Part shown: piece by piece, positions 1-64,000 of the stretch
Layout: each line of letters opens with the position of its first letter
Position numbering within the stretch: position 1 is the first letter of the stretch
Origin: Nonlabens sp.
GTDB taxonomy: Bacteria > Bacteroidota > Bacteroidia > Flavobacteriales > Flavobacteriaceae
Reading direction: 5' to 3'
DNA length: 64,000 nt
Assembly: GCA_020630715.1 (NCBI GenBank)
Contig: JAHDIQ010000004.1
Location: 74,522-138,521, forward strand
The notes under the pieces: model-generated
The model's database searches: none
What the model was told of the DNA's origin: nothing
What the model saw: the letters and a program-made list of their open reading frames with translations, nothing else
Position numbers and translations under genes: made by a program

Positions 1-56
1 TCGCTACTCGCTACTCGCTACTCGCTACTCGCTACTCGCTACTCGCTACTCGCTAT
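1..56. repeat. Heptameric tandem repeat (TCGCTAC)n
   Basis: Eight back-to-back copies of the 7-bp unit TCGCTAC fill the left edge; the last copy ends in T instead of C. The array probably continues left of the window. Its final unit supplies the stop codon of the neighbouring minus-strand regulator gene (53-55). Confidence 0.95.
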
Positions 57-259
57 TCCCAATCAGAATCTTCAATTTGAAATAAATCAAGTACTGGTAC
101 TTGAAACACTTCAGCCATTTTTAAAGCAAGCAGAGTAGAAGGAACGTATTTTCCTTTTTCAATGGTATTGATCGTTTGTCTGCTAACTTGAATTTTATCT
201 GCTAGATCTTGTTGTGTATAGTCGTGCATCGCACGATAAACCTTTAGTTTATTCTTCAT
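53..259 (-). CDS. Small XRE-family HTH transcriptional regulator
   Basis: A 68-residue protein that is almost entirely one helix-turn-helix domain of the Cro/CI (HTH_3) type. The recognition helix is visible as 'VSRQTINTIEKG' near residues 25-36, followed by the usual 'P' and 'LALKMAEVF' helix. It is expected to be a cytoplasmic DNA-binding repressor. Its ATG lies inside the 3' end of the upstream membrane-protein gene (11-bp overlap, 249-259), so the two are probably co-translated. Small XRE regulators paired with a multi-spanning membrane protein are common in Bacteroidota and Firmicutes; what the pair controls is unknown. Candidate operators lie at 750-789. Confidence 0.9.
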   Translation of the reverse strand: MKNKLKVYRAMHDYTQQDLADKIQVSRQTINTIEKGKYVPSTLLALKMAEVFQVPVLDLFQIEDSDWE

Positions 260-716
260 CGCTAGCGGTATTAAGTTGGTGCTTTTTCCATTGGAATCTT
301 ATGATAAAAAATAGCAACAGTGAAAAACTGCTCATTATGATAACACCAAAAAAATCAAAACCACCTATAAATAGTAACATGACCAGCAGCACTATGTGGT
401 TAATATATACAGCCCATACTAAAGAATTTTTTCTAATTGCATTAATTAGTTCATCTTCCTGGGATTCTTTAGAAAACCCAAATAATAGTCCGCCTATGAT
501 GTAAAGCAGAATAGGTAAAATAGTGCCTAAACTCATCTCTTTGATCACAAAATATTCTCGTTCTCCAAATAACGCTTCATATGTGATGTATGGAAAGGGC
601 ACTTCCCAGTCAGGAATGTAAATTTCAAAAAATGATAGAAGCAGTAAACACAAGCCTATAATGAATAAGATCATTCCTGGTAGCTTAAATCGATGTGGAA
701 ACAAATAGTTTTTCAT
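249..716 (-). CDS. Four-helix membrane protein paired with the XRE regulator
   Basis: About 155 residues with four predicted transmembrane helices, roughly residues 12-34, 63-83, 98-118 and 124-144, and a short charged C-terminus. I place the start at the ATG at 716, because the upstream extension (to 743) adds only a short polar stretch before the second methionine. No catalytic motif was recognised. It overlaps the regulator gene by 11 bp, so the two form one cassette, and a role as a sensed or regulated membrane component is inferred only from that pairing. It may belong to one of the DUFs found beside small XRE proteins, but I cannot name it with confidence. Confidence 0.8.
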   Translation of the reverse strand: MKNYLFPHRFKLPGMILFIIGLCLLLLSFFEIYIPDWEVPFPYITYEALFGEREYFVIKEMSLGTILPILLYIIGGLLFGFSKESQEDELINAIRKNSLVWAVYINHIVLLVMLLFIGGFDFFGVIIMSSFSLLLFFIIRFQWKKHQLNTASDEE

Positions 717-749
717 GATTACAAGTTTTAAATTAAAATTCAAATGTAC

Positions 750-789
750 ACTTTATTTGAATAAAAGTAAAATAAACTTTACTTAAAGT
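750..789. promoter_or_regulatory. Candidate operator dyads of the XRE cassette
   Basis: Two inverted repeats share the half-site ACTTTA. A perfect one lies at 776-789 (ACTTTA-CT-TAAAGT). A looser one lies at 750-768 (ACTTTAT paired with ATAAAAGT). Both are just upstream of the minus-strand membrane-protein/XRE operon, where an autoregulatory site is expected. Assignment is by position and symmetry only. Confidence 0.4.
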
Positions 790-817
790 AATGTCAACAC
801 GACTAAAACGAATAAAT

Positions 818-871
818 TAGTTATATAACTATAAAAATAGTTTGATAACTAAAATAATAGTTATAAGTTTG
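818..871 (+). promoter_or_regulatory. Operator array and promoter of the BlaI/M56 operon
   Basis: Two 14-bp dyads, TAGTTATATAACTA (818-831, perfect) and TAGTTTGATAACTA (838-851), are followed by a third left half-site TAGTTAT (858-864). The starts are exactly 20 bp apart. The same stretch holds a textbook Bacteroidota promoter: TTG at 842-844, 19 bp, then TAAGTTTG at 864-871, which fits the TAnnTTTG consensus. The dyads therefore cover both promoter elements. BlaI/MecI proteins bind short symmetrical sites as dimers, and the operon downstream encodes a BlaI, so autorepression is the simplest reading. Confidence 0.65.
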
Positions 872-896
872 CGTTGTAAGATTAATAAAGCACAGA

Positions 897-1430
897 ATGA
901 AAAGACTAATTATTGCAGTATCATTATTAATATCCATTACTATCCATGCTCAGTCACAATCTGACCTAATAGGATTAACCTTTAGGGATTTTAAAGAGTT
1001 ACCGCAATTAGTACATTATGAGAAAATGGCAGATACCTCATTTGTAGACTCAAAAAATTTTGACAGTTTTCCGCTATTACATTTAAAAAATGAAGACCAT
1101 CATCTAATCATTATGAGTAAGGAATTTTATGATGACGATAACGATGGTTACCCTATGGATAAAATTATAGACTTTATTAAAATTTCAGACGTGAAATCAA
1201 ATCAACTGATTGCGGTGAGCTATTGTCTCTATAAAAATAAGGATGCGTATTCTGAGAATGCCTTTGCCTTATTAGAAGTCCGTCCAGATTCTAAAGATTA
1301 TACAATAAGTAAAGCATGGAAAGGAAATTCTATTACCATGAAAATTGAACCTATTGATCCTAGTTTAGTTGAAGAATGTGACTATCTAGTATTAGGAACC
1401 CATAAACAAAAAGCAAAATGGAAAAATTAA
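897..1430 (+). CDS. Secreted hypothetical protein, first gene of the BlaI operon
   Basis: 177 residues with a clear signal peptide (MKRLIIAVSLLISITIHAQ, cleavage near residue 19) and no lipobox, so probably periplasmic. No known domain was recognised. The acidic stretch 'DDDNDGYPMDKI' resembles a calcium-binding loop, but this is weak. It follows the operator-controlled promoter at 842-871 and overlaps the blaI start by 13 bp, so it is co-transcribed with the regulator and the M56 peptidase. Its operon position suggests a target or partner of that signalling pair; the function is unknown. Confidence 0.8.
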   Translation: MKRLIIAVSLLISITIHAQSQSDLIGLTFRDFKELPQLVHYEKMADTSFVDSKNFDSFPLLHLKNEDHHLIIMSKEFYDDDNDGYPMDKIIDFIKISDVKSNQLIAVSYCLYKNKDAYSENAFALLEVRPDSKDYTISKAWKGNSITMKIEPIDPSLVEECDYLVLGTHKQKAKWKN

Positions 1431-1777
1431 CCCAAAAAGAAGAAGAAGTAATGCAAGTGCTATGGCAGTTAAAGCAAGCATTTGTTAAGGAAATTGTCCC
1501 GTTACTTTCTGGAACTAATCATTACAATACCGTTTCAACCATCGTACGTAAACTAGAAGAAAAAGCCTATGTAGGTTATGAGGCTTTTGGTAAAACGCAT
1601 CGTTATTTTCCATTAATCACCATGGAAGATTACCGCAATAAGTTTGTCAACAATGCCATGACCAGTTACTTCAACAACTCGTATAAGAATATGGTTTCCT
1701 TTTTTGCCAAAGAAGAGAAAATCACCGCTACAGAATTACGTGAGATTTTAGAAATGATTGAATCAAAAAACAAATAA
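1418..1777 (+). CDS. BlaI/MecI-family transcriptional repressor
   Basis: 119 residues, the usual length for the family. The N-terminal winged helix is recognisable: 'LTQKEEEVMQVLWQL', then the recognition region 'YNTVSTIVRKLEEKAYVGYE' near residues 37-56. A C-terminal helical dimerisation region follows. In the family, the repressor is inactivated by proteolysis triggered by a membrane M56 peptidase; such a peptidase is encoded 1 bp downstream. No beta-lactamase gene is nearby, so this is likely one of the general BlaI/M56 pairs of Bacteroidota rather than a resistance regulator. Candidate binding sites lie at 818-871. Confidence 0.93.
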   Translation: MEKLTQKEEEVMQVLWQLKQAFVKEIVPLLSGTNHYNTVSTIVRKLEEKAYVGYEAFGKTHRYFPLITMEDYRNKFVNNAMTSYFNNSYKNMVSFFAKEEKITATELREILEMIESKNK

Positions 1778-1778
1778 T

Positions 1779-4700
1779 ATGGAAACCATCATCACACTTG
1801 CCTTAAAAAGCGTCGCCGTATTAGCAATATTTGTTCTAGTCTATCATTTCTTATTACGTAGGCTTACCTTTTTTCACACTAATAGAGCCTTTCTTTTACT
1901 AGGAATTATCGCTAGTGTTACATTCCCATTTATAGAAATAACCCAAACAGTTTATATAGAACGTCCTGTAGAAAACATCGTGATTTCACAACCATTAATG
2001 ACGCCTATGGCAATGGTTTTAGAATCACAACCACAAGTAGAACCTTTTGACTACGCACAGTTATTGATGTATTTATATCTAGCCGTAGTGCTTTTTTTTA
2101 TTGGTAAAATGGTTGTAGAATTAAGCTCCTTATTTAGGCTGATCAGATCTGGAGCGATAGAGAAAAAAGATGGGTTTGTAATGGTTACGCTTTCGCGAAA
2201 GCTAACTCCATTTAGCTTCTTTAAGTACATCTGTTATAGTGCTCACGATAAGAATAATGCAGATTTACCACTCATCATAGATCACGAGAAAGTACATGCT
2301 CGCGAGTGGCATAGTATCGATTTATTGATCAGTCATTTATATCGTGCGGTGTTTTGGATCAATCCGCTGGCGTGGTTATTAAAACGTCAAATAGGAGAGA
2401 ACCTCGAGTTTATTGCAGATGCGCAGGCAAAATCACAACATAACGAGTCTGTAAATTATGAGCGTGCTCTTTTGAGTAGCGCCGCGAGTCACATGCAACC
2501 AGCACTAGCAAATAATTTTTTCACACCATTTATAAAAGAACGTATCGCAATGTTACAAAAAGAAGCCAGCGCCACATGGAATGCCTATAAATATGCGTTG
2601 ATCTTACCAGTCATGGTATTGTTTATTTACAGTTTTAATGTGGTAGAAGAGGTGGAGTTTGTGGATGTACCAGCGGAAGATCAGAAGCTAGAAGAAAATC
2701 AAAATCAAACTGAACATCAAGTTGATCCATTGATTTCTGATTCAACTCTAAGTAAAAATTCTGACACAGAAGAATCGCAAAAGGAAGTAACCAAAACTAG
2801 TTCTTATGGTGTTTATGACATTACTACTGCTACAACGGGTAGTGATTTGGTAAAGTACGCATCTGAAATAAACTCTAGAAGATCCTATCAAATCCAATTT
2901 AACAATATAAAGGAAAATAATGGGAAGTTGTCACAATTTGAAGTTTGGACAGAATTTGATGGTGAAACTTCAAATCATAAAATGACTTTAGAATTGGGCG
3001 AGAATGATTTGTACCTACTTAGAGATTTAGATGATAAAATGCTACTTAATAATGATGCCTCTACAGAAACTTTTTATTTTACAAGTAAAGGCGTAATTCT
3101 AGAAAAAGAAGACTGGACTTATGGCGATATGAAAACGATAAATACGTTACCACAAGAACGTTTTAATCTAGAAAACAACTCATTTACAAATGGTCGCGTA
3201 ACTTTTAAAATTGTAAAAACAACTACAGATAAGAGTCTCAAAGAATTTAAGCAACAGTTAAAAAACGCCTATGATGTTGATTTTAAATGGAGTGGACTTA
3301 AACGCAAAAACGGCGTGATTACAGCTATTAAAATACAGCTAGATGATAATAATGGGTCTGTGATGAAAAAGTCACAAAAAAACAGCATTGGCATCGATGA
3401 CCTTTGTATACATGGTGATCTATCAGAATCACAAAATAGTTGGAGTTTAAATAACTGTGATAAGGATTCTTATGCAGCAATAGGTTTTATGACAAATGAT
3501 TTCAGACTAGATAGTATTCGTGATATCATAGATATTCAAAATTTAAACATGGATACGATTCATCTAAATATGATGACTGGTTTTAAAGAAATAAATATTG
3601 ATAGCATCATCAATCAATCTATAACAACCATTCACGATATAAATACAGATAGTCTAATACAATCACATGATTTTTCTATTGAGAATATAGAATCCTTAAA
3701 AAATGATACCTTAAATAAAAGTACCCTTATAATTTTAAATAATGTAGATCCATCGAGAGAAACTTTATATTCTAATAATGCTCAAAAATTTCAACCATTA
3801 CTTATAGTTAATGGAGTGATTTCAAATTTTAAAATTGAAGATTTTAGCGATTCTGAAATGATTGAAAGCGTGACAGTGCTAAAAGGAGATGAAGCGACAG
3901 CACTTTATGGTGAAAAAGGAAATAATGGTGTTGTTATGATCGTAACAAAAGCTGGAACTACGTTAGATAAAGAAGCTGTCTTAAAAGAGCGTGAAGAAGT
4001 TCTTCAAGAACGACGCGACGCAATAGAAGAATTAAGAGAGGTGAAAAGTGAAAAACGCAAGGCTATTTTAGAGGAACGACGTGCTACGTTGGAAAAATTG
4101 CGTGACTCAAAAATTAAAGAACGTGAGGCATTGATAGAACAAAGATCACATGTAAAAGAACAGCGCCGTGCTCAATTAGAGCAGCGCCGTAATCTTACCA
4201 TACAACAATCTAATCAAGTATTATCCGATAAAGAGCTTGCTAATCGTGTAGGAGATAAAGGTATACATATTGAAAAATTTGATCGTGAATCCATTTTAAA
4301 AGCAATAGGTGATGAAGAAAAAGGCTATCTGTATTATGATAACGCTACTTATTTCTTTGTGGTTGAAAATGATAAACTCAACGTTTTTGATCGTTGGGGA
4401 AATTATATTGATCTTAATGACAAAGCTATTTTTTATAATTCTATAGGCGATGAAAAAGCGTACGTAATCGTGAACGGAGAAAAATTAGTATTTGAAAAAG
4501 ATGAAATAAGACGTGGTAATAGGATGTATATCAATAGAGGTGATGGGAAATTCCTAGAGAAGATCGCTGGGCAACCTACTAAATATTATGAAGGAATAGA
4601 TATGTCTACGGCATCAGATTATGTAAAACAAAAGTCAACGACATCAATTAATAAACTATCAAAGTTTGCTGACAGCTTATTAGACTCTAGAGCTAAAACA

Positions 4701-4976
4701 TCGATAGCAGCAACGGTTAAAGAAACTAACGAAGCTATTTTTGCAACAAACGATATGTCAAAAGAAGGCTTTGTGAAATTAGAACAGCAATTAGAGAAAG
4801 CAGGACATAGCTTTAAATTAGTCACACATTTTATGAAATCTGGTACATTGAAAAGTTTAAAATTTAAAATCAATAACTCTACTAGTGCGATGGAAGCTAA
4901 TAAAGGCGTAAAATCTGTTCGTATCAGTTTTAGGGATGGAACTGATACTCCTATCGTAATAATGGAATCCAACTAA
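1779..4976 (+). CDS. BlaR1-like M56 membrane metallopeptidase with TonB-plug-like and coiled-coil regions
   Basis: The start is taken at ATG 1779, 1 bp after the blaI stop, giving about 1065 residues. The N-terminal third is an M56 domain with several membrane helices and a zinc HExxH motif (HEKVH, residues 169-173). Another membrane helix lies near residues 269-288. The long exported part has no penicillin-binding sensor domain. Instead it has a TonB-receptor-plug-like segment near residues 675-720 ('VTVLKGDEATALYGEKG'), then a strongly charged Arg/Glu helix rich in 'ERR' repeats (about 731-808), then an unassigned C-terminal region. It is expected to sense an envelope signal and relieve BlaI repression. 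One copy of the palindrome family encodes LSRK near residue 138. Confidence 0.88.
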   Translation: METIITLALKSVAVLAIFVLVYHFLLRRLTFFHTNRAFLLLGIIASVTFPFIEITQTVYIERPVENIVISQPLMTPMAMVLESQPQVEPFDYAQLLMYLYLAVVLFFIGKMVVELSSLFRLIRSGAIEKKDGFVMVTLSRKLTPFSFFKYICYSAHDKNNADLPLIIDHEKVHAREWHSIDLLISHLYRAVFWINPLAWLLKRQIGENLEFIADAQAKSQHNESVNYERALLSSAASHMQPALANNFFTPFIKERIAMLQKEASATWNAYKYALILPVMVLFIYSFNVVEEVEFVDVPAEDQKLEENQNQTEHQVDPLISDSTLSKNSDTEESQKEVTKTSSYGVYDITTATTGSDLVKYASEINSRRSYQIQFNNIKENNGKLSQFEVWTEFDGETSNHKMTLELGENDLYLLRDLDDKMLLNNDASTETFYFTSKGVILEKEDWTYGDMKTINTLPQERFNLENNSFTNGRVTFKIVKTTTDKSLKEFKQQLKNAYDVDFKWSGLKRKNGVITAIKIQLDDNNGSVMKKSQKNSIGIDDLCIHGDLSESQNSWSLNNCDKDSYAAIGFMTNDFRLDSIRDIIDIQNLNMDTIHLNMMTGFKEINIDSIINQSITTIHDINTDSLIQSHDFSIENIESLKNDTLNKSTLIILNNVDPSRETLYSNNAQKFQPLLIVNGVISNFKIEDFSDSEMIESVTVLKGDEATALYGEKGNNGVVMIVTKAGTTLDKEAVLKEREEVLQERRDAIEELREVKSEKRKAILEERRATLEKLRDSKIKEREALIEQRSHVKEQRRAQLEQRRNLTIQQSNQVLSDKELANRVGDKGIHIEKFDRESILKAIGDEEKGYLYYDNATYFFVVENDKLNVFDRWGNYIDLNDKAIFYNSIGDEKAYVIVNGEKLVFEKDEIRRGNRMYINRGDGKFLEKIAGQPTKYYEGIDMSTASDYVKQKSTTSINKLSKFADSLLDSRAKTSIAATVKETNEAIFATNDMSKEGFVKLEQQLEKAGHSFKLVTHFMKSGTLKSLKFKINNSTSAMEANKGVKSVRISFRDGTDTPIVIMESN
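2189..2202. repeat. Interspersed palindrome, copy 1
   Basis: Exact GCTTTCGCGAAAGC inside the M56 peptidase gene. It is read as Leu-Ser-Arg-Lys, just before the conserved 'PFSFFKYI' stretch. Confidence 0.95.
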
Positions 4977-4997
4977 GTTTTTATTTGAGTGAATCCT

Positions 4998-5035
4998 AAA
5001 AGCACTTGTTCTTTATGTAGAACAGGTGCTTTTTA
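4998..5035 (+). terminator. Rho-independent terminator after the M56 gene
   Basis: AAAAGCACTTGTTCT (4998-5012) pairs with AGAACAGGTGCTTTT (5019-5033) with one G-T wobble and a 6-nt loop, and ends in a T run. It lies 21 bp after the M56 stop codon. Confidence 0.9.
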
Positions 5036-5096
5036 GTATATCCACATAGTAAATTAATGGATAACAATTCATCAACTAGAACAACAGATCGCCACG

Positions 5097-5113
5097 TCGC
5101 GAGCTTCTCGCGA
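5097..5113. repeat. REP-like hairpin
   Basis: TCGCGAG-CTT-CTCGCGA is a perfect 7-bp stem with a 3-nt loop. It is flanked by 'GCCACG' on the left and 'TGACA' on the right, like the REP-type repeats seen in Bacteroidota intergenic regions. No T run follows, so it is unlikely to be a terminator. Confidence 0.6.
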
Positions 5114-5153
5114 TGACATTCCAAAAAGACTAAAATACTACACGACTATCCAC

Positions 5154-5161
5154 TATCTTTG
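5154..5161 (+). promoter_or_regulatory. -7 promoter element of mtaB
   Basis: TATCTTTG fits the Bacteroidota TAnnTTTG consensus and lies 18 bp before the ATG at 5180. It supports using that ATG rather than the TTG at 5159, which overlaps the element. No clear -33 TTG is visible at the right spacing. Confidence 0.6.
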
Positions 5162-5179
5162 CACGTCCAAAATTCACCC

Positions 5180-6502
5180 ATGGAAACTGCCATAGATACA
5201 CAACAGGTTGCTTTTTATACACTAGGCTGTAAACTCAATTTTAGTGAGACCAGTACTATTGCGCGCAGTTTTGTGAATGAAGGTTATCAAAAGGTGGACT
5301 TTAATGATCCAGCAGATATTTATGTGATCAATACCTGTAGCGTTACAGAGAATGCAGACAAGCGTTTTAAAAGTATCGTAAAAAAGGCACGCAAGACTAA
5401 TGAAGATGCCTTTGTAATTGCCGTAGGATGTTATGCACAATTAAAACCAGAACAACTCGCTGCTGTAGATGGCGTTGACCTAGTATTAGGAGCAACAGAA
5501 AAGTTTAAGATCACAGATTACCTCAATCAATTAAGTAAGGATCAACCAGCACAGATTCATTCTTGTGAAATTGATGAGGCAGATTTTTACGTAGGTTCCT
5601 ATTCCATAGGTGATCGTACACGTGCTTTTTTAAAAGTTCAAGATGGATGTGATTATAAATGTACCTATTGTACGATTCCGCTAGCGCGTGGGATTTCTCG
5701 TAGTGATACCTTAGAAAACGTGATGGAAAACGCACGCAAGATATCGCAGCAAGGCATTATAGAAATTGTTCTTACCGGCGTTAATATAGGCGATTATGGA
5801 AAAGGGGAATTTGGTAATAAACGTCATGAACATACTTTTTTAGATCTGGTAAAAGCACTAGATAGCGTAAATGGTATAGAACGATTACGCATTTCATCTA
5901 TTGAGCCTAATTTGTTAAAGAATGAAACGATTGATTTTGTTGCAGGAGCAAATGCTTTTGTACCTCATTTTCACATACCGCTGCAGTCTGGAAACAATGA
6001 ATTACTAGGTAAAATGAAACGTCGTTACCGTCGTGAACTCTATGTAGATCGTGTGACGCGTATTAAAGAAGTAATGCCAGATTGCTGTATAGGCGTAGAT
6101 GTTATTGTAGGTTTTCCAGGAGAAACAGATGATCATTTTCTAGATACCTATAACTTCTTAAATGAACTAGATATTTCATATCTACATGTCTTTACCTATT
6201 CAGAGCGTGATGATACAGAAGCTGCGGTTATGGAAGGTGTCGTACCGCAAAAAGTACGTGCAAAACGTTCTAAAATGCTACGCGGTTTATCTGTTAAAAA
6301 GCGCAGAGCCTTTTATGAAAGTCAGCTAGGGAAAAGCAAGACCGTACTGTGGGAAGCAGAAAATAAAGAAGGTTTTATTCACGGTTTCACTCAGAATTAT
6401 GTCAAAGTAAAATCCTACTGGAATCCAGAATTAGTGAATCAACTTCAAGAAGTTACGCTTCATGAAATTGATGAGGATGGATTGGTTAGGATTAGTAATT
6501 AA
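5180..6502 (+). CDS. mtaB: tRNA t6A37 methylthiotransferase MtaB
   Basis: About 440 residues, the normal MtaB length. The MiaB-family order is complete: an N-terminal UPF0004 domain with three cysteines ('TLGCKLNFSE', 'TCSVTENADKR', 'VGCYAQ'), a radical SAM core with CxxxCxxC ('DGCDYKCTYC'), and a C-terminal TRAM-like region. 'TLGCKLN' and 'CSVTENAD' favour MtaB over MiaB or RimO. The enzyme adds a methylthio group to t6A at position 37 of ANN-decoding tRNAs, using two iron-sulfur clusters and SAM. The ATG at 5180 is chosen because the promoter box at 5154-5161 rules out the earlier TTG. It converges with the RDD gene with a 4-bp overlap of stop codons. Confidence 0.93.
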   Translation: METAIDTQQVAFYTLGCKLNFSETSTIARSFVNEGYQKVDFNDPADIYVINTCSVTENADKRFKSIVKKARKTNEDAFVIAVGCYAQLKPEQLAAVDGVDLVLGATEKFKITDYLNQLSKDQPAQIHSCEIDEADFYVGSYSIGDRTRAFLKVQDGCDYKCTYCTIPLARGISRSDTLENVMENARKISQQGIIEIVLTGVNIGDYGKGEFGNKRHEHTFLDLVKALDSVNGIERLRISSIEPNLLKNETIDFVAGANAFVPHFHIPLQSGNNELLGKMKRRYRRELYVDRVTRIKEVMPDCCIGVDVIVGFPGETDDHFLDTYNFLNELDISYLHVFTYSERDDTEAAVMEGVVPQKVRAKRSKMLRGLSVKKRRAFYESQLGKSKTVLWEAENKEGFIHGFTQNYVKVKSYWNPELVNQLQEVTLHEIDEDGLVRISN

Positions 6503-6912
6503 TCCGGTTTAGAGGTTTCATCTAAGTCTAAAACTACAGAACCAGCCGCGAGATCATGTAATGCGCGACGTTTTTCATGACCTGTAACAGATAGTAATGA
6601 AATCCAGCCAAACATAAGTTTTATAACAAATCGCAATATGGCGTTAAAAAAGTTGATGTTTTTAGATTCCTCATGAACACTGCGCACCGTAATATTTGAA
6701 AACATGTGTCCTATAGTTCCACCTTTAAAATGGGTAAAAATAGGATCATAGAATAAAAATAAAAATCCAGCGATAATGCCACGAATGTAGTCTGGTACGT
6801 TTTCAAATAGTGATAACACCTCAGAAATCACAAACATTGCTGCGATTAATATGATACTATCTAAAACGGCAGCTTTGATTCGCATGGGTAAGTTGGCATA
6901 TTTTTTATCCAT
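6499..6912 (-). CDS. RDD-family membrane protein
   Basis: 137 residues. The opening 'MRIKAAVLDSIILIAA' carries the conserved Arg and Asp of RDD proteins, and 'KGGTIGHMFSNITV' is the typical second conserved segment. Three membrane helices are likely, near residues 16-34, 41-56 and 87-107. RDD proteins are small integral membrane proteins; some have been linked to ion transport, but the function here is not established. It ends tail-to-tail with mtaB and is transcribed alone from the region near 6913-6960. Confidence 0.85.
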   Translation of the reverse strand: MDKKYANLPMRIKAAVLDSIILIAAMFVISEVLSLFENVPDYIRGIIAGFLFLFYDPIFTHFKGGTIGHMFSNITVRSVHEESKNINFFNAILRFVIKLMFGWISLLSVTGHEKRRALHDLAAGSVVLDLDETSKPD

Positions 6913-6960
6913 AGTTATTCGTTAAGACTCAAATATACTGGATCGCGATGAGTTGATAAG

Positions 6961-6982
6961 TTCCGCTTTCGCGAAAGCGGAA
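6961..6982. repeat. Interspersed palindrome, copy 2 (22-bp perfect palindrome)
   Basis: The exact core GCTTTCGCGAAAGC (6965-6978) is extended on both sides with TTCC/GGAA to a perfect 22-bp palindrome. It lies between the divergent RDD and padR genes and is not followed by a T run. Confidence 0.95.
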
Positions 6983-7018
6983 TTATTAAAACTTTTTTTT
7001 AACGATTTTACAAATTAC

Positions 7019-7061
7019 ATACTTAAGAATCTTATGTATATTTACCTAAGAATTTTAGGTA
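7019..7061 (+). promoter_or_regulatory. Two tandem dyad operators at the padR start
   Basis: Two near-identical 19-bp dyads match TACYTAAGAATYTTAKGTA. One spans 7020-7038 and the other 7043-7061. The second is a perfect inverted repeat (TACCTAA, 5 bp, TTAGGTA), and its last base is the A of the padR ATG. Centres are 23 bp apart, about two helical turns. PadR proteins usually autorepress by binding dyads over their own promoter, which fits. Confidence 0.65.
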
Positions 7062-7396
7062 TGTCTACATCATCATTATATAGAGGAAGTTTAACGACGA
7101 TTTTGCTCAAATTACTAGAAGAACACGGCAAGATGTATGGTTATGAAATCACCCAGAAAGTAAAAGAACTTACACAAGGTGATCTAGTAATTAAAGAAGG
7201 CGCATTATATCCATCCTTACATAAACTAGAAGCTAGTGGTTTTTTAACCGTGAGAGCGCAGCGTGTGGATAATCGCATACGTAAGTATTATGAAATCACA
7301 CCACAAGGTAAAGAAGAAAAAACATCCCGACTGGCAGAATTAGACGAATTTCTAGCAAATATGCAACGCATCATTAATCCTAAATTGAGTTATTAA
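7061..7396 (+). CDS. PadR-family transcriptional regulator
   Basis: 111 residues from the ATG at 7061. The open frame continues upstream through a palindrome copy and the operator, but that part lacks a family match and is not expected to be translated. The PadR winged helix is clear: 'YGYEITQKVKEL', 'IKEGALYPSLHKLEASGFL' and the wing 'RKYYEITPQGKEE'. A short C-terminal helix makes the dimer, as in subfamily-2 PadRs. The stop codon overlaps the next start (TAATG), so translation is coupled to the membrane partner. It is predicted to be an autorepressor acting at the dyads 7020-7061; the effector is unknown. Confidence 0.92.
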   Translation: MSTSSLYRGSLTTILLKLLEEHGKMYGYEITQKVKELTQGDLVIKEGALYPSLHKLEASGFLTVRAQRVDNRIRKYYEITPQGKEEKTSRLAELDEFLANMQRIINPKLSY

Positions 7397-8124
7397 TGAA
7401 ACCAGAGCCACAAAAAATTACAGCATCTCAAATAGAAGAATTATACACTTTTACCCGAAAGCATTTTGTAGAACATTATGATCTACAAACAGAATTAGTG
7501 GATCACTTATCTATGGCAATAGAAAAACAATGGGAAACCCAACCGCAATTAAGTTTTGAAAAAGCCTTGCAAATCGAGTTTAAAAAATTTGGCGTTTTTG
7601 GATTCATGGAAGTTGTAGAAGAACGTCAAAAGGCGTTGAGTAAAAAGTACAGTAAATTGATTTGGCGACATTTTATAGATTTTTTCAAATTGCCTAAAAT
7701 CATTTTGACCTTAACCGCTATTATCGCAGCGTTTTTCATTCTTAGAACTGGAGTTGTCAACGAGATATGGTTTGGTGTAATTATTCTAGTTTTATTCGTA
7801 ATCGCTTTAGTAGAGCTTATTATAACTTCAAGAAAAAGAATCAAGGCTCAAAAAACAGGTAGGAAAAAATGGATGTTTGAAGAAATGCTTACTACAGCAG
7901 GAATGGGAACTAATTTTTCTTTTGTACCATTCTATTTCTTTCAGTCTATTTTTCTACATACAGATGATTTAAGTATTGCGCCATTATGGATGGTGGGACT
8001 ATTAAGTTTCTTGTTCGTAGGACTACTACTAGTGATGTATATCATGCAAGTGGAAATCCCTAAGAAAGCACATCAATATTTACTAGAAACCTATCCAGAA
8101 TATGAGTTAGTCGCCTCAAATTAA
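7396..8124 (+). CDS. Membrane protein with HAAS-like N-terminal domain, PadR partner
   Basis: 242 residues. The N-terminal 80 or so residues are helical and resemble the HAAS/DUF1700 domain found in proteins encoded with PadR ('IEELYTFTRKHFVEHYDLQ', 'SFEKALQIEFKKFG'). At least four membrane helices follow, near residues 99-118, 123-141, 170-185 and 195-216. The gene starts inside the padR stop (TAATG) and ends at a bidirectional terminator, so it forms a two-gene unit. In other bacteria such PadR partners are membrane proteins controlled with the repressor. The activity is unknown. Confidence 0.8.
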   Translation: MKPEPQKITASQIEELYTFTRKHFVEHYDLQTELVDHLSMAIEKQWETQPQLSFEKALQIEFKKFGVFGFMEVVEERQKALSKKYSKLIWRHFIDFFKLPKIILTLTAIIAAFFILRTGVVNEIWFGVIILVLFVIALVELIITSRKRIKAQKTGRKKWMFEEMLTTAGMGTNFSFVPFYFFQSIFLHTDDLSIAPLWMVGLLSFLFVGLLLVMYIMQVEIPKKAHQYLLETYPEYELVASN

Positions 8125-8134
8125 ACCAACTAAA

Positions 8135-8170
8135 AAAAAAGCCTTTTCGTTTAACTGAAAAGGCTTTTTT
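8135..8170. terminator. Bidirectional terminator
   Basis: AAAAAAGCCTTTTC (8135-8148) pairs perfectly with GAAAAGGCTTTTTT (8157-8170) across an 8-nt loop. A runs on one side and T runs on the other make it work on both strands, serving the PadR operon and the convergent lipoprotein gene. Confidence 0.93.
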
Positions 8171-8189
8171 GATATGGTGCTAAGTGATT

Positions 8190-8972
8190 CTAGTTCACTG
8201 TAAAAGCAGTTAGTTCTTGCTCTGTTAAAATGTTTGCGCTTTGTGGTAGTGGTATGTTAATTCCACCTGGTAGCGAGCTTAAATCTCTTAAGTTGTATTC
8301 TAATTGTGTGTCTGATTTAATCAGTCCTATATTTTCTACCCAGTAATTATCTACTACGATGACGTCTTGGTTTTCTGGATCTAGTAATGGAACACTTATT
8401 AATAAATCTAAGCTAATGTCTAAGTTTACTATTAATTGTGTGTGCAGTACATCGTTATAGGTGCCAGAAGGCACCGTAATGCTAGCTTCATTTGCTAGTT
8501 GAACATTTGTTGCGGTGTAATCAATGATAAGATCTAATCCATTAATGGTTTCATTAAACGTACCAGATGTAGTGTAGATTTCTTGGTTAGGATTTGCATT
8601 CTGATCGTATACAGGTGCATTTTGAACATCTATGGAGAAGCCTGCGAGACCTTGAAAGTCAAAACCTAAACTACCATCGATAAGTAATCTTCCAGGATCT
8701 TGTGATAATTCTCCGCTCGCTAAAAATCCAGTCATTAAACCATTAGCTGGATCTGGCGTTGCCGTAAGCATATAGGATCCGTTAGATTCACTCGTTACTT
8801 CTAAATTATCATTTACAGTAACCGTTCCGGTAACTACATCATAATCCCAAGAGTTGTTTACTGCTAATGGGAAATAATCCAGATTTGCCGTACCATTGCC
8901 ACTGTCATCATCATCGCCACCACAGGAAATAAGTAATAAACTAGCGACAAGTAATAAAAATATTTTTTTCAT
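8190..8972 (-). CDS. Putative lipoprotein of unknown function
   Basis: 260 residues. The N-terminus is a lipoprotein signal (MKKIFLLLVASLLLISC, lipobox LISC), followed by the Gly-Asp-rich linker 'GGDDDDSGNG' common in exported Flavobacteria lipoproteins. The rest is rich in beta-strand-forming residues with no recognised domain or catalytic motif. It is monocistronic, with a TATATTTG promoter box at 8990-8997 and the shared terminator at 8135-8170. It is likely attached to the outer membrane; the role is unknown. Confidence 0.85.
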   Translation of the reverse strand: MKKIFLLLVASLLLISCGGDDDDSGNGTANLDYFPLAVNNSWDYDVVTGTVTVNDNLEVTSESNGSYMLTATPDPANGLMTGFLASGELSQDPGRLLIDGSLGFDFQGLAGFSIDVQNAPVYDQNANPNQEIYTTSGTFNETINGLDLIIDYTATNVQLANEASITVPSGTYNDVLHTQLIVNLDISLDLLISVPLLDPENQDVIVVDNYWVENIGLIKSDTQLEYNLRDLSSLPGGINIPLPQSANILTEQELTAFTVN

Positions 8973-8989
8973 GATAATCAGGTTTGATT

Positions 8990-8997
8990 CAAATATA
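8990..8997 (-). promoter_or_regulatory. -7 promoter element of the lipoprotein gene
   Basis: On the minus strand this reads TATATTTG, a perfect TAnnTTTG match, 17 bp before the lipoprotein ATG. No convincing -33 TTG is seen. Confidence 0.55.
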
Positions 8998-9080
8998 GCA
9001 TATTAGATTCTATCTCTTAATTTGCATAGCTTTTTGTTAGTTAGGTCGTTAACAGGTATGCTTTTTACTATGATCTAATT

Positions 9081-9845
9081 TTATACTTTAAATATAATAG
9101 GTAATGCATAAACAACCGTAACTGGTTTATTTTTATATATTCCAGGATTCATTTGTGGAAGTAAGGCTAGTACCCGTTTTGTTTCAATAGCCAGAAAAGG
9201 ATGTATCGATTTTGAGTTGATGTCTTTAATCATTCCGTTATGGTCAATTTTGAATTGCGCAATAATTTTAATGCGACCACTAAGATTTAGATGATTTGTT
9301 AAAGCTGTGTCAAAATACTTACTAACATGTTGTTTGATATAAGTGTTCATACATGCTTTACGACTAGAATTTTCTTTATAGGAAGCGCATGAATCAAAAT
9401 AAGGCACTCGTTCTATGATTGCAAATGGTTGTTCTTTTGAACTTATATGATCTTTACTTTCTGGATACGATATATCCTCAGTTTGTTCAGTACCACTATT
9501 ATTAGTTTTATTTTGAATGCCAGTCTCATTAGTAGCTAGTTTGTACATACTTTGTATTTTAACATACATAAAATAAGCATCTGGATTTTTTAATAAGTTA
9601 CCATATAAGCGTTTTGCGTTTGTGGTATCCTTTTTAGTCATATAGGCAAAACCTTTGAGGTAAGTGAATTTCACCTTATTTACTTTATCAGCTTCCTCAA
9701 TTGCCTTATCCATTAATAAAAGGCCTTTTTCATATTTATTAGTAGTAGCATACTCAATACCGCGATTCATGTAAAACTGTGCTTTTTGTTGAGCATAGGA
9801 GTAAGTTGATAATAATAATATTGTTACCAGTATTATATTTTTCAT
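9081..9845 (-). CDS. TPR-like protein with C-terminal TonB domain (paralogue A)
   Basis: 254 residues. A signal peptide (MKNIILVTILLLSTYSYAQ) is followed by about 70 residues of TPR-like helices ('AQFYMNRGIEYATTNKYEKG', 'FTYLKGFAYMTKKDTTNAKR'), then a polar linker, then a TonB C-terminal domain ('IKIIAQFKIDHNGMIKDI', ending 'PVTVVYALPIIFKV'). Classical TonB is anchored by an uncleaved N-terminal helix; this one looks cleaved, so direct energy transduction is doubtful. It is a close paralogue of the next gene and lies 68 bp downstream of it. Two cysteines flank the conserved 'PYFDSCASYKENSSRKAC' block. Confidence 0.82.
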   Translation of the reverse strand: MKNIILVTILLLSTYSYAQQKAQFYMNRGIEYATTNKYEKGLLLMDKAIEEADKVNKVKFTYLKGFAYMTKKDTTNAKRLYGNLLKNPDAYFMYVKIQSMYKLATNETGIQNKTNNSGTEQTEDISYPESKDHISSKEQPFAIIERVPYFDSCASYKENSSRKACMNTYIKQHVSKYFDTALTNHLNLSGRIKIIAQFKIDHNGMIKDINSKSIHPFLAIETKRVLALLPQMNPGIYKNKPVTVVYALPIIFKV

Positions 9846-9913
9846 TTAGTCATGTTTTTAAATTTTTTGAATACTTGTTAAAGGCAGTTATAGCAATTCA
9901 CAAATGCTTGTTT

Positions 9914-10717
9914 CTACTCGGTAACAACAAATTTTATAGGTAAATTGTATACAACTTTCACTGGTTTACCTTTTTGCATTCCAGGATTCATTTTAGGTAA
10001 TAGATTTATAACGCGCTTAGCCTCTAAACGTAATATAGGATGACTACCACGCACTCTTACTGCGGTTATATGACCTTCTTTATCAATTGTGAATTGACAC
10101 ATCAAACTTATTTTTCCATAGAGACCTAAATCAGAAGCAAGACCTGAATCAAAATTTCTAGATATTAATGTTGAAATTTCTTTGTTGAAACAGTTTTTTC
10201 TGGCAGTATTTGAGGTTGAATTGCTACAGCTATTCATATATGGAATAGACTCTATAACGGCAAAATCTGCAACAGTATCTTCTTTTTTAGTAAGTGCAAT
10301 TTCATTTGTTGTTTTGGCAAGACTATCTAATTTGCTTTTAAATTTTTCGGCATCTGCAATTCGTTGTTCTACCGCAATTGCATTTGCCACTTCTCGATCC
10401 AGTACGGTGAGCATGGATTGTGCCATTTTATAACTATTATCCCAACTATCTGAGTCTATGGACTCATAGATAGTTCTTGCATTTGCAGTATCTTTTTGAA
10501 CATGATAAACCATACCTTTTAAATAAGTGTATCGATTCTTATTTTCTTTATTAGCTTTTTTAATGGCAACATCCAGATGTTGAATTGCGGTATCATAATC
10601 TCTTTTTTCGATGCTACTAGCTGCCATACTCATATACTTTTTGGCATTTTTTTGAGCGTAAAGTTGGTTGCATCCCAGAATTACAATTAATAACACGCAA
10701 CTTCTAAAAATATTCAT
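9914..10717 (-). CDS. TPR-like protein with C-terminal TonB domain (paralogue B)
   Basis: 267 residues with the same layout as its neighbour: a signal peptide ending 'CNQLYAQ', TPR-like repeats ('[20 protein letters not shown]', '[20 protein letters not shown]'), a linker with coiled-coil character, a cysteine pair ('[18 protein letters not shown]'), and a TonB C-terminal domain ending '[19 protein letters not shown]'. The two genes arose by tandem duplication and are probably co-transcribed, with this one first. Its 5' end lies just upstream of, and divergent from, chorismate synthase. The function is unknown, although the TonB fold suggests periplasmic protein binding. Confidence 0.82.
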
Positions 10718-10762
10718 ATCACATTACTTGAGGTCAACGCGCAAGTTAATTAAATGCTTCTT

Positions 10763-10770
10763 TATATTTG
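10763..10770 (+). promoter_or_regulatory. -7 promoter element of aroC
   Basis: TATATTTG is a perfect TAnnTTTG match 5 bp before the aroC ATG at 10776. The very short distance suggests a leaderless or nearly leaderless transcript. The -33 element is not clear. Confidence 0.5.
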
Positions 10771-10775
10771 TGAGT

Positions 10776-11840
10776 ATGGCGGGAAACAGTTTTGGTACTT
10801 TATTTAAGCTTACTACGTATGGTGAGTCTCATGGAATTGCAATAGGTGGCGTGATTGATGGATGTCCAGCAGGATTAGAATTAAATCTAGAAGCGATACA
10901 GCATGATCTGGATCGACGTAAACCTGGTCAAAGCAACATTGTCACACAACGTAAAGAATCTGATACGGTGCAGTTTTTATCTGGAATATTTGAAGGTGTC
11001 ACTACGGGAACTCCTATAGGATTTCAGATCGTAAATGAAAATCAGAAATCCCGCGATTACAGTCATATTAAAGAAACCTACAGGCCTAGCCACGCAGATA
11101 AAACCTATGATGATAAATACGGTATCCGTGATTATCGCGGTGGTGGACGCAGTAGCGCAAGAGAAACCGCTTGTAGAGTAGTGGCTGGTGCGATTGCAAA
11201 ACAGCTCTTAAATAACATTACCATTCAGGCATATACTAGCAGCGTGGGAAATCTGCATTTAAATACAACCTATGATCAACTGGATTTAAGTACTACAGAT
11301 GACACTGCGGTGAGGTGTCCCGATGCTGCTATGGCAAAAGAGATGACCCATAAAATCCTAGAGGTACGCAAGGCTGGTGATACTATAGGTGGCACAGTTA
11401 CTTGTGTGATTAAAAATGTACCAGCTGGTCTAGGCGAACCAGTTTTTGATAAACTACACGCAGATCTTGCCAAAGCCATGCTTTCTATCAATGCGGTAAA
11501 GGGTTTTGAATACGGTAGTGGTTTTCATGGCGCTACCATGAATGGAAGTGCTCACAATGATCTATATAATGAGGATGGAACCACGCAAACTAATTTAAGT
11601 GGTGGCATTCAAGGTGGAATCTCTAACGGAATGGATATTTATTTTAAAGTAGCTTTTAAACCAGTTGCGACAGTGATTCAGCCACAAGAAACCATCAATA
11701 AAGCAGGCGAGAAATTGACCATGCAAGGAAAAGGTCGTCACGATCCATGTGTGGTGCCTCGCGCAGTACCTATTGTAGAATCCATGGCAGCACTGGTCCT
11801 GGCAGATCATCTATTGCGTGCTCGCACTTCAAAGATTTAA
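10776..11840 (+). CDS. aroC: Chorismate synthase
   Basis: 354 residues from the ATG at 10776, the normal length; the open frame extends upstream over the promoter, which is not expected to be translated. The signature opening '[18 protein letters not shown]' and the later motifs '[20 protein letters not shown]' and '[20 protein letters not shown]' are intact. It converts 5-enolpyruvylshikimate-3-phosphate to chorismate with reduced FMN, the last common step to aromatic amino acids and folate. It stands alone rather than in a shikimate operon; a chorismate-using enzyme is encoded at 33296-34609. Confidence 0.97.
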
Positions 11841-11852
11841 TAAAGAGTCTCC

Positions 11853-11922
11853 TCGAGCGCAGTCGAGAGGTTTTATGTACCTTTTTACATTTTTTATAGA
11901 ATGAGGTTTCGACTGCGCTCGA
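11853..11922. repeat. REP-like inverted pair
   Basis: TCGAGCGCAGTCGA (11853-11866) and its exact reverse complement TCGACTGCGCTCGA (11909-11922) face each other across 42 bp. Each arm is also a small hairpin by itself. This resembles paired REP elements (BIMEs) and could slow transcription leaving aroC. Confidence 0.75.
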
Positions 11923-11967
11923 CCTGACAATAGATTAGTTTAGATTATTTTACCTTAGCTGTTGTAA

Positions 11968-11989
11968 TTACGCTTTCGCGAAAGCGTAA
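11968..11989. repeat. Interspersed palindrome, copy 3 (22-bp perfect palindrome)
   Basis: The exact core GCTTTCGCGAAAGC (11972-11985) is extended to a perfect 22-bp palindrome with TTAC/GTAA flanks. It lies in the intergenic region before the symporter and is followed by a C/A-rich stretch (AACAACCACAACA). Confidence 0.95.
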
Positions 11990-12022
11990 CAACCACAACA
12001 TTACTACGTTTAAAAAACATAC

Positions 12023-13474
12023 ATGAAAAAACTAGCATTACACTGGCAAATTTTAATAGGAATGGTTCTGGGAATCCTTTTTGGCGTTGTTTTATTACAA
12101 CTAGAATGGGGACAAGAACAAGTGTTACTTAAAACGATTCCAGCATCTTCATCCATTGAACATCAAATGATTGATGGCGTATTAACACCAGTAGAAATTG
12201 TAAAACCTGCAAAAGAGGTGACCATCACGCATGCTAGACATTTTATAAGTAACTGGATAGCGCCATTCGGTAGCATATTTGTGAATTTGTTGAAGCTCAT
12301 TGCGGTGCCATTGATTTTAGCGTCATTAATCAAAGGTATTTCTGATTTAAAGGACATTGCAAAATTCCGTAATATGGGAATACGTACGGTGTTGATTTAT
12401 ATCGCTACTACGGTAATTGCGATTACCATAGGTTTAGGGTTAGTCAATATTGCACAACCAGGAAGCGGTGTTTCTAAAGAGACGATTGAGAAATTAAGTG
12501 CCACTTATGAAGGCAATGAAAATATTGCTGGTAAGTTAGCTACTGCTGCAAAACAAAAAGATTCTGGACCATTACAGGCGCTAGTAGATATGATTCCAGA
12601 TAATGCGGTAGCTGCGATGTCTAATAATAGTCTGATGTTGCAAGTGATCTTTTTTGCGATTTTCTTAGGAATTAGCATGCTATTAATAGGTGAAGAAAAA
12701 GCCTTACCACTTAAGAAGTTTTTTGACAGTTTGAATGACGTAGTCCTTAAAATGGTAGACTTAATAATGCTTAGTGCGCCATTTGCTGTTTTTGCTTTAT
12801 TAGCAAATGTAGTCGTAAGCGCAGATGATCCAGAAGTCTTGCTTGCGTTGCTGTATTATGCACTTACCGTTGTGGCAGGCTTAATATTAATGATCGTTGT
12901 CTACTGTTTGATTTTTGCGTTATATGTTAAAAAATCACCTTTTTGGTTTTTAAATAAGATTGCACCAGCACAATTATTAGCATTCTCTACTAGTTCTAGC
13001 GCAGCTACTTTACCAGTTACCATGGAACGTGTGGAAGAACATATGGGCGTGGAGAAAGAGGTTTCTAGTTTTGTATTACCAGTAGGAGCAACCATCAATA
13101 TGGATGGTACTAGTTTATATCAAGCGGTTGCTGCGGTTTTTGTATGTCAGGCATTAGGAATCGATATTGATTTTGCTGGACAATTAACGATTATTCTTAC
13201 GGCATTGTTAGCCTCTATAGGAAGTGCTGCTGTACCTGGTGCAGGAATGGTGATGTTAGTTATTGTATTAGAATCCATAGATTTCCCAAGTGAGTTATTA
13301 CCTGTTGCACTGGCATTAATCTTTGCAGTAGATCGACCACTGGATATGTTACGTACAACTGTAAATGTAACAGGAGACGCTACTGTGGCATCTGTGGTGG
13401 CAAAATCCTTAGGGAAATTCGGTGAACCGCATGTTGAAAATTGGGATGATCACCTAGATGATGTGACGTCTTAA
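12023..13474 (+). CDS. Dicarboxylate/amino acid:cation symporter (DAACS family)
   Basis: 483 residues, an inner-membrane transporter of the GltP/DctA family. The hallmark serine-rich hairpin 'AFSTSSSAATLPVTMERVEE' lies near residues 321-340, and the cation/substrate motif 'GATINMDGTSLYQAV' follows near 356-370. A later 'DRPLDMLRTTVNVTGDA' carries the conserved Asp and Arg that help set substrate specificity; I cannot separate glutamate/aspartate from C4-dicarboxylate. A 70-residue periplasmic loop after the first helix is longer than in the E. coli homologues. The gene is monocistronic. Confidence 0.93.
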   Translation: MKKLALHWQILIGMVLGILFGVVLLQLEWGQEQVLLKTIPASSSIEHQMIDGVLTPVEIVKPAKEVTITHARHFISNWIAPFGSIFVNLLKLIAVPLILASLIKGISDLKDIAKFRNMGIRTVLIYIATTVIAITIGLGLVNIAQPGSGVSKETIEKLSATYEGNENIAGKLATAAKQKDSGPLQALVDMIPDNAVAAMSNNSLMLQVIFFAIFLGISMLLIGEEKALPLKKFFDSLNDVVLKMVDLIMLSAPFAVFALLANVVVSADDPEVLLALLYYALTVVAGLILMIVVYCLIFALYVKKSPFWFLNKIAPAQLLAFSTSSSAATLPVTMERVEEHMGVEKEVSSFVLPVGATINMDGTSLYQAVAAVFVCQALGIDIDFAGQLTIILTALLASIGSAAVPGAGMVMLVIVLESIDFPSELLPVALALIFAVDRPLDMLRTTVNVTGDATVASVVAKSLGKFGEPHVENWDDHLDDVTS

Positions 13475-13561
13475 AGGAAAGTTAATAGATTGTTCATTTG
13501 TTTTAATAAGATTTAAAAATATTTTGATCAGTATCTAGCTATTATATTTATAGCTTAAGTA

Positions 13562-15013
13562 TTGATTTTGAACAGATTATTAACTCTTATTGTCTTTAGT
13601 TGCTTTTTTATAAGTACTGCTCAAGTAGGAATAGGTACCACTACTCCTGATGCGGCAGCCGTTTTAGACATTAACGCACAGATTAGCACTACAGAATATG
13701 GAGGTTTAAAACTACCTACCGTTACTACTGCACAACGAGCTTTAATCAATACACCTATTCCTGATGGTTTAATGATTTATCTAAGTGATGGCTCTACGAG
13801 ATGTTTACAGTTGTATAATGCTAGTTTAGGATCATGGCTTGATGTATATTGTATGAATCTGCCACCGGTAGCATTAACAGTGTCTATTTCTGGTACTACT
13901 AATGTAGGTGATGTTCTAACCACTAATTATGACGAGACAAATAGTTCATTTCAAACAGATAATGAAAATGATACACCAGATGTGCCATTATATCAGTGGT
14001 ACTCAAACACAACTCCTAGCGGTTTAGGAACTGCGATTGCTGGTGCTACAAATGATACCTATACAATTGTTGCTGGCGATGCTGGTAATTATATTTCTTT
14101 AGGTATTACACCACAGGCGAGCACCGGTGCTAGTCCAGGTATTGAAGTACGCAGTGCTTATTCTAGTCAAGTAACCTTTTTACCTACTATTGTTGAGTTT
14201 GATCCACAATTAACAACCATTGCAGAGAATGCTACACCAGATGATATTGATCTAGTTTTTGAATTTCCTAATGTGAGTACTAATGCAGTTCAAGTAACGG
14301 TATCTAGTAATGATTACAGTAGGCTAGTGGAAACTGGTCCTGTAACTATAACCATTCCAGCAAATCAGACCTCGCCATTTACCACTACGGTTTTTAATAT
14401 TCAAGATAATTTAATTGTTGATGGTACGGCAAACTTAACTTTTACCATTACAAATGTTACAGGTGGATTAGGAACTAATAGCATAGGAACTGATGATACA
14501 GATTTATGGGATATCACAGATGATGATGGAGTTTTTAATGATGTCTTTCAAGATTTTGATTTAAATACCTCTTGGAATTATACTTTGAATCCAGTGACTT
14601 ACAATGTGAGCAATGATGTTTGGGCGGTTACAAATACACTTACCTCCATAACAACTCTATCTGGTAATTTTTTCGGAATGAGAGATTTGAACAATCCTAA
14701 CGGTGGTGGTGGATTTACTCATACGATGACCTTTGATACAATAGATGTTTCAAGCGCAACAAATCCGATATTCTCTTTTAATTATGAATCTCAAAACATG
14801 AATGTTTCGCTGGACCGTTATGGCTATGAGTTGTTTTATGATGGCGTTAGTCAAGGTGCGGTAAATATATGTGCTGGATGTAATTCCGATCTGGATGGCA
14901 GTATAATTATAAACATACCTAATACCGTTACAAATTTTTATGTAATTATATATGGTAGTTTTGATGGAGCAAGTGATATAGCCGCATTTGATAACTTTAG
15001 TATTGTAGACTAA
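13562..15013 (+). CDS. Secreted multidomain surface protein with Calx-beta-like domain
   Basis: 483 residues. No ATG is available near the 5' end, so the start is a TTG (13562, or the next TTG at 13568). A signal peptide ends near 'FFISTAQVGIG'. After it comes an N-terminal module of about 75 residues ('TTTPDAAAVLDINAQ', 'LPTVTTAQRALINT') that is shared with the next gene. A Calx-beta-like domain follows near residues 215-320 ('NATPDDIDLVFEF', 'NLTFTITNVTGG'), then a jelly-roll-like C-terminal region. No type IX sorting signal was recognised. Its stop overlaps the next start (TAATG). It is probably surface-exposed or secreted; the function is unknown. Confidence 0.75.
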   Translation: MILNRLLTLIVFSCFFISTAQVGIGTTTPDAAAVLDINAQISTTEYGGLKLPTVTTAQRALINTPIPDGLMIYLSDGSTRCLQLYNASLGSWLDVYCMNLPPVALTVSISGTTNVGDVLTTNYDETNSSFQTDNENDTPDVPLYQWYSNTTPSGLGTAIAGATNDTYTIVAGDAGNYISLGITPQASTGASPGIEVRSAYSSQVTFLPTIVEFDPQLTTIAENATPDDIDLVFEFPNVSTNAVQVTVSSNDYSRLVETGPVTITIPANQTSPFTTTVFNIQDNLIVDGTANLTFTITNVTGGLGTNSIGTDDTDLWDITDDDGVFNDVFQDFDLNTSWNYTLNPVTYNVSNDVWAVTNTLTSITTLSGNFFGMRDLNNPNGGGGFTHTMTFDTIDVSSATNPIFSFNYESQNMNVSLDRYGYELFYDGVSQGAVNICAGCNSDLDGSIIINIPNTVTNFYVIIYGSFDGASDIAAFDNFSIVD

Positions 15014-15807
15014 TGAAGCTAACATCATTATTTTTTTTATCTGCTTTGACTCTCTCTGCTCAAGTAGGAATAAACACCACTAATCCTAATCCAGCCGCTG
15101 TATTAGAAGTTGAAGCGCAACAAACTATAGGTTTTGGTGGATTACAAATTCCGCTGGTAACACCAACTCAACGTGATTTAATAAATACTAGTATTTCTAG
15201 TGACGGCGTTTTAGTTTATGTAGATTATACTACAAATCAATGCTTAGAAATTTATGATGGTATTACAGATGCATGGCAACAAATAACCTGTGCAAATAAT
15301 GCTACCGATTTATTGATATCAGAATATGTAGAGGCAGATGCTGACAATAAATTTATAGAGTTGTATAATCCTACTAGCAATACTATTGATCTATCTAATT
15401 ATAAAATTATCATTTTACGCAATGGTGGTACATTACCGGTAAATGGAACAGATCGAGAGATTTTCCTAACGGGTACAATTGCTCCTAATGCTACATTTGT
15501 AATTGCATCTTCACTACAAACTTTACTTCCAGTTATAGATGTTGATTTTATAGTTCCTGCGGGATTGAATCCGCTTGATTTTGGAGGGAATGATCCTGTA
15601 TTACTAACGGATAGTTCTAATACTATTATTGATATTATAGGTATTCCTGGAACAGATCCTGGTAGCGGTTATGCTGTGGATGGCACGATAACAGAAAACG
15701 CAACGATTAGAAGAAATACGAGCATAAGCCTACCTAATGCTACATGGACACCACTAGAATGGAGCGCCTTTCCTAATAATGATGTTTCTGGTTTAGGGAC
15801 TAGGTAG
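15013..15807 (+). CDS. Secreted lamin-tail-domain protein
   Basis: 264 residues with a signal peptide (MKLTSLFFLSALTLSAQ). Residues 20-95 repeat the N-terminal module of the upstream protein ('QVGINTTNPNPAAVLEVEAQ', 'QRDLINTSI'). The rest is a lamin tail domain ('LLISEYVEADADNKFIELYN', 'TIDLSNYKIII', 'FVIASS'), a beta-sandwich often found in exported Bacteroidota proteins and nucleases. No nuclease motif is present. It is translationally coupled to the upstream gene (TAATG), so the two surface proteins probably act together. Confidence 0.82.
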   Translation: MKLTSLFFLSALTLSAQVGINTTNPNPAAVLEVEAQQTIGFGGLQIPLVTPTQRDLINTSISSDGVLVYVDYTTNQCLEIYDGITDAWQQITCANNATDLLISEYVEADADNKFIELYNPTSNTIDLSNYKIIILRNGGTLPVNGTDREIFLTGTIAPNATFVIASSLQTLLPVIDVDFIVPAGLNPLDFGGNDPVLLTDSSNTIIDIIGIPGTDPGSGYAVDGTITENATIRRNTSISLPNATWTPLEWSAFPNNDVSGLGTR

Positions 15808-15914
15808 GTCGTTTTGGCAATTACCTATTGATAATCCTAATTAATTACCTTATGGTAACGTGATTTCATTATTTTCTTTTTAATTTTCACATTCAACTAA
15901 ACAACCTTTCTATC

Positions 15915-16946
15915 ATGAACATTTGTTTCATTATGTATCCATGGAACGAGATACAACCAGAACACGATTCTACACTAGCCATGATCCATGAATGCGTTAA
16001 ACGCGGTCATAAAGTAGCTGTAGCAACGCCTGCAAATCTTACCATACGTGATAGTATTGCCTATGCATTTTCTAGCGTGATTTCTAAAATGGATAAAGTT
16101 CCAGCACAATTAAAATCCTTTTATAAACAAGTAAGCTTAAAAGAAAAGATGTTACCGCTAGCAGGATTTGACGTGATCATGATGAGAGCAAATCCGCCAC
16201 TGGATCCTATTGCATTGAATTTCTTAGATTCTGTTAAGGATGACGTGTTTATTGTGAATGATATTCAGGGATTGCGAGAGGCAAATAATAAATTATACAC
16301 AGCTTGTTTTGAAGATCCTAACAATGAGATCATTCCAGCGACTTATGTTTCAAAAAACAAAGAATACTTAAAAAGCGTCATTAGAGATAATGATAAAGAC
16401 CGCATGATCATGAAACCATTAAATGGTTATGGTGGTAGCGGTGTGATTATGATAGAGAAGAATGCGATGCACAATGTGAATTCGTTGTTAGACTTTTACA
16501 TTGATAATAAAGATGGAACGACTAACTATGTGATTTTACAAGATTATATAGAAGGTGCAGATCAAGGTGATTCTAGAATCTTATTGCTTAATGGTAAACC
16601 TATAGGTGCGATAAGACGCGTACCGGGAACAGAAGATCACCGTTCTAACATAAGCGCTGGTGGAACATTCCAGCGTCATCAACTCACTAAGGCCGAAAAG
16701 AATTTATGTAAAAAAATAGGTCCTAAATTAGTAAAGGACGGATTGTACTTTGTAGGTATTGATGTGATCAACGGTATGCTGGTAGAAGTAAATGTTATGT
16801 CACCTGGTGGAATCACTTACATTAATAAAGTAAGTAAAGTAAAGCTACAGGAAAAGGTCATTGACTTTTTTGAAGAAATTGCTGGTGAACAACTCAAGGC
16901 AACGGCACGTCGTAATGCTTTAAAAAACACCATTCTAGATGCTTAA
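15915..16946 (+). CDS. GshB-like ATP-grasp ligase
   Basis: 343 residues, similar to glutathione synthetase. The ATP-grasp is visible as 'MIMKPLNGYGGSGVIMIE' (ATP-binding Lys and Gly-rich loop, about residues 160-177), 'DSRILLLNGKPIGAIRRVPG' and 'VEVNVMSPGGITYIN', where the Glu and Asn bind magnesium. The N-terminal 'NDIQGLREANNKLYT' also fits GshB. No gshA is present in the window, and glutathione is not typical of the group, so a different carboxylate-amine or peptide ligase is more likely. It overlaps the next gene by 8 bp, opening a three-gene unit with two predicted zinc enzymes. Confidence 0.85.
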   Translation: MNICFIMYPWNEIQPEHDSTLAMIHECVKRGHKVAVATPANLTIRDSIAYAFSSVISKMDKVPAQLKSFYKQVSLKEKMLPLAGFDVIMMRANPPLDPIALNFLDSVKDDVFIVNDIQGLREANNKLYTACFEDPNNEIIPATYVSKNKEYLKSVIRDNDKDRMIMKPLNGYGGSGVIMIEKNAMHNVNSLLDFYIDNKDGTTNYVILQDYIEGADQGDSRILLLNGKPIGAIRRVPGTEDHRSNISAGGTFQRHQLTKAEKNLCKKIGPKLVKDGLYFVGIDVINGMLVEVNVMSPGGITYINKVSKVKLQEKVIDFFEEIAGEQLKATARRNALKNTILDA

Positions 16947-17778
16947 GTTATCGGTTCAAGAAATGATCGATAAAATCCAGCGTGAAGAACATTTTAACGC
17001 TGTGACAACTGATTATTCTTTTTCTTTAAAAATAGAAGATTACGTTCCTTATGTATGTGCTGCCGTACATGATGGTCACCAGTTTGCGCTTGATTTATGG
17101 GAGAATTGTTTGCATACAGCTCACGATCGCTGGTATGAGGAAGATCCTTGCACAGGCATTATGATTTCTGATATGCCTATAACATTGATCGCTCATGATT
17201 CTAGATTTGAATATGACTTAAATCGCGATCCTGAAAATGCCGTTTATGATACTGCATGGGGAAAAGAGTTGTGGAGAACTCCGCTTTCGCGAAAGCGTAA
17301 ACAACAATCACTGCAAAAACACGAGAACTTTTACAAAGTAGTTAAGGCACTAGTACATAAACTAGAAGAGCTCTACGTATCTACCGTTTTTTATGATATG
17401 CATTCCTATAACTGGAAACGCTGGGATCGTAAGGTGCCTGTTTTTAATATAGGAACTACAAATGTGGATGAGGAAACATTTAGAGTAGCGATCATGCAAT
17501 GGCAAGACGTCTTAAATGATTTGTCATTACCTATTGAACAAGAGGTAGAATGCACCATAAATGATGTTTTTAAAGGCAATGGTTATTTCCTAAAGTTTGT
17601 TACTGCACATTCTAAAAACACACTAGTTCTCGCTACAGAGATATCTAAGATTTACTGCGATGAAGAAACAGGAATTATCTACAGTGATGTGGTAGAGGCA
17701 GTACGTAGTCAGTTGAGTTATTACATAAAAGCACATGCGCATCGTTTTTACGATAGACATCACCAAATAGAACTTTAA
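16939..17778 (+). CDS. N-formylglutamate amidohydrolase-family protein
   Basis: 279 residues. Metal and substrate motifs of the FGase family are present: 'AAVHDGHQF' (His44, His47), 'HDSRFEYDLNR' with the E-x-DLNR signature, and 'FYDMHSYNWKR' with the D-x-HS motif. The family belongs to a zinc-dependent amidohydrolase/carboxypeptidase fold, and characterised members release formate from N-formylglutamate. No histidine-degradation (hut) genes are near, so the substrate may differ. It overlaps the ATP-grasp gene by 8 bp and is 3 bp from the QEGLA metallopeptidase. A palindrome copy (17283-17296) encodes LSRK just after the 'AWGKELWRTP' stretch. Confidence 0.85.
   Translation: MLKLSVQEMIDKIQREEHFNAVTTDYSFSLKIEDYVPYVCAAVHDGHQFALDLWENCLHTAHDRWYEEDPCTGIMISDMPITLIAHDSRFEYDLNRDPENAVYDTAWGKELWRTPLSRKRKQQSLQKHENFYKVVKALVHKLEELYVSTVFYDMHSYNWKRWDRKVPVFNIGTTNVDEETFRVAIMQWQDVLNDLSLPIEQEVECTINDVFKGNGYFLKFVTAHSKNTLVLATEISKIYCDEETGIIYSDVVEAVRSQLSYYIKAHAHRFYDRHHQIEL
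17283..17296. repeat. Interspersed palindrome, copy 4
   Basis: Exact GCTTTCGCGAAAGC in the FGase-like gene, read as Leu-Ser-Arg-Lys inside a basic, glutamine-rich segment that looks like a surface loop. Confidence 0.95.
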
Positions 17779-17781
17779 TCT

Positions 17782-18927
17782 ATGGATCATCAGTCCATTA
17801 TTGACATCGATGCAAACTTGCATAGGATTGTACGTAATATTGAATTATTGAGTTACATCAATCCTATTAACATTGCACAAGAACGTAAGAATTTTTTTAA
17901 GCATAAGTTTCATTATGAGCCCGAATTTAAATATCGTAAGGTAAAATTTAAACCTTATAAGTTACACCGCTTATTCTTTTCACAGCGATTAGAACGCATC
18001 GATGATAAACTCATAAAATCCTTGTATAAAGATGTTATTTACACTTATAGTGGTTTAGTACAATGTATCGAAACCATTAGTGAAAAGAGTGACACATTTT
18101 ATTATAATAGTTTGAGGTTTTTTGGCACACCTACAGAAAAAATGGTCGAAAACGCTAGGTTTATTTTACACCATCCAGTACCAGACCATGAGTTGCATCT
18201 GGATGAAAAGGTGCTTACCACAGATGATGCAATTGCATTTTTTCAAGAATTTAGGACTCAGTATGATTTTGATTTTACTATAAAAACCAGCAGTGCCATG
18301 AGTGCGGCTGCGATGGTATCAAATAATGAAAAAACACTCATTTTAAAGCGTAATCATAAGTTTTCTCACCACGAATTAAATGTGCTTGCGCATCATGAAA
18401 TAGGAGTACATCTTGTCACTACTTTCAATGCGCTAGCACAACCTTTAAAGGTTTTTTCAAATGGTTTTCCTAATAACGTAGAAACCCAAGAAGGACTAGC
18501 CGTCATGGCCGAGTATTTAAGTGGTAATTTAACTGTTACTCGATTAAGAGAGCTTGCTTATCGAGTGATTGCTGTGGATTCATTGATAAGAGGTAATAGT
18601 TTTGCCGGCACTTTTGATATCATACACAATCAATATAAATTGAGCCGTGAAAAAGCTTTTAGAATTACCTTAAGAGTTCATCGCGGTGGTGGTTTTACTA
18701 AGGATGCCTTATACCTTTCAGGACTTAAGAAAGTGTATCGACGATATCAAAAAGGTGCTTCCTTAGACCTGATGATGATGGGTAAATGTTCTTTAAAATA
18801 CGAGAAAACCATAGCACATCTTATGGATCAAGGACTGGCCGTATCATCTCCTTATAAAAGTAGTTCTTTTCATAAAAATCTTAATTCAAATCCTACCGTA
18901 GACTTTATACTTCAAAATTTGAATTAG
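17782..18927 (+). CDS. MATCAP/DUF1704-family metallopeptidase (QEGLA motif protein)
   Basis: 381 residues. It has the HExxxH zinc motif (HEIGVH, residues 205-210) and the family-naming QEGLA motif (residues 236-240), whose Glu is a likely third ligand. Later 'HRGGGFTKDALYLSGL' is also typical. Bacterial members are annotated as flavohemoglobin-expression-modulating QEGLA proteins. Human relatives (MATCAP) are carboxypeptidases that remove the C-terminal tyrosine of tubulin. No signal peptide, so cytoplasmic. It follows the FGase-like gene by 3 bp. Being encoded with an ATP-grasp ligase suggests a ligation and removal cycle on a peptide tail; this is inference. Confidence 0.87.
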   Translation: MDHQSIIDIDANLHRIVRNIELLSYINPINIAQERKNFFKHKFHYEPEFKYRKVKFKPYKLHRLFFSQRLERIDDKLIKSLYKDVIYTYSGLVQCIETISEKSDTFYYNSLRFFGTPTEKMVENARFILHHPVPDHELHLDEKVLTTDDAIAFFQEFRTQYDFDFTIKTSSAMSAAAMVSNNEKTLILKRNHKFSHHELNVLAHHEIGVHLVTTFNALAQPLKVFSNGFPNNVETQEGLAVMAEYLSGNLTVTRLRELAYRVIAVDSLIRGNSFAGTFDIIHNQYKLSREKAFRITLRVHRGGGFTKDALYLSGLKKVYRRYQKGASLDLMMMGKCSLKYEKTIAHLMDQGLAVSSPYKSSSFHKNLNSNPTVDFILQNLN

Positions 18928-19019
18928 GCTGGTTTTTACAGTTGGGTAATTGAATATGACAGTTCAGGCGTATTGAATTTTTCAAACATGGGTCATGATA
19001 GATATTTGTGGTGTTCTAA

Positions 19020-19038
19020 AAAAGTATTGAGTACTTTT
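19020..19038 (+). promoter_or_regulatory. Candidate operator dyad before the LytS operon
   Basis: AAAAGTA-TTGAG-TACTTTT is a perfect 7-bp inverted repeat ending 20 bp before the kinase ATG. There is no T run to suggest a terminator, so it may be a binding site for the LytTR regulator encoded at the end of the operon. Confidence 0.35.
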
Positions 19039-19058
19039 AGGTTCACTAGCATATAGGT

Positions 19059-20390
19059 ATGAAAAAATTTTTAAGACTTCTCTGGGTTGCAACGATCATT
19101 ACGGTCTTCATCAGCACGATTAATATTATCTTAGGTGGATGGGATGGAATTGAGCAGGAGATGATAGATACGGCAACAGACTTTATGTTTTCTGTATGTC
19201 TTACCATGGTTAATTCTTATTACTTTGATTTTTTGGGTACTAGATTATCATGGAGTAAAAATGGTTTAAAACGATTACTGGTAGGAGCGATAGGAAGCGT
19301 TATTCTTACGATGATCACCTTATTTTTACTTCACTTTGTTTTACGAGTGTTCATTTACAATGTCACCATAGAGAATTTCTTTAAGTATCAAAATTGGGAT
19401 TGGTATCTATTTGGTCTAGTTATCACGCTTATCATTTCTGTGGTTTTTCATGCGGTGTATTTCTGGAAAGAATTACAGCGCCAAAAGGTAAAGGAACAAA
19501 AAGTCATCGCTAGCAGTGCCACCGCACAATTTGACGCGCTTAAGAATCAGCTGGATCCACATTTTTTATTTAATAGTTTAAATGTACTGGTTTCTTTAAT
19601 TGAAGAGAACCCTAAAGCGGCGACTAAGTTTACTACCTCACTTTCTAAGGTATATCGCTATGTTTTAGAACAGCGTAATAAAGAGCTAGTAAGTGTAGAT
19701 GAAGAACTCAAATTTGCACGAACTTATGTAGGACTTTTAAAATGGAGATTTGAAGATAGTCTAGAAGTTTCTATTCCAGAACAAGCATCAAATCCGGACT
19801 TAAAAGTGGTCCCATTATCATTACAATTATTATTAGAAAATGCGGTGAAGCATAATATCGTAAGTGATAGCCAGCCTTTATCCTTATCCATCTATGAAAA
19901 GAATAGCGAGTTAATCGTAGAAAATAATTTACAGGTTAAACAACATGTAAAAAAGGGTAGTGGTGTAGGATTGCAAAACATCGCTTCTAGATATGGTTTA
20001 TTAAGTACACGCCAGATGAAGATTGCACAAGACGATCAATCGTTTACTGTGAGCATTCCTATGCTTACTGATAGCGAGATTAGAAACACACAAAATTTAG
20101 AAATTATGAATGATTCCACATTAGAAGATCCTAAACTAGTACATGCTCGTGAACGCGTTGCTAGTATTAAAGAGTTTTATGACAATCTATTGCGCACAGG
20201 AGTAATCCTGGCGTTTCTAGCAACTATTAATTACTTTACATCAGACTTTCCATGGGTGATTTTTCCAGCAGTAGGAATGTCCATAGGATTACTGTTTAAT
20301 TATTTTAAAACCTTTAATCAAAATTTCTTTTTAGGAAAAGGATGGGAAGAACGTAAAATTCAACAATATATCAACGATAAAGATTTTTAA
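19059..20390 (+). CDS. LytS-type sensor histidine kinase with C-terminal 2TM domain
   Basis: 443 residues. About four N-terminal membrane helices (residues 8-150) precede a His_kinase (PF06580-type) core: 'ALKNQLDPHFLFNSLNVLVS' with the phospho-accepting His168, an N-box 'LLLENAVKHNI' and a G-box 'GSGVGLQNIASRYG'. Unlike most LytS kinases it continues with a 2TM domain (about residues 365-440: 'ARERVASIKEFYDN', two helices, 'GKGWEERKIQQYI'). The same domain forms the whole of the next two proteins. It sits 1 bp before the next gene in a four-gene operon ending in the cognate LytTR regulator. Confidence 0.9.
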   Translation: MKKFLRLLWVATIITVFISTINIILGGWDGIEQEMIDTATDFMFSVCLTMVNSYYFDFLGTRLSWSKNGLKRLLVGAIGSVILTMITLFLLHFVLRVFIYNVTIENFFKYQNWDWYLFGLVITLIISVVFHAVYFWKELQRQKVKEQKVIASSATAQFDALKNQLDPHFLFNSLNVLVSLIEENPKAATKFTTSLSKVYRYVLEQRNKELVSVDEELKFARTYVGLLKWRFEDSLEVSIPEQASNPDLKVVPLSLQLLLENAVKHNIVSDSQPLSLSIYEKNSELIVENNLQVKQHVKKGSGVGLQNIASRYGLLSTRQMKIAQDDQSFTVSIPMLTDSEIRNTQNLEIMNDSTLEDPKLVHARERVASIKEFYDNLLRTGVILAFLATINYFTSDFPWVIFPAVGMSIGLLFNYFKTFNQNFFLGKGWEERKIQQYINDKDF

Positions 20391-20391
20391 T

Positions 20392-20688
20392 ATGAACGCA
20401 CAAGAAAGCTATCAGGAAAAATACAAACGCGCCAAAGATCGCGTAGAAGAAATACGTGCCTTTTACACACATGCGTTTATCTATGTGATTGTAAACATAG
20501 GAATTGCTTCATTGAATTACTGGCAAAACGAATGGGAATTCCCTTGGTTTTTATTCACTTTAGGCGGTTGGGGAATAGGTCTTGCCGTGCACGGTTTTGT
20601 AACCTTTGGGTCTAATCCATTTACGGGAAAGAAATGGGAAGAACGTAAAATTCAAGAGCTTATGAAAAAAGAACAATTCAATCAATAG
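20392..20688 (+). CDS. 2TM-domain small membrane protein (first)
   Basis: 98 residues consisting only of a 2TM domain: a conserved amphipathic start 'AKDRVEEIRAFYTHAFIY', two membrane helices with a short 'WEFPWF' turn, then 'GGWGIGLAVHGFVTFGSNPF' and 'GKKWEERKIQELM'. It is clearly homologous to the C-terminus of the upstream kinase and to the following gene. Both ends are predicted to face the cytoplasm. The gene starts 1 bp after the kinase stop. It may interact with the kinase or the membrane; the role is unproven. Confidence 0.85.
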   Translation: MNAQESYQEKYKRAKDRVEEIRAFYTHAFIYVIVNIGIASLNYWQNEWEFPWFLFTLGGWGIGLAVHGFVTFGSNPFTGKKWEERKIQELMKKEQFNQ

Positions 20689-20690
20689 TT

Positions 20691-20975
20691 ATGAATCAAC
20701 AACAATCAGAAGCTTATAATAAAGCAAAAAGCCGAGTAAAAGAGATCAAAGGTTTCTATAATCATTTAGCTGTATTTTTAATCGTAAATGCGGTTATTGC
20801 AGGTATCGTTTGGTACTACGATGGACCTATATGGTTTACTTTGTTATTTGCCACTGGTGGATGGGCGATAGGATTGCTAGCCCATTTGATGAAAACGTTT
20901 CAATGGAATCCGTTTTTAAGTAGCAACTGGGAACAACGTAAATTAAAAGAACTTTTAGAAAAAGAAGATCAGTAA
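20691..20975 (+). CDS. 2TM-domain small membrane protein (second)
   Basis: 94 residues with the same plan as its neighbour: 'AKSRVKEIKGFYNHLAVFLI', two membrane helices, 'ATGGWAIGLLAHLMKTFQWN', and the closing 'NWEQRKLKELLEKE'. It lies 2 bp after the previous gene and 1 bp before the LytTR gene, so all four are translated from one transcript. The three 2TM copies in a row (one fused, two free) look like serial duplication followed by divergence. Confidence 0.85.
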   Translation: MNQQQSEAYNKAKSRVKEIKGFYNHLAVFLIVNAVIAGIVWYYDGPIWFTLLFATGGWAIGLLAHLMKTFQWNPFLSSNWEQRKLKELLEKEDQ

Positions 20976-20976
20976 T

Positions 20977-21741
20977 ATGAAAGCCATTATTATAGAAGAT
21001 GAAAAACCAGCTGCTAGACGTTTACATCGTTTACTGGATGATCTGGAAATGCCTGTGGCGACCATGCTACATTCTGTAAAAGAATCTGTGGAGTATTTAC
21101 TCAATAATGAGCATCCCGATTTAATTTTCCTTGATATTCAGTTGAGTGATGGACTTTCCTTTGAGATTTTTGATCAGGTAGCTGTTTCTAGTGCTATTAT
21201 TTTCACGACGGCTTATGATGAGTATGCTTTACAAGCTTTTAAATTAAACAGTATTGATTACCTTTTAAAGCCTATTGATGAGGATGAGTTAAAAGTAGCT
21301 GTAGAGAAGTTTCAACTACGCTTTCGCGAAAGCGAAACAACCACCACAAAAATAGATTTTAACGACATTGCAAAGATGTTACAAAATCCCGTAGATCAAA
21401 ACTATAAAAAACGATATACCGCCAAAGTAGGTGAACATATTAAACTGTTTCAAACTGATGAAATCCAGCTGTTCTATTCAGAGAATAAAGGTGCGTATAT
21501 CAATCTAGAAAACGGACGTAATTACCTTATTGATGGTAAGTTAGAATCCTTAATAGATGAGTTAGATCCACAACAATTTTACCGTATTTCTAGACAGGCG
21601 ATTGTGAATGTAAACGCGATAGATGATATGGTGAGTTATACAAATTCACGTCTTAAGGTTAAGATCAATAGCTTTAAAGAATTTGATCTTATTGTGAGTA
21701 GGGAACGTGTCAAAGATTTTAAAAAATGGCTGGAACAATAA
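20977..21741 (+). CDS. LytTR-family response regulator
   Basis: 254 residues. A receiver domain has acidic residues at 7-9, phospho-acceptor Asp53 ('LIFLDIQLSDG') and the conserved 'YLLKPI' lysine near residue 98. The C-terminal LytTR DNA-binding domain starts near residue 145 ('AKVGEHIKLFQTDEIQLFYS') and includes 'LDPQQFYRISRQAIVNVNAI'. It is the partner of the upstream LytS-type kinase. A palindrome copy adds RFRES exactly in the linker between the two domains. A candidate target is the dyad at 19020-19038. Confidence 0.93.
   Translation: MKAIIIEDEKPAARRLHRLLDDLEMPVATMLHSVKESVEYLLNNEHPDLIFLDIQLSDGLSFEIFDQVAVSSAIIFTTAYDEYALQAFKLNSIDYLLKPIDEDELKVAVEKFQLRFRESETTTTKIDFNDIAKMLQNPVDQNYKKRYTAKVGEHIKLFQTDEIQLFYSENKGAYINLENGRNYLIDGKLESLIDELDPQQFYRISRQAIVNVNAIDDMVSYTNSRLKVKINSFKEFDLIVSRERVKDFKKWLEQ
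21320..21333. repeat. Interspersed palindrome, copy 5
   Basis: Exact GCTTTCGCGAAAGC read as Arg-Phe-Arg-Glu-Ser in the linker of the LytTR regulator. It is followed by the C/A-rich flank AAACAACCACCACAAA. Confidence 0.95.
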
Positions 21742-21748
21742 AAGTTAT

Positions 21749-22174
21749 CTAGTCTTTCTTAATCAGTGTCACTTTATCCGCTGTAATAGTAATGCGTTTT
21801 TCCTTGTAGAGTTTACCTAGTGCTTTTTTGTAAGCTTTCTTACTCATATTTAAATGATAATGAATATGATCTGGTGGGCTTTTATCTGTAAGTAAAAGAT
21901 AGCCATACGGGCTGGCGTTGAGCTCTTCCAGTACTTTATTTGCATCTTGATCTATTACATTTAAAAATCCTTGTGGACGTAAGGAGACATCTATTTTTCC
22001 ATCTTCTCTTATGGTTTTGATATAACCAGTAACTTCTTCCTTTTCAGAAAGCGCATGATATACCTCACTATGATAAAGTAAAGCTTCTATTTCTTTCTCT
22101 ATAAGTACATTATAGCCTAGTGGTGTTTCATTTTCAATGATAAGCTGTACTTGATCTCCTACTTTTAAATCCAT
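21749..22174 (-). CDS. S1 RNA-binding / CvfB-like winged-helix protein
   Basis: 141 residues. The N-terminal half is an S1-like fold ('VGDQVQLIIENETPLGYNVL', 'GYIKTIREDGKIDVSLRP'), and the C-terminal half resembles the winged helix of CvfB ('MSKKAYKKALGKLYKEKRIT'). Characterised CvfB proteins are about twice as long, with several S1 domains, so this looks like the C-terminal half only. It may bind RNA and modulate translation or decay. It converges with the LytTR gene and lies 7 bp from its stop. Confidence 0.8.
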   Translation of the reverse strand: MDLKVGDQVQLIIENETPLGYNVLIEKEIEALLYHSEVYHALSEKEEVTGYIKTIREDGKIDVSLRPQGFLNVIDQDANKVLEELNASPYGYLLLTDKSPPDHIHYHLNMSKKAYKKALGKLYKEKRITITADKVTLIKKD

Positions 22175-22359
22175 TTTCTCTTTTTTTTGAGCATCGGTTT
22201 TAACTTTTTTGTCTTAATTGTAAACCATTACAAATCTATTACTTCAATTGATATATTTTAAAGAATATGTTATTTCATTCATTTTTTATTCTTATCATAT
22301 ATTATTCTAAATTTAGCAATACGTTACTTAGTTGTATTTTTAGAGTTCAAAAAAAATTT

Positions 22360-23913
22360 ATGGAACAATTATGGGTCTTTATAACAAACCTAGCCTGGTA
22401 CTGGTGGCTTATAGCCTTTATCCTTATTGTAGCGATCTATGACATTTTTAATACAAAACACATAGTCCTTAGAAATTTCCCAGTGGTAGGACACATTAGG
22501 TATTGGCTAGAAAGTATAGGTCCTGAACTGCGTCAGTATATCGTTGCAAATAACCGTGAGGAATTACCTTTTAATCGTATCGAGCGTGGATGGATTTATG
22601 CTAGTGCAAAAAATGAGAATAATTACGAAGGTTTTGGTACAGATAGAGATATCCATTCTCATAATTACATCTTTATAAATAATGCGATGATGCCCTTTAA
22701 GGTGACACCATATCATGTTACCAGTAAACGTCCAGAGTTTTTACCATGTGCTAAAGTGATAGGAGCTTCAAAAAATCGCAAGCGTCCTTTTAGACCAGCG
22801 AGTATCATAAACATAAGTGCGATGAGCTACGGATCACTATCTGCTAGAGCGATAGATGCTATGAATCAAGGCGCAAAAAAGGTGAATGCTTATCACAATA
22901 CTGGTGAAGGTGGACTATCACCGTATCACAAACGAGGCGCTGATGTGGTGTTTCATTTTGGAACTGGATACTATGGTGTGCGAGATAAAGAAGGGAACTT
23001 TTCTATGGAAATGATGAAAAAGTTAGTGGCAGAAAATCCGCAAGTGCGTGCTATTGAAGTCAAACTTTCTCAAGGAGCAAAGCCAGGAAAAGGTGGTGTG
23101 TTACCAGCGTCAAAAATATCAAAAGAAATAAGTGAGATCCGTAATGTTCCTATGGGGCAAGATGTATTATCGCCACCTACACATAGTGCTTTTGAGGGAA
23201 TTCAAGGTCTGGTAGATTTTGTAGAGTCCATCGCTCAAGAAACAGGTTTACCTGTAGGAATTAAAGCAGCTATAGGTAAAACAGATCAATGGGAAGAGCT
23301 AGCAGATATTATGAAAGCTACAGGTAAAGGTCCTGATTTTATTACCGTGGATGGTGGCGAAGGAGGAACTGGTGCAGCACCACCTAGTTTTGCAGATCAT
23401 GTTTCCCTACCATGGGTTTACGGTTTTAAAGCTTTGTATAAAGTTTTTCAAGAGCGTGGAATGGCAAAAGATCTGGTGTTTATCGCTAGTGGAAAATTAG
23501 GTTTTCCTGCAAAAGCAGCAATGGCATTTGCCATGGGCGCAGATGTTATTAATGTGGCACGTGAAGCCATGATTTCTATAGGTTGTATACAAGCGCAAGC
23601 CTGCCATAATAATACCTGTCCTACCGGAATTGCAACACAAAACAAATGGTTACAACGCGGAATTGTAGTGCCAGAAAAAGCAGACCGTTTAGCGAGCTAT
23701 TTCAAGAAATTCAATAAAGAGTTACTAGAAATTACTCATGCTGCTGGTTACGAGCATCCTTGCCAGTTTACCATGAAAGATGTAGATGTAAGCATAGGTG
23801 ATCACAACATGACGCAGACGCTAGAATACACTTATAAATATCAAAAAACGCCTGTACCTTTTGATAATTTAGGTCAATTAGAAGATTGTGAGCATTTAGG
23901 TGGAAAGGATTAA
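22360..23913 (+). CDS. Membrane-anchored FMN-binding glutamate synthase-family protein
   Basis: 517 residues from ATG 22360; the in-frame extension upstream has no family match. One or two N-terminal membrane helices ('WYWWLIAFILIVAIYDIF') precede a GltB2-type (beta/alpha)8 barrel with the FMN motif 'DGGEGGTGAAPPSFADH' and the cysteine cluster 'CHNNTCPTGIATQ', which binds an iron-sulfur cluster in glutamate synthases. There is no glutaminase domain and no GltD subunit nearby, so it cannot be a standard GOGAT. This archaeal-type subfamily is widespread, and its substrate is not established. Confidence 0.88.
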   Translation: MEQLWVFITNLAWYWWLIAFILIVAIYDIFNTKHIVLRNFPVVGHIRYWLESIGPELRQYIVANNREELPFNRIERGWIYASAKNENNYEGFGTDRDIHSHNYIFINNAMMPFKVTPYHVTSKRPEFLPCAKVIGASKNRKRPFRPASIINISAMSYGSLSARAIDAMNQGAKKVNAYHNTGEGGLSPYHKRGADVVFHFGTGYYGVRDKEGNFSMEMMKKLVAENPQVRAIEVKLSQGAKPGKGGVLPASKISKEISEIRNVPMGQDVLSPPTHSAFEGIQGLVDFVESIAQETGLPVGIKAAIGKTDQWEELADIMKATGKGPDFITVDGGEGGTGAAPPSFADHVSLPWVYGFKALYKVFQERGMAKDLVFIASGKLGFPAKAAMAFAMGADVINVAREAMISIGCIQAQACHNNTCPTGIATQNKWLQRGIVVPEKADRLASYFKKFNKELLEITHAAGYEHPCQFTMKDVDVSIGDHNMTQTLEYTYKYQKTPVPFDNLGQLEDCEHLGGKD

Positions 23914-24030
23914 GAATATCTTCTGTAGATTAAACATAGTATTCTAATTGTCTAGCAGGCAAATAACTTAAGATTCTTGTTTTAAAACTGCCCTATTCAA
24001 TTTACCTTTGAGGCAATAACTGAGATTATT

Positions 24031-24549
24031 ATGGAAAATCAAATTCTAGATTTATTTATGATGTTGTTACCTGCATTAATTGTAGGAGTGATTGCTTTCT
24101 ATTTTTTATCTTCTTTTATGAAGAATGAAGAACGTAGACGTCGATTTATAACTGTACGTGAGTCGCAAGGTAAAACCTTACCTACTCGTATGGCGTCTTA
24201 TGAACGCATGACTCTTTTTTTAGAACGTATAAAACCAAATAATCTAGTTGTACGAACGCAACCAGGAAGTATGTCAAAACAGCAATATGAACAAGTACTT
24301 ATCGCAGCGGTAGATCAAGAGTTTGAGCATAATATTGCTCAGCAAATTTATGTAAGTGAAGAATGCTGGAATATTATACGTGCAGCAAAAAACACTACCA
24401 TACAGCAAATACGCCAAGTGGCTATGAGTGAAAAAATCAATGATGCAGAAGGTTTACGTAAAGCTATCGTCAACGAATTAATGGATAAGCGAGCACCTAG
24501 CTCCACAGCCTTGAGTTTCTTACGCGCCGAGGTAAAGGATTTGTTTTAA
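24031..24549 (+). CDS. Conserved membrane-anchored protein of unknown function
   Basis: 172 residues with one N-terminal membrane helix (residues 9-28, 'MLLPALIVGVIAFYFLSSFM') and a basic stretch right after it (ERRRR), so the soluble part is predicted to be cytoplasmic. The rest is helical, with 'SMSKQQYEQVLIAAVDQEFE' and 'RAAKNTTIQQIRQVAMSEKI' as its most conserved-looking stretches. I know of similar proteins in Flavobacteriia but no function. It converges with the M1 peptidase gene with a 4-bp overlap of stop codons. Confidence 0.75.
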   Translation: MENQILDLFMMLLPALIVGVIAFYFLSSFMKNEERRRRFITVRESQGKTLPTRMASYERMTLFLERIKPNNLVVRTQPGSMSKQQYEQVLIAAVDQEFEHNIAQQIYVSEECWNIIRAAKNTTIQQIRQVAMSEKINDAEGLRKAIVNELMDKRAPSSTALSFLRAEVKDLF

Positions 24550-26648
24550 TCCAATAATATATCCTGAATTCGTTTTCCTTTTTCCGCTGGTAAGGTTTCG
24601 ATGATTTGCTTGATCAGCAGTCTGTGTTCTTCTTTTTTATACAGCGCTTTTAAAATACTGCGGCATTCTTTATAAAATCTCCAGCTGTGATGAGTAGAAC
24701 CACTCATCAAATCTTTATAGTTTTGGGTAGACATGGCTTTTAAATTAATAAGATAATCAAAAGCTGCTAGTCGTGTCTCTGGACTAAACGTCGGGCTGGT
24801 ATACGTACCTAAACGCTCTAGAAATCTGTATTTTTCTCCGGTTTTAAAATCACTAGAATTAAGCGCCATTGCAATCCATGCCATATCTAGACTAGGACTT
24901 TTACTGCTCCATTGTTGATCTGCTTCTGTAAGAATGCTAGCTCGTTGATCGGGCAAACCGCTCCATAATAAGTACAAGGCACGTTCACGCGTTAAATACG
25001 ATGGATTGTTAAGCATACCTCTTAATAAAGGTTCTAATTCTGGTTTAAATTGCTGTAAACTCAATGCCACTGCCTGACGTCCTTTTATAGAACCAGTAGC
25101 ACCTGCCATTTTATACATTTCATAAATGCGGTCATCATTGTGAATGGATAATTGAGCCACCATTTCTTCTAGTAAAAAGTCATTGATAGGCTCTCGTACC
25201 GTTTCTTTATAGGAATTCTTTGCTTCGTCAAAACTAGAAATACGTCTCGCAGATAACTGAAAATACTGCTCCATAAAATCACTTTTACGCAAGAGACGTA
25301 ATGCTTCAAATTTGGGGAATTCAGTAGATTCAAGCCAGATTTTTTTAAATTCAGTCAGGTCTTGCTGGCTTACTTCGGTCACAATATCTAGAAAGTGGTT
25401 TGTAGTAACACTGCTGTATTGATAACGGTTGAGATACTGTAATACGCTTTCGCGAAAGCGTAATTCTCCAACTTTATCTTTTAACGCATGCAGTGCCCAT
25501 GCACCACGCTGGTAAAAGGTAAGACTGCTAGCTTTAGGATCTAGTAGAGCAGTGGAAGATCCGTTTTGGTTTTGCTGGATGAGCTGTTCTGCGCTGGTGT
25601 ACAATTGCATGTAATAATGGTCATCGCCATAGATATGACGTTCTGCAAGCATGGCATAGTAAGTGGCAAATCCTTCTTGTAGCCAGTGATGTTTTCCAGT
25701 TTGCGCGGTGACTAAATCGCCAAACCACTGATGCGCCAGCTCATGCGCATTTACGGTCACATAATTAGCATCATTAAACGCCATAGGATCTACCATAAAC
25801 TGGTCGTTAAAAATGGTCGTAGTGGTGTTTTCCATTCCAGAATACAGGAAATCTTTTACAGGGATTTGTCTATAAACCTGCCACGGATAAGGCATCCCTA
25901 TTTCTAATTCTAGAAAATTAAAAATTTCCTTAGTGTGTTTATAAGTGCTTTCTACCTTATGCGCATCTTCTGGATAATAATATAGATCCAGTGAAACACC
26001 GCTACTGGTGCTGGTTTCTTTGATTTTATAATCACCTACCACTAGTGCGACTAGATAACTACTCATAGGTTTTTTCATGTCATAAACCCATTTTTTATAA
26101 TCATCTATAGATTCTGTTGTAATCAATTTTCCATTTGTGGCTACCTGATATTGTGATGGTGCGCTTACGGTAAAATCCCATTCTATTTTATCGTTCACAT
26201 CATCGATACTAGGTAACCAGTTGCTGGTATATTTTCCCTGACCTTGTGTCCAGATTTGGTCCCATTTCTCGTCGCCATCCCGATCTATGTGATATAATGC
26301 CTGATTAGGATCTGATGAGAATTCTACGGTAAGTTGGTGAGTGGCGCCTTTCTTAAATGTGCTAGAAATGGTAATTTGTTGCTGGTTATAATCTGCATTT
26401 GTAGGTTTTCCATCCAGTAAGACGTCGTATCTGGTCAGGTTTTTTGCATCTAGGAATAACTGTGCGGTTTCCTCTTTGATCTCTACGTTGTAGATCACGG
26501 TTCCTGAGATGATTTCAGAATTTGCATTGATGTAAAGATCTACCTGTGCGGTTTTAAAATCTACGTTTTGGTATTGTGATGTGGTGTTTTGTGATTCCGC
26601 TTTCGCGAAAGCGAACACCATCAACATAACTGCTACTAATTGCTTCAT
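24546..26648 (-). CDS. M1-family aminopeptidase
   Basis: About 700 residues from ATG 26648, which gives a proper signal peptide (MKQLVAVMLMVFAFAKAESQ); the longer frame to 26741 does not. Family motifs are intact: 'YSGMENTTTTIF' (the GxMEN exopeptidase motif), 'HELAHQWFGDLV' (zinc HExxH, about residues 302-306) and the downstream 'WLQEGFATYY' Glu ligand. The C-terminal third has HEAT-like helices. It is expected to be a periplasmic zinc aminopeptidase. Two palindrome copies fall inside it, one in the signal peptide and one in the catalytic region. Confidence 0.93.
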   Translation of the reverse strand: MKQLVAVMLMVFAFAKAESQNTTSQYQNVDFKTAQVDLYINANSEIISGTVIYNVEIKEETAQLFLDAKNLTRYDVLLDGKPTNADYNQQQITISSTFKKGATHQLTVEFSSDPNQALYHIDRDGDEKWDQIWTQGQGKYTSNWLPSIDDVNDKIEWDFTVSAPSQYQVATNGKLITTESIDDYKKWVYDMKKPMSSYLVALVVGDYKIKETSTSSGVSLDLYYYPEDAHKVESTYKHTKEIFNFLELEIGMPYPWQVYRQIPVKDFLYSGMENTTTTIFNDQFMVDPMAFNDANYVTVNAHELAHQWFGDLVTAQTGKHHWLQEGFATYYAMLAERHIYGDDHYYMQLYTSAEQLIQQNQNGSSTALLDPKASSLTFYQRGAWALHALKDKVGELRFRESVLQYLNRYQYSSVTTNHFLDIVTEVSQQDLTEFKKIWLESTEFPKFEALRLLRKSDFMEQYFQLSARRISSFDEAKNSYKETVREPINDFLLEEMVAQLSIHNDDRIYEMYKMAGATGSIKGRQAVALSLQQFKPELEPLLRGMLNNPSYLTRERALYLLWSGLPDQRASILTEADQQWSSKSPSLDMAWIAMALNSSDFKTGEKYRFLERLGTYTSPTFSPETRLAAFDYLINLKAMSTQNYKDLMSGSTHHSWRFYKECRSILKALYKKEEHRLLIKQIIETLPAEKGKRIQDILLD
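25446..25459. repeat. Interspersed palindrome, copy 6
   Basis: Exact GCTTTCGCGAAAGC in the M1 peptidase gene. On the coding (minus) strand it is read as Arg-Phe-Arg-Glu-Ser ('GELRFRESVLQYL'). Confidence 0.95.
26599..26612. repeat. Interspersed palindrome, copy 7
   Basis: Exact GCTTTCGCGAAAGC in the M1 peptidase signal-peptide region. It is read as Ala-Phe-Ala-Lys-Ala, ending next to the likely cleavage site, so the element supplies part of a functional export signal. Confidence 0.95.
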
Positions 26649-26763
26649 AGGTGCGAAAATTACAAAAGTCGCGCCATCATTGCGCGGTTTGTAGGATAAT
26701 TTTAGGATTAACGTGTGATGTGCAAACATATTGAACAACAACTCCTAATTCAACGTTAAATCG

Positions 26764-26797
26764 TTGTTGTGATCGTGTGTGCGTTGCTGTACATTTG
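26764..26797 (+). promoter_or_regulatory. Promoter of recG
   Basis: TTG at 26767-26769 (another at 26764-26766), 20 bp, then TACATTTG at 26790-26797. This matches the Bacteroidota -33/-7 consensus with proper spacing. It decides the recG start, because the box lies downstream of the first in-frame ATG of the longer open frame. Confidence 0.7.
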
Positions 26798-26813
26798 TGT
26801 AAAGAAGAATCTT

Positions 26814-28916
26814 GTGCCTACTAACTTTTTACATACACCTATTGAGTATCTAAATGGAGTAGGTCCTGCGCGCGCAAAATTGTTGAAAGCAGAATTAGGA
26901 ATTCAAACCTATGGTGATCTAGCTAATTTTTTTCCGAATCGGTACATCGATAAGACTAAATACTATAAGATCAATCAGCTAGTTCCTGAAACGACTCATG
27001 TCCAAGTCGTAGGTGTGATTACCCATTTAAAAACGGTGGGAAATGGCAAAGCAACTAGGCTAGTAGCTACATTTAAAGATGCGACTGGTGTGATGGAGTT
27101 AGTATGGTTCCGTAGTCAGAAGTATTTTAAGGATAGCCTAAAGCTTAATGAGCCTTATGTGGCTTATGGTAAAATTAGTAAGTATGGAATGTACAGTATT
27201 GCACATCCAGATTTAGAATTACTTAAAGAACACAAATCGCGACAGCACAGCGCGATGACACCTATTTATCCATCTACAGAACAGCTTACTAAACGCAACA
27301 TTACTAATAAAATGATGGTGCGTATGATGCAACAGCTATTTAGTGAGATTAATAATGCGTTTACAGAAACTCTATCACCAGAATTGATGCACCAATATCA
27401 ATTAGTGGATAAAAATACAGCGATGCGTAATGCTCATTTCCCTAGTGATGCAGATCTATTACAACGTTCCATCTACAGACTCAAATTTGAAGAGTTGTTT
27501 TTTATTCAGATGGAATTACTCTTGCAAAATAGAGTACGCAAGACTAGGATTAAAGGCTATGTTTTTGATCAAGTAGGTGAACGGTTTAATGATTTTTACA
27601 ATAACCATTTACCCTTTGAACTTACGGGTGCTCAAAAACGCGTTGTAAAGGAAATACGCGGTGATATGGGAACTGGCGCTCATATGAATCGGTTATTACA
27701 AGGTGATGTAGGAAGTGGTAAAACTATAGTTGCTGTTTTAACCTGTTTACTCGCTATTGATAATGGATTTCAAGCTTGTATCATGGCACCTACAGAGATT
27801 CTAGCGCAACAGCATTATGCTGGAGTCAGTGAATTGTTAGAAAAAACAGGGATTACGGTGCGTATTCTTACAGGATCTGTAAAGACAAAAGATCGCAAGT
27901 TGATTCATGAATCACTAGAAGATGGATCATTAGATATCCTAATAGGAACGCATGCGTTGATAGAAGATAAGGTGAAGTTTAAAAACCTAGGCGTTGCGAT
28001 TGTGGATGAGCAACACCGTTTTGGCGTGGCGCAACGTGCCAAATTATGGAAGAAAAACGACTTACCACCACATATTCTGGTCATGACGGCAACACCTATT
28101 CCTAGAACACTTGCCATGAGTTTGTATGGTGATTTAGATGTATCTGTAATTGATGAATTACCACCAGGACGTAAAGAAGTAAAAACGGTACATCGTTATG
28201 ATAAAAATAGGTTGTCTGTATTTAGTTTTCTAAAAGATGAAATCAAAAAAGGCAGACAGGTTTATGTGGTGTATCCGCTAATTGAGGAATCAGAAAAGCT
28301 GGATTATAAAGATTTGATGGATGGTTATGAAAGTATTGCAAGAGATTTTCCATCGCCACAATATCAAGTAAGCATCGTTCACGGTAGGATGAAACCAGAA
28401 GATAAAGACTATGAAATGAATCGCTTTGTAAAAGGTGAAACCCAAATCATGGTAGCGACTACGGTTATTGAAGTAGGTGTTAATGTTCCTAATGCTAGTG
28501 TGATGGTGATTGAAAGTGCAGAGCGTTTTGGCCTTTCACAATTGCACCAGTTGCGCGGTAGAGTAGGACGTGGCGCAGATCAGAGTTTCTGTATTTTAAT
28601 GACTAGTTATAAATTAAGTAGTGAAGCAAAAACCAGACTAGATACTATGGTTGCTACTACAGACGGTTTTGAAATTGCAGAAGTAGACTTGAAATTGCGT
28701 GGTCCAGGAGATCTAATGGGAACGCGACAAAGCGGTATACTTTCTTTAAAAGTTGCAGATATAGTTAAGGATAATGCCATACTGGCAACAGCTAGAACTG
28801 CGGCGCAATATGTATTACAAACAGATCCTCAAATAACATTAGCATCTAACACAAATATTAGAAAAGTGATGACCTTTTTACAGTCTAAAAAAGGCTTCTG
28901 GAAGTATATTAGTTAA
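26814..28916 (+). CDS. recG: ATP-dependent DNA helicase RecG
   Basis: About 700 residues. I place the start at GTG 26814, after the promoter box and just before 'NFLHTPIEYLNGVGPARAKL', the normal RecG N-terminus. The wedge/OB domain is followed by the helicase motor: Walker A 'GDVGSGKT' near residues 297-304, 'DEQHRFGVAQR' (motif II) near 398, 'MTATPIPRTLAM' (motif III) and 'QLRGRVGRGAD' (motif VI). RecG remodels stalled replication forks and Holliday junctions. It is monocistronic and divergent from the M1 peptidase gene. Confidence 0.95.
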   Translation: MPTNFLHTPIEYLNGVGPARAKLLKAELGIQTYGDLANFFPNRYIDKTKYYKINQLVPETTHVQVVGVITHLKTVGNGKATRLVATFKDATGVMELVWFRSQKYFKDSLKLNEPYVAYGKISKYGMYSIAHPDLELLKEHKSRQHSAMTPIYPSTEQLTKRNITNKMMVRMMQQLFSEINNAFTETLSPELMHQYQLVDKNTAMRNAHFPSDADLLQRSIYRLKFEELFFIQMELLLQNRVRKTRIKGYVFDQVGERFNDFYNNHLPFELTGAQKRVVKEIRGDMGTGAHMNRLLQGDVGSGKTIVAVLTCLLAIDNGFQACIMAPTEILAQQHYAGVSELLEKTGITVRILTGSVKTKDRKLIHESLEDGSLDILIGTHALIEDKVKFKNLGVAIVDEQHRFGVAQRAKLWKKNDLPPHILVMTATPIPRTLAMSLYGDLDVSVIDELPPGRKEVKTVHRYDKNRLSVFSFLKDEIKKGRQVYVVYPLIEESEKLDYKDLMDGYESIARDFPSPQYQVSIVHGRMKPEDKDYEMNRFVKGETQIMVATTVIEVGVNVPNASVMVIESAERFGLSQLHQLRGRVGRGADQSFCILMTSYKLSSEAKTRLDTMVATTDGFEIAEVDLKLRGPGDLMGTRQSGILSLKVADIVKDNAILATARTAAQYVLQTDPQITLASNTNIRKVMTFLQSKKGFWKYIS

Positions 28917-28972
28917 AAATAGGTTTGCGTAATGTAGAAGTAATTGGCTCATTTTATTTATTATTGTTATAT

Positions 28973-28980
28973 TATATTTG
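28973..28980 (+). promoter_or_regulatory. -7 promoter element of the porin-like gene
   Basis: TATATTTG, a perfect TAnnTTTG match, 20 bp before the ATG at 29001. It makes the upstream in-frame start at 28944 unlikely. Confidence 0.6.
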
Positions 28981-29000
28981 AACCAATCAAAATCAACACC

Positions 29001-29582
29001 ATGAAATCATTTTATATTTCAATCCTTTCATTATTTCTTTTTACTTCTGTAGCTCAGGCGCAGGATGTTTCCTTTGGTATTTTTGGAGGATATAACCTTG
29101 CTAAGGTAAACAATGCTCTAGGAGGAGACCTAGCAGATAACAAATCTAATTATCACGTAGGTGCTATCGCAGAATTTAAACAAGGAGAAAAATGGTCTTT
29201 TGAAACAGCTGTTTTTTACAGTGGTGAAGGTGAGCGTTTTGATGATGGGAATAGTGAAAGAACGATTTACTTACGTTTTATAAACGTACCAGTACATTTT
29301 AAGTACTACATAACAGAAAAATTTAGTGTTCACGCAGGTCCACAAGTAGGGTTCCTAATGAATGCAAAACAATCTTTTGTAGAAGATGGTGATCGTGAAG
29401 ATATTGAAGGAAAAGTGAATAGCTCATTTGCACTTACTGGTGGATTGGGTTATGAATTTGGTAATGGATTATTCTTAAAAGGAACCTTTGACTTAGGAAT
29501 AACAGATCTATTTGATAATGTAGAATTTCAGAACGATGAGCGTACGCGTGTAGGTCATTTAAGTTTAGGTTATAGATTCTAG
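29001..29582 (+). CDS. Outer-membrane beta-barrel protein (PorT-like)
   Basis: 193 residues from ATG 29001. A signal peptide (MKSFYISILSLFLFTSVAQA) is followed by alternating strands typical of small outer-membrane barrels: 'VSFGIFGGYNLAKVNN' at the start, 'KWSFETAVFYSGEGE', 'YITEKFSVHAGPQVGFLMN' and a C-terminal 'VGHLSLGYRF' ending in Phe, the usual barrel end signal. It fits the outer_membrane_beta-barrel family (OMP_b-brl_2). The role is probably structural or transport-related; the ligand is unknown. It has its own promoter and terminator. Confidence 0.87.
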   Translation: MKSFYISILSLFLFTSVAQAQDVSFGIFGGYNLAKVNNALGGDLADNKSNYHVGAIAEFKQGEKWSFETAVFYSGEGERFDDGNSERTIYLRFINVPVHFKYYITEKFSVHAGPQVGFLMNAKQSFVEDGDREDIEGKVNSSFALTGGLGYEFGNGLFLKGTFDLGITDLFDNVEFQNDERTRVGHLSLGYRF

Positions 29583-29608
29583 ATCACGCTTTCTTAACGT
29601 ATAAAAAG

Positions 29609-29638
29609 AACCTGCTTAAATAGAGCAGGTTTTTTTTG
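29609..29638 (+). terminator. Terminator after the barrel gene
   Basis: AACCTGCT (29609-29616) pairs with AGCAGGTT (29624-29631) over a 7-nt loop and runs into a long T tract. Confidence 0.9.
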
Positions 29639-29697
29639 TGGGGTATTTTCAAGGTGTCATTATTATGTGAATTGTAATAGTTAAGATTCAATAACAA

Positions 29698-30051
29698 TTA
29701 TGAATCATCACATAGGAAGCTATTTAGTTCTGACATGGTTAATTCGTTATCATTAAAATCACTGAAAATCATATAAGGATCAGCAGAAATATCTGTCATA
29801 TTTTTATAAGCGACGTAAGCGGTTAAATAACCTTTTGATGCCATATGGTGTGGAGAAACCGTTTTAAATTTAAATAGAAACAATTGAACATCTTTTACAG
29901 CAATGCTTTTTCCTACGTAATGGATTTCATCTGGTAATGCTTCATAATCCTCATGGAAATAAAGCCAATTTGAAAGATGGCTTTCTGCAAAGCATTCATT
30001 TTTTTGATAAGCCTCGGGAAATAAATCAGTTCTATTAAACTTTAGTAACAA
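29698..30051 (-). CDS. Hypothetical protein
   Basis: 117 residues, no signal peptide or membrane helix, and no recognised domain. It is acidic, with a notable run of aromatic residues ('WLYFHEDYEALPDEIHYVG'). It follows the small membrane-protein gene by 3 bp and is presumably co-transcribed. The regular coding composition and tight linkage support a real gene. Confidence 0.6.
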   Translation of the reverse strand: MLLKFNRTDLFPEAYQKNECFAESHLSNWLYFHEDYEALPDEIHYVGKSIAVKDVQLFLFKFKTVSPHHMASKGYLTAYVAYKNMTDISADPYMIFSDFNDNELTMSELNSFLCDDS

Positions 30052-30054
30052 ACG

Positions 30055-30279
30055 CTATAAATCGACTCTTTTCTCGTTGTCTTCAGCGTATTTAGTAATT
30101 CGTTTTATGCTAGGTTCTTTACCTTTTTTTAAGGTGTATAGAATATCTTTTACCTCACAAAATGGTTTCTCATCTTCACTAAGACTTGATGCCCCAAAAT
30201 AAACCTTCAATATTTTAAATTGAATTAAAGCAACGCTTGCTAGTAGGATTATTCCAATAGCTAATTGAACGATTTCCAT
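30055..30279 (-). CDS. Small single-span membrane protein
   Basis: 74 residues with an N-terminal membrane helix ('VQLAIGIILLASVALIQFKI') and a charged cytoplasmic tail ('EDEKPFCEVKDILYTLKKG'). It forms a pair with the hypothetical gene 3 bp downstream. No family recognised. Confidence 0.6.
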   Translation of the reverse strand: MEIVQLAIGIILLASVALIQFKILKVYFGASSLSEDEKPFCEVKDILYTLKKGKEPSIKRITKYAEDNEKRVDL

Positions 30280-30398
30280 GAGGTGTATGATATAGGGTTT
30301 TCTGGAGATTCAATAACTAAATTAGCGAATTCAAACGAATAGAAAATCCGCCATTATTTTTATAATTAGGCTTGCAAACGCTTTTGATTTCATATGGA

Positions 30399-31037
30399 CT
30401 AAACCTCCATGCGCTTCAATTCCTCATAGTTAAAACGCAGTCTACGTAGTAGGATACCATAGATCAAACTATAAATACCATAAAGAATCGATAGCATTAC
30501 CCCAAAAACCAAAATGGTAAACAAGATGTAAATCGTGTAAAACATCACCTGATGATTTGCAACAGTTTCAGACTGCATCATCTCTATCATTTTAGGATCT
30601 TTAAAAAGCATTACAATAGATACTGCTATTCCTAAAATAAAAATGTAGGCTAGATTATACCAGATATACCATTTCATGGTTTTTCTAGTACGTAAGATGT
30701 TTTTCATCAAACTGCGCGTAGGTTGTGTTGCTTGAATACGCTTATAATTAGAGTAGAATAAAAAGATGAAATAAGCAATAACGATGTAGTGGACAATATA
30801 ACTACCGTAGTAAAATACTTCACCCATAATACGGATGGACTCGCCGTGGTATTTTGACATTCCAGGTAAAAAATTAATAGCGGTAAGCACTACAAATTCT
30901 ATAATAGCAATAATTAGTAACCATTTTACAATGCTGGTAGACTTAAGCGCCAGCATGCTTTTTAGTTGCTCTTTTGAGTAGCTAGGATACGCTTTTTGCG
31001 TATCCCACTCTTTCTTTAATATATCTAATTGATCCAT
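30399..31037 (-). CDS. Membrane protein, possible anti-sigma partner of the ECF factor
   Basis: 212 residues. A cytoplasmic N-terminus ('LDILKKEWDTQKAYPSYSKE') is followed by four membrane helices, near residues 37-57, 76-96, 124-142 and 164-192. It starts 3 bp after the sigma factor stop. ECF genes are usually followed by their anti-sigma factor, and the short helical N-terminus could bind the sigma factor. However, no zinc anti-sigma motif is present, so the role is inferred from context only. Similar proteins exist in Flavobacteriia next to sigma factors. Confidence 0.75.
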   Translation of the reverse strand: MDQLDILKKEWDTQKAYPSYSKEQLKSMLALKSTSIVKWLLIIAIIEFVVLTAINFLPGMSKYHGESIRIMGEVFYYGSYIVHYIVIAYFIFLFYSNYKRIQATQPTRSLMKNILRTRKTMKWYIWYNLAYIFILGIAVSIVMLFKDPKMIEMMQSETVANHQVMFYTIYILFTILVFGVMLSILYGIYSLIYGILLRRLRFNYEELKRMEV

Positions 31038-31040
31038 AGG

Positions 31041-31535
31041 TTATGGATTTATAATGTTAGTTAATTTTGTCTTCACACGATTCATCTTTACACGTGCATT
31101 CACCTCACTAATTCCTAATGTTTTAGAAATCTCCTTATAATTTTTATTCTCTAAGTACAAAAAGACGAGTGCTTTCTCAATATCGTTAAGTTGTTTTACG
31201 GCGCTGTACAATAATGTTAGTTGCTCATTAGTCTCATCGTCATAATCTTGCTCTGTAGCTTTAAATTCGATTTGCTCATAACTAGCTGTATCTACACGGC
31301 GTTTTTTCTTGCGGTATAACGTAATCGCGGTATTCAGCGCCACACGATACATCCATGTAGAGAATTTTGAATCACCTCTAAACTTAGGATACGCACGCCA
31401 TAACTGGATAGTTACTTCCTGGAACAAGTCGTTATGCGAGTCTGCATCATTTGTATACAGCCTGCATATTTTATGGACGATGTTCTGGTTTTCTTCCAGT
31501 TGTTGAACAAATTCTTTTTCTAAATCTTTCTGCAC
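31041..31535 (-). CDS. ECF-type RNA polymerase sigma factor
   Basis: 164 residues; the only reasonable start is a GTG at 31535. Region 2 is clear ('DLFQEVTIQLWRAYPKFRGD', 'FSTWMYRVALNTAI') and so is the region-4 helix-turn-helix ('YKEISKTLGISEVNARVKMN'). The linker is rich in acidic residues. ECF sigma factors direct RNA polymerase to stress or envelope regulons. It is transcribed with the membrane protein 3 bp downstream. Confidence 0.92.
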   Translation of the reverse strand: MQKDLEKEFVQQLEENQNIVHKICRLYTNDADSHNDLFQEVTIQLWRAYPKFRGDSKFSTWMYRVALNTAITLYRKKKRRVDTASYEQIEFKATEQDYDDETNEQLTLLYSAVKQLNDIEKALVFLYLENKNYKEISKTLGISEVNARVKMNRVKTKLTNIINP

Positions 31536-31658
31536 TCGTTTCGGTTAGGTTACTAGGTAAGTAGATAATTATGATACAATGTTACAGGTTTTGGAAATTA
31601 TTGTTGTGAGTTAGTTGGCTTGTGTACTGTTTTTCTTTGGGTGAATTTGGTGTATTTC

Positions 31659-31672
31659 GCTTTCGCGAAAGC
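31659..31672. repeat. Interspersed palindrome, copy 8
   Basis: Exact GCTTTCGCGAAAGC in the intergenic region between the divergent sigma factor and lpd genes. C/A-rich sequence follows on the right (TAATCCATACAACC). Confidence 0.95.
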
Positions 31673-31772
31673 GTAATCCATACAACCTTAATCCTCAAAA
31701 ACTTCATCATTTATTTTAATCGTCATTGTCATAAAACCATACAAAAGTTTACGAGGTGGCGTATCGCTTTGT

Positions 31773-31780
31773 TATCTTTG
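31773..31780 (+). promoter_or_regulatory. -7 promoter element of lpd
   Basis: TATCTTTG, a TAnnTTTG match, 14 bp before the lpd ATG. No clear -33 TTG is present. Confidence 0.55.
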
Positions 31781-31794
31781 TGAACAAATTTTAA

Positions 31795-33207
31795 ATGACA
31801 ACTATGAGCACTTATGATGTAGCCGTAATAGGTTCTGGACCTGGTGGATATGTAGCCGCAATCCGTTGCGCACAGCTAGGTATGAAAACTGCCATCATTG
31901 AAAAATATAATAGCTTAGGTGGTACCTGTCTTAATGTAGGTTGTATACCGTCAAAAGCTTTACTGGATTCTTCTCACCATTATCACGATGCCATAAAGCA
32001 TTTTGAAGATCATGGGATTGAGATTCCTGGAGAGATTAAAATCAACTTTGAGAAAATGATCGCTCGTAAAACAGCGGTAATTGATCAAACGGTAAGTGGT
32101 ATCGATTTCTTAATGAAAAAGAATGAGATCACCGTTTACACGGGAATGGGATCTTTTAAAGATGCTACTCATATCAATATTGATGGCGAGAAAGGAACAG
32201 AAACTATAGAAGCAAAACATACCATTATTGCTACTGGATCAAAACCTGGATCACTACCATTTATCACCATAGATAAAGAACGTGTAATTACTTCTACAGA
32301 GGCATTAAGCCTTAAAGAAATTCCTAAGCACATGATCGTAATAGGTGGTGGAGTTATAGGATTAGAATTAGGTCAAGTATATCGTAGATTAGGAGCAAAT
32401 GTTACTGTAATAGAGTACATGGATCGAATCACACCTAGTATGGACAAAGCACTTTCAAAAGAGTTGATGAAAGTCCTTAAAAAGCAAGGTGTTAAGTTTA
32501 ATTTATCACATGCAGTAAATAAAGTAGAACGTAATGGTGATGAGGTTACAGTTACAGCAAAAAATAAGAAAGGTGAAGAAGTTACCTTTACAGGAGATTA
32601 CTGTCTGGTATCTGTAGGTCGTAGACCATATACTGATAAATTAAACGCGACCGCAGCTGGTGTAAAAATCAACGAGCGCGGTCAGGTAGAAGTAAATGCA
32701 CATTTACAAACTAACGTTCCTAACATTTATGCGATAGGTGACGTTGTACGTGGTGCGATGCTAGCTCATAAGGCTGAGGAAGAAGGAGTTTTTGTAGCCG
32801 AAACTATTGCTGGTGAAAAACCACATATCAACTATAATCTTATTCCTAATGTGATTTACACATGGCCAGAAGTTGCCAGTGTAGGAAAAACAGAAGAAGA
32901 ATTAAAAGAAGCTGGCGTTGATATAAAAGTAGGTCAGTTTCCTATGCGTGCATTAGGAAGATCTCGTGCTAGTGGTGACATCGATGGATTGATCAAAGTC
33001 ATTGCAGATAAAACTACAGATGAGGTATTAGGAGTACACATGATAGGTGCTCGCGTAGCAGATCTTATTGCAGAAGCTGTTACTGCAATGGAATACCGTG
33101 CTAGTGCAGAGGATATCGCACGTATGTCACACGCACATCCTACTTATGCAGAGGCTGTTAAAGAAGCCGCGCTTGCTGCTACCGCAGATCGCGCGTTGCA
33201 TAGCTAA
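31795..33207 (+). CDS. lpdA: Dihydrolipoyl dehydrogenase (E3)
   Basis: 470 residues (467 if the second ATG at 31804 is used; 'MSTYDVAVIGSGPGG' is the usual start). FAD motif 'IGSGPGGYVAA', redox disulfide 'GGTCLNVGCIPSKALL' (Cys45/Cys50), NAD motif 'VIGGGVIGLELGQVY' and the C-terminal 'HAHPTYAEAVKEAAL' with the catalytic His-Glu pair are all intact. It is the flavoprotein that reoxidises lipoamide in the pyruvate and 2-oxoglutarate dehydrogenase complexes. It is monocistronic with its own terminator; the E1 and E2 genes are not in the window. Confidence 0.97.
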   Translation: MTTMSTYDVAVIGSGPGGYVAAIRCAQLGMKTAIIEKYNSLGGTCLNVGCIPSKALLDSSHHYHDAIKHFEDHGIEIPGEIKINFEKMIARKTAVIDQTVSGIDFLMKKNEITVYTGMGSFKDATHINIDGEKGTETIEAKHTIIATGSKPGSLPFITIDKERVITSTEALSLKEIPKHMIVIGGGVIGLELGQVYRRLGANVTVIEYMDRITPSMDKALSKELMKVLKKQGVKFNLSHAVNKVERNGDEVTVTAKNKKGEEVTFTGDYCLVSVGRRPYTDKLNATAAGVKINERGQVEVNAHLQTNVPNIYAIGDVVRGAMLAHKAEEEGVFVAETIAGEKPHINYNLIPNVIYTWPEVASVGKTEEELKEAGVDIKVGQFPMRALGRSRASGDIDGLIKVIADKTTDEVLGVHMIGARVADLIAEAVTAMEYRASAEDIARMSHAHPTYAEAVKEAALAATADRALHS

Positions 33208-33227
33208 TATGAAATTTACATAAACTG

Positions 33228-33258
33228 AAAAACGACCTTTTTTAAAAGGTCGTTTTTT
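33228..33258 (+). terminator. Terminator after lpd
   Basis: AAAAACGACCTTTT (33228-33241) pairs with AAAAGGTCGTTTTT (33244-33257) over a 2-nt gap, ending in a T run. Confidence 0.92.
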
Positions 33259-33295
33259 GCTTTTAAAAGGAATCTAAACGACGTATTTTTATAAC

Positions 33296-34609
33296 GTGAA
33301 TAGCTCTCGTAAAACCTATCATTTTCCCATTCTAGATGCTGTGTTATTAAAGCAAAAGCTACAGCATTTCTTTAAAGATCAAAAGCACTTTATACTTCTA
33401 GACAGTAATAAGAGTGAAGCGCTATACAGTTCCTACGATTGCCTTATTGCAGTAGGTTGTCTAGAAGAGCTTAAAGTTCCTGTAGGAAATGCGTTTGATG
33501 CATTAGCCTCTTTTAGAGAACGTCATCAGGACTGGATGTTTGGATACTTGAGTTATGATTTAAAAAATGAGCTAGAAGATTTACAAAGTGCCCATGACAA
33601 TCATTTAGAGGTTGCTGGTCTTCATTTTTTTATTCCAGAAATCGTTTATGACATCTGTAAAGATGAGGTGATTATTCACAGTGCTACTTTAAATGAACGT
33701 GAGTTAAAACAGCAACTCAAAGCTATTTTTAAAACAACGATTAGTTATAACAAGATCACCCAGCAAAAAACCTTAAAAGCTCGAGATTCTAAACAGCAAT
33801 ACCTGCATGAAGCACAGCAATTCTTAGATCACATCCATCGTGGTGATATTTACGAGGCTAATTTTTGTACTGAATTTGCCACCAAAAATGCGCAATTAGA
33901 TTCTTTAAAAGCTTTTGAATCTTTAAATGCGATTAGTGAGCCACCATTTGCGGTTTATGCTAGGATGGATGATTTACATGTGATGTGTGCTAGTCCAGAG
34001 CGTTATTTAAAAAAGACTGGAGATAAAATCATTTCTCAACCTATTAAAGGAACAGCACGTAGATCGCAACATCTCATTGAGGATGAGGCTTTAAAAGTAG
34101 CGTTATACAACGATCCTAAAGAGCGATCAGAAAATGTGATGATCGTAGATTTAGTGCGTAATGATTTATCACGCACAGCCGTAAAAGGAACTGTCGCGGT
34201 AGAAGAGCTTTATGGGATTTACAGCTTTAAACAGGTGCACCAGATGATTAGTACGGTTACTTCTCAAATAAATGATACTACTGCTGTTGATGTGATTAAA
34301 AGTACCTTTCCTATGGGCAGTATGACTGGCGCACCTAAAATAAGCGCGATGAACATCATAGAACAAAATGAATCTTTTTACCGTGGTTTATACAGCGGTT
34401 CTATAGGTTATATGACACCAGATGGTGATTTTGATTTTAATGTGGTGATCCGATCCATATTGTATCATTCAAAAACAGGTTACGTTTCTTATGCGGTAGG
34501 TAGTGCAATCACGGCGACTGCTGTACCAGAAAAAGAGTATGAGGAATGTTTATTAAAGGCAAAAGCGATGATGCAGGTTTTAGCACAGCAAGGAATTTCT
34601 TTTGATTAA
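33296..34609 (+). CDS. pabB: Chorismate-binding enzyme, aminodeoxychorismate synthase component I type
   Basis: 437 residues from a GTG start. The C-terminal chorismate-binding domain is intact: 'RGDIYEANFCTEF', 'ASPERYLKKTGDKIISQPIKG' (with the lysine of the PIKG motif typical of PabB and TrpE), 'DLVRNDLSR' and 'FPMGSMTGAPKISAMNIIEQ'. It makes 4-amino-4-deoxychorismate (folate) or anthranilate with a glutaminase partner that is not encoded nearby. Isolation from trp genes favours PabB. It leads an operon with tilS and a DsbD-like gene (gaps of 9 bp and then a 4-bp overlap). Confidence 0.85.
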   Translation: MNSSRKTYHFPILDAVLLKQKLQHFFKDQKHFILLDSNKSEALYSSYDCLIAVGCLEELKVPVGNAFDALASFRERHQDWMFGYLSYDLKNELEDLQSAHDNHLEVAGLHFFIPEIVYDICKDEVIIHSATLNERELKQQLKAIFKTTISYNKITQQKTLKARDSKQQYLHEAQQFLDHIHRGDIYEANFCTEFATKNAQLDSLKAFESLNAISEPPFAVYARMDDLHVMCASPERYLKKTGDKIISQPIKGTARRSQHLIEDEALKVALYNDPKERSENVMIVDLVRNDLSRTAVKGTVAVEELYGIYSFKQVHQMISTVTSQINDTTAVDVIKSTFPMGSMTGAPKISAMNIIEQNESFYRGLYSGSIGYMTPDGDFDFNVVIRSILYHSKTGYVSYAVGSAITATAVPEKEYEECLLKAKAMMQVLAQQGISFD

Positions 34610-34618
34610 ATTTGGTTG

Positions 34619-35953
34619 ATGTTACAAGAGCTATTTGCACAGCATATTAATTCCCGTTTAAGTATTCTTAAAAACAAGAAATTGCTTCTAGCAGTAAGTG
34701 GTGGCGTGGATAGTATGGTGATGTTGCATTTATGTAACCACCAGCAACTAGAAATTGCTATCGCACACATGAATTTTAAATTGCGAGGTGAAGACAGCGA
34801 TCAGGATGCGACATTTGTAAAAGAAGTAGCACATCGTGGCGGAATTGAGTTTCATTTAAAAGAAGTGCATACATCGCAATATGTATCGGCTACAGGATCA
34901 TCTACTCAGATGGTAGCTAGAGATTTACGATATCAGTTCTTTAATAAATTATGTGAGTTGCATGGTTATGATTACATCTTAACCGCGCATCATCTGGATG
35001 ATCAATTAGAAACCTTTTTGATCAATTTAAATCGTGGTGCTGGATTAAAAGGCCTTACTGGAATTCCAGAAATAAATGAACGTGTGGTACGTCCGCTATT
35101 GCCATTTACTCGTGAGCAAATTCAATCCTATGCATTACAGCATGCGATTTCATGGCGAGAAGATGCGAGTAATAAAAAGAATACTTACCAGCGCAATCAA
35201 TTACGCAATCAGGTGTTGCCTTTATTGCATCAGGCATTACCACAGTTACGACAGCGACTAGGGAAGACTTTTGATTACTTAAAAGATGCTAATCAAATGG
35301 TAGATGATGCGGTATTACGCTTTCGCGAAAGCGAGACGATCACCACCCAAAACGGTATCAACATACCTATGCAGTCCTTAAAAAACACAACCGCGCCAAA
35401 AAGTTACCTACATCAACTCATATCGCCTTATGGTTTTACTCAAACAGATGAGGTTTATCAATTACTAGATGCTGAAAGTGGTAGTTACATTCAAAATGAA
35501 AGCCACATTATTTATGTGAAAGGTGATTACCTATGCGTAGAGACTAGGGAAACGGTGACAAATCAGTCTTGGGATGTACCTTTAAATGATGCTATCGTTG
35601 AGTTAGATAATGGACTAATAAAAATAGAAACCATTACGGATAAACTAACGCTGGATCAAATAAAAGAGACCTCAAATCGTTATACCTTATTCCTAGATAA
35701 GGATCAAATTAAGGAGTCACTGCATATTTCTCACTGGAAAAAAGGAGATCGCATAGAACCTTATGGAATGCAAGGAAGTAAATTAATAAGTGATGTCTTA
35801 ACAGATCGCAAAGTTTCTTTTATAGATAAAGAAAAAACACTAGTATTGAAGTCTGGATCAACCGTTTTATGGATTATAGGACATCGATCTAGTAAACATT
35901 ATACGATTACACCTCAAACTAACCATATCATAAAGTTAACCTATCAATTATGA
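34619..35953 (+). CDS. tilS: tRNA(Ile)-lysidine synthase
   Basis: 444 residues from ATG 34619; a TTG just before it is an alternative. The N-type ATP pyrophosphatase P-loop 'LLAVSGGVDSMVMLHL' is near residues 24-39, with 'HHLDDQLETFLINLNRG' and the C-terminal 'WKKGDRIEPYGMQGSKLISD' domain. It converts C34 of tRNA-Ile (CAU) to lysidine and is essential in most bacteria. A palindrome copy places RFRES in the linker between the catalytic and C-terminal domains. It overlaps the DsbD-like gene by 4 bp (ATGA). Confidence 0.95.
   Translation: MLQELFAQHINSRLSILKNKKLLLAVSGGVDSMVMLHLCNHQQLEIAIAHMNFKLRGEDSDQDATFVKEVAHRGGIEFHLKEVHTSQYVSATGSSTQMVARDLRYQFFNKLCELHGYDYILTAHHLDDQLETFLINLNRGAGLKGLTGIPEINERVVRPLLPFTREQIQSYALQHAISWREDASNKKNTYQRNQLRNQVLPLLHQALPQLRQRLGKTFDYLKDANQMVDDAVLRFRESETITTQNGINIPMQSLKNTTAPKSYLHQLISPYGFTQTDEVYQLLDAESGSYIQNESHIIYVKGDYLCVETRETVTNQSWDVPLNDAIVELDNGLIKIETITDKLTLDQIKETSNRYTLFLDKDQIKESLHISHWKKGDRIEPYGMQGSKLISDVLTDRKVSFIDKEKTLVLKSGSTVLWIIGHRSSKHYTITPQTNHIIKLTYQL
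35319..35332. repeat. Interspersed palindrome, copy 9
   Basis: Exact GCTTTCGCGAAAGC in tilS, read as Arg-Phe-Arg-Glu-Ser ('AVLRFRESETITTQ') in an interdomain linker. The following sequence is C/A-rich (CACCACCCAAAAC). Confidence 0.95.
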
Positions 35954-38523
35954 AGAAGCTACTGATTGCTTTTATAGCCCTAATAAGTGTTACCAGTATT
36001 GCCCAAATTGAAGATCCTACAGAATGGAGTCTAGAAGTTGAAAAACTGTCTGATACGAATTATAAACTCATCACTACGGTATTTATAGAAGCAGGATGGC
36101 ACGTGAATAGTCAGGTGAAAGTAGAAGCGATAGATGGTCCTATTCCTACAGAGTTTGCGTTTTTTGGAGAAGGATATGAGTTAGTAGGAACTAATAAAGA
36201 AACAGGTAGTTATTCCATGTATGAAAAAACATGGAAGCGTGATGTCTACCAGTTTGACAATATTGCTGTATTTGAGCAAGAGGTTAAGTTGATAGACGCT
36301 TCTTTAAAATATATTCCTGTAGAAGTTTACTTTCAAGTTTGTGATGCAGAAAAATGTTTACCACCATCACCTAAAGCGATGGCTTTTAAAATAGATCCTA
36401 CGGTAACGGTAGATGCGTCTAAAGTCGTAAATGCTTTTTATGATCAAGGCACAGAACCTGTCATTGCCAGTGGTCCAGAAGCATCATCAGTGCCTGCTAA
36501 AGCGTCAAAGTCTCAAGATAGTTCCATGAGCCTAGATGGATTTAAAGAAGAGAAGTTACCTGTTGCGTGGAGTTATACCGTAGAAAAATTATCTGATACT
36601 AATTATGAGTTGATTGCTACTTGTGAAATTGATGAAGGATGGCATTTGAATTCACAAGTAAAAGTAGATGCCATTGAAGGTCCATTACCTACAGAGTTTT
36701 CGTTTTTTGGAGAAGGCTATGAACTGTTAGGTAAAAACAAAGAAACTGGTAGTTATTCTACGTATGAAAAAACGTGGAAACGTGAGGTGTATCAGTTTGA
36801 TAAACTTGCTGTGTTTACACAAGAAATTAAATTGACAGATCCTGATCTAGCTTATGTACCTGCAGAGATTTATTATCAGGTTTGTGATGATTCTAAATGT
36901 TTACCGCCTACACCATTATCCGTACTATTTAAAATTGATCCTGCTGTAAATGTGGACGCAGATGAGCTTATTAATTCGTTTTATGATCAAGGAATAGAAG
37001 CAATAATAGCCACGGGACCTGATGCATCTGAAGTTAAAAATAAGGATCACGATAACGAGGATTCAAAAGATCAAAAAGGATTATGGAGCCGATTTTTTAT
37101 AGCGTTTATTCTTGGTTTTGGAGTGTTGTTAACGCCTTGCGTTTTCCCTATGATTCCTATGACCGTATCCTTTTTTACAAAGCAAAATAAAAATCGTGCA
37201 AAAGGAATTAGAAATGCGTTTCTCTATGGATTCTTTATCATATTTATTTACACTGGATTAGGTTCTGTGGTATCAGTCGTTTTTGGTAGTAACGCTATGT
37301 ATGAGTTTAGTACTGGTGTGGTGTTTAATGCCATTATGTTTCTTGTGTTAGTCTTGTTTGCGATGTCATTTATGGGCGCTTTTGAAATTATGTTGCCTAA
37401 TAGTTTTATGAATAAGGTAGACGCAAAATCTAACAAAGGTGGAATTATTGGAATTTTCTTTATGGCGCTAGCACTAGCGGTAGTTTCATTCTCTTGTACT
37501 TTTCCTATTGCAGGTACCGCTTTACTAGAAGCTACTACGGTAGGAGGAATTGCACCTATTATAAGTATGTTAGGTTTTTCATGTGCGATAGCGATTCCGT
37601 TTATGTTGTTTGCGATTTTCCCTAGTTGGTTAAATTCCTTACCTAAATCTGGTGGCTGGTTAAATACCGTAAAGGTGTTTTTAGGATTTTTAGAGTTGGC
37701 TTTTGCATTAAAGTTTTTATCGATGATTGATTTAGTTCTAGATTGGAGGATATTAGATCGCGAAATCTTTATCGCTTTATGGATTGCGATTTTTGGAACT
37801 TTAGGACTTTACTTATTAGGTAAGATACGATTACCGCACGATTCACCACAGGATCATATTTCTGTAGGAAGATCGTTGCTAGCTATGATTACAATAGCGT
37901 TCACCATATATTTAATACCAGGAATGTGGGGTGCGCCTTTAAAATTAATTAGTGGATTCCCGCCACCTATGAGTACTAATAGTGAATCACCTAATGGTGT
38001 TGGTTTTATGAAAACAACAAGTTCAGGAACGTTTTCTCTAAATCAAGCGAATGAAGGATCTACCATACAAATTCCAGAGAATGCTCACATAGGACCTCAT
38101 GGACTGATGCTATTCAAAGATTATGATGCTGGAGTCGCTTATGCTAAAGAAGTGAGTAAACCAGTTCTATTAGATTTTACAGGAATTACCTGTGTGAATT
38201 GTCGTAAAATGGAAGAGCAAGTATGGTCAGAAGATATGGTTTTAAAAGTACTTCAGAATGAGGTTGTATTGATCTCGTTATATGTAGATGATCGAAAAGA
38301 ACTCCCTAAATCGGAACAATATGAATCTGAATTCTCCGGTAATACGATAAGAACCTATGGTCAAAAATGGCTGGAGTACCAGCAGAAGCGATACAATACA
38401 AATGCACAACCACTGTACGTTATTCAGGATTTAGAAGGTAATGATTTGAATAATGCTGTAGGTTACACTCCAAATGTACAAGAGTACCAAGACTGGTTAA
38501 AGAAAGGCGTTAATGCTTTTTAG
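35950..38523 (+). CDS. dsbD: DsbD-like thiol:disulfide interchange protein with duplicated N-terminal domain
   Basis: 857 residues, much longer than the roughly 570 of E. coli DsbD. After a signal peptide come two consecutive DsbD-alpha-like domains (about residues 22-178 and 206-361), about two thirds identical to each other and each with a CxxxxC pair ('VCDAEKCLPP', 'VCDDSKCLPP'). The membrane domain starts near 376 and has the two redox cysteine motifs 'TPCVFPMIPM' and 'SCTFPIAG'. A thioredoxin-like domain with 'CVNC' near residue 746 closes the protein. It carries electrons from cytoplasmic thioredoxin to periplasmic substrates. It is the last gene of the pabB-tilS operon. Confidence 0.92.
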   Translation: MKKLLIAFIALISVTSIAQIEDPTEWSLEVEKLSDTNYKLITTVFIEAGWHVNSQVKVEAIDGPIPTEFAFFGEGYELVGTNKETGSYSMYEKTWKRDVYQFDNIAVFEQEVKLIDASLKYIPVEVYFQVCDAEKCLPPSPKAMAFKIDPTVTVDASKVVNAFYDQGTEPVIASGPEASSVPAKASKSQDSSMSLDGFKEEKLPVAWSYTVEKLSDTNYELIATCEIDEGWHLNSQVKVDAIEGPLPTEFSFFGEGYELLGKNKETGSYSTYEKTWKREVYQFDKLAVFTQEIKLTDPDLAYVPAEIYYQVCDDSKCLPPTPLSVLFKIDPAVNVDADELINSFYDQGIEAIIATGPDASEVKNKDHDNEDSKDQKGLWSRFFIAFILGFGVLLTPCVFPMIPMTVSFFTKQNKNRAKGIRNAFLYGFFIIFIYTGLGSVVSVVFGSNAMYEFSTGVVFNAIMFLVLVLFAMSFMGAFEIMLPNSFMNKVDAKSNKGGIIGIFFMALALAVVSFSCTFPIAGTALLEATTVGGIAPIISMLGFSCAIAIPFMLFAIFPSWLNSLPKSGGWLNTVKVFLGFLELAFALKFLSMIDLVLDWRILDREIFIALWIAIFGTLGLYLLGKIRLPHDSPQDHISVGRSLLAMITIAFTIYLIPGMWGAPLKLISGFPPPMSTNSESPNGVGFMKTTSSGTFSLNQANEGSTIQIPENAHIGPHGLMLFKDYDAGVAYAKEVSKPVLLDFTGITCVNCRKMEEQVWSEDMVLKVLQNEVVLISLYVDDRKELPKSEQYESEFSGNTIRTYGQKWLEYQQKRYNTNAQPLYVIQDLEGNDLNNAVGYTPNVQEYQDWLKKGVNAF

Positions 38524-38589
38524 AATATTGCTTGTTACTAAGATTGTACGGTTTAGTTAAGTGAAGAATGTGATTTAAGTTTTAAATTT

Positions 38590-38636
38590 CAAGAGTCAAG
38601 AGTCAAGAGTCAAGAGTCAAGAGTCAAGAGTCAAGA
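38590..38636. repeat. Heptameric tandem repeat (CAAGAGT)n
   Basis: Six complete copies of the 7-bp unit CAAGAGT plus five bases of a seventh. The same unit length as the array at 1-56, with a different sequence. Confidence 0.95.
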
Positions 38637-38685
38637 TCCAATTTTCCATACTCCATACTCCATGCTGCATAATCTAAACTGCGGT

Positions 38686-38730
38686 GTCACTTCGAGCGAC
38701 AGTCGAGAATTTAGAATTCCAAACTCCAAG
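38686..38730. repeat. REP-like unit, short form
   Basis: Begins GTCACTTCGAGCGACAGTCG and ends TTTAGAATTCCAAACTCCAAG. The core TCGAGCG(A)CAGTCGA differs by one inserted base from the REP arms at 11853-11922. Confidence 0.7.
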
Positions 38731-38779
38731 AATCAAGAATCAAATTCCATACTCCATACACTAATCGTTAAACCACAAT

Positions 38780-38848
38780 GTCACTTCTAGCGACAGCGTT
38801 GTACTGAGTTTTTCTAAGTGTCGAGAATTTAGAATTCCAAACTTCAAG
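38780..38848. repeat. REP-like unit, long form
   Basis: The same unit as 38686-38730 (starts GTCACTTCTAGCGACAG, ends TTTAGAATTCCAAACTTCAAG), but with about 23 extra bases in the middle (CGTTGTACTGAGTTTTTCTA and a few more). Confidence 0.7.
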
Positions 38849-39017
38849 TTTCAAAACCCGAACATCTAAACTGCATAATCCTTAAGTAGCTTGCGCAATG
38901 AAGGAATCTGTTGATCTATGGTAAGTATTCCGTGATTAGTTAACCGCAGGAATTAGAATTTGAAAAAACAAATGGTATCGATGTATTTAATCAAGTAAGT
39001 CTTGATAAAAGAGTATA

Positions 39018-39048
39018 AAAAAATGGCTCTAGTTTCCTAAAGCCATTT
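39018..39048 (-). terminator. Terminator of the OmpA-family gene
   Basis: Read on the minus strand, AAATGGCT and AGCCATTT form an 8-bp stem with a 12-nt loop followed by a T run. It lies 23 bp past the OmpA stop codon. Confidence 0.85.
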
Positions 39049-39070
39049 ATAAAATTTATGTTCTCTATAA

Positions 39071-40396
39071 TTAGTTTACTCTAAAAGTAACTCTTCTTAC
39101 AAGTTGTCTAGCCTCAGCAGAATTCTTATCCACTGATGCATCTTCACCATCACCGTTATGTGATAATCTATTTGCAGCTACGCCAGAAGCGATAAGTACA
39201 TCATAAACCATTTTTGCACGACGCTCTGATAAGTTTTTGTTGTAATCTGGATTACCTAGTTCATCAGCATAACCAGTTAAGGTAGCTGTAGCACTTGGGT
39301 TGTTCTTCATGTATGTTACTAAAGTGTTCATAGCATCCATAGAATAAAGAGTTGGCTTAGTACTGTTAAACTTAAAATACACATTTACATATCCTTCGTT
39401 AATTAATTTTTTAATTAATCCTTTTTCACTCACACCATTTCTACCGTCTAGTGGTTGCTTAAGACTAGCAAGATCACCTTTGCTTGCGTAACGCGCATCC
39501 AAGGTGCTTTCCATATCATCAGGAATACCATTTTTATTAGTATCGATTGCTCTTCCTTGTTGGTCTACTCTTACACCGCTTTCGGTTGTATTATCACGGT
39601 CTCTATAGTTAGGAACTCCATCTTTATCATCATCTGCATTTTCACGCACTAAAGTTGCTACTTCATCTTCTAAAGCTGCAAGTTTTGAATCAACAGGATC
39701 TATATCAAATTCTGCTGGCTCATTTCCTTTACCTAAATAAAGAGTAAGACCTACAGAAGCGTTGATCAACATTCCTTCAAAACCTCTATTTTCTTGAGTT
39801 AAAGCTCCATCTCTATCAAAACCTACTTCTGGTAAAGTCCCACCATCCCAACCAAAATGGTTACGAGTGGTTCCTATGATAGTAAGATCTGTGAAAATAG
39901 CAAGATTGTTAGTAATTCTATATTGCGGTGTAATACCTACCATAAAATTTAAGTGATGATCTGTTTCTGTCTGTATATCAGTATTTAAAAAACCTACACC
40001 TATACCACCATGTCCCATGATGTTGAATTTCTGGGTAGAACGATCAAGGTTCACAAAATTTCCTAAATTTACAAAACCTTCTAAGCTAACTCTAAGGTAA
40101 TCACTTTCAAATTCATTTGTAATATCATCATCTGATTGTATGGAATTATATCCTACACCTAAACCTAAACCAAAACTACGTGTAAACATATAACGAGCTC
40201 CTAAATTTGCTTGCCATAAGTCAGGAGTACTTACGTAACCTCTTGTAAACGGTCTAGTTGGTTTGTGCACACCGGCACTTAAATCTACTGCCCATCTTTT
40301 GAAGGTAACTTCAGATTTAGTTTTTGTTTCCATTTCATCCTGTGCTACTGCAAAAAGTCCACTAAATGCAAGAGCGATAAGTAATATTTTTTTCAT
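39071..40396 (-). CDS. OmpA-family outer-membrane protein
   Basis: 441 residues. A signal peptide (MKKILLIALAFSGLFAVAQ) is followed by an eight-strand-type barrel (about residues 30-225), then a linker with thrombospondin-type-3-like calcium repeats ('DDDKDGVPNYRDRDN', 'DTNKNGIPDDME'), then a C-terminal OmpA peptidoglycan-binding domain ('YFKFNSTKPTLYSMDAMNTL', 'GYADELGNPDYNKNLSERRA', 'NGDGEDASVDKNSAEARQLV'). It tethers the outer membrane to peptidoglycan. Promoter box at 40422-40429. Confidence 0.94.
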   Translation of the reverse strand: MKKILLIALAFSGLFAVAQDEMETKTKSEVTFKRWAVDLSAGVHKPTRPFTRGYVSTPDLWQANLGARYMFTRSFGLGLGVGYNSIQSDDDITNEFESDYLRVSLEGFVNLGNFVNLDRSTQKFNIMGHGGIGVGFLNTDIQTETDHHLNFMVGITPQYRITNNLAIFTDLTIIGTTRNHFGWDGGTLPEVGFDRDGALTQENRGFEGMLINASVGLTLYLGKGNEPAEFDIDPVDSKLAALEDEVATLVRENADDDKDGVPNYRDRDNTTESGVRVDQQGRAIDTNKNGIPDDMESTLDARYASKGDLASLKQPLDGRNGVSEKGLIKKLINEGYVNVYFKFNSTKPTLYSMDAMNTLVTYMKNNPSATATLTGYADELGNPDYNKNLSERRAKMVYDVLIASGVAANRLSHNGDGEDASVDKNSAEARQLVRRVTFRVN

Positions 40397-40421
40397 TTTT
40401 TAATCTTCATAATTAAGCTGA

Positions 40422-40429
40422 CAAAAGTA
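40422..40429 (-). promoter_or_regulatory. -7 promoter element of the OmpA-family gene
   Basis: On the minus strand this reads TACTTTTG, a TAnnTTTG match, about 25 bp before the start codon. Confidence 0.55.
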
Positions 40430-40911
40430 ATAATTATAATTCAATTAATTAAAATGTTTTAGTTTTTTTTGTCTCCGAGTTGAAATTGCATGTTTTAAGG
40501 TTTAAATACAGATTAATGTTCTAGCTTAATAGGTAATCTCAAAAATTATTTCAAATTAACATACTAAACAAGAATTAACTATTATTACTTTATCTGTTGT
40601 ATGTACTTATATGTTTAAGGCTTAGGTAACTTTTGTAATGTTCATAAACTAATAATCTCCTTTTTTTTAAAAAGAATATACTAAGATTAATCAAGATATG
40701 TTGTAAAACTTATCAGGACACTTCATTATAAATGTTTAATTATCATTTTATGGTAATGTCTATAAGTTGTAAAGGTTGATATTGTGTCTGTTGTTTTCTA
40801 TCTTGTTATTTACTCCTATTCAAATCCGAATAATACTTTTTGATTTATTTTTTTTATAATTATCGTTAAAAATGTTTCCTTTGGAACTATCTAGTTTGTC
40901 AAGTTGTTTAG

Positions 40912-40919
40912 TATTTTTG
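40912..40919 (+). promoter_or_regulatory. -7 promoter element of the polysaccharide locus
   Basis: TATTTTTG matches TAnnTTTG, 18 bp before the ugd ATG. It is probably the first promoter of the long plus-strand transcription unit. No -33 TTG lies at the ideal spacing. Confidence 0.5.
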
Positions 40920-40937
40920 ATGTTAAATTGAAAGTTA

Positions 40938-42332
40938 ATGACTGTAAAAAACATTTGTTGTATTGGCGCTGGATATGTAGGTGGACCTACCATGGCAATG
41001 ATAGCAAAAAAATGTCCTGATATTCAAGTTAACGTAGTGGATATTAATGAGCAACGCATTGATGCATGGAATGATCCTAATGTGGATCAAATTCCTATTT
41101 ATGAACCTGGATTGGCTCAATTAGTAGCTGATTGTAGAGGAATCAATTTACATTTTTCCATAAATGTTAATGAAGCGATTGAAAAAGCTGACATGATTTT
41201 TATATCTGTTAACACACCTACTAAGACTTATGGTATAGGAAAAGGTATGGCTGCAGACTTAAAATATATCGAATTATGTGCTAGACAAATTGCAAGTGTT
41301 GCAACTACGGATAAAATTATTGTAGAAAAGTCTACCTTACCCGTAAGAACTGCAGAAGCTTTAAAGAAGATCCTGCATAATACGAGTAATGGTGTTCATT
41401 TTGAAATACTTTCAAATCCAGAATTCCTTGCAGAAGGAACAGCGGTGCAGGATTTATTAAATCCTGATCGCGTACTAATAGGAGGAGATGAAACTGAAAC
41501 AGGAAAGCTAGCACAACAAGAATTAGTTGATATTTATGCTAACTGGGTTCCTAAGGAACGAATTCTTACCACAAATGTATGGTCTAGTGAATTATCAAAA
41601 TTGACCGCAAATGCATTTTTAGCGCAGCGTGTAAGTAGTATCAATTCATTGTCTGAACTTTGTGAAGTAACTGAGGCTGACGTAAGTGAAGTTGCAAAAG
41701 CAATAGGTGCAGATAGTAGGATAGGATCAAAATTTTTAAATGCCTCCGTCGGATTTGGTGGTTCTTGTTTTCAAAAAGATATTTTAAACCTAGTTTATAT
41801 ATCTAAGTCCTATGGATTAAATGAAGTGGCAGATTACTGGGAGCAAGTCATTATCATGAACGACCATCAGAAAAGAAGATTTGCAAAAAAAATAGTAGAA
41901 GAATTATTCAACACCGTTGCTGGTAAGAAGATAGCTCTACTAGGTTGGGCCTTTAAAAAAGATACGAACGATACAAGAGAAAGTGCTGCGATTTACGTTG
42001 CAGATTATTTATTAAACGAACAAGCTAATGTGGTGGTTTACGATCCAAAGGTAACTGCAGCGCAAATCTATTCAGATTTAGATTACTTAGGAACGAGATC
42101 TAGCGACGATAATAAAAAGCTACTTCAAGTGGTGAGTGATCCTATGGAAGCAATATCCGATGCCCATGCAGTTGCTATTCTCACAGAATGGGATGAGTTT
42201 ATAACCATAGATTGGGATCAAGTTCAAGAACGTATGCTTAAACCTGCGTTTTTATTTGATGGGCGTCGCATATTAGATAGTGAATCGATGCGCACTAAAG
42301 GTTTTGAATTTTATCAGATAGGTAGAGGATAG
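40938..42332 (+). CDS. ugd: UDP-glucose 6-dehydrogenase
   Basis: 464 residues, of the longer, eukaryote-like UGDH type rather than the short bacterial Ugd. NAD motif '[16 protein letters not shown]', '[20 protein letters not shown]' and the catalytic cysteine in '[14 protein letters not shown]' (Cys277) are intact. It oxidises UDP-glucose to UDP-glucuronate, a precursor for the acidic polysaccharide made by this locus. It is the first gene of the locus and is separated from the next by 218 bp that includes another promoter box. Confidence 0.93.
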
Positions 42333-42532
42333 TAACCTCTAAAACTGTGTTGTCCTAAGTGCTTTTTATAAATTAAATGGATCATTATGCCATAAATTTT
42401 TCTAATATTAAGAGACTTTAATTTAATGCGCTAATAACCTTAAAAAATGCTAATCCAAAATCTGAAATACTATATAATGTTCATTACGATAGTTTTGAAG
42501 AACAGATTGCTTCTATTTGTTTTATTTTTGCA

Positions 42533-42540
42533 AAACATAA
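42533..42540 (+). promoter_or_regulatory. -7 promoter element before the epimerase gene
   Basis: TATTTTTG, a TAnnTTTG match 10 bp before the TTG start at 42551. It suggests that the epimerase and following genes can be transcribed separately from ugd. Confidence 0.5.
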
Positions 42541-42550
42541 ATGAGTTAAA

Positions 42551-43522
42551 TTGAACAATAAAAAAGTTTTAGTGACTGGAGCAGCAGGGTTCATAGGAAG
42601 CAATTTATGTGAGTATCTAGTAAATAACAGTTATAATGTGGTAGCCTTAGATAACTTTACCACAGGCTATAAAAGTAATTTAAATGCAATATTAGATCAC
42701 CCAAAATTCCGATTTATTGAAGGTGATATTAGAGATTTAAACACTTGTAAAGAAGCGGTTAAAGAATGTGATTATGTGCTTCATCAGGCTGCCTTAGGTA
42801 GTGTGCCACGTTCCATTAAAGATCCTATTACCTCAAATGAGGTGAATGTAGGTGGATTTTTAAATATGCTAGTAGCTTGTAGGGAAGAAGGCGTCCAGAA
42901 AATGGTGTATGCTGCTAGTTCATCTACTTATGGGGATTCAACATCGCTTCCTAAGGAAGAAGATGTCATAGGAAAACCTCTTTCACCTTATGCAATTACT
43001 AAATATGTTAATGAACTATATGCAGATGTTTTTTTTAAAACCTATGGTTTAAATACAATCGGGTTACGCTACTTTAACGTTTTTGGTCGCAAACAGGATC
43101 CTAATGGTGCCTATGCTGCAGTGATTCCTAAATTTACAGCCCAATTAATGCGCAAGGAATCTCCTGTTATCAATGGTGATGGCTCGTTTAGTAGGGATTT
43201 TACCTATATTGATAACGTGATTCAAGCTAATGTAAAGGCGATGTTGGTGGAAAAAGAAGGAGCAATGAATCAGGTTTATAATGTAGCGTATGGTGAGCGA
43301 ACAAATTTGAATGAATTACTGGAGGCGTTGAAGAATAGCTTAAGTAAGTTTGATAAAGAAATTAGTAATGTGGCTATTAATTATGGTCCAGAGCGCGCAG
43401 GCGACGTTCCACATTCACTAGCTTCTATAGAGAAAGCGCGCAACTTATTGAATTATCAGCCAGAGTTTGATATTCAGTCAGGACTTGAAGAAGCCGTTAA
43501 ATGGTACTGGAATCACCTGTAA
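42551..43522 (+). CDS. UDP-N-acetylglucosamine 4-epimerase-like SDR protein (WbpP/TviC type)
   Basis: 323 residues from a TTG start, preceded by a promoter box. The extended SDR features are present: '[16 protein letters not shown]' (NAD), '[10 protein letters not shown]' and the catalytic '[13 protein letters not shown]' (YxxxK). '[13 protein letters not shown]' and '[20 protein letters not shown]' are characteristic of WbpP/TviC enzymes, which interconvert UDP-GlcNAc and UDP-GalNAc or their uronic acids. The dehydrogenase of the matching pathway follows directly, so the pair likely yields UDP-GalNAcA. Confidence 0.87.
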
Positions 43523-43540
43523 AAGCAAAAGGATTAAATA

Positions 43541-43564
43541 ATTACGCTTTCGCGAAAGCGTAAT
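43541..43564. repeat. Interspersed palindrome, copy 10 (24-bp perfect palindrome)
   Basis: The exact core GCTTTCGCGAAAGC (43546-43559) is extended to 24 bp with ATTAC/GTAAT flanks, the longest perfect version in the window. It lies between the epimerase and TviB-like genes and is followed by CACAACCA. No copy occurs again until 58694. Confidence 0.95.
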
Positions 43565-43577
43565 CACAACCATATGT

Positions 43578-44855
43578 ATGACACACAAAATAGCAATCAT
43601 AGGATTAGGATATGTAGGGTTACCACTAGCAAGACTATTTGCAACGAAATATGCTGTTGTAGGTTTTGACATTAATAAGCTTAGAGTGGCAGAATTACAG
43701 AGTGGTCATGATGCAACCCTTGAGGTGGATGATGATACTTTAAAAGCAGTTTTGAAAGATTCTAGTGATACAAAAATTGGTTTATACTGTTCCAGTAATT
43801 CTGATGATATCAAAAACTGTGATGTGTACATCGTCACGGTCCCTACGCCAGTTGATGAAAATAACAGACCTATTCTAACGCCGCTGTATAAAGCTAGCGA
43901 AACTGTAGGTAAGGTGCTTAAGAAAGGAAATATAGTAATATATGAATCTACGGTCTATCCTGGAGCAACAGAGGAAGAATGTGTTCCAGTGCTTGAAAAT
44001 ATTAGTGGTTTAGACTTTAATAAAGATTTTTATGTAGGTTATTCACCTGAGCGAATAAATCCAGGCGATAAAGAGCATACCATTGATAAAATTTTAAAGG
44101 TAACCTCAGGTAGCACTCCAGAGATAAGTAAAAAAATAGATTTACTTTATAAGAGCGTTATTACTGCAGGAACACATTTAGCACCTAGTATAAAGGTTGC
44201 AGAGGCTGCAAAAGTCATTGAAAATTCACAACGTGATATCAATATTGCTTTTGTAAATGAACTAGCTAAGATCTTTAATAAACTAGATATTGATACTCAT
44301 GCAGTACTAGAGGCTGCAGGCACTAAATGGAATTTTCTTCCTTTTAAACCAGGTCTTGTAGGTGGTCACTGTATAGGAGTAGATCCGTATTATCTAGCTC
44401 AAAAAGCACAACAGGTAGGCTATCACCCAGAAATTATTCTTGCAGGAAGACGCATGAATGACAGTATGGGAAGTTATGTAGCGAGTGAGGTTGTAAAACT
44501 GATGCTTTCTAAGGATATTCTAGTTAAAGGTGCTAAAGCTTTAGTTCTAGGAATTACATTTAAAGAAAACTGCCCTGACGTGCGGAATACTAAAGTAGTA
44601 GATGTGATTAGTCATTTAAAAGAATTTGGTTTACAAGTAGATGTGTTTGATCCTTTAGCATCAAAGATGGAAGTAAAACAACACTATAATCTTAGTTTAA
44701 TCGATGAGATTAAGGAAAATGAATACCAAACCATCATTTTATGTGTAGGTCATCGTAACTTTGCAAAATTGAATTTAGAGAAATATTCTAAATCAAACAC
44801 TATTATTTACGACGTGAAGGGTTTTTATAAGGATAAGACATATCATTCATTATAA
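43578..44855 (+). CDS. Nucleotide-sugar dehydrogenase, TviB/WbpO-like
   Basis: 425 residues. Very similar in motif layout to TviB of the Salmonella Vi locus: 'GLGYVGLPLARLFA', 'VPTPVDENNRPILTPL', 'YESTVYPGATEEECVPVLE', 'VGYSPERINPGDKEHT' and the catalytic 'GLVGGHCIGVDPYYLAQK' (Cys265). It oxidises C6 of UDP-GlcNAc or UDP-GalNAc to the uronic acid. Placed right after a WbpP/TviC-like epimerase, it supports UDP-GalNAcA supply; which substrate it takes first cannot be read from the sequence. Confidence 0.9.
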   Translation: MTHKIAIIGLGYVGLPLARLFATKYAVVGFDINKLRVAELQSGHDATLEVDDDTLKAVLKDSSDTKIGLYCSSNSDDIKNCDVYIVTVPTPVDENNRPILTPLYKASETVGKVLKKGNIVIYESTVYPGATEEECVPVLENISGLDFNKDFYVGYSPERINPGDKEHTIDKILKVTSGSTPEISKKIDLLYKSVITAGTHLAPSIKVAEAAKVIENSQRDINIAFVNELAKIFNKLDIDTHAVLEAAGTKWNFLPFKPGLVGGHCIGVDPYYLAQKAQQVGYHPEIILAGRRMNDSMGSYVASEVVKLMLSKDILVKGAKALVLGITFKENCPDVRNTKVVDVISHLKEFGLQVDVFDPLASKMEVKQHYNLSLIDEIKENEYQTIILCVGHRNFAKLNLEKYSKSNTIIYDVKGFYKDKTYHSL

Positions 44856-44880
44856 AGCATTGTCAAATTATCAAGTGATC

Positions 44881-45993
44881 ATGAAAAAAAATCTTATTGT
44901 ATTCGGTACCAGACCAGAAGCTATTAAAATGGCACCTCTAGTTAAGGAATTTCAAAATGACAATGAGATGATCACAAAGGTTTGTGTTACCGCACAGCAT
45001 CGCGAGATGCTGGATCAAGTTCTCGATTTTTTTGATATTACACCAGATTATGATTTAGATCTTATGAAGCCAGGTCAGAATTTATATTCTTTAACCAGTG
45101 CTATAATAACTGGTTTAAAAGATGTTCTAGAAGACTTTAATCCTGACTACGTTTTTGTTCATGGAGATACCACAACAACTATGGCGACTAGTATTGCAGC
45201 CTTATATAACCAGTCTAAAGTATGTCATGTGGAAGCTGGTTTAAGGACTCATAATAAATGGTCACCGTTTCCAGAAGAGATGAATAGACAAGTTACGGGT
45301 AGGATAGCAGATTTCCATTTTGCACCTACCACCACTTCTCAAGCCAATCTATTGAAAGAAAATATCCCTGCTGACAAAGTAATAGTGACTGGAAATACCG
45401 TCATTGATGCCTTACTAGAAAGTGTTGAAAAAGTAGCTACTCATCCTACAGAATTTGTAACTACAATGAAGACTGATTTAGGAGATTCACCTATGATTCT
45501 AGTCACAGGTCATAGACGTGAAAATCACGGTCAAGGTTTTGAAAATATATGTGAGGCACTAAAGCAGATAGCTTTACAAAAACCAGACTATCAGATCGTA
45601 TATCCGGTACATTTAAATCCTAAGGTTCAAGAGCCTGTGAATAGAATCCTTAAAGGGATTTCTAATATTAAACTAATTGAACCATTAGCTTATCAGGATT
45701 TCATATGGATGATGAGTCGTAGCACATTGATCATCACAGATAGCGGTGGCGTTCAAGAAGAGGCACCTAGTCTAGGGAAACCAGTGCTTGTGATGCGAGA
45801 TACTACAGAACGACCAGAAGCCGTAGATGCCGGTACTGTAATTCTAGTAGGGACAAATGCGGATCTAATTGTAAATGAAACACTAGATCTTTTAAATAAT
45901 AAAGAACGATTTACTACAATGAGCAAGTTGCACAATCCTTATGGAGATGGAAAAGCATGCGCTAGAATTGTAGCAACTATTAAAAACAATTAA
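44881..45993 (+). CDS. wecB: UDP-N-acetylglucosamine 2-epimerase (non-hydrolysing)
   Basis: 370 residues from ATG 44881; an upstream TTG start is less likely. Family motifs: 'FGTRPEAIKMAPLVKEF', 'VHGDTTTTMATSIAAL', 'VEAGLRTHNKWSPFPEEMNR', 'VTGHRRENHGQGF' and 'DSGGVQEEAPSLGKPVLVMR'. It converts UDP-GlcNAc to UDP-ManNAc. The next gene begins immediately and encodes the dehydrogenase acting on UDP-ManNAc. Confidence 0.95.
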   Translation: MKKNLIVFGTRPEAIKMAPLVKEFQNDNEMITKVCVTAQHREMLDQVLDFFDITPDYDLDLMKPGQNLYSLTSAIITGLKDVLEDFNPDYVFVHGDTTTTMATSIAALYNQSKVCHVEAGLRTHNKWSPFPEEMNRQVTGRIADFHFAPTTTSQANLLKENIPADKVIVTGNTVIDALLESVEKVATHPTEFVTTMKTDLGDSPMILVTGHRRENHGQGFENICEALKQIALQKPDYQIVYPVHLNPKVQEPVNRILKGISNIKLIEPLAYQDFIWMMSRSTLIITDSGGVQEEAPSLGKPVLVMRDTTERPEAVDAGTVILVGTNADLIVNETLDLLNNKERFTTMSKLHNPYGDGKACARIVATIKNN

Positions 45994-47208
45994 ATGACTA
46001 CAGCACCAGAGGTCGTAATGATAGGATTAGGTTACATAGGATTGCCTACCGCCGCGCTTATTGCATCAAATGACGTTCACGTACATGGAGTAGATATTAA
46101 CCAGCAGGTGGTGGATACCATTAATCAAGGAAAGATACACATCGTAGAACCATCACTAGATGAAGCAGTAGCTGGTGCAGTTGCAAATGGATTTTTAAAA
46201 GCGAGTACAAAAGCAGTAAAAGCTAATAATTACCTTATTGTAGTCCCTACGCCATTTAAGGCAAAAAATGAACCTGATATTTCATTTGTAGAAGCAGCGA
46301 CTAGAGGTATTTTACCGCTTTTAAAAGAAAATGATCTCTACATTATAGAATCTACTTCACCAGTAGGAACAACAGAAAAAATGGCAACTCTAATATATGA
46401 AGAGCGTCCAGATTTAAAGGGTAAACTACATATCGCGTACTGCCCAGAACGTGTATTGCCAGGGAATGTAATGCACGAGTTAGTGCATAATGATCGTGTA
46501 ATTGGTGGTATAGATGATACTAGTACGCAACGTGCGTTAGATTTTTACAGTAAGTATGTTAAAGGTGAATTACATGCTACTAATGCTCGTACTGCCGAGA
46601 TGTGTAAACTAGTAGAAAACTCATCAAGAGATGTTCAAATCGCTTTTGCAAATGAATTGTCATTAATATGCGATAAGGCAGATATAAATGTTTGGGAGCT
46701 TATTGAATTAGCTAACAAGCATCCACGAGTTAACATTTTACAACCTGGTTGTGGAGTAGGAGGACACTGTATAGCAGTAGATCCTTATTTTATAACAGCA
46801 GATTATCCTATGGAATCTCAAATTATAGGTAAAGCTCGTGAAATCAATAATTATAAATCCTTCTGGTGTGCAGAGAAGATTAAAACAGCAAAATTAGAAT
46901 TTCAATTAAAACATGGCCGCAAACCATCTATAGCGATTATGGGACTTGCGTTTAAACCCAATATCGATGATTTAAGAGAGTCACCTGCAAAATATATTGC
47001 CCAGAAAGTATTGCAAGATGCTAATGATGAAAATTACTTTATCGTAGAACCTAATATAGACGATCATAAAGTATTCAAATTAACAGATTATAAAACCGCT
47101 TTTGCAAAAGCAGATATCATAGCATACCTAGTTGCCCATGATGAGTTTAAAGAATTACCTACAACATCTGATAAAGTTATATTGGATTTTTGTGGGGTAA
47201 AAAAATAA
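45994..47208 (+). CDS. wecC: UDP-N-acetyl-D-mannosamine dehydrogenase
   Basis: 404 residues, starting directly after the wecB stop. NAD motif 'IGLGYIGLPTAALIAS', 'VPTPFKAKNEPDISFVEAA', 'ESTSPVGTTEKMA', 'YCPERVLPGNVMHELVHNDR' and the catalytic 'GCGVGGHCIAVDPYFI' (Cys259). The 'CPERVLPG' and 'HNDRVIGG' stretches are typical of WecC rather than Ugd or TviB. Product UDP-ManNAcA. This is the third nucleotide-sugar dehydrogenase of the locus. Confidence 0.93.
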   Translation: MTTAPEVVMIGLGYIGLPTAALIASNDVHVHGVDINQQVVDTINQGKIHIVEPSLDEAVAGAVANGFLKASTKAVKANNYLIVVPTPFKAKNEPDISFVEAATRGILPLLKENDLYIIESTSPVGTTEKMATLIYEERPDLKGKLHIAYCPERVLPGNVMHELVHNDRVIGGIDDTSTQRALDFYSKYVKGELHATNARTAEMCKLVENSSRDVQIAFANELSLICDKADINVWELIELANKHPRVNILQPGCGVGGHCIAVDPYFITADYPMESQIIGKAREINNYKSFWCAEKIKTAKLEFQLKHGRKPSIAIMGLAFKPNIDDLRESPAKYIAQKVLQDANDENYFIVEPNIDDHKVFKLTDYKTAFAKADIIAYLVAHDEFKELPTTSDKVILDFCGVKK

Positions 47209-47212
47209 AGGA

Positions 47213-48340
47213 ATGCATGCAAAACGAGTTTTAGTTGTAGGTGTTGCTAAGCATTATTTCAATCGCAAGCTTTACCAATTGATGAGGAACTCTCATCATG
47301 ATGTACAATTCGACGTTTTTAACACAGGTGAGCCTATTTTAGATCCTAGTGAATATGCTTTTTATAACAAGGTTTTTCAACCACAAAAGAATAAGTTTGC
47401 CGATTATTTCGGTTTTGTTAAAGGAATTCGAGGAATCATTTATAGAAGTAAATTACAATCTGAATTTGAGCGTTGTTGTAACTTACAAGATTATGATTAT
47501 ATTCATCTACAAAGCATACCAAAATGGTTTTCAGAAATTATAAGCACCATTTCTATACCAGTAATAACAACGGTATGGGGTAGTGATTTTTATCGTAAAA
47601 AGAAGTATGAAAATCAAAGGATTAAAAACATTTTAAAATCGTCTACCTCGATTACAGTTGCTACAGCTAGTATAAAAAATGATGTTCTAAAATTTTGCAG
47701 TGATCTCACGGATGTTAGAGTCATTAAGTTTGGATTAGAGGTGTTTGACGAGATAGATAAGCTATTGCCAAACCTTAATCTTAACAGTAAAGGAGAGGTT
47801 TTAAATATTACCATAGGTTATAACAGTCATCCTGCGCAGCAACATCTAATGGTAATTGAACAAATAGCAATAGTTAAAAACAAAATACATATTCCAATAA
47901 AAATAATTTTACCATTTACATACGGACCTGAGGATGAGATATATATTAGTAATCTAAAAACGGCTTTAGAAAAGTATGAATTAGATTATGAATTTTTATT
48001 TGAATTTATGACTGCGTCAGAAGTTGCTTCTCAGTGCCTAAGGTCTGACATTATGATTCAGTTACAACCTACTGACGCTTTCTCTGGATCTATGCAGGAG
48101 TATATGTATGCAGGTAATTTAGTTGTAACTGGTAAATGGTTGAATTATTCAGAGCTCAAAGATAACAATGTTTCTTTTCAGGAAATTGAGCATATCGATG
48201 ATTTAGGTGACTTTTTAGTCAAAGCTATAGCGCAAGGTTTTGATATTAATGAAATTAGAAAGTCTAATCGTAAACCTTTATATCAATTAAGTTCTTGGGG
48301 TAATAATATTAATAAATGGTATACTATTTATCATGATTAG
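47213..48340 (+). CDS. Glycosyltransferase, possibly GT56/WecF-like
   Basis: 375 residues of GT-B type. 'VITTVWGSDFYRKKKYEN', 'ITIGYNSHPAQQHLMVIEQI', 'IILPFTYGPEDEIYISNLKT' and 'IMIQLQPTDAFSGSMQEYMY' recall the TDP-Fuc4NAc:lipid II transferase family (WecF, GT56), but the sugar specificity cannot be inferred. Cytoplasmic or membrane-associated. From here to about 56 kb the DNA is visibly more AT-rich than upstream, as is usual for the variable centre of a polysaccharide locus. Its end overlaps the flippase gene by 8 bp. Confidence 0.75.
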   Translation: MHAKRVLVVGVAKHYFNRKLYQLMRNSHHDVQFDVFNTGEPILDPSEYAFYNKVFQPQKNKFADYFGFVKGIRGIIYRSKLQSEFERCCNLQDYDYIHLQSIPKWFSEIISTISIPVITTVWGSDFYRKKKYENQRIKNILKSSTSITVATASIKNDVLKFCSDLTDVRVIKFGLEVFDEIDKLLPNLNLNSKGEVLNITIGYNSHPAQQHLMVIEQIAIVKNKIHIPIKIILPFTYGPEDEIYISNLKTALEKYELDYEFLFEFMTASEVASQCLRSDIMIQLQPTDAFSGSMQEYMYAGNLVVTGKWLNYSELKDNNVSFQEIEHIDDLGDFLVKAIAQGFDINEIRKSNRKPLYQLSSWGNNINKWYTIYHD

Positions 48341-49577
48341 TAATGTTAGATCTTATATTGCGGAATTTAAAAAACGTGATGGTTTATATATAGCAATTTC
48401 GGCATTAATTGTTAAGGTTATAGGTTTAATTATTTCTGTTTTTGTGATACGAATGATTGATAAAGCAGAATTTGGTTATATCGCTTTTGCACTATCTATC
48501 ATTGCTGTCTTGAGCGCTTTTTCGGGTTTAGGGATGAATTGGTCTCTATTAAGATATGGGGCGTTAGAGAAGACTATTTCTGGCAAGAAAAATATATACT
48601 TTAAAAGTATTAAAATAGGGGCAGTAGTGACCCTAATACTGATACTACTCGTTAGTTTGTGCTCTGTATTTTTACCAAAACATCTTGAAGACTCAAGTCT
48701 TTATTTAATAATATTATCCTTAGGCTTATTAGGGAACTTTCTTTTAGATTCACTCAGGTCATTTTATCGCATAGTTAAGAAAAATAGAACATATGCCAAT
48801 ATCAACGTAGCATTTATATTCGTACTCATAGTTACATCCGTAGTGGGTATTTATTTTTATGATGGGTATGGATATGTTTTTGCTTTAGTCTTGACACCAT
48901 TATTAGTGTTTTTTATTTTTCAAAAAGGGCTTAACTTTAAACATAGCAATAATTTGTTACCTGATGGTTTTGTAAAGTATGGTATCAATACTTCATTAGG
49001 GATGGTGTCCAACCAGGCGACTATTATTATGGGACCATTGCTTTTGGGATTGTATGGTGCGATACCAGAAGAGGTTGCGATGTTTAAAGTAACCACAATA
49101 ATCCCCTTTAACTTAATGATTGTTCCAGGTGTCATCTTCACCACAGATTTTGTACACATTTCAGAGAGCTATAAAGATTCAGGAGTGTTAATAAAATATT
49201 ATAAAGATTATGTAAAAACTTTATTTAGCATTTCTATTATTCCAGTCATATTACTTTTTATATTTTCAGAGGATTTGATTTTTTATCTCTTCGGTGCTGA
49301 ATATGTCTTAATTAATACTGAATTCAGGCTATTATTATTATCCATTTATGTTGCTCTTTTTTTAAGAATTCCTGCAGGTAATATTTTATCTGCCGTTGGA
49401 AAGGCTAGTTGGAATGTATATAATACTTATTTCTGGCTTGTAATTTACCTTCCACTATCTTTACTATTATATAATTCTTTTGGAATAATGGGGTTTGCAA
49501 TTTCGCTAGGTGTGGTATTTGTGTTTTCTGGTTTCGTAGGGGTTTTTATGTTGACTAGATATTTAAAAACGATATAA
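48333..49577 (+). CDS. Wzx-type oligosaccharide flippase
   Basis: 414 residues, almost entirely membrane helices (about 12), with the opening 'ALIVKVIGLIISVFVIRMID' and the 'AEFGYIAFALSIIAVLSAFS' segment typical of polysaccharide-biosynthesis (PST/MOP) flippases. It would move the undecaprenyl-linked repeat unit across the inner membrane. It overlaps the preceding glycosyltransferase gene by 8 bp and is 1 bp from the asparagine synthetase-like gene. Confidence 0.87.
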   Translation: MISNVRSYIAEFKKRDGLYIAISALIVKVIGLIISVFVIRMIDKAEFGYIAFALSIIAVLSAFSGLGMNWSLLRYGALEKTISGKKNIYFKSIKIGAVVTLILILLVSLCSVFLPKHLEDSSLYLIILSLGLLGNFLLDSLRSFYRIVKKNRTYANINVAFIFVLIVTSVVGIYFYDGYGYVFALVLTPLLVFFIFQKGLNFKHSNNLLPDGFVKYGINTSLGMVSNQATIIMGPLLLGLYGAIPEEVAMFKVTTIIPFNLMIVPGVIFTTDFVHISESYKDSGVLIKYYKDYVKTLFSISIIPVILLFIFSEDLIFYLFGAEYVLINTEFRLLLLSIYVALFLRIPAGNILSAVGKASWNVYNTYFWLVIYLPLSLLLYNSFGIMGFAISLGVVFVFSGFVGVFMLTRYLKTI

Positions 49578-49578
49578 T

Positions 49579-51294
49579 ATGAACGGATTTTCTGTAATTA
49601 TTGGTAACAATGAAAAATGTGATTTGAACAACGTAGAATTTAATTATTTTTCAATTCCAAATCATATTTACACGAAAAAAAGACATCACTTAGTTATTTA
49701 TTCTAATGGCAAATTCGAGAAAGATCAAATATTGATTCAAACAAATGACCATACTTTAGTATTATCTGGAGTTGTATTAAATCTTAACTTATTTACAACT
49801 TATGCTAATTGGGGAGAGTACTTTTTAAAACAATTTTTAAAATTTGAAGGAGAGTTTTTACGTAAATTAAGAGGTTCTTTTGTTGGATTTCTATTTTATA
49901 AAAAAACGAATTGCATTAAAATCTTCAATGATCATTTAGGAACAAAGCAATTATTTCTCTATCGTTGCGATAAATATATCATTTCTAGTACCTGCATGTA
50001 TGATGTTTATTCATTTAAAAATAAACTAAAAATCCCATATAATTTCTCATCTAGTGCATTTACAAATCTGCTATCTTTCGGGTATACTTTGAATAATCAA
50101 ACGATATGTTCATCGATTTCTAGTATTGTCCCTGGTTCTGTTGCTAAAATTTCGAATGAAAATTTATCTTTTAGCAGATATTATGACTTAAGGGAAGTTA
50201 TTTCTAAAACAGTGAACAAGCCAGATCTAGATGAGATTGATGCTTCTTTTAGAGTCGCTGTTGAATTACAATTTGATAAAGATATTGATTATGGATATAA
50301 ACATTTGGTAGGTTTAAGTGGTGGTCTAGACTCTAGAATGACTTCTATTGTTGCTCATGAATTAGGGTATGTTGATCAGTTGAACTTCACGTTTTCACAA
50401 TCCAATTATCTAGATGAGACTATAGCAAAAAAAATAGCTTCAGATTATAAACATAACTGGTTATTCAAATCTTTAGATAACGGTCTTTTTCTTAAAAACA
50501 TAGACGAGGTAACCAGATTCACAGGTGGGAACGTCTTATATTATGGTTTAGCTCATGGAGATAGCTTTTATAAATTACTTAATTTTAATGATTATGGGAT
50601 TTTGCATACTGGACAATTGGGAGATATTATTTTAGGAAGCATACTTAAATCTTTAGATTCAAAGCACGTTAAAAGACAACACGGCGCATATTCAGATCGT
50701 TTATTAAACAAGGATGATCTAGATGTTGTTTATGAAAGTTTAGAGGATTTTGAAATTGAACTTTTTTATAGAAGAGGTGTCTATGGTGCAAATAGCGGTT
50801 TAATTGCGATTCAACAATATACAGAAACCATGTCACCTTTTTACGATGTAGATTTTATAGAGTTATGTTTATCCATACCTATTAAGGAGCGGATTAACCA
50901 CAGTCTATATAAGAAATGGATTCTCCAAAAATATCCTTTCGCAGCTAAATATGTTTGGGAAAAAACAAATTTAGCAATTTCAAAAAAACAAATAGAAATT
51001 AGTTTTAAAGGAACTACTGTTCCTTTAAATAAGTTACCTAAATTGCTAATTAATAAATTATTTAATCTTAAATTAGGATATTCTGAAAGTATGAACCCAA
51101 TGCAATATTGGTACGACAGCAATATTGAGTTGAGAAAATATTTAGATAAATATTTTGAAGAGTATATACATCTCATTGAGGATGATGATCTTTACAGAAA
51201 CACTTTTTCCTTATATAAACAAGGAAATGCGATAGAAAAAAATCAAGTTCTTAGTGTGTTATCAGCGTTAAAACTTTTTTACTCACAATGTTAA
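49579..51294 (+). CDS. Asparagine synthetase-like amidotransferase lacking the glutaminase cysteine
   Basis: 571 residues. An N-terminal Ntn-hydrolase-like region (about residues 1-200, 'RGSFVGFLFYKKTNCIKIFN' and 'DHLGTKQLFLYR') is followed by an asparagine-synthase ATP domain with the PP-loop 'GLSGGLDSRMTS' (Ser247-Arg253). The catalytic Cys2 of normal AsnB is absent: the protein starts Met-Asn-Gly-Phe. In polysaccharide loci such proteins can convert uronic acids to uronamides (WbpS/WbpG-like roles). That would fit the uronic acids made here, but it is inference. Confidence 0.8.
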   Translation: MNGFSVIIGNNEKCDLNNVEFNYFSIPNHIYTKKRHHLVIYSNGKFEKDQILIQTNDHTLVLSGVVLNLNLFTTYANWGEYFLKQFLKFEGEFLRKLRGSFVGFLFYKKTNCIKIFNDHLGTKQLFLYRCDKYIISSTCMYDVYSFKNKLKIPYNFSSSAFTNLLSFGYTLNNQTICSSISSIVPGSVAKISNENLSFSRYYDLREVISKTVNKPDLDEIDASFRVAVELQFDKDIDYGYKHLVGLSGGLDSRMTSIVAHELGYVDQLNFTFSQSNYLDETIAKKIASDYKHNWLFKSLDNGLFLKNIDEVTRFTGGNVLYYGLAHGDSFYKLLNFNDYGILHTGQLGDIILGSILKSLDSKHVKRQHGAYSDRLLNKDDLDVVYESLEDFEIELFYRRGVYGANSGLIAIQQYTETMSPFYDVDFIELCLSIPIKERINHSLYKKWILQKYPFAAKYVWEKTNLAISKKQIEISFKGTTVPLNKLPKLLINKLFNLKLGYSESMNPMQYWYDSNIELRKYLDKYFEEYIHLIEDDDLYRNTFSLYKQGNAIEKNQVLSVLSALKLFYSQC

Positions 51295-51342
51295 TTAATT
51301 ATATTTAAGTTACGACCAAGTAATATTAAAGATGTATCTAGT

Positions 51343-52422
51343 ATGAATGTTTTTATTGTGGATAATACCGTGAATGTTAATGTATTACAATCTCAATTAC
51401 TAACACCATTAGCAATGATTGAAGATCAAGCTAATATTAAGATATTGTTACCGAGGCAAATTAAAACAAGTGTTGATCAGTTTTTACTTTTGAAAGATTC
51501 ATTCGTTTTTTATACTGACACAAAAAATAAGTTCCACTTATTGTATAAATATGGAACTAAGGCAGATCATTTATACACACGATCAGTCAAAGAATTTATA
51601 ACTATTTTAATTCTTAAAAACTTCTTTTTTAAGAACACTAAATTGGTTTATGATTTCAGAGGGTTAGCTTATGCTGAATACCAACTAAAAAATGAATTTA
51701 ATTTTATTAATAGTGCAAAATCCAGTATATTGAAATTCATGGAACGCTTAGCATTTCAGAGGGCAGATATTGTTTTGACAGTTTCAAATAGTTTTAAGAA
51801 TTTTCTATTAGCGGAATTTAAAAAAGGGACGATTCATAAGGTTATACCATGTTGTATATCGAAAATAGATTATTTAAAGGAGGATTTAATTATGAATAAG
51901 AAGCCAGTAAGTTTTGTATATCTAGGGTCATTATCTAAATGGCAGAAGTTTGAAGAGGTTATCACTCTTTATAAGAAAATCTCAAATCATATTCCTGAAG
52001 CAAAGTTAACAGTCGTAACAAACGAAATAGAAAAGGCAGAATTTATTCTACAAAATAATAACATAACTGCAAGAATTACTTCTTTAAAACACAAAGAAAT
52101 CAATGCTGAATTGAGTAAACACACGTTCGGTTTTATTTTAAGGGATAATATTTTATTAAATAATGTAGCTTCTCCAATTAAGTTTCTTGAATATCTTAGA
52201 GCTGGTGTCATTCCTATTTATTCCAAAGGTATAGGTGATTACAGTGACCTATGCGATTCTTCCAATGTAGGAATATTATATGATTCAAATGATTTACAAT
52301 CCGTTATAAATAAAATTAAATCCAAAATAGTCTATAATGGTGATGTTGATAAATTACTTAAAATTGCTTCTAACTATACATGGGATAAGTATTATAAAAA
52401 TTATTTATTTCAAAATCCCTAA
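51343..52422 (+). CDS. Glycosyltransferase (GT4-like)
   Basis: 359 residues, GT-B fold. 'KLVYDFRGLAYAEYQLKNEF' and 'RADIVLTVSNSFKNFLLAEF' are typical of the acceptor domain; 'SFVYLGSLSKWQKFEEVITL' begins the nucleotide-sugar domain and 'SPIKFLEYLRAGVIPIYSKG' is the usual GT4 donor-site motif. The donor sugar is not known. The gene stands alone between the asparagine synthetase-like gene and the polymerase candidate, with small gaps. Confidence 0.82.
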   Translation: MNVFIVDNTVNVNVLQSQLLTPLAMIEDQANIKILLPRQIKTSVDQFLLLKDSFVFYTDTKNKFHLLYKYGTKADHLYTRSVKEFITILILKNFFFKNTKLVYDFRGLAYAEYQLKNEFNFINSAKSSILKFMERLAFQRADIVLTVSNSFKNFLLAEFKKGTIHKVIPCCISKIDYLKEDLIMNKKPVSFVYLGSLSKWQKFEEVITLYKKISNHIPEAKLTVVTNEIEKAEFILQNNNITARITSLKHKEINAELSKHTFGFILRDNILLNNVASPIKFLEYLRAGVIPIYSKGIGDYSDLCDSSNVGILYDSNDLQSVINKIKSKIVYNGDVDKLLKIASNYTWDKYYKNYLFQNP

Positions 52423-52472
52423 GTATACGAAATTATTCCCATTATATAACTAATCTGTTTAATGACGTCTTA

Positions 52473-53600
52473 GTGATAACCTATTATTTTTTAACCATAC
52501 TACTAGTCTTAATATTCTGGCTCAACAAGAGAGCATGTTCAATTGCTTTACTATTTGGAGTTGCTATTATATTAACTCAGTTACCTAGTACAGACGCGGA
52601 TTATGATCGCTATAAGACCTCTTATGATAGTGCTAAGTTCACAAATCAATTCCCCTTTTTTGTCACTAACTCAGAATTAGATGCCGAACCTTTCTATAAA
52701 TGGTATACTTCCTTTATATCTGTTATAAGTAATTTAGATTTTTCTATTTTTTTGTCCATAAATTTTGTTTTATGCCTTTCACTGTTGTTTGTTGTGTTTA
52801 ACAAACTAAATTTAAAATATTATTATTCTTTTTTGATAATGCAATTACCAGTGATAATCCCCACCATTTATTATTTCTCTCCAAGGTCATCTCTATCCTA
52901 TGTATTAGTCGTAGTGTCTTTTTTTTTAATTGTTAGGAACTATTTTTGGACTGGAGTCGCGGTCTTGATATTTGCTATTTCTACACACAGTCAGTTCCTA
53001 TTGATAGGAGCATTAATAATACTTTCATATTTTGTTATTAATAGGCTATATACTACTAGTTCAAAAAATATATTAATATATAAATACATTATTATAAGTG
53101 CTTTAGGATTAATTTTTGTACTGTTCTTCGTTGATATTTTTTTAGATATTATTCTCAATATCCTCAGCTTTTTACCAAGCGCAGACCTTGCAACTAGCAA
53201 AACACATTATTTAATTAATGAAAGAAAAGGTTTTAGAATCACATCATTTCTATCGATAGTAGTTTATCCTATTTTATCCTATAAGTTTTCAGTTAAAACA
53301 CACCAAAATAATTATTTACCAGTCTTATTTACATCGCTTGAAAAAGAAAGGTTTTTCTCTTTAATGCTTTTCGCTTGTATGATGTATGGTTTATCCATTA
53401 ATGTTGTTTATTTCGACAATCCTCATGTTGCAGGAAGATTAAGTAGATTCTCCGACTATACTGGAATGGCTTTGTTAATTCCGCTAGTATCTAATACTAT
53501 TTGGAGAAATAACACTTTGAATGTTCTAATAATCATTTTTGTTATTATTGCTCCATTTATTTTTCCTACTTTGTATCACAAAGTAACATGGGGATTTTGA
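52473..53600 (+). CDS. EpsG-like polysaccharide polymerase (Wzy candidate)
   Basis: 375 residues from a GTG start, with about ten membrane helices. The periplasmic loop 'DADYDRYKTSYDSAKFTNQF' and 'AEPFYKWYTSFIS' resemble EpsG-family proteins, which are Wzy-type polymerases or accessory proteins. In a locus with a Wzx flippase, a polymerase is expected and this is the only candidate. It overlaps the next glycosyltransferase gene by 13 bp. Confidence 0.75.
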   Translation: MITYYFLTILLVLIFWLNKRACSIALLFGVAIILTQLPSTDADYDRYKTSYDSAKFTNQFPFFVTNSELDAEPFYKWYTSFISVISNLDFSIFLSINFVLCLSLLFVVFNKLNLKYYYSFLIMQLPVIIPTIYYFSPRSSLSYVLVVVSFFLIVRNYFWTGVAVLIFAISTHSQFLLIGALIILSYFVINRLYTTSSKNILIYKYIIISALGLIFVLFFVDIFLDIILNILSFLPSADLATSKTHYLINERKGFRITSFLSIVVYPILSYKFSVKTHQNNYLPVLFTSLEKERFFSLMLFACMMYGLSINVVYFDNPHVAGRLSRFSDYTGMALLIPLVSNTIWRNNTLNVLIIIFVIIAPFIFPTLYHKVTWGF

Positions 53601-54571
53601 AAAAGGTAGATATACTTGTAATTGGAAAGAAACCACCACCTATAGGAGGTGTTACAATTCATGTTCAAAGATTATTTCAAAAGCTAGAAGAAAAGAGTTT
53701 TAAATTTGAATTCCTTTCTGTAACTAAAAATTTATTTATCCTATTTGGTGCAACTAAAAGTACTATAATCACTCATATTCATAGTAGTAGTCCATATTAC
53801 AGATTACTAATAGTTTTAATCGCTAAAATATGTAATTCAAAAGTTATCGTCACTATCCATGGAGACTTAGGCAGGTTTAAATCTTCATTTAAAAATGATA
53901 TAGATAATTTAGCAGTTAAATGGTCTTACACACCTATACTATTAAACAAAGAAAGTCTTAAACTTGCTGTTAAACTGAATCATAGAAGTATTCTTTCTAG
54001 TGCTTTTATACCACCTAGCCGAATGGAAAGTTTGCCTAAAAAGTTAATAGATGATATCGAAAATCTTAAACATAATCATGAATTGTTATTTTCTACAAAT
54101 GCTTATGGGCGTACTTTTGATAAAAATCAAAATGAAATTTATGGGATAGAAATGCTAATTCCTATTTTTAGAAAACATATCAATTACGCTCTTATCATAT
54201 CAGATCCGTCAAGTGCCTATTTTGATTATTTTAAAGAGAATCATATTGAAATTCCAAACAACGTTTATTTAATCAATTATCAACATTCGTATTTTGAAAT
54301 TTTAAAGCAAGTTGATCTAAGTATAAGGAATACAAGTACTGATGGTGATCCATTATCAGTAAAAGAGTCATTATATTTAAAAACTCCCGTGATAGCAACA
54401 GATGTGATTTTAAGGCCAGATGGCTGTACTGTTTATAAGAGAGAACAACTAGGGAGTTCCTTTAATCAAATTATTTCTGATGCTATGAATAATTGTCAGA
54501 ACGCACTAATTGAAGATGGTTCGTTACTTCTTTTTGATGTTTACGATCAAATTTTAAATAACCATTTATGA
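53588..54571 (+). CDS. Glycosyltransferase
   Basis: 327 residues. The start 'ILVIGKKPPPIGGVTIHVQR' is the glycine-rich loop of GT4-type enzymes, and 'KVIVTIHGDLGRFK' and 'PLSVKESLYLKTPVIATDVI' fit the acceptor and donor domains. The protein is somewhat short. The sugar specificity is unknown. It overlaps the polymerase candidate (13 bp) and the lipoprotein gene (4 bp), so it is tightly coupled to both. Confidence 0.78.
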   Translation: MGILKKVDILVIGKKPPPIGGVTIHVQRLFQKLEEKSFKFEFLSVTKNLFILFGATKSTIITHIHSSSPYYRLLIVLIAKICNSKVIVTIHGDLGRFKSSFKNDIDNLAVKWSYTPILLNKESLKLAVKLNHRSILSSAFIPPSRMESLPKKLIDDIENLKHNHELLFSTNAYGRTFDKNQNEIYGIEMLIPIFRKHINYALIISDPSSAYFDYFKENHIEIPNNVYLINYQHSYFEILKQVDLSIRNTSTDGDPLSVKESLYLKTPVIATDVILRPDGCTVYKREQLGSSFNQIISDAMNNCQNALIEDGSLLLFDVYDQILNNHL

Positions 54572-56346
54572 TCATTTTAATTAAATTGGTTAAACCCTTT
54601 TTAACGTTATTTACTACACTACTATTATTTTTAGTTCTCCTTAACGCTTGTAGTACTATCAGTGTTAAAAGTATCGAGGTTAATAGGGTATCAACCTATT
54701 CTAAGAATCCTATTAAAATAACTGAAAACATCGATGTTTTAAAAACAGCCTATAATGATGGGAATTACGTTGCTAATTCCATAAAAGATTTGCTAATTGA
54801 ACAGGACACGCTAATAGTATTAAATAATGAAAAAGCACAGTTTTCATATTATCTAGAGAATATTACAGACAAGGAAATCGAGGTGTCAATAAATTCATCA
54901 GCAACAGCTATTGTAGTTTATCGATTATTACCAGTAAGTGATTGGTACTCTGAGGGAAATAATAGACCTTATATGGAATTCTATCCAGATGCTCTTTTTA
55001 GAATAAATCCTCTATTATTAGAGAATGGATTAAAGCTCAATCCTAAAGAAAGGATACAATTATTCATTGAAACAGAATTAAAAGGCACAGGTGTTCAAGA
55101 CGTCGACGTTCAGTTTAAGACAAATCAGGATCAATTAATAAATACAAGGATAACTGTAAATAAATTAAAGGTAGCAACACCTTCCAGCTCTTTTAATAGC
55201 ATTATTTTTAACCAGATCAATTTGCAGTCTGGATCAGGTGTTTTAGATACCTGGCAAGAAACCGGATTTACCCATTTACAGGTCAATTACATTCCTACGG
55301 TTATTTTTGATAAATATGGTAACCCGACTACAAATGAGATAAATCATAAGACCAGTAACTCAACTGGATTTAGAAACACAGCATATCCTTGGATTAGAAA
55401 AGGAGGAACCGTTCTACTTTTTTGGGAGCCTAGGTATCAAAAATTAGCACTTACAGCATCTGGTAATTATTTAAAACCTTTCACCACAGAATGGCTTAAC
55501 GCTTTTAAAAACTTAATACATATTATTAGGCAGGATTTGATTAAAAAATACTCTAGCACAACACATGATCAGATTGTACTATACCTTGCAGATGAGGTGA
55601 CTCGCTTGCGTAAAAAAGATGAATTAAATGGATATAAAAAGCTATCTACTTTTATAGAACGTGAAATACCGAACTTAAAAATATTGCTAACCTTTGGTTA
55701 TTATAGTGACAAATCTATTGTAGACTCCTTTGAAGGTATTGATATTTATGTGCCACATATTTTAATGCCAGATAAACGAGAAATTAAGGGTGTCTATATA
55801 TCACCACAATCTGTCTTTCAGTCTGCAAAGATTTTTAATAATGAGAAGTGGATGTATAGTATTGAAGCTGGTAAAAAAGCACCATTATATAAATTTCGCG
55901 CACTACCAGTTATTGCGGCTGCGCAAGGTTATAAAGGTTATAGTTGGTATTCATTTGCAGATCACGCTGGATCTACATGGTATGCAGCAGACGGCAAAAG
56001 ACTAGATTATTCCTTATATTATCATAGAGAACCTAAGAATCCTATTTATAACTACTGGAGTGATCGATTAGTAACACAGGATTATTTAACTCGTACATTG
56101 AGACTTAAGGCGATTAAAAAAGGTCTGGTTGATGCTAAAATTGTGCGCTGGCTTATAGAATCAAAGCATCATTTTAAAAAGGAAGATGTATCAATTATTA
56201 ATAACCTTTTAAAAAAATTACAAAATATTGACATTGAATCAAGATCAGAATCGTCTTTAAATGAATCTAGTGTTTATAATATGCCAGTTTCTTCAGAAAA
56301 ATTAAGACTTTTGTATTCAAGGTTGAAAACAGATTACAAACTATGA
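54568..56346 (+). CDS. Lipoprotein with a possible glycoside-hydrolase fold
   Basis: 592 residues. The signal ends in a lipobox ('LVLLNACST'), so the protein is lipid-anchored outside the inner membrane. An N-terminal beta-domain (to about residue 205) is followed by a region with TIM-barrel character: 'TWQETGFTHLQVNYIPTVIF', 'IVLYLADEVTRLRKK' (possible acid pair) and 'GYKGYSWYSFADHAGSTWYA'. That recalls GH123/DUF4091-type hydrolases, but I cannot assign a family with confidence. It overlaps both neighbours by 4 bp. It might trim or edit the polymer during export. Confidence 0.7.
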   Translation: MIILIKLVKPFLTLFTTLLLFLVLLNACSTISVKSIEVNRVSTYSKNPIKITENIDVLKTAYNDGNYVANSIKDLLIEQDTLIVLNNEKAQFSYYLENITDKEIEVSINSSATAIVVYRLLPVSDWYSEGNNRPYMEFYPDALFRINPLLLENGLKLNPKERIQLFIETELKGTGVQDVDVQFKTNQDQLINTRITVNKLKVATPSSSFNSIIFNQINLQSGSGVLDTWQETGFTHLQVNYIPTVIFDKYGNPTTNEINHKTSNSTGFRNTAYPWIRKGGTVLLFWEPRYQKLALTASGNYLKPFTTEWLNAFKNLIHIIRQDLIKKYSSTTHDQIVLYLADEVTRLRKKDELNGYKKLSTFIEREIPNLKILLTFGYYSDKSIVDSFEGIDIYVPHILMPDKREIKGVYISPQSVFQSAKIFNNEKWMYSIEAGKKAPLYKFRALPVIAAAQGYKGYSWYSFADHAGSTWYAADGKRLDYSLYYHREPKNPIYNYWSDRLVTQDYLTRTLRLKAIKKGLVDAKIVRWLIESKHHFKKEDVSIINNLLKKLQNIDIESRSESSLNESSVYNMPVSSEKLRLLYSRLKTDYKL

Positions 56347-58460
56347 AACAAATCATACAATCCTTTAAAACAGGAGAAACTATATTAGAGGAATTACCTG
56401 CACCACAAGTAAAACGTGGTCATGTTTTAATTCAAACTACAAAGTCACTGGTTTCTCTAGGGACAGAGCGTATGCTAGTTGAGTTTGGTAAATCTAATTT
56501 AATATCTAAGGCGCGACAGCAACCAGACAAAGTAAAGATGGTGCTGGATAAAATTAAAACAGATGGATTACTACCTACCTTAGAAACTGTTTTTAATAAA
56601 CTAGGAGAGCCACTACCATTAGGTTATTGTAATGTAGGTGTGGTAAAAGAAGTAGGAGAAGGCGTTTCAGAATTTAAAGTAGGTGATCGCGTAGCCTCAA
56701 ATGGTGGGCATGCAGAGTTTGTTTGTGTACCTAAAAACCTTGTTGCAGCAATTCCAGATAACGTAACAGATGAACAAGCTGCATTTACGGTTATAGGCAG
56801 TATAGGATTACAAGGCATACGGCTATGTGAACCTACAATAGGAGAAACTATTGTAGTAACAGGTCTAGGCTTAATAGGTCTAATCACTGCGCAAATGCTA
56901 AAAGCAAATGGCTGCAACGTAATAGGAATTGACTTTGACAACTCAAAATTAGAATTGGCAAAAAAATGGGGAATCACCACTGTTAATCCTGCTGAAGGAG
57001 AAGATCCTGTAAAAACGGTAATGCAGTTAACAAATGGAGTAGGAGCAGATGGTGTAATCATCACCGCTTCTACTAAATCTAATGATGTAATTTCTCAAGC
57101 AGCACAAATGTCTAGACAGCGCGGTCGTATCATTTTAGTAGGTGTTATAGGTCTAGACATCAGTCGTGCAGAGTTTTATCAAAAAGAGTTGACGTTCCAG
57201 GTATCTTGTTCTTATGGTCCAGGTAGATATGATGAGGATTATGAGAATCGTGGTCAGGATTATCCGCTACCATTTGTAAGATGGACTGAGAAACGCAACT
57301 TTGAAACTATTCTTAATTCCATATCAAAAGGGTTTATAGAAGTAGATCCTATGATCACAGAAGTGATAGAACTTAACGATTTTCAAAAAATATATGGCGA
57401 GATAGGTAGTTCTAAATCCATAGCATCTATCCTTAATTATAGCAATGCCACCTACAGCAACACCGTGAGTATTTCATCACATAAGGCAACGGCTGGTGAT
57501 AATGGAATAGCTATTGTAGGCGCTGGTAATTTTACTAAAATGACCATGTTGCCTGCTATGAAAGGCACTGATGCTAATTTACAATACATTATCAGCTCAG
57601 GCGGATTATCTGGAACAACGCTAGCTAAAAAATTTGGTATAGCAAATAGCACAACAGATTTTGATGAGGTGTTGAATGATGATCAGGTAAGTACTGTGAT
57701 GATTACCACCAGACATAATTTACATGCGCCTATGGTTATTAAATCTCTTAAAGCTGGGAAAAATGTATTTGTAGAAAAACCACTAGCATTAAATCATCAG
57801 GAACTCGATGAGATTATAAATGTTTATCAAAATGCTAAAGCAAGTCTAACGGTAGGTTTCAATCGTAGATTTTCTCCTCATGCTTTCAAGATGAAAGATG
57901 CTATAGGAAACGGAGATACGCCTATCAACGTTATTGCTACAATGAATGCAGGTGCTATCCCACCAGAGGTTTGGGTTCACGATCTTAAAGTAGGTGGTGG
58001 ACGCATTGTAGGTGAAGCTTGTCACTTTATTGATTTAATCTCCTTTTTTACAGGTAGTAAGGTCACTGCAGTTTGTATGAATGCCATGGGAATCAATCCA
58101 GAAGAGAATACAGATAACGCGAGTTTATTATTACGATTTGAAAATGGTTCTACTGGAGTTATAAATTACTTTGCAAATGGAAGTAAAGCGTATTCTAAAG
58201 AGCGTGTTGAGATTTACAGTCAGGAGCGCACTATCGTAATGGATAACTGGAGAAAAACAAAAGCATACGGCTTTAAAGGTTTTAAAGGCTTGAAAACTAA
58301 AATGGATAAAGGTCATAAGGCACAATTCCAGAAAATGGTAGACCATGTTAATAACGGTGGTGATTCATTAATTGACATGGATTCATTAGTAAATACCACT
58401 AGAGCATCATTTGCAGCTATTGAAAGTTTGAAAACAGGTTCTTGGGTTCATGTGGACTAA
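56343..58460 (+). CDS. Bi-domain oxidoreductase (zinc alcohol dehydrogenase + Gfo/Idh/MocA)
   Basis: 705 residues in two fused enzymes. Residues 1-360 are a medium-chain dehydrogenase/reductase ('SLGTERMLVEFGKSNLI', 'PLGYCNVGVVKEVGEGVSEF', 'VVTGLGLIGLITAQML'). Residues 375-700 are a Gfo/Idh/MocA NAD(P) oxidoreductase ('AIVGAGNFTKMTMLPAMKG', 'FVEKPLALNHQELDE', 'GGGRIVGEACHFIDLISFFT'). Such fusions are common in polysaccharide loci next to heparinase-like genes; the substrate is probably a nucleotide-sugar or lipid-linked sugar. It overlaps the lipoprotein gene by 4 bp and the next gene by 11 bp. Confidence 0.9.
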   Translation: MKQIIQSFKTGETILEELPAPQVKRGHVLIQTTKSLVSLGTERMLVEFGKSNLISKARQQPDKVKMVLDKIKTDGLLPTLETVFNKLGEPLPLGYCNVGVVKEVGEGVSEFKVGDRVASNGGHAEFVCVPKNLVAAIPDNVTDEQAAFTVIGSIGLQGIRLCEPTIGETIVVTGLGLIGLITAQMLKANGCNVIGIDFDNSKLELAKKWGITTVNPAEGEDPVKTVMQLTNGVGADGVIITASTKSNDVISQAAQMSRQRGRIILVGVIGLDISRAEFYQKELTFQVSCSYGPGRYDEDYENRGQDYPLPFVRWTEKRNFETILNSISKGFIEVDPMITEVIELNDFQKIYGEIGSSKSIASILNYSNATYSNTVSISSHKATAGDNGIAIVGAGNFTKMTMLPAMKGTDANLQYIISSGGLSGTTLAKKFGIANSTTDFDEVLNDDQVSTVMITTRHNLHAPMVIKSLKAGKNVFVEKPLALNHQELDEIINVYQNAKASLTVGFNRRFSPHAFKMKDAIGNGDTPINVIATMNAGAIPPEVWVHDLKVGGGRIVGEACHFIDLISFFTGSKVTAVCMNAMGINPEENTDNASLLLRFENGSTGVINYFANGSKAYSKERVEIYSQERTIVMDNWRKTKAYGFKGFKGLKTKMDKGHKAQFQKMVDHVNNGGDSLIDMDSLVNTTRASFAAIESLKTGSWVHVD

Positions 58461-60324
58461 AATCAGCTTAGTAATAAATTTTTTGAGAAATATGGGCTTG
58501 CGTTATGTAGGCTTTCGGGTATGGCATTTGTTTCAAGTGAAAACAGGTTTATTCGTTAGAAAGTTTCCTGTAAATCCACCTCATAAAGAATTTATAAGCT
58601 TAACAGCATGGCGAGATGCTTCTATTCCTTTTTTAATTGATTCTAGAGAAAATATAGATTTAGAAAAAAAACTTAGTGATGATTTAGAATCTCGCTTTCG
58701 CGAAAGCAAAAAAAACAACATCACTTTCTTTAATAGCCAGCAATTTCAATTAAATACGGATCAGCAGTGGAGCTTAAACCCAAGTAATGGATACGTATAT
58801 GATACAAATAAACACTGGTCTCAAATAGCCGATTTATCTAAGGAAGCTGGTGATATTAAATTTGTTTGGGAAAAAGCAAGATTTTCTTATTTATATGACA
58901 TTTTAAGATACGATTATCATAGTGACAATGATCAATCTCGTTATGTATTCAATGAAATTGAGGACTTCATAGATAAAAATCCAATAAATCTAGGACCACA
59001 ATACAAATGTAGTCAGGAGATAAGCTTAAGAATATTAAACTGGACTTATGCGCTATATTATTATAAAAATAGCCACAACCTCACCGATAAGTTATTTGTA
59101 AAAATTATAAATGCCATCTACTGGCAATTAAAACACGTGCGCGATAATATCCACTTTTCTCGCATCGCAGTACGTAATAATCATGCGATTACAGAGACAC
59201 TTACACTCTATCTCTCAGGATTACTTTTTCCTTTTATCCCAGAAACTAAAAACTGGAGTAAATCTGGACTACAATGGTTTGAAAAAGAAGTGGACTATCA
59301 AATTTATGAGGATGGTACATTCTTGCAATACTCAATGAATTATCATCGTGTGGTAGTTCAATTACTCACATGGGGAATACGATTGAATGATTTGAATGGA
59401 TTACGCTTTCGCCAAAGCGTTTATCTAAAAGCTCAAAGATCTCTTGACTTTTTAGACGCCTGTATAGATGAAAAGTCAGGAATATTGCCTAATTACGGTA
59501 GTAATGATGGTGCACTATTTTTTAAGTTTACAGATCTGGATTATAGGGATTACACCAGTCAATTAGATGATTTAAGGATGGCGTTAAAAGGTGAAGCGGT
59601 GAAAGCTTCTGAAAGTTTTGCATGGTACGGATTGAGTAACCCTAATTATGTAAAACGCATTCAACCAGAGATCAATTCTTTTAAAAATGGAGGTTATTAC
59701 ATTATAAATGAAGAAAATTCTAAAACCTTTATACGCTGTGGAGCTTATAAAGATCGACCAGCTCAAGCAGATAATTTACATCTAGACATATGGGTAGATG
59801 GTAAGAATTACCTTTGGGATTGTGGTAGTTATAAATACAATACAGAAGATAAGTATCTAGAACATTTTATGGGTAGTTCTGGTCATAACACAGTAACTAT
59901 TAATCATAAAGATCAAATGTTAAAAGGTGGTCGCTTTATATGGTACTACTGGGTGAAAAAAGCAAAAGCTTCCTTAGAAAAAAAGCATGATTTTGTATTT
60001 AAGGGTGAAATAGAAGCCTTTAAACAGTTAGGTGGTGCAACTCATAAAAGAAATGTTATTAAGGATATAGGTCAAACTAAATGGCTGGTTCAGGATCAGG
60101 TGACTAAAAATGCAGAACATTTAATGACGCAACACTGGCATGTAAATCCTAACTTACTAGAAAAAGTTACTTTTGTAGCAACGGATGCAAATGATGAAAT
60201 TATCAAACCTGAGAAAGAAATTAAATGGCATTCCAGTTATTATGGAGTAAAACAGGATTCTATAGGACTATCATTTTCATCAAGAACCAATAAGATTACT
60301 ACACAAATCACCATAAACGCCTAA
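58450..60324 (+). CDS. Heparinase II/III-like (uronate lyase family) protein
   Basis: 624 residues. The N-terminal alpha/alpha toroid ('IHFSRIAVRNNHAITETLTL', 'LQYSMNYHRVVVQLLTWGIR') and the C-terminal heparinase II/III beta-domain ('ADNLHLDIWVDGKNYLWDCG', 'YLEHFMGSSGHNTVTINHKD') are recognisable. No signal peptide is seen, although family members act on exported polymers. It overlaps the upstream oxidoreductase by 11 bp. Because the locus makes uronic-acid precursors, a lyase for its own polymer is plausible. One intact and one altered palindrome fall inside it. Confidence 0.85.
   Translation: MWTKISLVINFLRNMGLRYVGFRVWHLFQVKTGLFVRKFPVNPPHKEFISLTAWRDASIPFLIDSRENIDLEKKLSDDLESRFRESKKNNITFFNSQQFQLNTDQQWSLNPSNGYVYDTNKHWSQIADLSKEAGDIKFVWEKARFSYLYDILRYDYHSDNDQSRYVFNEIEDFIDKNPINLGPQYKCSQEISLRILNWTYALYYYKNSHNLTDKLFVKIINAIYWQLKHVRDNIHFSRIAVRNNHAITETLTLYLSGLLFPFIPETKNWSKSGLQWFEKEVDYQIYEDGTFLQYSMNYHRVVVQLLTWGIRLNDLNGLRFRQSVYLKAQRSLDFLDACIDEKSGILPNYGSNDGALFFKFTDLDYRDYTSQLDDLRMALKGEAVKASESFAWYGLSNPNYVKRIQPEINSFKNGGYYIINEENSKTFIRCGAYKDRPAQADNLHLDIWVDGKNYLWDCGSYKYNTEDKYLEHFMGSSGHNTVTINHKDQMLKGGRFIWYYWVKKAKASLEKKHDFVFKGEIEAFKQLGGATHKRNVIKDIGQTKWLVQDQVTKNAEHLMTQHWHVNPNLLEKVTFVATDANDEIIKPEKEIKWHSSYYGVKQDSIGLSFSSRTNKITTQITINA
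58694..58707. repeat. Interspersed palindrome, copy 11
   Basis: Exact GCTTTCGCGAAAGC in the heparinase-like gene, read as Arg-Phe-Arg-Glu-Ser in a polar linker and followed by A/C-rich sequence (AAAAAAAACAACA). Confidence 0.95.
59405..59418. repeat. Altered palindrome copy (one mismatch)
   Basis: GCTTTCGCCAAAGC, with the central G of the right arm changed to C. It is read as Arg-Phe-Arg-Gln-Ser, where other copies give RFRES. It looks like a decaying copy, 700 bp from an intact one in the same gene. Confidence 0.8.
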
Positions 60325-61563
60325 ATGAAAATACTTCTCATACATCAATACTTTCTAGAAAAAAATGATGGTGGTGGCTCTCGTTTTAATGAAATGGCTA
60401 AGGCATGGGCAGCACAAGGACATGAGGTTACTGTTCTAGCAGGAATGGTGCATTATGCCACAGGTAAAAAAGAAGAACGGTATAAAGGAAAATTCACGTA
60501 CTTAGATAAGCAGTTCTATGATAAGGTGGATGTGATACGCTGTCACGTTTCAGAGAGTTATAATTCCAGTTTTCTAGGGAGACTATGGGCTTATTTCTCT
60601 TTTGTGTTCGGTAGTATATATGCTGGATTGTTTAAGGTAAAAGGAAAGCATGATGTTATTTTAGTAACCTCACCACCTTTGTTTGTAGGTATTACTGCTT
60701 ATATACTCTCTTTGTTTAAGCGATTACCTTTTGTATTTGAAGTGCGTGATTTGTGGCCAGAAAGTGCTATAGATACTGGTGTATTGCAAAATAAACTGAT
60801 TATCAAATTTGCGTATTGGTTTGAGAACCTCATATATAAGAAAGCAAAGCTGGTGAATGTGTTGACACCGGCATTCAGAACAAAACTGATAGAAAAAGGT
60901 GTTCCAGAAAATAAAGTAATATTTATACCTAATGCTGCTGATTTTTCACTGGCCGAAGAAGTTCAAAAAGATTTTGATGCCTTTGCATTTAAAAAGAGCA
61001 TAGGTTTAGAAGATAATTTTGTGATTACCTATGTGGGCGCTCATGGTGTGGCAAATCATTTGATTCAGTTGCTGGACGCAGCAGAATTATTAAAAGATAC
61101 TAACGTGATTTTTCAATTGGTGGGCTCAGGCATGCGAAAGGAATCCCTTATTGAAGAGAAAAATAAGCGAGGATTAAAAAATATCATTTTTAGAGATCCA
61201 GTGCCTAAAGCAGAGGTGTTTAAATACATTCTCGCTTCAGACATGGGTGCTTCGGTTCTAAAGAAGGTAGATACTTTTAAAACCATTTATTCTAATAAGA
61301 CATTTGACTATATGTCCTGTAAAAAGCCTACGCTTCTTGCTATCGATGGTGTGAGTAGAGAACTTATTGAGGAAGCAGATTGTGGTATTTACGTAGAGCC
61401 TGAAAACCCTATGGCAATAGCAAATGGGATCAAAGAAATTCTCACTAATTCTCAACATCTAGAAGAAATGGGGCATAATGGATATGAACATGCTATTAAA
61501 AATTTTGACAGGACCGTACTGGCCTCAAGATATTTAGATCACATTAAAACTGTCATGAAATAA
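60325..61563 (+). CDS. Glycosyltransferase family 4 (WbuB-like)
   Basis: 412 residues, starting directly at the end of the heparinase-like gene. It has the WbuB-type opening 'ILLIHQYFLEKNDGGGSRFN', an acceptor motif 'VFEVRDLWPESAIDTGVLQN', a donor site 'VFIPNAADFSLAEEVQ' and 'YSNKTFDYMSCKKPTLLAID'. WbuB proteins transfer N-acetyl amino sugars onto lipid-linked GlcNAc or QuiNAc; the exact sugar is not known. Its stop overlaps the next start (TAATG). Confidence 0.88.
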   Translation: MKILLIHQYFLEKNDGGGSRFNEMAKAWAAQGHEVTVLAGMVHYATGKKEERYKGKFTYLDKQFYDKVDVIRCHVSESYNSSFLGRLWAYFSFVFGSIYAGLFKVKGKHDVILVTSPPLFVGITAYILSLFKRLPFVFEVRDLWPESAIDTGVLQNKLIIKFAYWFENLIYKKAKLVNVLTPAFRTKLIEKGVPENKVIFIPNAADFSLAEEVQKDFDAFAFKKSIGLEDNFVITYVGAHGVANHLIQLLDAAELLKDTNVIFQLVGSGMRKESLIEEKNKRGLKNIIFRDPVPKAEVFKYILASDMGASVLKKVDTFKTIYSNKTFDYMSCKKPTLLAIDGVSRELIEEADCGIYVEPENPMAIANGIKEILTNSQHLEEMGHNGYEHAIKNFDRTVLASRYLDHIKTVMK

Positions 61564-62168
61564 TGTATAGGAATTTTGTTAAGCCATTATCAGATCGATT
61601 TGTCGCAATTATTGCTTTCCTATTGCTATTTCCTGTATTTCTAAGTGTTTTAATCCTTTTGTCTATCGCAAATTCTGGTTCTCCATTTTTCCTCCAAATG
61701 AGACCAGGTAAAAACGGTAAGTTGTTCAAGATCGTCAAATTTAAAACGATGAACGATAAAAAGGACTTTAATGGCAACCTGCTGAGTGATGAAAAACGAT
61801 TAACTAAAACAGGTGCAATAGTGCGTAAAACATCTTTAGATGAAATTCCGCAGTTACTCAATGTCATCATAGGACAAATGAGTATTGTTGGTCCTCGACC
61901 TTTATTGCCTTCTTATCTAGAATTATATTCAAGCGAGCAGACTAGAAGACATGAGGTGATTCCTGGAATTACCGGATGGGCTCAAGTTAACGGGCGTAAT
62001 GCCATAAGCTGGCAAGAAAAGTTTAAATTGGATGTGTGGTATGTAGATCATCAATCGTTCCTATTGGATATAAAGATTATTTTTAAGACTATAAAAAAGG
62101 TGTTTATCTCAGAAGGTATTTCTAGTGAAGGCAGCGCAACTACCGTTAGATTTAAAGGTGATATATAA
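61563..62168 (+). CDS. Initiating sugar-1-phosphate transferase (PglC/WcaJ-like)
   Basis: 201 residues, the monotopic phosphoglycosyl transferase fold. One N-terminal membrane segment ('AIIAFLLLFPVFLSVLILL') is followed by 'KNGKLFKIVKFKTMNDKKDF', 'TSLDEIPQLLNVIIGQMSIV' (catalytic Asp-Glu) and 'GPRPLLPSYLELYSS', 'GITGWAQVNGRNAISWQEKF'. It transfers a sugar-1-phosphate to undecaprenyl phosphate, starting the repeat unit. It is coupled by TAATG overlaps to the genes on both sides. Confidence 0.92.
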   Translation: MYRNFVKPLSDRFVAIIAFLLLFPVFLSVLILLSIANSGSPFFLQMRPGKNGKLFKIVKFKTMNDKKDFNGNLLSDEKRLTKTGAIVRKTSLDEIPQLLNVIIGQMSIVGPRPLLPSYLELYSSEQTRRHEVIPGITGWAQVNGRNAISWQEKFKLDVWYVDHQSFLLDIKIIFKTIKKVFISEGISSEGSATTVRFKGDI

Positions 62169-62767
62169 TGAGCAAACTAATTATTTATGGCACAGGAGGA
62201 CAGGCTAAAGTCATATTAGACGCAGCTTTAAAATCACGAATCGAGATCTTTGGATTTGTAGATAACCTGACTGATAGTAGTTTATTTAAAGATTATCCAG
62301 TCTTTAAGAATGCGCAAAATGGGCATAGACACATTATAGCAATAGGAAATAATAAAATTAGAAAAAAAATAGTGGAGCAATGTAATTCACTTACTCAATT
62401 TTCTCAAGTAATAATACATCCTACAGCCACTGTTAATTCAATTAAATCTATAGGTGATGGAACAGTAGTATTGAGCAATGCTATAATTAATCCAGACGCA
62501 GTTATAGGGTCTCATTGTATTATCAACACGGCAGCTGTCATTGAGCATGATTGTATGATAAAAGATTATGTCCATATATCTCCAGGAGCAGTACTATCTG
62601 GTAATGTAACCATAGGAACAGGTACCCATATAGGAAGCGGTGCCGTTGTAATTCCTGGAATAAAAATAGGAGCATGGTGCACTATAGGAGCTGGCACAGT
62701 GGTTATAAAAGATATCCCTGACGGTAGTACTGTAGTAGGTAATCCAGGACGACTACTAACTAAGTAA
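62168..62767 (+). CDS. NeuD/PglD-like sugar O/N-acetyltransferase
   Basis: 199 residues. An N-terminal nucleotide-sugar-binding fold ('IIYGTGGQAKVILDAALKS') is followed by left-handed beta-helix hexapeptide repeats ('AVIGSHCIINTAAVIEHDCM', 'HIGSGAVVIPGIKIGAWCTI', 'GAGTVVIKDIPDGSTVVGNP'). PglD-family enzymes acetylate the C4 amine of UDP-4-amino sugars in bacillosamine-type pathways. The aminotransferase that would supply that substrate follows at 63341. It lies between the two sugar transferases with TAATG overlaps. Confidence 0.9.
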   Translation: MSKLIIYGTGGQAKVILDAALKSRIEIFGFVDNLTDSSLFKDYPVFKNAQNGHRHIIAIGNNKIRKKIVEQCNSLTQFSQVIIHPTATVNSIKSIGDGTVVLSNAIINPDAVIGSHCIINTAAVIEHDCMIKDYVHISPGAVLSGNVTIGTGTHIGSGAVVIPGIKIGAWCTIGAGTVVIKDIPDGSTVVGNPGRLLTK

Positions 62768-63312
62768 TGAACGCTTCTTTAAACTTTATATGCGCTTTAT
62801 TATTGTGCTTGTTAGGCATACCGATCATTTTGATAGCCGTTATACTATCAGCCTTTTCAACACAGTCTTATGGAATATTCACTCAAAAAAGGATAGGTCA
62901 ACACGGTACACCTTTTACTATTTATAAACTCCAGACCATGCAAGGAGGAAAAGTTACTAGAATAGGAGCGTTTTTACGTAGAACCAAAATGGATGAAATA
63001 CCTCAATTACTCAACATTATAAAAGGTAATATGGTATTTGTAGGACCACGACCAGACGTCCCAGGTTATTACGATTCGCTTTCCGGCGATGATAGAAAAG
63101 TATTAGAGTTAAAACCAGGACTTACTAGTCTAGCAGCTATTAAATATCGTAATGAAGAGCAACTGCTAGCTCAAAAAGAAGATCCTTTAGTTTATAATGA
63201 CAACATCATTTTTCCCGATAAAGTGAGAATGAACCTCGACTATTTAAATAAGAGAAGCTTTTGGTACGATTTCAAAATCATAATCCTTACGTTAAAATCT
63301 TTATTCAACTAA
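62767..63312 (+). CDS. Second sugar-1-phosphate transferase
   Basis: 181 residues, also the monotopic phosphoglycosyl transferase fold: 'KRIGQHGTPFTIYKLQTM', 'KMDEIPQLLNIIKGNMVFVG' (Asp-Glu pair), 'GPRPDVPGYYDSLSGDDRKV' and 'KPGLTSLAAIKYRNEEQLLA'. The C-terminal part differs from the first transferase and from PglC, so it is a different subfamily rather than a recent duplicate. It may use another UDP-sugar or serve a different polymer. Confidence 0.88.
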   Translation: MNASLNFICALLLCLLGIPIILIAVILSAFSTQSYGIFTQKRIGQHGTPFTIYKLQTMQGGKVTRIGAFLRRTKMDEIPQLLNIIKGNMVFVGPRPDVPGYYDSLSGDDRKVLELKPGLTSLAAIKYRNEEQLLAQKEDPLVYNDNIIFPDKVRMNLDYLNKRSFWYDFKIIILTLKSLFN

Positions 63313-63314
63313 CC

Positions 63315-63322
63315 TATCTTTG
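63315..63322 (+). promoter_or_regulatory. -7 promoter element before the aminotransferase gene
   Basis: TATCTTTG, a TAnnTTTG match, 18 bp before the ATG at 63341. It points to an internal promoter in the polysaccharide locus. Confidence 0.55.
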
Positions 63323-63340
63323 TAACCTTAATATTCCTTT

Positions 63341-64000
63341 ATGTCGCAAGATAAAATATGGCTATCTTCTCCACACATGGGTGGTGCAGAGCGTGACTTT
63401 GTAAAACAAGCATTTGATACAAACTGGGTAGCACCTTTAGGACCTAATGTAAACGGTTTCGAAAAAGATTTAGAAGATTATCAAGGCGAGAATGTACATG
63501 TAGCAGCATTGTCTAGCGGTACAGCAGCTATACATCTTGCACTCGTGCAGGCTGGTGTGACAGCTGGTGATGAGGTTATTTGTCAAAGCTTTACCTTTTG
63601 TGGTACTACAAACCCAGTATTATATCTAGGTGCCACACCAGTGATGGTAGACAGTGAGCCAGATACGTGGAATATGTGTCCACAAGCTTTGAAAAACGCC
63701 ATAGAAGATCGTATCGCTAAAGGCAAAAAGCCTAAGGCTATTCTAGCAGTACATCTGTATGGAATGCCCTATAAGGTTGATGAGATTCACGCTTTCGCGA
63801 AAGCGTACTCCATACCAGTCATAGAAGATAGTGCAGAGGCTTTAGGAAGTAGCTTTAAAGGACGTAAATGTGGAACTTTTGGTGACTACGGAATCTTAAG
63901 TTTTAATGGGAATAAGATTATTACGACCAGCGGTGGTGGTGCCATGGTATGCCCTACAAAAGAAGTAAAAGAGAAAACCGTTTTTCTAGCAACTCAAGCA
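63341..64000 (+). CDS. DegT/DnrJ/EryC1/StrS aminotransferase, partial (PglE-like)
   Basis: The first 220 residues are present; the gene runs off the right edge. The N-terminus 'KIWLSSPHMGGAERDFVKQA' and 'TNWVAPLGPNVNGFEKDLED' are typical of PglE/LegC-type sugar aminotransferases. The PLP region includes 'LSSGTAAIHLAL', 'EDSAEALGSSFKGRKCGTFG' and the Schiff-base lysine in 'SFNGNKIITTSGGGAM' (Lys192). It would make UDP-4-amino-4,6-dideoxy-GlcNAc from the 4-keto sugar, feeding the PglD-like acetyltransferase. The matching 4,6-dehydratase is not in the window. A palindrome copy encodes AFAKA at about residues 151-155. Confidence 0.9.
   Translation, partial: MSQDKIWLSSPHMGGAERDFVKQAFDTNWVAPLGPNVNGFEKDLEDYQGENVHVAALSSGTAAIHLALVQAGVTAGDEVICQSFTFCGTTNPVLYLGATPVMVDSEPDTWNMCPQALKNAIEDRIAKGKKPKAILAVHLYGMPYKVDEIHAFAKAYSIPVIEDSAEALGSSFKGRKCGTFGDYGILSFNGNKIITTSGGGAMVCPTKEVKEKTVFLATQA
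63791..63804. repeat. Interspersed palindrome, copy 12
   Basis: Exact GCTTTCGCGAAAGC in the aminotransferase gene, read as Ala-Phe-Ala-Lys-Ala inside a helix that carries the usual 'I...A' pattern of the family. Confidence 0.95.

Follow-up and report, generated by a model that had tools for sequence, protein, structure and literature searches.

A chromosome-wide palindrome in Nonlabens and two further flavobacterial genera as a candidate DNA-uptake tag

Background

Why does a 14-bp palindrome, GCTTTCGCGAAAGC, recur through the genes and spacers of a 64,000-nt stretch of DNA from a marine Nonlabens (from here: the window)? The first-pass annotation of the window likened it to the HIP1 element of cyanobacteria and suggested a system for DNA binding, repair, methylation, uptake or chromosome organisation as its cause. 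In the non-preprint literature neither the 14-mer string nor, among work on palindromes and uptake sequences in Nonlabens or Dokdonia, anything on the motif was found, and the matches to the string TTTCGCGAAA look unrelated by title. Our literature search returned no established uptake word for the Bacteroidota. Competence via genes unlike the pilus machinery does exist in the order, namely in Riemerella (PMC8459023), and R. columbina favours its own DNA (PMC7965970). The uptake signals known so far are described as non-palindromic.

Results

Scanning for the 14-mer confirmed the 12 exact copies and the altered copy at 59405 that had been annotated in the window. Ten of the exact copies extend to a 16-mer, as had also been noted, the exceptions being those at 2189 and 58694. 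With up to two mismatches allowed, 14 sites were observed against a mean of 0.18 in dinucleotide shuffles, bearing out a random expectation far below one. Nine of the 12 exact copies lie within open frames and three between genes, the frame at 6953 having an uncertain start. The features are as follows (no strand is assigned unless given):

2189..2202, exact copy within an M56-peptidase-like gene, reads LSRK
6965..6978, exact copy at the beginning of a small frame whose start codon is uncertain, reads SAFAKA
11972..11985, exact copy between two genes
17283..17296, exact copy within an N-formylglutamate amidohydrolase-like gene, reads LSRKR
21320..21333, exact copy within frame 20977-21741, reads RFRES
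25446..25459, exact copy within a minus-strand M1-peptidase gene, reads RFRES
26599..26612, exact copy close to the N-terminal end of the M1-peptidase gene that also holds the 25446 copy, reads AFAKA
31659..31672, exact copy between divergent genes
35319..35332, exact copy within a PP-loop-family gene, reads RFRES
43546..43559, exact copy between co-directional genes, the spacer measuring 55 bp
47098..47111, two-mismatch, still palindromic copy GCTTTTGCAAAAGC; a perfect motif is at the equivalent place in G205 and G201
58694..58707, exact copy within a heparinase-II/III-like gene, reads RFRES
59405..59418, one-mismatch copy
63791..63804, exact copy within open frame 63341-64000, aminotransferase-like by eye, reads AFAKA
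43560..58693, plus strand, 15-kb stretch without exact copy, including the 48-56 kb gene cluster

The cluster at 48–56 kb carries surface-polysaccharide genes, is low in GC (28–32%) and was probably imported. Among 29 loci, spanning alignments exist for two of the 12 window sites (four alignments, 67–69% identity), and in these none is conserved.

The whole genome G000 (2,978,537 bases, 17 contigs) holds 609 copies of the 14-mer, one every 4.9 kb or about 0.2 per kb, and no copy of the reversed pattern that served as control. Markov models of orders 1–4, trained on 458 kb of this genome, give 0.0006–0.011 expected copies per genome, far from the observed count, and order 5 gives 0.0037 with the sites masked; the 2.6 copies expected from the unmasked order-5 model arise because the sites themselves train it. 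The proposal that the palindrome is maintained genome-wide thus holds, and it extends to the genus, since all 23 Nonlabens genomes carry the motif in 288–857 copies each. Two further genera of the family are motif-rich, while the remaining sampled genomes have at most 19 copies. Across 1.69 Mb from Nonlabens and G227, 361 perfect copies were counted versus 59 with a single mismatch. Among 80 named RecG neighbourhoods, the four from Nonlabens hold 1–5 copies each and the other 76 (3.4–22 kb each) hold none; a search of these 76 for analogous words returned A/T-dominated palindromic 10-mers repeated three to four times and a few repeated 12-mers, which were not located. Two isolated Nonlabens phages, near relatives without an annotated integrase, have no copy in 35.7 kb each.

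Each site consists of a core of 14–16 bp and symmetric arms of about 18–23 bp. The 14-mer is strict across its whole length, and hence the motif is neither the HIP1 octamer GCGATCGC nor an alternative short GC-rich palindrome. The core contributes 29.7 bits and each arm 6–7 bits, whereas 12.3 bits would suffice to locate 609 sites; so strict a consensus exceeds what a binding site should require and would be expected if a drive had spread the sequence. From site to site the flanks share a composition and not a sequence, being symmetrically A/C-rich (G-poor) on the 3′ side in each strand and G/T-rich in the 5′ arm on both strands. An extended hairpin or cruciform was rejected, as the arms hardly covary (23 of the 24 printed positions have z between −2.0 and 1.9; position 2 has z = 3.6).

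The half-site GCGAAAGC occurs 21 times in G000 against 3.6 expected, but the enrichment is only apparent, as it vanishes once decayed copies are masked (4 versus 3.4 expected); under the same masking CGAAAGCGT is seen 4 times versus 0.6 expected. Both halves of the dyad are needed. Mini-hairpins of the GCGAAAGC type are stable structures, yet this reading was abandoned, half-sites being near chance. The same result bears on a Chi-like recombination hotspot that protects and recombines the cell's own DNA after breaks. Chi is a single-strand word read in one orientation, whereas the motif is a dyad whose halves, CGAAAGCGT apart, occur about as often as chance predicts; although one site per 4.9 kb, the two motif-free phages and the G/T-rich 5′ arm on both strands would suit such a function, we consider it very unlikely.

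Checking the spacing and the replication axis, as the first-pass annotation had proposed, revealed under-dispersed sites in Nonlabens, with means of 4.2–5.8 kb and coefficients of variation (CV) of 0.46–0.57. Spacing is even in G000, G199, G207 and G227; in G190, where the arms are weak, it is not significantly so (CV 0.78, with 13.7% of random sets as low). No trend in site density between origin and terminus was seen in the one genome sampled, G205, where 18 of 20 spread 20-kb stretches hold 3–7 sites. The sites of G205 are spread along the chromosome, with parS at 0.56 Mb, and not restricted to one domain in the manner of matS/Ter or origin-domain elements. Within genes lie 127 of 205 sites (62%), in all three frames, and non-genic DNA is enriched in sites 3.6-fold. 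Spacer densities are 1.22 per kb between co-directional, 0.93 between divergent and 0.66 between convergent genes. With convergent spacers the poorest class, copies in genes as well as spacers and no T run 3′ of any of the 12 exact window copies, a terminator function was rejected, as the first-pass annotation had already argued.

Outside the sites, the inner TCGCGA exceeds expectation by 19–31% in all four sets. This excess would be in keeping with a methyltransferase or biased mismatch-repair system that makes and maintains the palindrome in a HIP1-like manner, as would the genome-wide occurrence in two to three lineages and the tracking of methyltransferases by cyanobacterial HIP-type repeats, described in PMC4390886. 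The excess is small, however, the 14–16 bp core with its arms is longer than such recognition and even spacing is not predicted. Therefore, HIP1-type methylation or repair fits poorly and is an unlikely explanation, while DNA uptake and a chromosome-organising DNA-binding protein remain from the causes originally suggested.

Substitution in place, rather than insertion, accounts for most changes at the sites. Where two species are about 95% identical, 42 of 44 aligned sites remain intact; the core changes at roughly a tenth of the rate of DNA more than 40 bp away, strong constraint being limited to the core. Of 38 orthologous comparisons with a site missing or altered, among which some places recur in more than one pair, 17 retain a variant differing by one or two letters, and no net gap is present in 15. 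G199 and G207 differ at five sites, three by substitution and two by interruption through another repeat. These comparisons weigh against insertion of a small palindromic element, mobile or REP-like, which the high copy number, the preference for spacers and the copies on blocks in other genera might otherwise suggest. Clean empty sites were not found in the 38 comparisons, in which one ambiguous spacer (G205 in G202) is shorter by 16, has its gap partly in the core and is indistinguishable from an empty site; the flanks are alike in composition but not in sequence, and the copies showed no sign of a longer transposon around them. Mobile insertion, including REP and BIME elements, was rejected as hardly credible.

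No reader protein of the motif was found. G000 and G010 encode one ParB_N protein each, and canonical parS is kept at exactly two per genome in each of eight genomes (the reversed parS control matched once in G199 and once in G113); a ParB or Noc-like paralogue is therefore unlikely, and judging from these sequences we rejected ParB/Noc as the probable reader. The ATPase PF00437 of type IV pili and T2SS scored above cut-off in 2 of 11 motif-rich and 3 of 23 motif-poor genomes. ComEC is present in all 34 genomes tested, including all 23 motif-poor ones, and so does not discriminate. In the part of the comEC vicinity scanned in the motif-rich G000, G227 and G190 (short of certain genes, among them those upstream in G190), no Riemerella outer-membrane or surface genes were seen beside comEC, its neighbours being surE, lpxB, NlpC/P60, POT transporters and a DPP-IV-like peptidase. 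Among the matches listed from the Flavobacteriaceae literature, none reports competence of Nonlabens.

Discussion

The motif probably serves Nonlabens and the two other motif-rich flavobacterial genera as a tag of a kind not described before, distributed along the whole chromosome: a strict dyad of 16 bp, flanked by G-poor arms, that comes about once in 5 kb and is read by a dimeric protein. Such a tag would be either the first uptake signal in Bacteroidota, one independent of type IV pili, or a chromosome anchor of a new type.

As an anchor, the main rival, the sites would bind a dimeric intracellular protein that, roughly every 5 kb, anchors the nucleoid, bridges it or insulates it, and selection for chromosome organisation would keep them. 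The strict dyad with its requirement for the full site, the scarcely covarying arms, the even spacing, the lack of origin or terminus dependence in G205 and the constraint limited to the core all agree with this. The consensus, however, is far stricter than the required 12.3 bits, and neither a reader nor a likely ParB or Noc-like candidate emerged; we regard an anchor as possible, if rather doubtful.

We tentatively favour, at somewhat less than even odds, a tag of the DNA-uptake-signal type spread by biased uptake, which to our knowledge would be the first such candidate in the Bacteroidota. From the observed genomic pattern we infer competence, a receptor and uptake as the driving force. 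In naturally competent Nonlabens and the two other genera, a surface receptor would bind the 16-bp dyad, assisted by the G-poor arms, and admit DNA bearing it. Fragments with perfect sites would be taken up and recombined most often, so that perfect sites would replace decayed ones and new sites would spread into site-free stretches. Such replacement and spread would make the consensus stronger than needed, space the sites evenly, conserve them at fixed positions and leave phages and recently imported DNA without them. The motif shares with uptake signals its genome-wide over-representation, the excess of perfect over single-mismatch copies, the origin by substitution and, except in G190, the even spacing; the likeness does not extend to an asymmetric, non-palindromic word or to type IV pilus uptake machinery.

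An uptake tag would bear on the preference for own DNA in the Bacteroidota, among which Riemerella is transformed by way of unfamiliar envelope proteins, and would offer a means of isolating the receptor. With an anchor, about 600 evenly spaced and already mapped sites of a new nucleoid protein would be at hand. In addition, the motif may help to recognise which DNA in these genomes is long resident and which newly imported.

Noc-binding sites are palindromes with TTTC..GAAA halves, as is the motif, but its centre differs, canonical parS coexists with it and G000 and G010 lack a ParB_N paralogue. With Chi it shares a similar spacing, going by the E. coli figure, and absence from two phages of the host genus; it differs as an orientation-independent dyad. 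Like HIP1 it is a short palindrome iterated through the genes and spacers of a whole lineage, and the resemblance that the first-pass annotation had seen is right in kind; it fails in detail, since the Nonlabens core is far longer, has symmetric compositional arms and is evenly spaced. The uptake signal sequences (USS) of Pasteurellaceae and the DUS of Neisseriaceae likewise have an abundant strict core with weaker flanks and are lineage-specific, and for the Pasteurellaceae USS even spacing, more perfect than singly mismatched copies and an origin by substitution are described; in H. influenzae 65% lie in reading frames, while non-coding DNA holds more of them than its share (PMC1626085 and PMC1939737). 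Here, the word is a perfect 14–16 bp dyad rather than asymmetric, the density is about 0.2 per kb and PF00437 is below cut-off in 9 of 11 motif-rich genomes. The likeness is one of genomic pattern, and judged by it the Pasteurellaceae uptake signal sequences are a nearer statistical match than HIP1.

Abundance and distribution of the motif

The 12 exact copies of the 14-bp palindrome and the altered copy at 59405 that the first-pass annotation had reported in the window were all found, and a further copy, at 47098, is a palindromic variant of the motif. The proposed genome-wide abundance was borne out in the host genome (G000), in which 609 copies were counted against at most 0.011 expected under Markov models of orders 1–4; a reversed-pattern control yielded 0. 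The window also contains recurring 10-mers, e.g. TCGCTACTCG (seven times) and TCAAGAGTCA (six times), which are perhaps tandem repeats.

A RecG search gave N. ulvanivorans, strain BBFL7, N. tegetincola and an uncultured Nonlabens as the closest matches, placing the host in Nonlabens. Counts in relatives agreed with this abundance: the motif was present in all 23 Nonlabens genomes at 288–857 copies each, the fewest (288) in a genome that is 78% complete. Among 199 genomes of the family, 44 contained the 14-mer at least once, and more than 17 copies occurred only in G000, G010 (578) and G190 (408). The extended 16-mer occurred at least once in 48 of 397 family genomes, exceeding 13 copies only in four Nonlabens genomes (423–579), G190 (153) and G227 (630). 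In an order-wide sample the motif was detected in 17 of 395 genomes, three of them outside the family with one copy each. In a quick, midpoint-rooted RecG tree, G190 and G227 (possibly a Dokdonia) clustered with Leeuwenhoekiella (support 95), separate from the Nonlabens clade.

Chromosomal placement

Copies are spread through genes and spacers, as had been noted initially. With genes taken as simple long open frames, 127 of 205 sites were located in genes and 78 not fully inside one, compared to a random expectation of 10.6%. The three reading frames hold 64, 27 and 36 of the in-gene sites; because all of them are occupied, it is the DNA rather than the peptide sequence that is conserved.

The coefficient of variation of the spacing was 0.46 and 0.57 on two G000 contigs, 0.55 in G199, 0.51 in G207 and 0.44–0.66 in G227, versus 0.97–0.98 for random spacing where random values were given; the 0.78 of G190 was no significant departure from random. 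In G205, 20 stretches of 20 kb sampled along the chromosome contained 88 sites, with 3–7 in each of 18 stretches; the two sparse ones had 33% GC with 0 sites and 48% GC with one. No replication-axis trend was seen there: the region around the two parS sites (0.56 Mb) and the region across the chromosome from them had similar counts. When four genomes were divided into 5-kb bins, the low-GC bins were poorer in sites in every one of them, a deficit possibly expected anyway for a GC-rich motif, and the largest motif gap in the window holds a low-GC polysaccharide cluster.

Conservation and anatomy of the site

The Nonlabens pair G199/G207 has ~95% identity over most blocks. Of the 44 G199 sites that could be aligned, 42 were identical in G207 (3 of 47 unaligned), and 42 of 45 G207 sites were identical in G199 (two unaligned). 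The core substitution rate, conditioned on the site being present in G199, was 3/630 versus about 0.05 beyond 40 bp. At 78–88% identity, sites were conserved at 7/7 in both directions between G208 and G209, at 7/8 from G199 to G212 (reverse 7/7) and at 5/5 from G201 to G206 (reverse 5/7). Few sites align in pairs near 70% identity, which biases these towards conserved ones; between G227 and the Nonlabens DNA compared with it, only four places aligned across the masked site, one of them identical. Among missing or altered sites, 17 of 38 were in-place one- or two-letter variants, with the motif itself possibly steering the spacer alignments. Two G207 sites (L082, ~16316; L083, ~19527) are intact, and their G199 counterparts are interrupted mid-palindrome by a CCTGCCTGCCGGCAGGCAGG-type repeat.

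The core comprises 14 bp, extended to 16 bp in 448 of the 609 G000 copies. It is flanked by symmetric arms, the right one G-poor and A/C-rich over about 18 bp, with a fainter compositional trace that in Nonlabens continues to about 36 bp; G227 shows this bias over about 23 bp, and G190 shows it weakly. Over the 24 of 40 arm positions listed, the arms of one site showed no covariation except at position 2, and half-sites were near chance once copies with up to three mismatches were masked, the largest excess being CGAAAGCGT in G000 (4 versus 0.6 expected). Most likely, then, it is the complete dyad in duplex form that is recognised.

Low-copy genomes, shared blocks and viruses

In six low-copy genomes, copies were mostly clustered: 16/16 inside 78 kb in G076, 12/17 on a single contig in G051, 5/7 inside 10 kb in G415, 6/6 inside 70 kb in G329 and 18/19 on two contigs in G307; G144, with nine copies over six contigs, was the unclustered case. 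The G076 copies lie within a roughly 80-kb island (L404, L401, L405–L407; G076:C3:20001-120000) encoding a heavy-metal P-type ATPase, an MksE-like gene, which its gene order suggests to be Wadjet-type, a Zot/A32-type ATPase, a methylase and a serine recombinase, the latter near a gene that by eye looks like ftsZ.

One block, in which copies are separated by 2446 and 933 bp, is common to several genera and resembles by eye a TolC/RND-type operon. Across shared blocks at 76–78% identity, five recipients had 17 aligned places, 13 of them with an intact site (G111 gave no alignment, G012 one of only 169 bases), which suggests that the blocks have probably resided mainly in motif-rich hosts over time. 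Possibly, a protein recognising the motif is encoded on the shared block itself.

The Nonlabens phages P12024S and P12024L, closely related to each other and without annotated integrase, appear to be lytic and contain 0 copies in 35.7 kb each. Among the matches listed for viral contigs, the arm signature scored above 0 at 17 of 85 scored sites, several from the same contigs. A site with arm signature is common to contigs L148, L190, L166 and L152; L148 is probably temperate, as it has genes for an integrase and a tape-measure protein.

Candidate readers and comparison with known systems

ParB is an unlikely reader. Eight genomes (G000, G199, G205, G227, G190, G078, G113 and G032) each carried parS-type sites in exactly two copies, separated by about 1.9 kb. 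The parB gene of G000 itself contains the motif (L394:2274-2287), translated as TLSRKRNT and located ahead of the C-terminal domain.

Among 11 motif-rich genomes, nine had no pilus-type ATPase (type IV pilus/T2SS, PF00437) that reached the cut-off. Riemerella transformation is reported to use ComEC, ComF, DprA and RecA plus unfamiliar envelope proteins (PMC8459023), and for R. columbina a preference for self DNA is reported, the frequent words given there being only A/T-rich and at most 10 bp long (PMC7965970). Given this background and the likeness to uptake signals, we tentatively rank first that the motif may serve as an uptake-type tag; binding by a nucleoid protein comes second, as a somewhat less probable alternative. 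Compared with published descriptions of uptake signals, the motif pattern is like them in most of the traits tested and differs from them in its symmetry.
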